A DNA stretch of 39,507 nucleotides from Candidatus Omnitrophota bacterium (GTDB taxonomy: Bacteria; Omnitrophota; Gorgyraeia; Zapsychrales; Zapsychraceae): NCBI GenBank assembly GCA_015233405.1, contig JADFXT010000008.1, positions 75,250 through 114,756 of the forward strand, in the 5' to 3' direction. A program made the translations under genes and the position numbers. Positions 1 to 39,507 of this stretch are shown here, piece by piece. Under the pieces are notes generated by a model. The model did no database searches. It had not been told where the DNA came from and saw only the letters and a list, made by a program, of their open reading frames with translations. Each line of letters starts with the position of its first letter. Positions within the stretch are counted from its first letter, which is position 1.

Positions 1-200
1 TAAAAGCTCAATATTCTTTCTAATTTCTGGATTACCCAGAACAATATCGTTAAAAGCAAAAGTGGTTACAATAGAAGTTTCAGGAACACGTAATCCTTTA
101 ACAATTTTCGCGACAAGATTTCTAAGAATATACGTATTGGATCCTTTTCCGCCGGAGACAAGAATTGACCGCGCTAAAACATGGTCGACATTGATGAAAT
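1..200 (-). other. Start of a pyruvate-phosphate-dikinase N-terminal-like domain (continues outside the window)
   Basis: ILVSGGKGSNTYILRNL, then GLRVPETSIVTTFAF matches the opening of PPDK/PEP-synthase N-terminal (ATP-grasp) domains: GGKGANLxEL, about 12 residues, then VPxGFxxTTxAF. Such domains bind ATP and phosphorylate a mobile His domain. Only about 60 residues are visible, so catalytic residues further on cannot be judged. It continues the series of nucleotide- and phosphate-related modules at this end of the chain. Confidence 0.6.
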
Positions 201-3200
201 GCGGCCTGGCCATGGCCAACGTATTCCAAAGAGCAGCATTTCCAAAATACTGGCTCGTAAGATCAAGCGCATAATTCTTAGGATTGTTCATAAAACCGTT
301 CTGCAAATCCGTCCATATCGCGAATTCCATGTCGTCGGAATCAATGGTTTTTAGAATGTCTTCCACATTTCCATTAAATTCTCCGGATTCCATTCTTCTT
401 AAGGCTTCTTTTTTCTGTTTCTTATGTTCTATGATCGAAGCTTCAATGGCCTTTTCTTCCTCTGCCGTCAGTTGATAGACTGCAAGCGAAGTCTGGTCGT
501 CGTTATAATCCGGATAAATATACGGAATGCCTGTTCTATTCTTGATATCTTCCGCGACGCTCTGGACCGCAGCTTGTGAAACTTCCGGATTAATAGCCTG
601 AACAGTTAACGATCTTGTGACAGGGCTATAATCAATAAACACGTCTTGGATCGAATTATATTTTTCTGCCATATTTCTATATATTGTGGCTAATTTATTG
701 TCTTCTTGCTCTGTCAAAGCATAGAACGTGTAAGAAACTAAATAACTTCTGAAAGATTTTGGCTCACCGATAAATTGAATTCTTGTTTTATCGACGGAAA
801 TCCCAACCTCATTCTGAACGGCCTTCAAAACGGCGTCAGATAAATCTTCACCATCTTTCGGTTTAGCATTGGCGGAAACGGTATATTTATTAGCGTACAA
901 TCTTTTATAGGCCCCGCGTTTTTGAAGCAAGACTCGATTCTTATTGGAATCTAAAACCATGATCTGCAAGGAATGTTTACTGGATTTCTCACCGGTCATC
1001 GGCTTCGGCGAAGAACCTATCTTCTTTAAAATTTTCACAAAATAAAACAAGAAAAGAGGCATGCTTCCGATGGGAATGCCAAAATGAAGAATTTTCTTTA
1101 ACCTTTCCAAAGACTGATTGATAAGGATCAACGATTCCTTGTATCGATATTTCGAGAAAGAACTCCTGATCGTGGTTAAATATTTTTGGAACAAGAAAAC
1201 TGTATCCGTAATATCGTTGATCAATGGCTCGTCAGCCATGATCGGCGCTAAAAGATCAGAAGAGAAAGGAACCTCGACAATTCTAATAGGCTTATTCGAT
1301 TGAGTTTCCAAAATATGCAGAGTCTTTTCGCCTATGAGATTAATCAGGTCAACAAAATGAATCGAATGAGATTTATAGCGGCCAGGATATTTTGCATTTT
1401 CAAGCTGAATCCATTGTTTAAACTCCTCTTCAGTCATCTGCGCCTGGTTATCCTCTAATTCTTTGGCCATCTTACGGGCATTCTGCAGTTCCTCTTCCGT
1501 CGCAAAATACACATAAAGGGCTCGCGATTCCACGTTTTCTTCTTCACTCCATTTGAGTGACCCTTCTTTGCGGATAGGAATAAGCTGGCCTTGTAATTTA
1601 TATTCTTTGGACAAATAAAGCTCTTCTTGTAGAATTTCATTCATCATCATTTCACGATAGGTCATTCCGGACTTCACATGGCCTCCGGCAATTGAAATTC
1701 GGCCCGGCTCAATCCGTTCAAAGAACGTCCTTCTCTTTAAAAGGACTTTCCCATCAGGCGTAATAATGAAAACATTGGATGTTTTATGATGCAATCCTGT
1801 TTCATGAACAAGGTTAGAATTAAGAGCGCTAACAACCTCTTCTTCCTGCGTTTCCGGATTGATCGTAATAATGTCATACCGTTTTTCAGTAAAAGTGCCT
1901 CCCTTATTGATCCATTGAAATAAGAATTCCTCAATTTTTTCCTGGCTTCTTAAATAATCACGTTTATAAGCCGTGCTTAATTTTTCAAGATCCCTCTTTG
2001 CTTGTCTAAAATCTAAAAAGAGTTGTGTGCGCTTGGCATTAACCTCATGCTTCAATTGGAATTGACATGTCGCGCCTATTTCATGAATCAAGGAAGCAGC
2101 CATTTGTTCTGTCGTCGCATATTCGGCAAAGAAATCAAGATCAGAAATAACAATATATTCTTTTTGCTCCTTTTTATCGTTATAAACTGTTGCCAAAACT
2201 CCGCCGATCGGTCCTATTTTGACATCGCCATCTTGTAACTTTTTCCCCAAGGCCTCAGCCATCGTATTTTCTTTAATATTTTTTAAGAAATGCATGGCCA
2301 ATTGAGCTTCCGGAGCATCCAGGCTCATGGAAACGAATTGTTTGAGATTATGGCGCTTCATTTCTCCAACAACATTATCTTCCGTCAGCTTTTCTTTTCC
2401 GGGAACAGGACGGCCGAAATCATCTCTCACAATCACAGAGCTGGTCGAATTCGGTTGCGCAACTTTACTGTCTTTTTGAGTTAATTGTGTTTGCGCTTCG
2501 GCGACAGAAACTCTATCTAGGGAAGAAGCAGGAATACTTTCTTTCTGATAAACCCAATTAATGAGATCCTTTACCGCTATCGGTAATTCTTTCAGGTTAA
2601 GTCTCTTTAAAAGCTTTTCTTTAGTCGGATAGAAACCCTTGGCAAGGCCAAATAATTGCTTCCTTAAACCTGCTGCATCAGCATAACCGGATATCAAATA
2701 AAGCAGATGCAACCAATAACCCTCATCAAGAGCCTGAAGACCAAATTTCCCTTGATGTTCAACAAAAACACCGCCCTTCGCGGAATAAACCACAAGGCGC
2801 CATAATTCTCCGGCGACAGCCTCAATATTCTTCTGCTGCCGTTCTTCCGAATATTTCCAATCAATGGTACTGCTGATGCCTGTAATATGACGATTTCTCA
2901 ATTGCTTATAAAAATGATACCAAGACGCTTTGGCGCGTAATTGCTGATGCGGCTTTTGAATGAAAACAACCTTGATCTCAGGAAGTTTTTTAGCGAGCTT
3001 TCTGATTTCTTTCAAAGAGAATTTAAAATTCTCTATTGTGTTCGACGATCTTTTTTCAAGGATAATATTGTCTGCAACAAACTGCCTTCGTTCAACCGGC
3101 GCTTTCTGGACGATAATTTTCTTCATCAGCTCTGATTCTGTGATATTGGTATATTCTTGAATAGCCTCCATGAGCTGCTTAAAGGTGATGTTATTGGCTT

Positions 3201-6200
3201 CGAATGCTGCTTGTTTTTCTTTAAGTCCTGCAAACGGATTCTTTTCATCATTAAGCTTTAATAAAATGCCTTGTTTCGTTGTAATCTCACAACCCTCCTT
3301 CAAAGCTTTCTCGATAAGACCAATGGTCAAACGGCCCTGGCCGCCGGAAGGAATGATCTTTTTAACTTTACCTTCTAAAAGCCACTGTAATGCACGGTCA
3401 AAGGTGTTAGTATCATCATTTCCACAAATAATCGCAGCAAATACGTCATTAATCTCGTCGGGAGAAACATCAACAGCATTAAGAAGCTTGGCTAAAACCT
3501 TAAGGCTTTCTTCTCTCTTTGAATACAAGTCCATAATGCTCGTTGGGATTTCAACGCCAGCAACAAATCCCTTTCTTTGAGGTCCATATAAAATCAGGCG
3601 GTCGATTTCACCTATAGCGGTCGCAAGGCTTAAGAATCCTCTCTCTTGAATATCTTTTACAGATATTGGATACGCGGCGTAATTATAAACTTTGACATCC
3701 GGGGCATAAGCTCTGAATTCTTTCTCAAACGTTGCCCAGGCCCGTTTCTGAAGAAGCGGGGAATGCATAAGAATTACTGTTTCAGGCTTCAGACCAAGTT
3801 CTTTAAGCTTTTGAACGCTAAATCTAATGTTCTCGTTTGTATTGGTTGAGTTCGGCTCGACAATAATCACGTTTTCAGGTACGCCATTTTCCATAAGAAT
3901 TCTTTTATATACCTCAGCCTCAGCCACATTACCGCCTAAGGATTCGCCATCAGCCGCTCGAGTGCCAATGCCGCCGGAAACAATGATCCTAGAAATACCG
4001 CCTTTTTTATAAAGTTTTGCTGCCTCAACCGGCGTACGTTTGTCGCCTGATCCTAAAACCATTAAAAGGTCTGCCTGTTTAGGCAATGCTTCTCGCACAA
4101 CTAAGAAATCAATCAACGCTTTCTTGACGGTGGCTGCTTCCACTTCTGCCGTAATGTAAAGTGTCTTACCTTCTCTTCTAGCGGTCAAAGAAACCGGCTT
4201 GCCATTTAATAATTCCAAAGCAAACGCAGCCAAAACTCTTTCACGTTCTTTCATATCCTGCATGGCCATGAGATCAATATCGGTATCCACAATCGCGTCC
4301 GTAATGCCTTTGCCTTTATATTTCTCGACGATCTCATGAATGCGGAAGAACAATTCAGCGACAGCTTCCGGAGAAATATTCATCATGTTATGGAACAAAC
4401 CAAAAGAATACGTGCGGATAACACTGTTATAATTTTTCTGGAATGCTTCCGTCAGCCGGCCCTTCAAAATATCGCTTAATTTCTTAAAATTCTCTTCTTC
4501 GCTAACCTTCAAAAGCCCGGGAGGCGTCATCAACCGGCCAAGGCGTGTTTTATAAAAATCCTTGTCTTCTGGCTTGCGGGTGCGTTCGGCGTGAAGCGTA
4601 TCAATTTTCTCCGGCGTTAAAGCATTGCCAACCTTGCGTCCGCTTAAATCACAAGCAGCCATTAAAAGAAGCATGTCGCGCACTTTTTTCGAATTGAACT
4701 TCTTCTTTAACAAATCTTTCGGCAGATAATCCACTCCCATATCGCCGGCAAATCCATGATTACCGACCAAGAATGCCGTGCGCTTAATAATGTCTTTCGA
4801 GACACCTAACTTCTTTAAGATCTTTTTCACTTCTACTGCGCCGGTTTGATTATGGATCTTATCGCGATAACCGGTTAATGCGCCGATATCGTGGAAGATC
4901 ACTGCGCCACGGAAAAGCTCTTGGGTTTCAAAATCCCAGGACTGATAAATATCGACGAGCTTTTTCATACGTTTAATATATTCGTCTTTATTGACCTTCT
5001 GATCTGCCGTAAACGTCTTATACATGCCGTCATAATCGCCGCGGACAAACATCTGCATGAACGCAATGACCTTAAGCACGTGAATATTCTTACGTTCAAC
5101 GATGCGTACAATGTTAGCGATCAACTCCGTGATCCAGAGGCGGTCTCTTTCTGAAACGGCATTGGCCATCACACTTGAAATTAAGTCTGTGATCTGACGA
5201 TAATCACTCATTATCGCTGCGAATTCTTCGACGTTCTTTGCCGCGAACCCGGCCGCCGCCACAATCTTAAGCGGCATAGTTTTTCCGACAACGCTAGCAA
5301 ACTTAGTTCCCCAAATCCCGCCGGCAACCCAAATGATCAGATCAGGATATTGTGCGCGTAATGCTGTAATCGACGAGCTTTCGGCTCCTAACGCCGCAAC
5401 TGTATCCGCATATGTTTTAAGAACAACGCCATTGACGCCGGCACTGACAGCATCAGAAATGCGCATCATAAGCTGCCCGCCCTTGGCATTGATTTCAGCT
5501 AAAATTTTAACGGCTGGGAATTCTTGACGTAATGCCGCGACTTCATATTGAGACATTACTGGCCCGATCAAAATACTGGCGCCGTTTTGAGCAGCTTTTC
5601 GGGCGGAATTGTAATCCTTGACGAAAAATCCTATCGGAGCCTGTGGATTATTTCGACGGGCTTGTTTTAAAGCAGTCAATTTTTCCAAGCTCGGGATAAA
5701 TCCATTTTTTACAACAATACCTGCCATGGCAGCTAATTGTTTACTCGAGGCCCAAGCCGCGCTTTTACCCTTGCCGGTATGTAAGCCAACCTCAATGAGG
5801 CGGCTAGAAATATCGGCCGCTGTGGCAAGTTCTCCCCTCCAGCCACGGATAAAGGAAAGCTTCTCCAACAGCGGCCTCATAAAACCAAATCTTTGATTTG
5901 CTGCTTTAAGATCGGTTGCGGCATTTAAAACAGGACTTTTGATAGAATGTTCTGTGATCTGGCCGCTGACCAAGTTCTTCGTCATGACCGGAATATATGT
6001 GTTCATGTGCGGGAAATAAGTAAAGTTAAAACTATCAAACGTAAACTCGCCTAGATCAACCGTTTCAAATTGTTTGAGGATCTTTATGATCTCATCAAAT
6101 TTCTCGTCGCCAGGATAATTAGCGAAATATGCCAAGCTGATATGGCCTGTAAAATCACGAACAGACACCCCTATATGTTTCTTGATCACAGATTCCATGC

Positions 6201-9200
6201 CAATGACTTTTGCCAATTCTTTCTCATCGGAGAACCGAACTAATGCAAATAACGCGCCTTTTAATCCAATGCCTTTAACTGAGGCAGAAACTTTTCCGGG
6301 TGCGCCGATCTCTTCAAGCGCGGCCTTCACTTGTGCTTTACGTTCTTCCATCTGTGCGGCGCTCGGCGCGACATCGATTCTTGAATATTTATCGCTCGGG
6401 TCAACGTCGCAAATCGTCATATGGAATGATTCTTTGTCAAGAAATGAGATAAAGTTGCTTAAGCCTTTAGCCTTAAGCGCAGCCTTGATTTGATTCTGTG
6501 TCGCGACCAGATTTTGATAAAGCTTGCTATTTTTTGATACCGGCGCAATGTTGGTTAATCCATAAAATGGCCGGGCTTGTCCATTAGCATAAAATTTCGC
6601 TCTGGTGGGCGATTGGAGATTTTGGGGAGTTTTTACTTTGACCCGAGCCATATTGTCCGGCGTCATTTCGCGGTCCGTCATGCGCTCGGCATAAGCAGTC
6701 AAAAGAGGCGTTGTCGCAACATTAAACTGTTCATGTGCTTTAACAGCTGCTAAATGAAGGTCATATCTTAAGGCTTCGGTGATTTCACGGCCTTGCTGAG
6801 CTAGGCGGGTTTGAGCTTCGGCTTCAACGGCTTCGTGGACAAATATCGTGGCGATTAATTGAGGATTATTGAAATTATTAGTATTAAGGAAGAGGTAAAC
6901 ATTGTTCCCGGCGACAAACGCATCCGGCGGGCTTAAACCGGTTTGTTCAATCAAGTAAACCTTCTTGTTGTTGATCCAGTTCAGCACTTTCACGCGGCCG
7001 GTTTCATAAGGTAATTCAACCTCATAATTCTCGCCGATCAATGCCTTGGCCTGGGCGACAACACTATGATTAGTGACGTCGATCAATTTTCCATTAGCTT
7101 CAGCCTGCTTAACCTTTGCAGCATAATCCTCACGATCCTGGTCGGAAACCTTGCCGCGGAAGGAAGAGATGGTGGTCTCAAGTTCATTCTCACGTATTTT
7201 GAGCTTCCAAATCAACATGTCAAAGACTTGTGCTTTAGCTTTATTGACATTTAAACCATTCATGATTAACGGAGCATTTGTTATATCTAAAACTGTTTTC
7301 CATCGATCTTCGCTAAAATAAGCCGCTTTAGCACTTATAAGAGGCCCATTAACTGCTTCTTTAGCATCTTCTATTGCCTTCTTTAAGCCTTCTTTCTTTT
7401 TAGCATCTTTATTGTCTTTCAAAGCTTTTACAGCTTTAGCAACGATTTCGAATTTCTTCTCATCTAATTCTTTTTCAATTGGTTTTATCTTTATATGATA
7501 AAAGGCACTTAAAACGTCAACATTGTTTTTATCTTGACGAATACTTTCAACAATATCGTTCTTTTTCGCCGCCCATTCTTCAGTCGCAAGCAATTGGCTT
7601 TCTAAATTTAGTATTTCAGAAACTTTGTCCTTCACTTTATCGCCATATATAATTTTAAATGCCTCCTGAAGACCTGGAAATTGTCCAATCCATCCCCAAA
7701 CATTCTCAATCCGTTTAGATTCTTCATCTTGTTTGTTTTTACTTCTTAATAATCCGCCCACATAAGACTTGATAGACACATTTTTTCTTATTATTAATTT
7801 CATGGCTTGAGAATTAAGAAGTGTTTGGCATTCAGAAACAAACATATTCGCAACAAAATTCTTAGCTTCATCCCCATAAAATGCCTTTAAAGCATTCTGC
7901 GAATCCTTTTCAATCAAAGCCCAAATTCTTTCCACATTATTTGTAATCTGTAATTTTAATGCCGCGATTTCTTCTTTCTTTGTATTTAATTCGGTTTCTT
8001 TGCTGGCGTCCGCAGCTTTCTTTAAATCTTCTTCAATCTTTTTAGCTTCCGCTTCTTTCATAGAAAGCTTCTTTTTAATTTCTACCAAATCAAACGCAAT
8101 TATTTTATTAGTCTCATAATCCAAATTCGATTTAATTGTCTGGCCTTTTTCTTGCATTACTTTCACAACGCCAATATTAAATTCACCGCTGAAAATTTGC
8201 GCTAATTCTTCTTTGGCTTTCTTTCCAAAAACTACTTTAAATGCATCCTGAAGATCTGACGTAATCCAACCCCAAACACAATCTGTTTCTCTATCCGAAT
8301 TTTGCTTCTTATCAATCAACCCCGAAATAACTACTTTTTTATTATCATCATCTAAAATAGACTTATAGAGATCCTTTTCTTTTGCTTGTTCTATGATTCT
8401 CACAGAACGCCCCTTAAGTATTGCTGTTAGAATATTTATTACCTGTTTCTGTGCTTCATTCCCATATATGATCGTAAATACTTCCTGAAGACCCGCAATT
8501 TCTCCAACCCAACCCCAAATCATTTCTCCAAGTTTGCTTTCGTCCTCTAAGGAATCAATCATATCTTTTTTCTTATTCTCATTATCCAAATTAGATTCAA
8601 TAACCTCAAAGTTGGCCGCGATAAAACTTATCGCATTATATATTGGGAGCTTAGCAATTAAAATTTCTGCAACTTTGTTTTTAACTTCTTTGCGATAAAG
8701 TTTCTTTAATTCACCCTGCACCTGCATATCTTCTTTAATCCAACCCCAAATTGTATTGACCCGACCAGCAACAATCTTTTCCAATCTCTTAATCTCAGCT
8801 TTAATAGTTGCCTTCTTAGCATTTAATTCTGCGATCTTAGCTGCATTCTTCTCATCCCCAGCCTTCTTTAATTCTTCTTTATTCGTCTTTAAATCTGCTT
8901 TCTGTTTCTCAAGATCACTCCAAGGAGTTGATAATGCTCCGATTTCTAATCTCTTTGCCTCATCAGCCATGATTGATTCAAACCAATTCACAATATTAAC
9001 ATTAAGCTTTCCAGCAGAATTTTTTAATACCTCAATCATCTTGCCAGCTCCCTGCTTCTTAGACTCTTCTAACACGTCCATTTCCGTATTTGCATTTTTC
9101 TTTTTAGCTTCCTGTTTCTTATATTTATTCAAGACTTTCAAGGATCCCCTAAGGCCTGAAATAGTCCCAATCCAACCCCAGATTGTATTAACCTCTTTTT

Positions 9201-12200
9201 GCAATTCCTCAATATTCTTCTCAATAGTTATCTTTTTAGCATTTAATTCTACAACATTGGCTGCGTTATTTTCTTCTTCAGCTTTCTTTAAATCTTCAGC
9301 ATTCTTCTTTAAATCTGCTTTCTGCTGCTCAAGATCACTCAAAAGAGTTGATACTGCTCTGATTTTTGATTTCTTTGCTTCATCAGCCATGATTGATTCA
9401 ATGCCATCGTCTATATCATCTGCAACTTTAGTTTTATATGTGTCAGGCCCTTTTTTCATTCTTCTCTTTAAAGCGCCGATGTCTTCGAAGGTCCATTTGA
9501 TCGATTGCCAAACATTCTTAAATGCCCATTTAATAGAAGCAACCATAGTAATAAATAATGCCCAGTTGACAAACGTCAAAGCCAAGATAGGAGTTGTGCC
9601 AAAAATAAGTCTGGAAGCAATCAGAAGAAGCAAGGAAGAAATAAAGACAATCATTCCACGCTTGTCTCCAAACATTTCCATCAAGCGCATACCTTCCATT
9701 CCAACTATTTGCTTCTCGCCATCCTTATTGACCTTAGTAATAATAAACACATCCAACATATTCGTACCGGTTAAGAAAGAAATGGATGCTAATAAATAAG
9801 GAAGTGTCACGAGCGGTCCGATCCAGCTTGTAAAGAATAAGGAAACGCCCCAGCCCAAAATACCAACAATACCAATAACCCCGTCGAATGGAATATTATT
9901 GTTTTCTGCTTTCTTGATAACAACGCCAATCAAAATTGAAAATATTGACCAGAACGCAGCCATAATCGCAAGCGGAACATTTAATATGCCAGAAAAGATG
10001 CCAACGATAGTAAGAAGAGCTCCCACGCTTCCTGCTATTTTAAAGATCACACTTATTCTATCGTCTAAACGAGCCATAATTAGCAAGTTACGAGTATTAT
10101 CAAATCTCGTCCTTCTATCTAATACGCCAAGAACAGCAGCTTTTTGAGACTTAATAAATGAGAAAGCTTCATTGGCCGCACCAATAGCACCTTTAATGAA
10201 GCTTGGGATCATGGTGACATAATAGCCAAACGCCATAACAAGTTCCCATAACGTATACCCAGCGGCAACCCAAATATTTCTTTGGATCCTTAAATGTCTG
10301 ATAAAGTTTGCGATGTTAATAGCTTCCATCAAAATAACCGATATCGCTATAAAGAACATGACCGGTTGTAAGAACGCAAATGCGCTAAAGCCTTGGAGTG
10401 ACGGTAACAAGACTAATAAAAGAGCAGCAAATGGAGCATTCAAATAATGCAAGAACAAGAAGTAGTTTGTTAATTTAACATCATAGCCAACATCTTCGTT
10501 TGTAAAGATTTCAAATTGACCAGGATCCATCAAGAAACGTGAGACGTTATACGTATAGCGGGTTTCTGTCCCCATCATACCTTCCGCCAAAAGGTTCGGA
10601 CGGCCCCATTCCAACATGAACCAATCAATATGTGTGGAAGTTAAGTGCGGATTAGATCTCTGAATTGTAATGAAAGCGGCAGAGTCTTCACCAGGAGGCG
10701 TAAACATCGTGTCACCTGCTGCAGGAGTAATTAAACCCTTTCCGTAGAAGGTTGTTAAATTGTGTCTGCCCCTCTGAACATCTTGAGTAAATGTTTCCTG
10801 AGAAATCTTATAAAGCCGTGTACCTGCAAACGCAAAATTGCTTGAACCCCAGATCATAAAGCTTGGGTTGACAATCACAATTTCAGGATTGCGGCTGACC
10901 ATGGCGGCCCAATTGAGTCTATGAACGTTCTGGCCTCTATAAGCACGAACGTGGGCGTCATAATTGGCATTTCGGCCATACTGCATCCAAATATTAATAG
11001 CAATCCCGCCGTTTTTATTTCCTGGAATATAATTATCTTTCTTATCATCATAAAGAGGAATAATAGCGCCAGATTCATAAGCTTTCATATTAGCTTCGGC
11101 ATATTCAATAACCACCTTCAAATCAAGCGCAAAACCTTCTTTCCTCTGAATAAAGGCCGCATAATTTTCTCTTCTAAACGCCATCATAACGTATCCATAA
11201 TCTGCAAGTGTCTTAGCTTTCACAACATATTTGGAACCATCCCAAGTAACTTCGACACCCTTTTCAGGATGATTTAAAGCCACACGCATATTAGTCCGCA
11301 AATCTTTATCCTCTTGTGTTGTTAACGGGTTATTAAGCAATTTCTCTACCTCAATCATCTCAAATTTATAAACAGGATCATTGATCTTTTTCACCCTGTT
11401 CCAATCAGCAGCCATCTGAAGCATAGGTTTATATTTCAAATTCACCGCTGGCTGATATTCGTTATATTTCTTTGATAACCAGGCTCTTAAATTTTCATCT
11501 GCAATTTTCGCAAATCCGTCATCTTTGGCTTTTACAAGAGAACCATACAATTTCACAGCTTCTCTCACACCACGAGAATATTTCCAATCACCAAATTGAT
11601 TCGCCACATAAATATGATATTCAATAAATGTATTCGACATGCTTTGAACAACCGCAATATTAGCTGGACGCATTTCATTAAGTAATGCCTCAAAACAAGC
11701 GGCAATGTCCTGCTCTTGTCCATCGGACAAATTGTTTTCACTAGCAAATTTCTTAAGCTCACCAATAAAATCTGTGAATTGGTCGGCATTTTTAATTTCT
11801 TCTTTTTCAGCAAAGGCTTTAGCAAACTCATAAGAGGCTATTTTATTACGAGCATTACTATATTCAGCAGGATTTTCTTTTGCTACATGGCCTAAAAGGG
11901 TTGTCTCTCTTAACATTTTATGATCTTCTGCATCCTCAATAATGCGCAACATAATATCTTTTTCTGCCCTTGTAAACTTTTCATGTTCTTCAATTGTCTT
12001 CTTTAAATTTTTAATAGTATTAAAAGCTCCATCACTATTGACTTCATCTACATTATTATTAAAATTCATCAGGACTTCAAAAATCGGCGCCATTTTATTT
12101 CTTATTTTGTCTGATATTTCATCTGGTTTTTCACCTTCTTTTTCCAATTCTTGAGTCATTTTTTCAGTAATTGCTTCTCTAATCTGATCAAAAACTTCTT

Positions 12201-15200
12201 TTAGCCCTGCTATATTGAAAGTTCCAAATTGTGCATCTCTTTCAAAATAATGTCCTAAACGTTCCCCGGCCGACTGAATATGCTCTGAAGAACCTTGTAA
12301 ATAAGCAAACACGTCTGCCTTTGGCTTCTTATAAGCAAAGCTGGAGAAATATTTGTTAATATATTCCTGGGCTTTAGGAGAAACCTCGTTTTTCATCTCT
12401 TTGATTTCTTCTCGGCTCTTGCCTTTTTTATCGGATGGAAGAATGAAATGAAATTCTCTGCTTTCCTCTTTGTTAATCAAATCAATAATATTCTTTGCTG
12501 TAAGCTCTTTTCCTTCGTTCTTTAATACAGCCCTTGCAGCTCTAATGATTGGTGCATATTCAGGATGATTTCTGAGAGTCGTTATCCTTTCATCTAAAAG
12601 AATATTGATGATTCTCGTGGCCAAAATAAATCTGTTATATTGTTTCTCATTTAATACGCCACCCTTATTCGGATTATAAAAATCCTCCAATGACGCTTCA
12701 AAATGATCTGCAATAGGTTCTTTTGTCGGCGTGACAGGACCGGTTCTACGTTCTATCTGAACAAGCTCTCTAAACATCTTTTTAATAAATACACCATCTC
12801 TGTTGCGCCAGAGTAGAGACATCCAAGATTGAGCATTACGCATAACATTACTTTGTAAAGAATCTATATGCGTAAGATAGCTTTTAAACGAAGCAACAAC
12901 ATTGTAAAGAGAAGATGCGGTGACCGTCGGCAATAGGAACAAAATGCCAACGGTGATCCAGAAACCGGAAGAAGCCAAATTAATTAACACCAAGCTGCCA
13001 AAAGAGAAATTGGCAAATAAACCATAAATGATCGTTGTAAATATTAAGATGGCTATCCAAACAGGCTTTTCTGTTTTGTTCTTTACTTTTCCAAAGATAA
13101 GTCTAGGAAGGAAGTAGAGTAAGCTAGCGATCATCAATCCTACGGCCAAAGAATTCGTGAAAATTACCAAGATAGCGCCTACAAAAAATCCTAAACCATT
13201 AATGAATCGCACCAGGATTCTCATGCGCAGACTGTCAATTCCGTAAAAATTCTTCAAGGAGCTAACATTTTTATTGTTTCCAAACGATCTGATAATTCCT
13301 AAAATAAGGCGCGGAACCAAATAAGATAAGCCAACAATCATAAATCCTACACTGAAAGAATTCGTGAATCCCAAAATAATACCTATGACAGCACCCAAAC
13401 CACTAATACATCGAACCAGGATTTTCGTGCGTCGGTTCTCAAGTCCTTCTAAAATTCTGACAATACTTAATGCAAATACAGGCCCAAGAATTCTCATAAG
13501 GAACATATGGAGCCAACCGCGCCATTTCTTTGTCATTTGATCCACATAATATGTATACGGAGATTTTTCTTTGCGTAAATTATTGGTTTGATCAATGAAT
13601 GGCTTTGTCATCGGGATAAGAGAATTCTTCAAGAATCTCTCAAAACTCTTATAATCTTCAACTTTAATGCCATCCATTTCTGTCCTGATGATCTCAAGAG
13701 TTGTTGCAACATTTTCCTTATTAGATACGTTCGGATTTTTCCCAGCTAACATCATTCTTAAACGTATCAAAGATCTATTGTCTGCGTAAACTTTATTAAT
13801 TGTCTTTTCATATAAATCATAACCTTCATCAGATTTAAGATTCTTCTCGTTTAATCTGTCATAATAATCGTACATCCCTAAATCATAGAAAATTTGAGCA
13901 AGCACTTCCTTCAATTGCCGGCTTTTATCTGCACGTTCAGCAATACGCTTAAATGCGGCTTTAGTACCATTTGAACTTGCCTTACTCCAGTTACCTAACC
14001 AAAATAAATTAGTTGCAATGACAATGTCTCTCTTTAACTCCGGCATAACTCCTTCCTTAACTTTTCGTTCATCATATTTTGCTTTATTAAGCGCTTTAAT
14101 AGTTTTTCTGGCTAAAAATATCGCAATTGGATTGATTCCGGCAACAGCAGATAACGAATGTTCGTACGTATCAGTGGGGCTGGCCTGCAAGAATTTCCAC
14201 ATGAAAATCTCTGCAAAAGTCGTTGGCTCTGTGGACTTAGCGATTGGAAACGGATTATATTCTTTATTAAAATCATCTACATATGTATTTCCAAGACCAA
14301 CCGGCATTCTGGACGGATCCATCATAATAAACTTCTGGGTTTCGCTGACAATTCCATCAAATAAATGCTTCTTGGATTCCTCGTTCATATCGCTCTTAGC
14401 GACCAATCTATATGTCATTTGATAGAATTTTTCAGCAAGGGCTCTTATTTTCTCATCAACAAAGTTTTCAACAAAAATCAACGAGAAGTCCGGATCCTTA
14501 ACAACATCTTGTATTTTCGTTCGTATCGCCTCTTGATGAGTTGGCATTCCTAAGAAATATCTTAGCGCACGAATTTCTGGTGTCGGAACTTTAGAAAGCA
14601 TATCCATAATATTTGCCGGGATTTCTTCCTTCAGCGCAATTTTAGAGACTTCTATGACCAATCTTTTCTCGGCTTCTTTCACAACTAAATCCATGACAGC
14701 TTTCCAAATAAAACCGTAATTTTCTGGCACAACTTTAGAATCAGAAAGAACTTTCTCATAAAAAACTTTTAATAATGCTTCTTTTTGAGAATCATTTGCT
14801 CCAAAAAGCTCTTTAATATTAAGGATTTTTTCGATCACCATGGCCGGTTCAAATTTCTCATCAGCTCTGTCTTGAACGTTCTTCCACATACCATTTCCTG
14901 TGATCGACTTTGCCTCTTGACGCTGACTTAAATCTTCCGGTTTATCTTCAAAAACCAAACGGACACCAAATAAACTCTTTCGTTCGCCGGTCAACTGTTT
15001 CAAAATCTGTACTTCTTCAGGACGTAAATAACCGAAATCTTTCCAAGCATCAAAATGAGCATTAATATTGATGAACTTGGCATCTGTCTTAGTTGCCATA
15101 AAATTGCTAATAAAAGTTCTAATAAACATCAGCTTTATCGCGATTCTTTCAGCATTGTCAGAATCTGTTTTTTCTAATAGGGCTTTCTTTAACTCATTAA

Positions 15201-18200
15201 TATCAGCCGTGTTAATGTCGATATTTCTGTTTAATTTCTTTCGTAACCCTTTCACCCAACCGAATGACGTGAAGAGGGCGATGAAGAAGATCACCGCAAG
15301 GCCAACCGCGACAACAACCCCAAAATGCCACAAAGGACTAAACGACCAGTTCATCATAGCTTTTAAAGTGTTCTTATAAATCTGGTCTTTCTCGACTTTC
15401 ATGTTGCTAGTAAGAGTAACCGAGTTTTGATCCTGGTTCTTTTGGATGGTGCGAACAATGTCTTTAACATCCACTTCAATATTTTTAGTGTTTCCATTGG
15501 CATCGGTGATCGTAATCCATTTTGTATATGACCGGAGTCCAAGCATTTGTGCTAAAGAGTTCATAGGGCTTTGACGAAGCTGATCCCACGTGTTTGCATC
15601 ATAAACATTTAAGATAATGTTTGTGCCGCTCACAACAGCTACGACGTTATTGTTGATGATCAAGCGTCCTTTGGCTTTATCCAATTTGGTCGGCGACACA
15701 ATGTTTTCCATTATTAACATCGCCCAAATGGTTTCGCCTGTTTTGGCCTTATACGGATAAATCGTGACATTAAAGTTGCTGTAGAAATATTCTTTAAGAT
15801 CGCCGTTGGCGTATTCATCAGCGCGTTCGCCATAGAGAGTTTTGATCGGATGTCGTAAGAATCTATTAAATCTGGAGACCAATGTTCTTTCTCCGAATAA
15901 ATTCTCATACACTTGAGTATAATGATAAGGAAGCTTTGTGTTCTTAAACGGAATGCCGTTATTATCTGAAGAAATCTTATATTGCTGATCGATATAATAT
16001 TCATTGACCTCACCGATTCTGTAGTTAAATTCAATAAGCGTATGCTTGTTCTTATATTCAACGCCGTCTTTATATTCATACGGAACATCATAGTAGTACA
16101 TGAATTTCTTGGCATTCATGGTTCTATAAGTCGTTTCGCGAAGAAGTCTTTGCTTATATGGATCAACGGCGATTTCACCGGAAGATACGCCAAACGGAAC
16201 TGTTGCAACAACGGCTTTGCCAAATTTGTTAAAGATCAATGAACCTCTGTCAAACGTAGCGAAATTGCGCTTTAACGGATCTTTAGCGATCAAATAGCGA
16301 GCTAAAACCGGCATGCGAGCATATTCATTACCACCCATCAATAAGTATTTGTTGACTTTAACTAATTCAAATCCGACTTTGTCCTGAACGCCTTTGGCCA
16401 AAAGCTTCTTGATCAAATCTTTTGACAATCCATAAATTTTAAAGAGGTCGTTAGAATTATAATGCTGTTTATCTGTTTCCAATTTATAAACCATTCCTCT
16501 GGACGAGAATTGATAACCTTCTTCAGAAGTTTCGCCGTTCCACCGGGTGTTGACGATCGCGTCGCTATGATCGCGGTCATCGCTGGATTCGAAAGCTAAA
16601 ACCTTGTTGTTAAAGACGCGGTAGTTATAAGTCGTACCGCCGTTTTTCATCTCCACTCTTTCCTTGGTGATGGTAATTCTATTGGCGCCTGTTTCTCTCA
16701 TGATCTGAGCCAAACCGACGAGCATTTTGGCTTTAGCCATTGCTTTTAAGTTTTCCGGTATGGCCAGATTTTTCTCGCCTAAGATCGCATCCGCCGCAGC
16801 CTCAGGAGTTTCGTAATCATAGGTCCATTCATAGAAAGATGTTTTATAAGGCTCGCCAGTAATCTTATAGGTATCGCCGACTTTCACTGCGCGGTAAATC
16901 AAGATATCCGGATAACGATCTCCGGCATTTTGATAAGGAAGCGGGATTTCGACGAGATATTGATCATTTCCGTCAGGAATAAGTTTTGTGATACGAGCGC
17001 CTTCGCCGCCGTCTCTGTTATCAATGGCGCGGGCAATTTCAAATTCGCCATTAGCTGCATTTTCTTCAATGATATCAAAGATCTCTTTCTCAAATCCTGT
17101 GACCTGGTCGTTGGTTATGGCCACATAACCTTTAGCCGGCTGTAATAACTCATAATTGTCATTGATATAATAAATGGCCTTCTTAGCATTCTTATCGGCA
17201 GGAGTTTTCTCTTCCTTACTATTGATAACAGCAAATCCTTTAACCTTGGTTCCGTCAGCAAGCGTCTGCGGCAGGATATAGAACACGATGCGCTCTTCAC
17301 CGTCATCATTATATCCGGCGGCGTTGTTGATGGCGTTGGTCTTGGCATCTCTGTATTCAATAATACTGATGACTTCATTGTTAAAGTAAACTCTTAATCC
17401 GGGAACCTTGGTTGCGATCATGACCGGCGATACAGGTCGAGCGGCTTTCTCTGCATTAATTCTAGAATCAATATTGCTGGCAACCGTTGCAACATCGGCA
17501 GCTCGCTGTGCTTCTGAAAGCATCGGATTCTGGAATTTCTTAAAGGCCTTAATAGATTCTTGTTTTTGTTCTTCAAAACCAGCGTCCTGTAGACCCTGAA
17601 GCTGAGCTTTTAAAGCTCTTAATCTCTGTAATTCGCTTCGCACACCGGCTAAAGTTGTCGGCATTGGTCCGCCAATATTTCCGGTCGGTAAAGGCGTTGC
17701 TGCTACGGTGGAAACTTCCTGGGCGGCAGAAGATTGTCTTGTCTGTGCTGGTGCTGTTACAGGAGCTTGTCTTTCCGTCGTTGTTTGTGCCGGAGTTGTA
17801 CGTGTTGCGGGAGCTTCTTCTCGAGGTTCTTCGACAGGAACAACAGCGGCAGCGCCGGTTGAACCAGCCCATAATTTCTGGAACTCACGGTAAGACTGTC
17901 TCGGCTGACGGTTAATATCCACAAAACCTAACCACTCTTCTCTATCAGAGCTATGAACGGACGGGCTTCCAGCTGCTTTCCACCACTCGTCGGAGAAGGT
18001 CATGAATGTGGCGCCTAAGAAAAGATTTCTATCAGCGTTACGGACAATGGTTTCCCAAATTGCTTTATTGACGCGGGCATATTCTGCCGGATTCGTAGCA
18101 GATTCAAGAGCAGAGGTTTCAGAGAAATAGAATTTCAAGTTTCGTTCTTTAAATGTATTTTTCAAAGCTCTGATCTGACCGAAGAGCCCATCAAAAGACG

Positions 18201-21200
18201 AACCACGATAGATATTCATACCCCAAACATCGACGGACGGAACGCGGCGGACAATATCTTCGGTCGGCACTTCACCGTGGGCGGTCGCGACTTTATGGTT
18301 CGGGTCAATAGCTTTAGCGGTCTTCGCGGCAGACTCAAGAATTCTATACCAGGTATTAATATCATTGCCGAACCATTCCGGATGATAGTTATATTCATTA
18401 CCAAATTCCCACATATAAATGGCCGGATGATTTTTGTATGTCTGGATGTACTCTTTATAAGTTCCGCTGGAGATATCCGGTCCGCGATTCATACGATCGT
18501 CGAAGTTCGCGAAGTTGATGATGACTTTAATGCCGTTAGCGGATAATGCGTCGAGGAATGTCTTAGACGTGATCGGATAATACGTTCTGATGACCGTAAC
18601 GCCCATTTCTCTTAATAAACGAATATCGCTTAAATGTTCATCCCAGTTAATGCCTTCTTCACGGGTATGACCTTTAAGGATCGGAGAATATGTAAATCCA
18701 CGGATAGGAATTGTTCGGTCTAATCCGTATCGGACATATTTGGTTTGAGCAACTAAATTGTCCTGATGTGCTCCGCCATTCGCTTCATGGACGAGAGCAG
18801 CGCTTAAGGAAGAATTATTATTTGTGGCGATGAGGATATATTCTTTAGAATCAACAATGACGCGAGCTCCGTAAGCGGTTGTCATCGGACCGGCTCTGAC
18901 TAAGCCCTGGCTTAAGAGAGCTTCTAATTTCGCAGCCTTAGCTTCTTGATGAGTAGCGCGGAAGAATGCCAACACATCTTTAACGTCTGTATCATTCTGA
19001 GAAAGAATTTTCCACTCAGAAGAATTGATCTTTCCGGTCTTAATCAGGTTCTGAGCTTCTAGAATAACAGCCGCATCAGTTTGTCCTTCACGAGGATTAT
19101 GCTGGTCTAACGGAGTATTTCCTCCACGGCTTAATTCGGCTTCCAATCTTTCCAAAACGGCGATTCTGGTATCGATATCTGTGGTCAAGATATTGATGTA
19201 CTCTCTCATATAATAAGCTTCAGATCTCGAATCATCATAATTCTTATAAATCGCAACCTTTGAGGTGCCAAAAGTTTTCCCTAAGTGAATGACAGCCCTG
19301 ACTCCGCCTTCCACGTCAAGAATCATGACCTTGTTCGATTTGACTTTGATCTTATCGAAATTGTTGGCTAAATCCATCAACGAAGTTTGTTCGGCAACCG
19401 GTTTTTGCGTGACAGGATCAATGTAGGTATAAAGATATTTTTCTGCCTGATGCGCGTTGACAGGAAGTTTTACAGGAACAAACTGCCCACCATCAACGCC
19501 ATAAATGATTTCGCGGCTATCTGCGCCTTCAAAACTTAAAACAGCGAACACTTTCGGTGCAAGCCAAGTGGTTCCAAGTTTTCGAACCAATTGAACGCCG
19601 TATTTAACTAAATCTTGTTCATCCACATAAACGGTTCCTTCTTTGGTCGGAACGCCATATTTGTAATCGGTTAATTTCTTAAATTCTTTTCGACCGGAAT
19701 CGGTAAAAACGATCGTGGCTCCGGCCAAATCAATGGTTTCTCCGTTGACCGTGATGGTGCCTTTGCCGACGATATATTTATAAACCAATTTGCCTTTGTA
19801 ATTTGTTGTGACAACTTTACCTTTAATTAATCCGTCGGCATCATTTCCATTGCTCCAAGCTTCAATCATTTGCTGAGTGATCGGATATGATCCCTGGCCG
19901 CGCTTGATGACCACACCAGGGCCTTTGAGCATTTCCAAAGCAAGTCTATCCGTCGGGATGCTGGTCTCAATGATGATCGGTAAAGAGCTGATCAATTTGT
20001 TTTCTTTTAAGATCTCGCCATATTCTTTTTGGTCTTCCGGAAGAATGACTAAGGTCTCGCCGTTTTCGTCGCTTAAAAGTAAAGAAACCCATCCGCCCTC
20101 ATACCAACCTCTCCACACATATCCTTGACCAGGCATACGTTCAATATTATTGGCTTTAAGCTGTTCGGCTGTTAAATCTTTTAAACTGTGGGCGACGGTG
20201 ATAACCTTCTTTGATAAATCTATTCTATAATACTGTCCATCCAAGAATCTCGGTAAAGCATTTCCATTTTCCAAAATTTTAATTTCATCTAATGCGAATT
20301 CAGGATTATAGATAATCAGATCTCCGGTACCAAGCTGACGGGATTCTTCCCAATCAGGATTAATTCCTACAACATCTGAAGAATCCGTTAATATTGCAGG
20401 TTTTTGCGCGCCGGCATATAATCTAGAATGATTATTAGACAAATCCGGCACGTTATAAACAAGCAATGGTTTCTTCGCTGGTTCTTCTCCGCCGCCAATA
20501 CTAAATATTTTCTGCTGAACTGCAGCTTGTGCGCCAGATGCGCCAGCGCCTACGAGCACGCTTGTATTATTCTTTCTAAAGGTTTCGGATATGCCAAAAG
20601 TCCAATTGCCGTTTGACAATTTATTGATGCTGGCCATAAAGTTGTTCCAATCGCCGCTATTTGCGCCAAAGCTAATGCCATAAGCCTGATTCTCGCCGAC
20701 TTGCGAAGCGTTTAGACCCATAGTAAGATCCGTGTTACCTATGTGTCCAATTCCTCTTGTAGCATTTAATCCCACACGACGATCTGCAGTTCCAACTTCT
20801 GCTTTAACACTAATACCCCAAACTTGAACAGCAACACCTAAAGAACCAAAAATACTTTCATGAGATTCTAATAATCCGGCAAAGCTTCCTTCTCGAAGAC
20901 GATTCAAAGCAAAATCAACAGTAAGGTTGTTGCTAATTCTTAACCGATATTTAACTTTTTCTGCATCAAAGACATCGCTTGTAGACAATTTGACATCACC
21001 TTCATAAATCGTTGCGCCGGTAACCGGAGCAATGATCTTGACATGTTCAGCGCCGGAAGTTTGAGCATAGCCAAAACCGACTTCAATAATAACATGCTGT
21101 GAACCGCTCTGAGTTGCGGTCCAATCTAAAATAGCATTTCCGCTATTGACGCTGCTGATAGAACTTCTGACATCCGCATTGACTTTATTCATAAGCGTGG

Positions 21201-24200
21201 CGCCGATAAAAAGACGATCGCCTTTCCATGCAATCGTATTGATAAAGAAAATATGATTTTCATAGCTATCTGAACCAAAACCATTGCCTCTCGGATCGGC
21301 CTTAAAACTATAACCGTTGGTAGCTCCGACAGTCATTCTCCATAACCTCTTTGAATCTTCAGCTGTTAATGGAATGGAAATAGCCATAAACTTCTCCTGA
21401 ACGCCACCCGGAACTTGCGCACCATTCGTACCAGCTTCGAGAATAATTCTGTCAAGACGTTTTGAGATCTGGTTGGACTGTAGAATTTGCCCATTAAGAA
21501 GTCTTGTTAAATCCGTAGAAGCTCTATCCGGTATGGACTGTCTGTTTTGATCAGGAGTTCTATCTGTATTCTCGCTTGGATCTACAGGAACCGCGATCAT
21601 CTGGCGATCTATTTTTCCGACATAGGCAGCAATGTTAAGCTCAAGCTGAGTTCCGGTTAATTTTTCTTTTAAAAGTTTGATAGTCCGTTCACGGGCTTCG
21701 ATTAAATAAGCATTATATTGCTCAACTGCGGCTTTATAAGCCTGATATTGTTTTTTGGCCTCGTCGCTAGCTTTTTTGGCTTCTTTTTGAGCTTTGACCA
21801 ATGCTTGATTGGCTTCAATTTCTAATCTGGCGGCTTCGTTGGCTTCGCTGCCATCATTAATATTTTTCTCAAGAACGGATTTGCCAAAACCAGACATGCT
21901 CATAATATTATTCAATGCCTGTGTTTCCATTTCTTTCTCAGCGGCTGATATTTTCTTGACGGTTTCATCAAGATACATCGCCAATCCTAAAGCATTGATC
22001 TTTTTCATGAGATCTAAAATACTATTTTCAACGTCGTATTCTGCCTTACGAGCTTCAAATTTTCTGGCGATGACATGGTCATTGGATTCGTTGCTCTGGT
22101 TTAATTGAATAGCTTCATCTTGATCGATTTCCGGAATACCGTATTTAATGAAATATTCTCTCTTGGCTTTCAGCGCATCTTCTAGTTGTCCAAAAAGATT
22201 TTGAGCGTCATCAGAAATTTGAGGATTGTTAATAATGGTTGTGTTGATTGTATAGATATAAGATTCAATAAGGTACAATTGTTGTTCTATGCCTTTCCTC
22301 GATTCGGCAATTGTATAAACATCCTTCGGCCGTTTGCCTTGCGTCTTTGTATCCCAAGTCAGCGGAATAAGAGGAAGATTTAAATAATCATTGATTTTTA
22401 AAGTCATAGAATCGCTGAGCAGCTTCATATTTTCTGTATTGATGGCTCGTTCGAGGGCATTTAAATCGATTTCTCTTTGTAACATCGCCAAGGCATCATC
22501 ATAGAAAGAAGCCGGTTTGCCATATTGCTGTAATGATGCATAGAAGAAAAGCTGGTCTCTGACCAAATCCTCTTGGTCTTCAGCTAACGCCAACTGCCTG
22601 AGAGCTAACTGTAATCCTCTATCTGCAAACCGAGAGGCATCCGTCTCGGCGCCATTGGCAGCTTTTAATTTATTAACAGCTTCCTGCCATTGGGCAACGC
22701 CTTGTCTTAACCGTTCAAGACGTCCCATCACAGTACCTAAAATTTCTGACTGCAGATCATCATCATGCAAATACTTCCAAGCATCCTGAGCTTTTGCGAG
22801 AAGAGGAAGAATTTTATTAAAGGTATTATTGTTATCTGCATATTTCCCATTTTTAATAATTTCATCGCGTAAGCCTGTCGCTAGATTATGTTGTGCTGTC
22901 AAAGAATCTCCTGTGGCTACGGCCTGCTCTAATAACCCTCCTTTGCCTCCTACGGTCTGGACAACTTGACCGTTTTTTAAAACCCTAAAAAAGACATCGC
23001 TAGCAAAAACCTGATCTCGTTTAACAAATGCATTTAAAGAATCACTGGCATGCCCGATTTTATCCAGATTAGCTATGCCACTCGTGATATCAGAAAGCGG
23101 AAAATAAGAACCGCTGTTGACCTGCTCGATTCTTTCGCGCAATAACTGTTCTGCGGTCATGCCTCTTTGAGCCATCTCATCTCTGAAAGCTTTCACGCCC
23201 CAATCTGGTGAAATCGTAACAGTGCCGTTATCCTCAACTTTAATCGCATATTTTGCCATAACTGCCGTGAACAAATATCGTACGCTGCTCATTTTCGCTT
23301 CTTCATTAACGGCATTTTGTCTGAAATTTTTAAATACATTTGTCCAGTGTTCAAAAACCTGGGCGTAAGCATTGCCTTCTTGCGTAGCGCGAAGGGTTTG
23401 TACGGCTTTTTGATACGCTAATTTAGCGTCCTGCGACAACTGTCCTTTTTGTTTCAAGTCGCTAAGCATTTTTTCAGCTTGAACAAAAAGATTAGAAATG
23501 AACATGTATTGATTGTCTTGATTAATAGTGGCTTGAGGTATAATTCCAGAGCGTAAACGGAATTGGAAAACTTTATAGTCTTGTCCAAGAGGTTTGCGAT
23601 ATTGATCAATCAAAGTATTATTTACAACAGCTGAAGCACCGGTCTTTGTCATTTGTTCAACAAGATCAGGGACATTAGCGCCGTATTCATAAATACCAGC
23701 TTCCGCATGATTAAGATCCCGTGTATCAAGACCAGGACCGCTAATAATCAAGTCTGTATTCTTTCCATGTCCTACCCGAACCATGCTGACGCGAATTGGG
23801 TAAAGCATACCGTCCACATGCCAGTAAGATCCGATGCCTGTTGCTGCTGTTGCTTTCTGGAACTGAAATTCTTTAATGTTATCTTTAGGATAACGGAAAA
23901 ATGATCCATTCTTAAGATGAACTTGCCCGACGGGTATTTGATCTGCACTTGGTTTGGCAATAATAATAGCGAATTCATCTGCGCCAGTAACACCGTCAGT
24001 GTTCGGTCCAACGATTTGAAGCCCTTCGGTCAATCTCATTGTAGCCCAGGCGCCTTCATAGCGTCCTGTTGCCTCGTTATACTGACCCATATTAGGATTG
24101 AAGACGGTGATCTTATCTGTTTCAACGAGGACGTTGTTGTTCTGGTCCATAGCAACCATACGGCCACTGTTGTCTGTTTTGATAACAATCGGCGTCCTCT

Positions 24201-27200
24201 TCACGGCGTTGACATCACCAAAATAAGCTTCATCTTTGACGAATTTTCCTGTTGCACGGTTAAATCTGATTATCCAACCAGTCGTATTCGGATTCTCTAT
24301 CTTTGTGTACATCCAGAAACTCTTTAAATTTATATTCTGGCTATAAATAACATAAGGATAAATTGGGCTGCCAGACGGATCGTTGCCTAGATAAACGCTG
24401 ACGTCGACTTGAGCCTCAGCGCCATATTCTTCCAAATTTCTTCCTCTATAAGTTGTGCTTCCGTCGGAAACAAGGGCTTTAGCGGCGATCGTCGGAGGAA
24501 GAAGATCGTCGGAATAATATACTTTTAAAATTTCACCAGTTAAAGGATGGATCGCAGCTGATGTAATAATACGACCACTGGCATCATACCCGCGGATAAC
24601 ATCTCTTAAATCATAATAATTTTTAACCATGGTCTCTAAAGGCATCAAAGAAAATGTTTCGCCCGGAATTAAGTTATAATCCCGGCCATCGTCTGATTTT
24701 AACCATTCTTTAAGGATAAGATCTCCGTTGCGGTCTTTCATAAAGATATGGGCTGTAGCAACTAACCCTCGTCCTTCTCTTCCTCCGGTCGCTTTAAATT
24801 TTTGAACATCAATTTTATAATACAGCACATATTCATCCGCCGGGATTTGGTTGCCTTCGTCATCAATAAACGTTTCGCCTGCTCGTCCGCGCTCAATTTC
24901 ATATTGAAATGCCTTCGGATCCGGATTGAGCAAAGCTTCCAAATAAAATAGCGTTTCAAGTTCAGAACGTAAATACGCCGGGAATTTATCCCAGCCAAAT
25001 TGTTCAGTAGATCTGTTGCCAGCTAATACAGAAAGGATTTTACCAACTGTTGTTTCAAGATTCTTAACAAAAGCAAGGTCAACGGTGTAAGCTGTTCGCT
25101 CGCCGCGAAGAACAACTTGATCGCCTCTTTGTTCCGGACCAGGATTAGAAATCAGATAAGAATAATCAACGCCTACGCCGGTATTGGCCCACTTTGCATA
25201 TTCCCAGAATCCACCGTTTCCTCTATGTTCAACGTAATAGGCGGCAGGAATGGAAAGGCCACCATTATGTTTCATTTTAATAGAATTTTCCGCAAGTTTG
25301 TCGTATAACGTCATCACTGCCTCGGCAAGATAAAGCTCATTTAACGCAACAATGCTCCCAGGCTTATGAAGAGCTTCGCCTTTTAACATTTTAAACAGAT
25401 CCGTAGCGCCGGCATTCGAATTGTTGTAAAGCTGAATTAATTGAAAGAGAGGATTATCGCTATTAATAGAAATCCCGGCGTTAATCGGAACACCCTTGAT
25501 TTCACCGACTTTAACTGGAATACCGTTAGCAGGACTATAATTGAGACCTAAAAAGGCGGACACATCAAATTTGCCACCTTTGCCTGCAATATTATTTTGA
25601 ATTCTTTCAAGATTTTTCCGGAAAGCCATGGCATTCATTCTTTGAATATCATTCATACCAGCAAGCATTCCGATGATTCCAGCCTCATGTTTTCTGATGA
25701 TTGCATCCAGCTTATCTTGAGCATTATTCGGGTCAATTTGTTCGGCCGCTTCTCTCTTTTTCTTTTCCAACTCTTTTTGTTTTTTCTCCAAATTGCTTTC
25801 AATCCTTGCCATCTGACCCTGAGTGTTTGGCTCAACCTTTACGGACACGCCAATGACTTGATTTGCAGAAACCGCATTGCCGGCAGTTAAACCAGTAGGA
25901 ATTTCATAAACCGGAACGCTGATTTCTTGGTCTATTCCAGCTTGATCCGTGATGGTGATTTGATATCCATTATCGCCTTCAACAATAGATTTAATCTTTC
26001 CGGCCACAGGACTACGAACAAGTGAAAACGGAGTGTTCTTAATTAATAATTCATCCGTTTCAGCAGAACCAAGCATCTTGGATAACATATATTCTTCCGT
26101 TCCTTCAGCCTTATAGAGATACGTCGGAGATTTGGAGAAACTAATAAAGCTGAGCGTTGAAGCATTCTTCACAGAAGTCATGTTTTTTGCAAACTGAACA
26201 TAAAGATCTCCTAATGTTTCGCTTAAGCGTGCTTCGCTGACTTGCCGATTTTCGGCGTTTGGATTACCACCATATAAATCATCCTGACTAAGCATCAAAA
26301 CAACGCCATCAGTCGGCAGGCCATTAAATCCAACATTATCTACCAAGATTTTTTTGACTTTTGCTTCCACATCATTTAACTCAGAATTCTCTAATAAAGT
26401 AAATTTTCCTGTTCTTGTTAAAGCAACAATACTAGCAGAGGGAATAGGATCTCCAGCTCTCGATGAAACAACCGTACTAGCAGGTATGGGGTTATTAAAA
26501 CTTACAATGAAGGACTCTCGATATTTTGTAATCATAATATACACAATCGGAATCACCTTCTGGCCCGGGGCTTTCAGCTGTTCTTTCGCAACTTGTTGAG
26601 CAATAAACTTCATACGGTTAGAAGTATATTCAGAATAGGTTAAAACAGATTGCAAAAGTTTCTGTGCATCTTCATGAGTTACAACCGGAGCAATATATCC
26701 AAGAGAAGCAACATATTCAGCCGTATATTCATAAGAAACATTCTCGCCGTAATTAGCAAGAACGGCAGGAACATATTTAAGTGTTTTGGTGTTGATATGC
26801 GGGTTAATACCTTTGGCATAACCAATAGCTAAAGCGTCTCGCGTTGCTTGGGTTCCCTGGTTATAAGCAGCCAAAGCTAATTCTTTTTTGCCAAATTCAT
26901 GAAATTGCATAGCCAAATAATACGCGCTGACAAGAACGTTGGTGTAAGGATCTTTAGAATTCCAAGTAATACCCAACATCTTTGAAACCAGTTCTCCCGT
27001 AGACGGAATAACTTGACCTAAACCTTCATCATGATCACGTCCTTCAGCTTTAGGATCAAAGCCGCTTTCATGGTAAATAAGAGCAAGTTCAAGCTCGAGG
27101 AATTTCTCTTCATTATGGAATTCTTCAGGAAGCCATCCGGCTGCAATAGCTTTCAACCAAATAGCATGGACGGCTTTTCTAATCGGTTCTTCCAAATTGG

Positions 27201-30200
27201 CAGGAATTCTATGAACAATTTCCCCAGTAGGAAGAACTTCAAGAGGCTTTTTGGGGCCAACTTGATCTCCGGTTGTATCATCAGATCTCTCTTCAGAAGA
27301 ATTATGTTCTGGAGCTTCAGCCGGAGTGCCTTCTGTTTTTGCTGCTTCCGTTGTTGTTCTCGGAGTTTCTGCAGATGCCGGAGCAGTCAAGAAATTAACA
27401 ATACTTGAGAGGCTTAAAGCCGGCTGAATCATTTTGTTCTCAATGTTGAATTGATTAACCATGCTTGAATAAGTGACTTCCTCATAGGTTGCGCTATGGA
27501 AGAGATGATTATGTTTTGAAATCCAGTTAAACGTAGAGATATCAGCCTTATGCGGATATAATAAATTGCCCATTTTCCAGAAATCATTACCCAAAACCTT
27601 AATTAAATTATCTTTTTGCCTATCAAAGAACTGGATATTTAACCTCACATGACGTGAATCTATTCTTTCAGCGTAATTGCTTTCAATAAGTTTTCTAGAA
27701 ACAGTATACCAAAAAGCGCCGGTTTGCTCGACTTGAGACTGTTCAAGAATACCCATATTCGCGTTGATAAAGTTCGGATGAGTGATGTTATCCAATCCAT
27801 CAAAGAGTAGCTGGCCTAAACCTGTCATTCCATTAGCGCCGTAAACAAATTCCTCCATAAATTTAACCGCATCGCCAGCCACCGGAATCCATTGAGTCAC
27901 ATCGATGGCTGTTGCGATTTCCGGTCCAATAGATACCATAGCAAAAGTTCCTATGACCCAGCGGGATGCCGCATCTTTTAAGGTTTTCTTTACAGCATCC
28001 TTGAATGAAAGATTTTCACGATTTTCCTTTAAAGATGCAAATAATTTAGGAATATCGAGGACAAACACAATGATAAAGCTGCTTAAGAAAGTGTTTAATG
28101 AGAACGTGAAATGATCTGGATTGGTACCAGGAAGCATTGGAATAGAGAATAAAGGAAATTCGAGAACCTTCTTCACAGAATCAGGAGCATGACCCAATAA
28201 CTGATGAGACCCGCCAGAAACAGAGGTAATCATTAATCTTTGTCTCGACAAAGAGAAGAACCCAGCGGCAAAGCTTAATAACAGCGCCAAGATTAAATAA
28301 GAAGCCTTCGTAAATGAATTCTGAGATTTATGATATTTCAAAGCTAAGACAGCAATTCCCTTGTTGAAGAAATTCAACGTATCTGTAAAAGAAACAATCT
28401 CTATAATCTTAGTACTTAATTTGGCGTTTTGTTCGTTATTGTTCGTGTTTTCAAGTGTTTTGGTGACCTGGTCTTCAGAAAGTTTAAAGAAGAGAAGATA
28501 AAAAGCTCCAAATGAACGGAGGAAATGTGTTAAAAGATATTTAAAGACGATAAAGAAGAAAAGAATGTCAAAAACCCATCCTGCAAAGACAGCTGCAGGA
28601 TTTCGATCTAACCGCGATAATTTTTCCTGGCTGACACCAAGAACTCTTAAAATCTTCTTCACTAGATTACTACCGGAAAATCTTTTTTCGTAAGCATTTC
28701 CAACAAGATTGGCTAAAAGACGAACATCCGTTGAGCTCTTAAGATTGGACGCGATTTCATCTAATGCCGACTTGCCCATTAAGAAGAATATGCCAGCAAA
28801 CAATGCTACACCAATGATACCAACCCAGCTTAAGAAAATAATTCCTAAAATGCCATGAGGTGCTGCAGCTTGAACAAAATTTCCTAATGCCAATAATCCA
28901 CCGCCAGCGACAAGCGATCTAAGAATATTACGAATCACATTAAGAGTCTTAGCATGCTTCGGCGCTTTTAATGCGATTTTTGTAACAATAGTAAAAATAA
29001 TTAAAGCAACAAACACAGCCGCAACAACGATGAGTAACGGAATTCCCATATGAACAGCTATCTGACTAATGTGCGGAGCTACATTAGTTGCGGCGTTGAC
29101 AACGTTCGGTAAAGCCATCACAAAACCTAAAGCTAAAGCTATTTTCTTAAATGATCTGGTTGTTTTCACTGTTCCGGTTGCAAGCGCGCTACGCACCCCT
29201 CCAGCCATGAAGGTGATTGTAGGCACTTGCGAACCGGAAAGTTGTGTTACTGGGTTTTTCTTTTTGTTAATTAAGCCGAACAGTTGTGTTCGTACTGTAG
29301 CAAGGAACTGTCTTATTGTTCCGAGCTTCTTTGATAACGCGGACAATAAATTGATGCGCGTCTGATTCAAGTTCTTGCCAAACGCCTTTAATTCCTTGAC
29401 GCTCGTAAATACGGTCGTCATGAGAGACCAGATAGACTTTAATACGGTTTGTATCCAAATTACGAGCGGTTGCGATAAAGTACTTATTGTCTGAGATCTC
29501 GACAAAATGCTTGATCTCAAATTGCGGTGTTGTTTTCTTAAGACTTCTAGGGTTTGTGTTAATGCAGACCATAAAGCACCTCCTTGTTTTACGGAGTCCG
29601 TGGCTGGCTCCTGGTTCTTATTTAAGTTTTTAATAATGATAGAAACAACGATACCCAAAACGATAACTGCGCCAATGATGGCGATAATCGAAGAGGACTG
29701 GATAAAATATGGGGTGGCAACAAAAGCGGACAGACTCAAGGAACCTTTTCCTTGAGCGTTGCGGATGAGATTTCTTACAAACGAATAGAAGCGGGCCTTG
29801 GATTTTCCGTTCTTATTATTTTCGCGGAGTCCAAGACTTAGAGATGAGCTGGTTTGCTCATCTTGATCATTTACATTTCTTAATATTCTTTGTGCAGACT
29901 TATAGACATGAGTCCCAAAGCCCTTGTTCTTATTATTTGCGCGGACTTCAAGACTTACAGATGAGCTGGTTCGCCCACCTTGTGCACTCACACTTCCTAC
30001 ACTTCTATTATTATTCTTAACAAGGCGTACGCTAGACAGACTTCGTGCGTACTTCACACTTCTCACACTTCTTACGCCTTGACGGATAGCATTTCTAATT
30101 TGTGACAGAACACGTCGAGCACTATGGCTCAGAGAGCTATTTCCGCCCTGTACGGATCTAGTGCGGAACCCGAGAATCCTATATTGTCTCGGACTGGAAG

Positions 30201-33200
30201 CAGACTCCTTAGGTGCAATTGTCGTTACATTTACAGTATTGTTCCCAGCTTGGGACACACTCACAGAACCCAACCCAAGAACCTTACCAGACACATTCGT
30301 CCGGCGCCCAGCGAACATCCTATAAACACTCTTTACAACATTTCCAACAGAACTGATCGCAGACCCAATCGTTGCCGGTCTGGATAACACTACTTTTACA
30401 GTACCACTATTCCTGACGAGGGACACACCTCGTGCACCCACCTCAAGAACCTTACTAGACACAATCGTCCAGCTTGAAGCTAACCAACTATAACCACTCT
30501 TTACAACGTTTCTACGAGAACTAATCGAAGACCCAACGACTTCGGATCTCGATGCGGACTCTCCAACAGATTCCGCGTTGGCTGCCGTAACATAAGCTGC
30601 ACTACTTTCCCTACCTTCACTACCTTTGCTACCTTCCACTACTTCGCTACTATTTACAGTATTGACTCTAGGCGTACGAGCTCTAGCACCAACACGCTCA
30701 TTCTGAGTCTTGACGCTCAACCGAACCCTGACTGCCACTTGCTTGAGCATCTTGGGAACAGAAACCCCAAACACTCTTACAAGCTTACCAACAACTAACC
30801 ACTTTGCTTCATTGCTACTATTTGCTGCTACTACAGGTACAACCTTTGAACCATTTTGCTTCTGTTCTTTGCTACCATTACGATTATCTCGCTCTAATAA
30901 TCCTTTACCCACCGTCTGAAGAGTTGCGAGAACTCTCGACGGCGCTTTAATACCGGGGCTCAGACCGCTACTACCGTAGCGGGTTCGATCGTTCTTATCA
31001 CTGACTAAAGAAACCTTAAATCCTTTTTCCTTATAATCTCTTTGAGAATCTCTGATCTCTGCCTTATTTTTGCCAAATTCTCGTTGCTGCTCGACCATAG
31101 ACGGCGGTGCATTTCCTCCACCAAATCCACCAGCAGAGCCTAAAATAATTAATGTTGGAGCAGTAACCGGCGCAGGAACCGTCGGCATATTCATCGGCTG
31201 GTTCTTTAATGGTTCAGGCACAGGATCTTTAAGCGGAACCGGCCGCCCGGGAACAGCTTCATATTTCTTGGATTTTTGATGATTAGGACGTAATTGCGGA
31301 GCCACAACGCTCGGCGTTATATCTCGTTCTTGAGGCGTTTCTTTGATAAATCCGAGCTTCTTGGCGATAGCTCTCACAATCATCGGGAGAATACCGCTCT
31401 TGTTAAAGACAAGGCCATTTCTAAACGACTCAGATTGCGTTGTTCTTCCTTTCCACAAGGTATTACCATCAGTCTTGGGAAGAGGTAAAAGATTCGCTAA
31501 ACCATTCATCAATATCGTATACGGAAGGATCGCCAAAATATCAGGCATAGGAATAACTCCCCAGAGCCAATTAACATCAATCGGCATACCTAAGAGAAGG
31601 CCTCCAATACCGAGAAGAATATCAAAAACAGGTCCCATGACAGCGGCTAATCGTATAGCTGCCGGAGACATATTATTCTTCTCATAATCGACGCTAGAAG
31701 AGAACCCAACATTAAGGGACTTGACTTTTCCGCCGAACATTTTAATCGGAATAATATGACCAAGTTCATGAGTAAAACCTCGTGAGACCAGGGCGATTAA
31801 AACAAGAGGATTACCGTGTGTCACTAACATAAAGAGTCCTACGGGCACCCCTATAGCCAACTCAAGTAACTTAATCCGGAAAATACCGATCTTAATCGAC
31901 TTACCCGTAAATCCTGAACCGACAATGTTAAAGAATCTCTTTTGATCCTTTTCAGTAGCCGCCTGAAGCTCCTTAACCTTTTTCTGAATATAATCAAAAA
32001 CAAACTGCGGCGTTGCTTTAACAATTTTCTCCACTTCTTGTTTAGCTTGTTGTGTGGTCCAATCTGGGCGACCGAAAGCAAACTTAAAGACATCAGCTTC
32101 AAAGTCAGCGTCGTCCTTTTTAGCCAGATCATTTTCAGCAATTTCATTCTTAACGACTTCCAGGACAGCCAACTTCTTTGTCGCATCATCAGAGTTATCC
32201 ATGCCAGCCATGACACTATTGAGCGTAAACTTCACAAAATTTGGATTTAAAAGAACTGCCAACTCAAGCCCTAAAATATCCTGCGCTTGTCCAAAAGTCG
32301 TAATACTATCAATTTGCCCCTTCATGATTTTTAAACCACTCAACCAGCGGGTCAGATCTTTTTCGCTAAATCCAAATCTGCCCGGATTCTCAGAGATCTT
32401 GTCAAATAACTTTGTGACCTCTTCCTTGGAAACAGGGCTGCTATTAGCAATAGCAGCAGCCGCGTAAATCTTGTTCTTAAATTCCTGATCCACAAATCTC
32501 ACGTCAGACTTCTTTAAAATTGACGCAAACAATTGCGGCCTGCTTAAAGCCGCCACAAGAACTTTGACGTTCATTTTATTTAAGTCTTTAGGAAGAACCT
32601 CTTTCTTAATGATCTCATAATTGGTGTCTGCTTCTTTAAAATTGGTGATAGCAATTGTCTCGTCGATATTTGACGCGACGTTCAGGAATTCCGTCTCGCT
32701 TATGCCAAATCGAGCAATATTTTGGCTGTCATAAATCGCCTTTAATTCCTCTCGGGTAAATTTCTTTAACTTGCTGATGGCTAGATAAACAGGATGATTT
32801 TCCAATCCTAATTCTTTGGCCACAGCCAAGAAACCATTCGTAACATTCCTGCCAAAAAATTTCGATTTCATCTCTTCGAGCGTGAATTGCGATTGTAACC
32901 TACTTCCGGAAAGAATATTTTCAGCCGACACATAAGAAGCCAATAGGCTGGCGGCTTCAATGGTGGTGATCCCGACTTTGAGTAAACGAATACCCACGGC
33001 AATCGATGCCTGAAGGACATCCGCGTCGGTCACTCCGGTTAATTCTTTGATTTTCGAGAATTGCTCGGCGGAAGCAACTTCTCTGTCAGAAAGCGCGCGG
33101 ACAAATTCAATCAGCTGACGGCCTAGCTTGCTTACAATGTTCTTCTCGCCTTGAACAAATCCGTTTTCCTTCTTAAGCACGGCCTTATTATGGAGAACCG

Positions 33201-36200
33201 CTTGGATGATCTTGCGTTCGCGTTCCGGCATGAATTGCATTTGCGATAAAGCATCCCAAATACCCTTAAATTTCATATTGGCGAATTCCACCGGCATGTT
33301 GATTTTTTTGCTTAAATAAACATTTTCCTTCGTAGAATCTTCCGTCAGAACACCTTTTGCGATCAAGTTATTTAAAATTTCAGCGCCCTTCGGGTCAGCT
33401 TCAGTAAATTTCGATTTCGAAACAAGTATTCGTTCAGATTCGGGGATGGTTGGCGTTTGCGATAACATATCCCAAACACCCTTAAATTTAGCATCTTCGA
33501 GTTCCTTGGGCTTGCTGACTGCGCTACTAGTTAAATAAACATTTTCCTTCGTAGAATCTTCCGTCAAAACGCCTTTTTTGATCAACTTATTTAAAATTTT
33601 AGGACCATTCTTCGTGTCCGCTTCAGTAAATTTCGATTTTAAAACAAGGACTGGTTTAGCTTCCAACACAGCTGGCGTCTGCGATAAAATATCCCAAATA
33701 CCTTTAAATTTCCTATCTATGAATTCTTCCGGCATGCTGACTTTGCTGCTTAAATAAACATTTTCCTTCGAAGAATCTTCCGTCAGAATGCCTTTTGTGA
33801 TCAACTTATTTAAAATTTTAAGACCATTTTTTCTGTCCGCTTCAGTGAATTTCGATTTTGAAACAATGCCGGTAAGCGGAATTTCATCCGTGGCATTGAT
33901 GTTGCGCGTGTCAATCTCGGGAAGTTTCGAAGACAAAGCGGAAACTCTCTGTGACTCAAACGTAGAGACGATTCTCGTCGGCAATATCCCTTCGGCGAAT
34001 GTCTTAAAGATACCAAAAACCGTCTTATATTGATCATCAAGAACTTTGGTCGGCATCTCATTAATCGTTTTATCAGTAAGAAATTTTTCGATAGATTCTG
34101 TAATTTTCTCTGACGCCTCACCATAACCTGAAATCAACGTGTCAGCCTTACCGTATTCTTCATTCATGAATATTTTCATATGCTCAGCCCAGGTTAAAAT
34201 CGCATTAACCGTGGCTTTACCTTCAGTGCTTAATCCTTTCTTATGATGCAAAGCCGCTAAAAGCTCGCGAATCAAGGAATCCATATTGGCGAAAAAGATC
34301 GCGCGGACTTGTTCATCGCCGGACTTGTTCGTTTCAGAAAGTTCATTAGGAGCAGAGAATAGCCCGGCACGGATTTGATCCCGGATTTCTTTATAAATTT
34401 TTCTATCCCGCTCTGAAACCTTTTCATTATCTTCATCCGACAATTTCTGGAAAAAGACCATCAACAAATTTCTGATATAGTTCGAGACTTTAGACGTGAT
34501 GGAAGAGGATGTTTGATTTAGCTGATTAAATTCGACGACCAATTCAAGTTTATCTATCAAAGACGGCGTTGCCGTTCTCTTTATCTCATCATATTTATCA
34601 ACAAAGGCTTGAATATCTTCAGATGCCCCTAAAGCCTTGTAACCAGCAATAAGCCCTTCAATCAGCTTATTCATGCGTTCTATTCTTTGTTCGTTGACTA
34701 GAGCAATCTTTCGCCCGACATCTCCCTTATTACGAGTATTACGGTTAACACCATGTGATAAGAAGTCGCGGGTCCATCTTTCAGCTCCGACGACAATAAC
34801 ATCAATATCACCTGTAAAATCCCAAGCCTTGGCAGTGAGCGGAAGAGAAACAACAATCGACGGCCTTGTTCCTTGAACCGTTAACGGTTTGATCTGCTCA
34901 TCGGTTGTTGACCCGTTGATCACGCCAATATTACCTTTACCAAACTTTTTCTCAAGCTCAGCAACAATTGTTTTTTGATCGCCCGGATTATCTACAAAGA
35001 TAACCGCATCACGATTACTTAATTTAAGCTCAGCAATCTGAGCAGCAACATCTTCTTTTTGGGTGAAAATTTCAATCTCTTTGCCTTTTTCTTTCTTTCC
35101 AAATTGCGTAAAAAAGTCGCTTTCCTCTAAAAGCGCAATGGTTCTGCCGGTCACGATCTCCATGATAATTTCAGCCCCACGCTTAGTTGCAGAAACCGCG
35201 ACAATTTCTCCACCGCCTGAAAACGCCTCATAAATCGGATTTTCCCTATAAGTCATGTCGGAAATATGAATATCTCCGATCTTCAAATTTTTACCAAATT
35301 TTTTATTATAAACTTCAGTCAAAGCGACTTTATACGCCAGACTGCTTGCTAGCATTTCTTGCTCAATCCGGCCGCCGCGGGATGTCGGTCTTAATTCAGG
35401 AAGATCATTACCGTTCTTATCCTGGCCTAAATCAAGTTCAGCGCCGCTTGTCCCTGAAGCAACGGCGCGCACAACATCAAAAAGAATGGATTCTTCATAA
35501 CCTTCATCTTTATAATAGTCCTTCGCACGTTGCGATATAATGATTTTTTCCGGGCCTGTTTGAATGCTATCGCCAAGCGATTCTCTAAAGAAAACCCTTT
35601 CATTATTAGCTTGAGCCGCTTCAAATTCCTTAATAGAAGCCACTTCTTTGATGCCATCAAGGCCTTCTGTTGTTACATCTCCCCAGGTAAAATCAAGCCC
35701 TTGGACATTGATTTCGCGAGTTAATTTCTGGGTTTTGTTGGCAATATCCAAAGCCACTTCATTCTGGGCGACTGTTGTATCTTTAGAAACAATAAATGTC
35801 TTTTCGCTTCCGGCCACATCGTCGATTTCATCAACCAAGCGGGAACTTGTTTTCTCTGCCTTACGAGACTTTATGCCGTCTTCAATTTGAACGAAAATAC
35901 TTTTCTGTATTTCTTTGCGACGGACTGCTTCTTCGGAATCACCCTTTATAGTTTTTTCTAGAAGCGCATCAAATGTATGGGGAAGATGGCCGCGGATATC
36001 GAGAGAAGTTACAACAAAAGCTTTTCTATCATTTAAAATAGTAGCAATGTCTTGGGCAACATTGACAGCTTCTTCCATTTTATTTTCCTTCAAAAAGTCC
36101 TGATATTTCTTGATGTACGCATCTAAATTAATCAGGCGCCCACCAGTCAATTTCTGGACCATGTCAGCATATTGAACAGGGAACTTGGTATTTTCAGCCG

Positions 36201-39200
36201 AAGAAAGAGCCTCAACGATTTTGGCAGCCTCGGCTGAGTTACGAACCATTAAAGTCACAACTTTATCTTCAATAGCAATTTTATAACTACCACCTGCAAT
36301 AAGACCAAGGGTCTTACCGGCGGCGTTGGGAGCAATAACGACATGGTTTAAAAGGATTTCATTGAAGACGGCTGGCTGAAGGTCTTTCAACTGGAAGTCT
36401 GGTCCCTCTATTTCTCGAATTCTATCTAAGAACGCAGCTGCTTTTTCACTAATCTTTCTGGTTTCTTTAACTTCTTTCTTCTTTTTACCTTTTCCCTCCA
36501 TAACTGTTACTTTATAATCAGGATAATTTGAAACCATCGCAGCGTCGGATTCGCCAGGGCCATTGATACCTGTTGAGCTGCTGGACAGATCAAAAACAGG
36601 AATGCTAATAATCGGCTGTTCAGGCTGAACCGGCGTAATGACTTGAGGAGCTTCAGGAACTCTCGGAGCAACTTCAGCCGGCTGTGAAGTTACCGGTGTC
36701 TGTTCTGTAGTCGACGGCGTCACTTCTTCCGGAGTTGATGTCACCGCCGGAGTTTCAATTTCTTGAGCTGTCGGCTCTGAAGCAACTGCAGGCGCTTCAG
36801 TTTCTTCTACTGGTCTCTGGTCTATTGTCTCTGGTCTATGGTCTACAGTCTCTGGTCTCTGAGCTGCTGTCTCTGGTCTATAGTTTGATGTTTCCGCGGT
36901 TCCATTTCTAAATACAACTTTCGGTTTCTTTAAGCCTGCGGCTTCTTCTTTCTTTTCCGGCACGGCTGACTTATCGATGACCGCACCTTTTTCACGAAGA
37001 GCTTTGAAAATGTTCTCCGGTAATCCGGCTTTCGGTGTCACGATCAAGGCTTTTTCTGCAATATCTTCTACCGCTAATAAGCTGCCGGAAACTTTAAAGG
37101 CCTTTTCGCCTTCTGCGGCAACGACTTTTCTAAATTTATTTAATTTTGCATCAAAGGCATAAACGGTCTTATCGCTAAAGCTTCCGGTTGCTGCTAAGGC
37201 GATGGCGCCATCTTCTGGGCCGCTGACGACCATAATAGATTCATACTGGGCGACGCTCGGAAGCATGGCGAGCTTTTTATCCCAATCCATGGAGCCTAAC
37301 GTGACTTCGATCGGCTTCCACTGACCGGCAGCTTGTTTCTGCGGCAGAGCGCTCTTCGGATTAAGCACGGAAGAATCAATGACATATTTTCTCTTGGCCT
37401 CGTCGCCATATTTCGCCTTAAAGCCTTCTCTGATTTTTGCAATGACATGTCCCGGAACGCCCTGATATGGCATCAAGACCAAACCTTTCGCATCAGCAAG
37501 CTGGCTTGCCGTAATCGGTTCGCCAACTAATTTCCCGCCTTGGACCTGATAGAACTGCCATTCATCTTTAATTAAGGCCACATAAACGGCTGTGCCGGTC
37601 GGAAGCGCTGAGGCGATTCCACTGGCTTTTGCGATCATCTCTTCTTCGGTCTGAGCATCTTCGGCAGCCAAAACAACAACTTGATGAACATCTAAAAGGT
37701 GGAATTGAAGGACAGTTGCTGTTAATTTTTCATTCAGTGTCTGGGCAGCGCCTAAACGAGTTTCAATCTGGCTCCAGGCTTCAGCTACAGCGCCGGCTTC
37801 ACCAGCGACGGACATGGTCGTGTCCACGATCGAAACGCCGTTACCGAGGAAGGCAATGGTCTGTCCGGTTTCTTCAGACGATTCAATAAACTCAAGCGCG
37901 TCGTCATCCGTTAAAACAGTGTCTTTCTTGACATAGATCTTATAATTTTCAAGGCCAGCAATATCAAATGTGTAAATGCCCATTTCCGCCTCAACGCTCG
38001 CCGGTCCTTTGGCAATAGCACCATAAATGGCTTTTAACTTGTCTTCATCGGCGGAGAATCCGGCTTTATATAAGGCATATTCAAACGGTGAAACCTTGCC
38101 CGAATAAGCGCGGAAGACAGAACCGGGAGTTTTAGGACGACGGCTGCTGATTCTGTTTGTTGTTCTTTTTTCTGCCGCGCTCTTCCCTGCATCAGAAGAA
38201 CGAAAAACCGGTTTTGGAGTTGTTAACGCTTGAATACTATTTGTTTGCATAGCGGCAACAACTTCTTTTCGAATTCTTTCTTCTTGGTATGGAGCATTAA
38301 GATTTGTGGCTTTAGCAATAATTCCTGGTAATGTCGCCGCAGGAACAACCGGCGCTACCGTCGGAACTGCTGGAATTAATGTTTCGGTTCTGCCATTAGG
38401 AGTAACTGTAACATGCTTATTGATTTCGGTAGTCGAAACGGTTAAGGCGTTGTCGCTATCAGAAGCTTCCACCTGCATTACTTTCAATTCTTTCTCAAGA
38501 TCTGCATATTCAGCTTTCAAGAATTCAGGAATATTTTCTTGCTCCAAGTCGCTTAAGAAAGCATCCATTTCAGTTGCCATAAGTTCATCATCGGATGTGT
38601 TATATCCATTCGCTGCTAAAAACTTAAGAAAATTTTCTAACTTTCCTTGCTTTTTAAGTTCTTTATATTTCGCGTCAACTTTCTTCCTATATTCACTATC
38701 CGTAAAATAGCGACCATGCTTGAGTTCATGCATAATATCTTTTATTTCTGCTTTTGGACCTAAAGCAAAGAGACTAAATTTTTCTTTTTGTGTATATTTT
38801 CCTTCAGCGTTCTTTTGTATAACTTCCCAATCTTTCTCCAAAATCTTTATTAAATGTCTTTCTGATTCATCAAGTGTAATTTCTGCCTTTTCTTCTGCCG
38901 CTAAAAGGGCATTCAAGGCTCTAACAAAATCCTCGCCTTTATAAGCCACAGCCTTTGCTCTAAGCTGTGTTTTTTCATTATCTTTTAAAATCTGGTTATC
39001 TTTTGTTTCAAGGAAATTGATAACTCGTCCGAGAGCTCGAGAAAATCCTGTCTCATTTTCAGCGCCATACTTTAAGCCATAAAGCTTTTTCTTGGTATTT
39101 TCCAAAGCTACAAATTCATCAGACGAAACTTGATGATCAATAACTTCTTGCGGAGTTCTAAAAACATTATGTTTATTACTTGCTTCATACTTCTTAATAG

Positions 39201-39507
39201 AATTTTTTGCATTAATAACAGCTATTTGGGCTGTTTTCTGGCTTACATTCATCGTTCTCGGCTTAACAGACGCTAATTGTTTGCCTTTATCAGAGGAAAT
39301 ACCGCGAATCTGGCTTAAGCTAAATTTCTTATTTTTATTTGACGCAATATTTAAAATTTTTCCTTCTAAATTAACAGTAATATTTAACCCTGATTTCTCA
39401 TTAACATATGTTCTTGTTCCATTCTTCTTATCAGTCTTGATTGTGGCATGAGATAATACTTTTGTTAAAACACGGTAAACATCTTCTACCGTGGCTTGAT
39501 TTCGATC
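1..39507 (-). CDS. Interior of a giant multi-domain envelope-associated protein (at least 13,169 residues; both ends outside the window)
   Basis: One minus-strand frame (codons at plus-strand n = 1 modulo 3) is open across the whole window. The window is exactly 3 x 13,169 bases. Translated piece by piece, the frame gives coherent protein nearly throughout: ATPase, protease, glycosidase, transglycosylase, membrane and phosphoesterase-like motifs all fall in this same frame. The other frames give only short products. No initiator or stop is visible, so true length is unknown; the visible part alone would be about 1.4 MDa. There are at least four hydrophobic regions (31.9-31.4, 29.7-27.8, about 15.3 and 13.5-12.9 with 10.5-9.5 kb), so the product should cross the inner membrane repeatedly. 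Pro/Thr-rich linkers separate modules. Giant ORFs of this kind are known from Omnitrophota. Alternatives, such as cleavage into pieces or internal starts, cannot be excluded. I am sure of the open frame and less sure of the individual domain names below. Confidence 0.95.
200..590 (-). other. Helical connector (unassigned)
   Basis: Charged helices (EEEKAIEASIIEHKKQKKEA) are followed by Asp/Asn/Trp-rich helices (FAIWTDLQNGFMNNPK, ALWNTLAMARPHF). It leads into the GGKG-containing segment and may be the start of the same domain. Confidence 0.35.
590..980 (-). other. Nudix-like domain, copy 2 (degenerate Nudix box)
   Basis: SLQIMVLDSNKNRVLLQKR is followed by YTVSANAKPKDGEDLSDAV and LKAVQNEVGI. 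The pattern matches a Nudix fold close to isopentenyl-diphosphate-isomerase-like members. In the box the initial Gly is Ala, Arg is Lys, the next Glu is Ala and one Glu of EE is Asn; the first Glu, last Glu and Gly are kept. It looks catalytically compromised. It lies just upstream of the PPDK-like segment. Confidence 0.5.
980..1380 (-). other. Connector between the two Nudix-like domains
   Basis: About 130 residues containing strands (KPIRIVEVPFSSDLLAP), helices and one hydrophobic helix (HFGIPIGSMPLFLFYFVKIL, near 1.04 kb). The hydrophobic stretch might be a membrane or amphipathic helix, but is short and flanked by lysines. No motif is seen. Confidence 0.35.
1380..1810 (-). other. Nudix-like domain, copy 1 (degenerate Nudix box)
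   Basis: NVFIITPDGKVLLKRR, then SIAGGHVKSGMTYREMMM... EILQEEL has the strand-box-helix layout of Nudix hydrolases. Against the consensus Gx5Ex7REUxEExGU, the first Glu is Met, the Arg is Asn and the first Glu of EE is Gln, while REU's Glu and the second Glu remain. Metal binding is therefore likely weak. Nudix enzymes hydrolyse nucleoside diphosphates linked to other groups; this copy may be a binding module. A second Nudix-like domain follows. Confidence 0.55.
1810..2880 (-). other. Helical and linker region with IHEIGA helix (unassigned)
   Basis: The segment begins with helices rich in aromatic residues (LHLLYLISGYADAAGL). A Ser/Gln/Thr-rich linker follows (2.53-2.42 kb), then alpha/beta sequence (VKIGPIGGVLATVYND) and AASLIHEIGATCQF (2.10-2.04 kb) with His-Glu at 2080-2085. 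The helix looks like a zincin helix lacking the second His. The rest is a charged coiled coil. Function unknown. Confidence 0.35.
2880..3465 (-). other. DUF218/YdcF-like domain, copy 2 (diverged)
   Basis: AAIICGNDDT corresponds to the GSGD loop, ALQWLLEGKVKKIIPSGGQG to the helix and SGG strand, and NIILEKRSSNTIENFKF to the ExxSxNTxEN motif. VVFIQKPHQQLRA matches the strand after it. The first loop is altered (GND instead of GSGD) and an insert of about 40 residues separates the halves, so this copy is more diverged than the upstream one. A tandem duplication followed by divergence is the simplest explanation. Confidence 0.65.
3560..4090 (-). other. DUF218/YdcF-like domain, copy 1
   Basis: ADLLMVLGSGDKR (GSGD at 4042-4053) is followed by YKKGGISRIIVSGGIGT, then AEVYKRILMENGVPENVIIVEPNSTNTNEN and, later, VILMHSPLLQKRA. 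These are the DUF218 landmarks in order: a GSG-type loop, a strand ending in SGG, the GVPxxxIxxE segment and the S-x-NTxEN motif. The family includes YdcF, SanA and ElyC, which act in cell-envelope homeostasis. Their chemistry is poorly defined. All conserved positions seem present. The next copy follows after about 30 residues. Confidence 0.78.
4100..4600 (-). other. Linker region between the HD and DUF218 domains
   Basis: About 165 residues. A helical part (FKKLSDILKGRLTEAFQKN, FGLFHNMMN) is followed by a mixed part (GKTLYITAEVEAATVKKALIDF). No catalytic motif is seen. The helical half could be the end of the HD domain, which is all-helical. Confidence 0.4.
4600..5170 (-). other. HD-domain phosphohydrolase-like domain
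   Basis: AVIFHDIGAL carries the HD pair (4888-4893). Further expected ligands are His in KIHNQTGA (4852-4854), His in VGNHGFAG (4756-4758) and a late Asp in MAACDLSG (4648-4650). The order HD, H, H, D matches HD superfamily metal-dependent phosphohydrolases, which act on nucleotides, cyclic dinucleotides or (p)ppGpp. Metal-ligand residues appear intact. The exact substrate cannot be inferred. It follows the barrel-like segment and precedes two YdcF-like domains, so this part of the chain resembles a string of phosphate-handling enzymes. Confidence 0.75.
5190..5920 (-). other. TIM-barrel-like, phosphate-binding-type segment
   Basis: Alternating strands and helices include IGFFVKDYNSARKAAQNGAS, ILIGPVMSQYEV, VKILAEINAKG, DAVSAGVNGVVLKTY, LIIWVAGGI and KIVAAAGFAAKN. 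The last two resemble the GG and AG loops that bind phosphate in (beta/alpha)8 barrels such as thiamine-phosphate synthase or KDPG-type aldolases. Which enzyme it derives from is not clear and no catalytic Lys or Asp can be assigned with confidence. It sits between the 2H and HD domains. Confidence 0.4.
5990..6540 (-). other. 2H phosphoesterase-like (2'-5' RNA ligase / cyclic phosphodiesterase) domain
   Basis: Residues about 10990-11173. SFHMTICDVD (HMT at 6415-6423) and TGHISLAYF (HIS at 6136-6144) are two HxT/HxS motifs about 93 residues apart, each in a beta strand. This is the defining arrangement of the 2H phosphoesterase superfamily, whose two His act on 2',3'-cyclic or 2'-5' phosphodiesters. 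The stretch between has a helix (RKAQVKAALEEIG) and a strand as expected. The catalytic residues are present. It opens the series of soluble phosphate-related domains at this end of the visible chain and presumably works in the cytoplasm. Confidence 0.7.
6560..7600 (-). other. Unassigned segment with HEAVEAEA helix
   Basis: After the last WGW unit come charged helices. A beta-rich patch (PYETGRVKVLNWINNKKVYLIEQ) and FVHEAVEAEAQTR (near 6.83 kb) follow. The latter begins like a zincin helix but the second His of HExxH is Glu, so metal binding is doubtful. A run of helices with His (LHLAAVKAHEQF) follows. It directly precedes the 2H-type domain. Function unknown. Confidence 0.35.
7600..9430 (-). 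repeat. Coiled coils with six [IV]WGW-type repeats
   Basis: Long Lys/Glu/Ala coiled coils alternate with a compact motif: (I/V)WGW(I/V), then about six residues, GLQ-(D/E)-(A/V)-F or similar, then (Y/F)G-x-(E/K)-A-K. WGW lies at 9172-9180, 8740-8748, 8509-8517, 8266-8274 and 7690-7698. A diverged copy (IWALIEKD...FYGDEAK) starts at 7921. Spacings vary from about 77 to 144 codons. The two most upstream coiled coils (ESIMADEAKK... and ESIMADEAKR...) are near-duplicates with a 420-base offset (CATCAGCCAT at 9381 and 8961). I do not recognise the family. The motif may be a small helical domain used for self-association. Confidence 0.8.
9530..10440 (-). other. C-terminal membrane cluster after the GT48-like domain
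   Basis: Hydrophobic segments include APFAALLLVLLPSL, PVMFFIAISVILMEA, LWELVMAFGYYVTMIP, GSVGALLTIVGIF, GWGVSLFFTSWIGPLVTLPYL, VFISSLLLLIASRL and ALTFVNWALFITMV. There are about eight helices with short charged loops. The arrangement of a cytosolic catalytic part followed by several helices mirrors glucan synthases, whose helices form the channel for the nascent chain. The following region is soluble and charged, so the chain returns to the cytoplasm. Confidence 0.75.
10440..12780 (-). other. Large domain with blocks resembling GT48 1,3-beta-glucan synthase
   Basis: Residues about 8910-9689, between two membrane clusters, as in FKS1/callose synthase. Several blocks match in order. NLRAWLSKKYNEY recalls LRLWASxRxQT. 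LADYGYVMMAFRREN with DLKVVIEY recalls KFxxVVSxQxY and PxLxxAYxDE. NKNGGIAIN with YDAHVRAYRG recalls NQNHAIIF and NYLEEALKMR. IVNPSFMIWG and SQETFTQDVQR (10771-10803) recall GxREHIFTG and QETSFVTxxQR. WGRPN (10594-10608) with NEDVGYD (10480-10500) recalls YGHPD and SEDIFAGF. No single block is decisive; the order and spacing are the evidence. GT48 makes beta-1,3-glucan from UDP-glucose and has been considered mainly eukaryotic. A diverged, possibly inactive relative is likely, and convergence is possible. Confidence 0.5.
12850..13570 (-). other. Multi-pass membrane region with a tandemly duplicated 68-69 codon module
   Basis: Hydrophobic helices run through WLHMFLMRILGPVFALSIV, then two related modules: ILVRCISGLGAVIGIIL... 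SYLVPRLILG and ILVRFINGLGFFVGAIL... LYFLPRLIFG. In the DNA, ACCAGG is shared at 13415 and 13211, and AAAGAATTCGTGA at 13355 and 13148, offsets of 204 and 207 bases. Further helices follow, ending in SGFWITVGILFLLPTVTAS. This cluster comes just before the large GT48-like soluble domain, as in glucan synthases where membrane helices flank the catalytic part. Confidence 0.75.
13570..15240 (-). other. Cytosolic-type helical region (unassigned)
   Basis: About 560 residues of charged helices lie between the single membrane anchor and the membrane cluster. Phrases such as ELKKALLEKTDSDNAERIA and LRALRYFLGMPTHQ suggest a helical solenoid. In eukaryotic 1,3-beta-glucan synthases a large cytosolic region also precedes membrane helices, but I cannot align this part. 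No catalytic motif is seen. Confidence 0.4.
15240..15360 (-). other. Single transmembrane helix
   Basis: WHFGVVVAVGLAVIFFIALF followed by positively charged residues (KGLRKKLNRN) is a good membrane anchor with a cytoplasmic C-terminal side by the positive-inside rule. It separates the beta-rich outer part from a charged helical region. Confidence 0.8.
15420..17640 (-). other. Mixed beta-rich region, probably extracytoplasmic (unassigned)
   Basis: A short coiled coil (RSELQRLRALKAQLQ) is followed by about 700 residues of strands rich in Tyr, Asp and Asn, e.g. GEVNEYYIDQQY and EYFYSNFNVTIYPY. It ends just before a single hydrophobic helix, so it is likely on the outer face of the membrane. I recognise no catalytic motif. 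Given the neighbours on both sides it may bind or sense polysaccharide. Confidence 0.35.
17640..17865 (-). other. Pro/Thr/Ala/Glu-rich linker
   Basis: About 70 residues consist chiefly of Ala, Pro, Thr, Val, Gln and Glu (EEPREEAPATRTTPAQ). The linker joins the glycosidase to the next region. It is disordered-looking and has no motif. Confidence 0.65.
17860..18720 (-). other. Clan GH-A glycosidase/transglycosidase domain, GH72-like
   Basis: Residues about 6930-7215. The start, IRGFTYSP, then DIRLLREMGVTVIRTYY and LDALSANGIKVIINF, follows the beta1-beta3 pattern of GH72 beta-1,3-glucanosyltransferases (RGVDYQP... LLKELGINTIRVY... DAGIYVILD). WEFGNEYNYH carries the Asn-Glu acid/base pair (Glu at 18394-18396, residue 7038). 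YFSETSA carries the second Glu, the expected nucleophile (18118-18120, residue 7130). GATFMTFSDEWWK completes the barrel. Both catalytic Glu are present. GH72 enzymes cut and rejoin beta-1,3-glucan; bacterial relatives in GH2, GH5 or GH17 are alternatives. It lies upstream of the possible glucan synthase in the same chain. Confidence 0.75.
18720..20430 (-). other. Beta-rich region before the glycosidase domain (unassigned)
   Basis: About 570 residues. Clear strands (GTGDLIIYNPEFAL, YVWRGWYEGGWVSLLL) alternate with short helices. A second part (YGVQLVRKLGTTWLAPKVFAVLSFEG, near 19.6 kb) is repeated-looking in style. Close to the end the chain reads ALVHEANGGAHQ (near 18.8 kb), a His-rich motif of unknown role. 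Carbohydrate-binding function is plausible given the adjacent glycosidase, but not shown by any motif. Confidence 0.35.
20430..21450 (-). other. Beta-strand-rich segment, possible beta-barrel or sandwich
   Basis: Alternating polar/hydrophobic strands with Gly, Asn and Ser turns run through the segment, for example SVKAEVGTADRRVGLNATRG and GNWTFGISETF. Strands of nine to eleven residues, many ending in aromatic residues, are typical of outer-membrane barrels. An outer-membrane location is uncertain, because this would be the middle of a chain with further inner-membrane helices downstream. Confidence 0.35.
21620..23420 (-). other. Long alpha-helical/coiled-coil region (TolC-like appearance)
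   Basis: About 600 residues of long helices. They include LALRQLALAEDQ... RDQLFFYASLQQYG near 22.6-22.5 kb, and a strong Ala/Lys/Glu coiled coil (KAQKEAKKASDEAKKQYQA, near 21.75 kb). Long paired helices with Ala-rich seams and an aromatic Gln segment resemble outer-membrane efflux proteins (OEP/TolC), but no clear TolC signature is seen. It follows the adaptor-like segment, which would fit a channel component. A plain structural coiled coil is an equally good reading. Confidence 0.4.
23420..25590 (-). other. Beta-rich extracytoplasmic-type region (unassigned)
   Basis: About 720 residues consist largely of short strands with frequent Asn, Asp, Gly and Tyr turns. Recurrent phrases include GRYEGAWATMRLTEG, VKTDNSGRM-type turns and YYSDDLLPP. 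The pattern recalls beta-propeller or beta-sandwich repeats of secreted proteins. I see no catalytic motif. It sits between the adaptor-like segment and the long helical region. Confidence 0.4.
25590..26010 (-). other. Barrel-sandwich-hybrid-like segment plus coiled coil
   Basis: RSPVAGKIKSIVEGDNG, then short beta strands with Gly turns, and LTAGNAVSANQVIGV follow the pattern of a lipoyl/HlyD-type barrel-sandwich hybrid (PxxGxV... GxxVxxGQxIG). Immediately downstream, a heptad-rich helix (ESNLEKKQKELEKKKREA, 25.80-25.74 kb) runs into more helical sequence. Barrel-sandwich domains next to helical hairpins are characteristic of membrane-fusion/adaptor proteins of tripartite exporters and of some M23-type wall proteins. 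Here no M23 motif is visible. A role as an adaptor in the periplasm is an inference. Confidence 0.45.
26010..26760 (-). other. Unassigned region after the transglycosylase
   Basis: Residues about 4250-4500 begin with helices (YTSNRMKFIAQQVAKEQ) that may be the end of the SLT domain. They pass into a mixed alpha/beta part with strands such as IPIVYIMITKYRE and a loop with GLPTDGVVLMLSQDD. I do not recognise a family. It leads into the barrel-sandwich-like segment. Confidence 0.35.
26760..27125 (-). other. Lytic transglycosylase domain (SLT, GH23-like)
   Basis: Residues about 4128-4249. LALIYHESGFDP contains the catalytic Glu of the ES motif (27067-27069, residue 4147). GLGQVIPST follows, corresponding to the GLMQxxPxT motif; then DPYTNVLVSAYYLA matches the conserved NxxxGxxYL block and LALAAYNQGT matches the AYNxG block. 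All four landmarks occur in order with normal spacing, so the fold and active site look intact. Such enzymes cleave peptidoglycan between MurNAc and GlcNAc with formation of 1,6-anhydroMurNAc. It lies downstream of a multi-pass region, which suggests periplasmic exposure. In this chain it could open the cell wall for the rest of the machine or attack the wall of another cell. Confidence 0.88.
27225..27840 (-). other. Periplasmic entry segment with Thr/Pro/Glu-rich linker
   Basis: After the last hydrophobic helix the chain has aromatic and His-rich helices (27.8-27.45 kb), then ALSLSSIVNFLTAPASAETP, which has a signal-like Ala-x-Ala. A linker of Thr, Glu, Ala and Pro follows (27.40-27.23 kb). 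This leads directly into the lytic transglycosylase domain. No catalytic motif is visible. Confidence 0.45.
27840..29260 (-). other. Multi-pass hydrophobic (membrane) region
   Basis: Residues about 3416-3890. Successive hydrophobic stretches lie near 29.15-29.09, 29.05-28.98, 28.91-28.79, 28.61-28.49, 28.32-28.24, 28.11-28.04 and 27.98-27.86 kb, separated by charged loops. The first (KKIALALGFVMALP...VVNAATN, 29086-29151) has the n-, h- and c-regions and AxA-type site of a signal peptide, although it is internal. A large charged loop (28.78-28.62 kb) is helical. The region follows the M50-like and low-complexity parts and precedes the transglycosylase, so it plausibly delivers the following segments to the periplasm. 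Signal-like plus hydrophobic small-residue helices recall type IV pilin (VirB2) layouts, but the resemblance is weak. Confidence 0.7.
29267..29572 (-). CDS. Candidate nested ORF, 101 codons, in a different frame inside the giant gene
   Basis: ATG at 29570-29572 opens a frame shifted relative to the giant ORF and ends with TAA at 29267-29269. It has an almost ideal ribosome binding site (AAGGAGG, six bases before the ATG). The product reads like an ordinary soluble protein: a short basic start, a strand-rich part (KYFIATARN, RIKVYLVSHDD), then an amphipathic helix (GVWQELESDAH). Its codons are conventional (GAC, GAG, CGT, ATC), while the giant frame over the same bases reads as a Ser/Leu/Thr-rich string with CTA, ATA and GTA codons. 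It may be a genuine overlapping gene, or a relic of an older reading frame. I do not recognise its family. The giant frame is also open here, so both could be translated. Confidence 0.4.
   Translation of the reverse strand: MVCINTNPRSLKKTTPQFEIKHFVEISDNKYFIATARNLDTNRIKVYLVSHDDRIYERQGIKGVWQELESDAHQFIVRVIKEARNNKTVPCYSTNTTVRLN
29577..29585 (-). promoter_or_regulatory. Perfect Shine-Dalgarno sequence before the nested ORF
   Basis: The minus strand reads AAGGAGGTG followed by CTTT and then ATG. The core AAGGAGG is complementary to the 16S rRNA 3' end and sits six bases from the start codon. In the giant frame the same bases encode Gln-Gly-Gly-Ala. I noticed no other start with a core this complete and this well spaced in the window. 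Confidence 0.55.
29815..29990 (-). repeat. Two degenerate in-frame repeats of 39 codons
   Basis: TSSSVSLEVRANNKNK and TSSSLSLGLRENNKNG are adjacent copies. At the DNA level, a block beginning CGCGGA at 29823 recurs at 29940, an offset of 117 bases, with about one change in six. The unit encodes a Ser-rich start and a basic helix ending in RILRN or NLIRN. Confidence 0.7.
30250..30570 (-). repeat. Two degenerate in-frame repeats of about 56 codons
   Basis: NVVKSGYSW...SSKVLEVGARGVS and NVVKSVYRM...SGKVLGLGSVSVS are successive diverged copies. Their DNA equivalents start with GAACCTTAC at 30447 and at 30279 on the plus strand, an offset of 168 bases. The copies match over most of their length with scattered substitutions, so this is an old tandem duplication inside the low-complexity tract. 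Confidence 0.7.
31060..31440 (-). other. Proline-rich linker after the M50-like domain
   Basis: The chain runs from a basic stretch (residues after the protease) into a segment rich in Pro with Val, Leu and Asn, then a Gly-rich patch (GGFGGGN, near 31.11 kb). This is a probable extended linker leaving the membrane protease. No domain is recognised. Confidence 0.55.
31440..31895 (-). other. M50/site-2-protease-like intramembrane metalloprotease domain
   Basis: Residues about 2540-2689. A first hydrophobic helix (31.88-31.78 kb) leads into FTHELGHIIP, with HELGH at 31756-31770 (residues 2580-2584). A second hydrophobic stretch rich in Gly, Leu and Ile follows, then NLLPLPKTDG, with its Asp at 31468-31470. 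HExxH near a membrane helix plus a distal NxxPxPxxDG motif is the signature of M50 zinc proteases (RseP, SpoIVFB, S2P). The two His and the Asp bind zinc and the Glu is the general base, so all expected catalytic residues are present. The domain should sit in the inner membrane. It could process this giant chain or other membrane proteins. The domain is compact and lacks an obvious PDZ insert. Confidence 0.8.
31900..33215 (-). other. Long alpha-helical region preceding the membrane protease (unassigned)
   Basis: Residues about 2100-2535 are almost wholly helical, with recurring patterns such as ITESE, SETEFL and SKEEV at helix starts. They resemble a solenoid of degenerate helical repeats related to the three clear copies just upstream. 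No membrane segment or active-site motif is visible until the M50-like part. It may form a scaffold or substrate-binding arm for the protease domain. Confidence 0.4.
33215..33870 (-). repeat. Three in-frame repeats of about 73 codons (SKFTEAD...LTEDSxKENVYL)
   Basis: Three consecutive copies each contain KSKFTEAD, then ILNKLI, then LTEDS, KENVYL and finally KFKGIWD or a close variant. The matching DNA block starting AAATAAACATTTTCC on the plus strand lies at 33314, 33533 and 33752, so the period is 219 bases (73 codons). The copies differ by substitutions and one small in-frame indel. Each unit looks like a small helical domain with a winged, two-strand tip. The function is unknown. The near-identity at DNA level points to fairly recent tandem duplication. 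Confidence 0.85.
33870..34600 (-). other. Helical region after the SecA-like core (unassigned)
   Basis: The chain continues as long charged helices, roughly residues 1636-1880. In SecA the equivalent position holds the helical scaffold and wing, so this may be the remainder of that domain. The last part (about 34.0-33.87 kb) is less helical and leads into the threefold repeat. I see no catalytic motif. Confidence 0.4.
34600..36460 (-). other. SecA-like ATPase (preprotein-translocase motor-like) domain
   Basis: Residues about 1017-1636. APNAAGKT (36310-36333, residues 1059-1066) is a good Walker A in the position of SecA's TGEGKT. It is followed by a strand comparable to SecA's HVVTVNDYLA. 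VDEID (35821-35835) corresponds to the SecA DEVD Walker B. A central part with SRGGRIEQE and VSATKRGAEII resembles the SecA stretch leading to MTGTA. VIVVGAERW (near 34.79 kb) and NKGDVGR (near 34.73 kb) match SecA's VIGTERHES and RQGDPGS in order. The usual ATNMAGRGTD motif is replaced by a diverged SLPLTAKAWD, and the arginine-finger region is altered, so ATP turnover may be weak or absent. SecA drives proteins through SecYEG; here it would be tethered in cis to envelope domains. A generic SF2 helicase is the alternative. Confidence 0.65.
36540..36910 (-). repeat. Pro/Thr/Glu-rich linker with short RPET repeats
   Basis: The frame encodes three close copies of RPET followed by a diverged RPVEE (36.81-36.89 kb; NYRPET, AQRPET, DHRPET). 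About 90 residues follow, dominated by Pro, Thr, Val, Glu, Ala and Ser. In the DNA this shows as repeated TGGTCT-type units on the plus strand. Such sequence is typical of flexible, extended linkers between folded modules. It directly precedes the SecA-like ATPase. No function beyond spacing is proposed. Confidence 0.7.
36960..38200 (-). other. Unassigned alpha/beta region
   Basis: Residues of roughly 435-850. After a short basic linker (several Arg and Ser near 38.15 kb) the chain becomes a regular alternation of hydrophobic strands and amphipathic helices, for example VVVLAAEDAQ near 37.67 kb and IMVVSGPEDGAI near 37.22 kb. Hydrophobic beta strands followed by small-residue loops suggest a series of alpha/beta sub-domains, possibly repeated. 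I see no catalytic motif. It is followed by a low-complexity linker that separates it from the SecA-like ATPase. Confidence 0.35.
38470..38939 (-). other. Zincin-like (HExxH) putative metalloprotease segment
   Basis: The chain reads DIMHELKHGRYF, placing HELKH at 38716-38730 (residues 260-264). About fifty residues downstream comes ATEMDAF, whose Glu (38569-38571, residue 313) could be the third zinc ligand. HExxH followed by a more distal Glu near an Asp/Ala-containing helix is the layout of gluzincin-type metalloproteases. The segment between is helical and charged, which fits. There is no membrane segment next to it, so this is not an M50-type enzyme. A peptidase function is inferred from the motif only; the family is not identified. 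It lies just before an unassigned alpha/beta stretch and the SecA-like ATPase. Confidence 0.5.
38940..39507 (-). other. Helical leader segment of the giant protein (unassigned)
   Basis: Residues 1 to about 189 of the visible chain. The first part alternates charged and polar residues with a few short strands. The rest is helical and rich in Lys, Glu and Asn. I do not recognise a family. It precedes the zincin-like segment and may be a structural part of that domain. No signal peptide or membrane segment is visible here, and the real N-terminus lies beyond base 39507. Confidence 0.4.

Follow-up and report, generated by a model that had tools for sequence, protein, structure and literature searches.

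Giant open reading frames are already known in Omnitrophota (PMC10066038). As given in the available text of that paper, the giant frame of Velamenicoccus archaeovorus encodes 39,678 amino acids with 42 predicted transmembrane helices, and its peptides were detected, with a three-fold increase in attached cells (Seymour et al. 2023, PMC10066038). Giant genes encoding up to about 85,800 amino acids and linked to wall degradation were described by West-Roberts et al. 2023 (bioRxiv 10.1101/2023.11.21.568195, as cited in PMC12057145). The available text of PMC8542988 makes no mention of giant proteins, and the word 'giant' occurs 0 times in the available parts of PMC13153191 and PMC12583861.

The stretch of DNA analysed here (the window; 39,507 bases, C46:75250-114756) ends at the end of contig C46 and belongs to a metagenome-assembled genome of 2,379,669 bases (2.38 Mb) in 47 contigs, 84.3% complete with 4.24% contamination. 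Frame 0 of its minus strand contains 0 stops in 13,169 codons, against 503 to 1,308 stops and a longest open stretch of 366 codons in the other five frames. For the same DNA, a first-order Markov model predicts 1,701 stops, and the log10 probability of zero is about -760. Furthermore, GC1 exceeds GC2 in 101 of 102 blocks of 300 codons along the giant frame. The sequence-only reading had claimed an uninterrupted frame of at least 13,169 codons; it proved even larger. Following it along the contig, as that reading had advised for finding both ends, gave the stop, at C46:22822, and left the start side open at the contig edge. The 17,475 residues past the window contain about 20 further recognisable domains. 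The total of 30,644 codons (91.9 kb) is a lower bound, the 5′ end lying beyond C46. No 5′ end or signal peptide was seen in the visible frame, a tRNA search found none, and an Rfam scan at gathering score revealed no RNA family in the window or in loci L003, L004 and L005. A simple Kyte-Doolittle threshold, rather than a trained predictor, marks about 54 strong hydrophobic segments in the chain. The frame, longer than 20 kb and with several putative transmembrane segments, an SLT and a GH-A domain, resembles the Omnitrophota giant ORFs, as the sequence-only reading had supposed, and a genome of the same family, Candidatus Omnitrophota bacterium OFTM390 (G018), also carries a giant frame. The window frame is confirmed as the front part of a single unbroken giant frame of the Omnitrophota type.

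In the hunt for the 5′ end, the starts of 39 of the 46 other contigs were inspected, and in 33 of these the ends as well. Elsewhere in the genome the final 300 contig bases have matches only about 14-36 bases long, and the 5′ end of the giant gene was therefore not located. On C46 itself, at C46:478-15967 (-) (L002), a tandem pair of frames, 2,297 and 2,883 codons long and with nothing above the Pfam cut-off, starts in each case with a conserved, signal-like N-terminal module of about 350 residues. This module has 45 matches in the same genome and occurs at E <= 1e-20 in 87 of 285 Omnitrophota genomes; the OFTM390 genome, which carries the longest giant frame, lacks it. Six frames with the module in the present genome contain 0-2.4 Cys per 1000 residues. 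Two frames with the module leave their contigs downstream, at C44:3-1427 (-) and at the end of C45 (+); they are candidate 5′ ends of this giant or of other genes.

The giant gene faces mutS and mutL, which are downstream of it in convergent orientation. Identified by their sequence, they share 75% and 65% identity with the pair in a same-genus genome, G007, where a giant frame adjoins mutL. MutL was found in 23 of 32 family genomes. The region past mutL was taken from 20 further genomes (G005 left out); G003 and G020 have fewer than 200 bases there, leaving, with the present genome and G007, 20 readable genomes. Twelve of these 20 carry a convergent frame, 4,000 codons or longer, whose stop lies within about 9 kb of mutL: the present genome (30,644 codons), G018 (44,856; JAJDCB010000011.1), G017 (22,742), G012 (16,007), G019 (10,142), G013 (7,714), G007 (6,660), G030 (5,640), G031 (5,440), G028 (4,997), G026 (4,475) and G011 (4,363). 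These lengths are lower bounds for the ten frames that reach a contig end; those of G026 and G028 are closed. Other frames lie between giant and mutL in G017, G030 and G031, and runs of N occur inside the G028 and G006 frames. Shorter convergent frames of 1,712-2,183 codons were found in G010, G006 and G025. No frame of at least 1,500 codons appears past mutL in G002, G008, G009, G014 and G015, where the sequence past mutL spans just 4.7-7.1 kb in G009, G014 and G015 and the G008 listing covers 14.6 of 20 kb.

The locus is fixed beside mutL, and its contents differ strongly between genera. At E <= 1e-3, this giant and that of G007 have only about 100 near-C-terminal residues and a kinase domain in common. 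Comparison of tiles revealed scattered patches common to this giant and those of G018, G017, G012, G011, G031, G026, G013 and G028. Within genera the giants are more alike, with 133 tile matches between G012 and G013 and 101 between G030 and G031. Given this distribution of tile matches, the contents vary strongly between genera and less within them. The top match between this giant and OFTM390 pairs residues 14170-14440 (L005:11437-12249) with L088:9853-10656 at 52% identity. A zincin-like module near residue 14,533 has counterparts in G011 and G018, and a weak one in G019; in this giant (L005:10837-11439 (-), residues 14440-14640) and in that of G011, it is preceded by a 'YPAT[ML]P' linker. 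On another contig of G007, a 2,517-codon frame (L220, G007:C241) has a PEP-binding domain 45-49% identical to that of this giant, and may belong to the G007 giant as another fragment.

The chain was scanned against Pfam in 40 overlapping tiles of 1000 residues. Up to residue 10,900, nothing but the SLT domain and one GH barrel exceeds the cut-off (Table 1). Most of the module series proposed by the sequence-only reading was recovered in the window: the SLT, 2H, DUF218, Nudix and PPDK_N modules are supported, the last with its remainder outside the window. The SLT domain matches PDB entries weakly (E 0.014) and keeps the catalytic Glu region. The GH-A barrel also held, reaching 22.5-22.8 bits with Glyco_hydro_2_C, just above the cut-off of 21, and matching GH158 in the PDB at E 8.5e-6; a paralogue at residues 22026-22325, outside the window and below the Pfam cut-off, was found by similarity to it. 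For the M50-like protease the HELGH motif is present and the profile score falls short of the curated cut-off, as does the match for the HD module. The suggested GT48-like module was not borne out, no glucan synthase family being among the window-tile matches at E <= 0.1.

Table 1. Features of the giant frame in the window; nucleotide positions are those of the window.
Feature	Residues	Window position	Strand	Remark
Giant frame, part in window	1-13,169	1..39507	-	Whole frame C46:22822-114756
Cysteine-free part	1-8,699	13411..39507	-	Cys 0 vs 109 expected
HExxH (HELKH) patch	229-322	38542..38823	-	Similar to patch in G013 giant
Helicase/SecA-like region	~1040-1640	34588..36390	-	Weak assignment
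Three tandem repeats	1881-2133	33109..33867	-	~74 residues each
M50-like motif HELGH	2570-2606	31690..31800	-	PF02163 E 1.2e-4, below Pfam cut-off
SLT lytic transglycosylase	4140-4235	26803..27090	-	PF01464 E 4.6e-17
GH-A type barrel	6935-7215	17863..18705	-	WEFGNE and SET present
2H phosphodiesterase-like	10971-11034	6406..6597	-	PF08975 E 9.5e-7
Possible HD domain	11526-11589	4741..4932	-	E 0.017, below cut-off
DUF218/YdcF-like	11813-11931	3715..4071	-	PF02698 E 4e-28; PDB YdcF 8.6e-5
Nudix	12850-12929	721..960	-	PF00293 E 4.4e-10
PPDK_N ATP-binding domain, first 51 residues	13119-13435 (whole domain)	1..153	-	PF01326 E 4.2e-50
Opposite-strand open frame, 366 codons		8699..9799	+	Pfam at E <= 0.01: none; probable coding-strand shadow

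The proposed SecA-like motor is a weak assignment. Its region shows GKT, DE.D and SAT in order, read by eye, and aligns weakly with the SecA Walker A in hhalign local mode (E 0.017; six column shuffles gave 0.14-0.86, and an MDH control 0.32). The SecA_DEAD profile has no match in this giant at E <= 0.01, and hmmsearch with ten SecA proteins of the family matched none of the giants searched at that threshold, the best value being 0.021 in G018. An AlphaFold model of the region (pLDDT 38) was unusable. Residues 1061-1787 resemble a G028 frame at 22% identity. Within the family, SecA_DEAD matched huge frames that are not mutL-proximal, in G030:C117 (6,471 codons) and G031:C21 (3,695). The giants that West-Roberts and colleagues described in 2023 reportedly contain a divergent SecA-like (SecA DEAD) domain.

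The rear half of the chain contains about 20 enzyme or repeat domains. Over the whole chain, the families above the Pfam cut-off are SLT, GH2-type barrel, 2H phosphodiesterase, DUF218, Nudix, PPDK_N, PEP-utilizers mobile (twice), PEP-binding, deaminase, LOG/lysine decarboxylase (twice), M50, HEAT, Dus, PRK/uridine kinase (twice), GNAT, Rce1, rhomboid, TPR, histidine phosphatase, FGGY N and C, Ldh_1 N and C, bacterial sugar transferase, ribulose-P epimerase, radical SAM and SPASM. The motifs seen comprise the Glu and AAYN in SLT, NE and SET in GH-A, HEFAH in M50, PGGxGT in LOG, RHGET in the phosphatase, CxxxCxxC in radical SAM, GGPSGSGKTT in the kinase and EExxxR in Rce1. In NCBIfam, the MDH module scores 441.5 bits, above the malate dehydrogenase equivalog cut-off of 271, and nine other modules have no listed match above cut-off (radical SAM: best 25 of 53).

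The embedded MDH is a captured copy of the genome's own housekeeping gene. The genome also encodes a stand-alone MDH (C16, 340 aa), an Ldh_1 frame (C45, 338 aa) and a Dus (C5, 358 aa). The embedded MDH, at residues 25,905-26,230, is full-length, 68% identical to the stand-alone MDH and 56-62% identical to the copies of six relatives. In a tree of ten rows, two of them duplicates (the C45 frame, which gave no MDH-module match, was left out), it is sister to the stand-alone MDH (0.944), inside a branch with the same-genus copy. It extends to the final residue of the stand-alone enzyme, whose TAG stop has no counterpart, and the frame continues. Comparison of the two copies gave pS 0.687 and pN 0.197; the embedded MDH is under purifying selection. 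All other modules are 24-50% identical to stand-alone relatives (29% for Dus and its own stand-alone gene, 24-43% for LOG and PEP-binding and the own relatives found), and only MDH was traced to a donor. Within the chain, two PRK kinase copies (residues ~21,511-21,750 and ~27,868-28,107) have 90% DNA identity over 840 bases and a dN/dS of 0.31. The LOG duplicates gave 0.22 (dS 1.7), and a 72-residue pair 0.14 (dS 2.6, near saturation). For short tandem repeats the values were 0.48-0.59, and the GH pair had reached saturation. In the intragenic duplicates, as in MDH, synonymous change exceeds nonsynonymous change, and parts of the frame are thus under purifying selection.

The front part of the chain is free of cysteine (Table 1). 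The background, 179 ordinary frames of 250-599 codons from the same genome, has 12.6 Cys per 1000 residues, with 8 of the 179 lacking Cys. Residues 8,700-20,000 contain 24 Cys vs 142 expected, and the remainder 63 vs 134. Trp and Tyr stay within about 1.5-fold of background, and residues 1-8,699 are slightly poor in His (log2 -0.68). Avoidance of nonsense mutations was rejected as the cause of low Cys, because Trp and Tyr codons, just as close to stops, are not depleted. With expectations taken from the present genome's background rather than their own, other giants gave 20 of 564 expected Cys (G018), 1 of 201 (G012), 2 of 127 (G019), 0 of 97 (G013) and 112 of 286 (G017). The depletion is not general: the giants of G007, G030, G031 and G028_4997 have 7.0-7.5 Cys per 1000, G028_8764 5.9, G011 4.4 and G026 1.3. 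MutL has 8.3 in G007, 16.4 in G030, 18.1 in G031 and 8.0 in G028. The absence of Cys suggests that the front part is exported out of the cytoplasm, although the Cys content of the G007 and G028 giants, close to that of their own MutL, counts against this reading. Absence of Cys with Trp and Tyr untouched would offer a simple sequence test for parts that leave the cytoplasm. A literature search found no title on cysteine loss in giant proteins; the West-Roberts preprint lay outside that search, and no priority is claimed.

Embedded modules were also compared with stand-alone counterparts. The embedded MDH keeps 1 of 6 Cys (binomial p 0.015 at 68% identity), and pairs of stand-alone MDHs at 59-77% identity have 2-5 Cys in common. 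From stand-alone to embedded, the Cys counts are 3 to 0 in M50, 4 to 2 in Dus, 0-1 to 0 in the sugar transferase, 0-3 to 0 in the kinase, 2-5 to 2 in PEP-binding and 0-1 to 1, with no loss, in LOG. MDH and M50 thus show a clear loss, which LOG does not. Along the frame, Cys increases in the direction of mutL in this giant, G017 and G018 (KS p 7.6e-12, 1.5e-7 and 1.6e-4) and in G028_8764 (3.5e-4); no such rise was found in G007, G030, G031, G011, G026, G028_4997 and G028_4648. The recognisable domains of this giant cluster in its rear part. In G017, strong matches such as LpxR (E 2.9e-72) occur close to the visible front, and the gradient of recognisability thus fails there; in three 5,000-residue stretches of the 44,856-residue G018 giant, matches at E <= 1e-5 numbered none, none and one family. 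The mutS-mutL site might be a standing gene trap, in which housekeeping genes are copied in, lose their stops, become part of an exported chain and later shed their Cys, so that Cys density would record residence time and growth at the 3′ end. We consider this proposal unlikely; if true, each lineage would carry a collage weapon built from its own enzymes.

We favour, as moderately probable, a genuine Omnitrophota giant gene for an exported, membrane-threaded multi-enzyme surface chain, a weapon or coat, grown by in-frame gene fusion. Given its lytic transglycosylase, its glycoside hydrolase and its lack of Cys, the front part would lie outside the cytoplasm, with the chain threaded through the membrane and held by membrane segments. 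The SLT and GH domains might cut wall polymers of neighbouring cells, and the chain, as a surface weapon or coat, probably serves to attack other cells, a putative function. The rear part would be enzymes of uncertain use hung in one chain, and growth would proceed by in-frame fusion of whole genes after loss of their stop codons. Malate dehydrogenase, dihydrouridine synthase and radical SAM enzymes normally need the cytoplasm, which counts against this explanation. Alternatively, the product might be a polyprotein, made as one chain and then cut into enzymes by its embedded proteases (two M50-like, Rce1/CAAX, rhomboid-like and five HExxH patches). HExxH occurs 7 times vs 0.43 expected (two M50-type sites and five others), and is likewise in excess in G017 (6 vs 0.91), G019 (4 vs 0.46) and G018 (4 vs 1.46). 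In favour also are the second M50, with NLLPVPPLDG besides HEFAH, the Rce1 motif, a rhomboid family above cut-off, and enzyme domains packed almost end to end, MDH being followed directly, at residues about 26,220-26,250, by the sugar transferase. However, the rhomboid-like domain lacks the usual GxSG motif. The model of the zincin-like module has a pLDDT of 56.5 and no Foldseek match in the PDB at E <= 0.001, and its G018 relative is without HExxH. Moreover, HExxH is absent from G007, G026, G006, G025 and two of the G028 frames, and the embedded proteases may act on prey proteins instead. We regard the polyprotein as doubtful.

A decaying or neutral frame, a pile-up of gene copies with little function, would fit the low similarity, at the locus, between this giant and other genera's giants or the G007 fragment, as well as the eroded look of the rhomboid-like and adenosine-deaminase-like domains. 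It is very improbable in view of the absence of stops over the whole frame, the purifying selection on the PRK and LOG duplicates and MDH, the known motifs kept in most enzymes and the likeness of same-genus giants (G012/G013, G030/G031). An assembly artefact such as a chimera, or a reassigned stop codon, is scarcely credible: the contamination of the MAG and the open contig end speak for it, but table 11 yields MutS, MutL and SecA frames of normal length in this genome, assembly errors add stops and would not delete about 1,700, and comparable frames exist in genomes of other species.

Giant genes of Omnitrophota are known but mostly unreadable, and the one described here has datable pieces: a captured MDH whose likely donor sits in the same genome, and a recent duplicate within the chain, at a locus of fixed synteny. 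How giant genes are built thus becomes testable, and the fixed locus, the missing Cys and the captured MDH deserve further attention. Very long bacterial proteins also include NRPS/PKS megasynthases and repeat adhesins; unlike these, this giant has no condensation, adenylation, ketosynthase or classical adhesin-repeat domain among the matches listed for the 40 tiles. With the giants of West-Roberts et al., known here via citation (PMC12057145), it has in common very large size and putative wall degradation. It is most like the Omnitrophota giant ORFs as the available text of PMC10066038 describes them, in phylum, a frame far longer than 20 kb, many hydrophobic segments, poor conservation and a probable role in attacking other cells or adhering to them. 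The V. archaeovorus peptides are the closest experimental support, in a relative. The word cysteine has 0 occurrences in PMC10066038. Whereas the giants in the available descriptions have few annotated domains, with adhesin domains among them, the present one carries about 20 recognisable domains in its rear half, a housekeeping-gene copy and a Cys-free front part.
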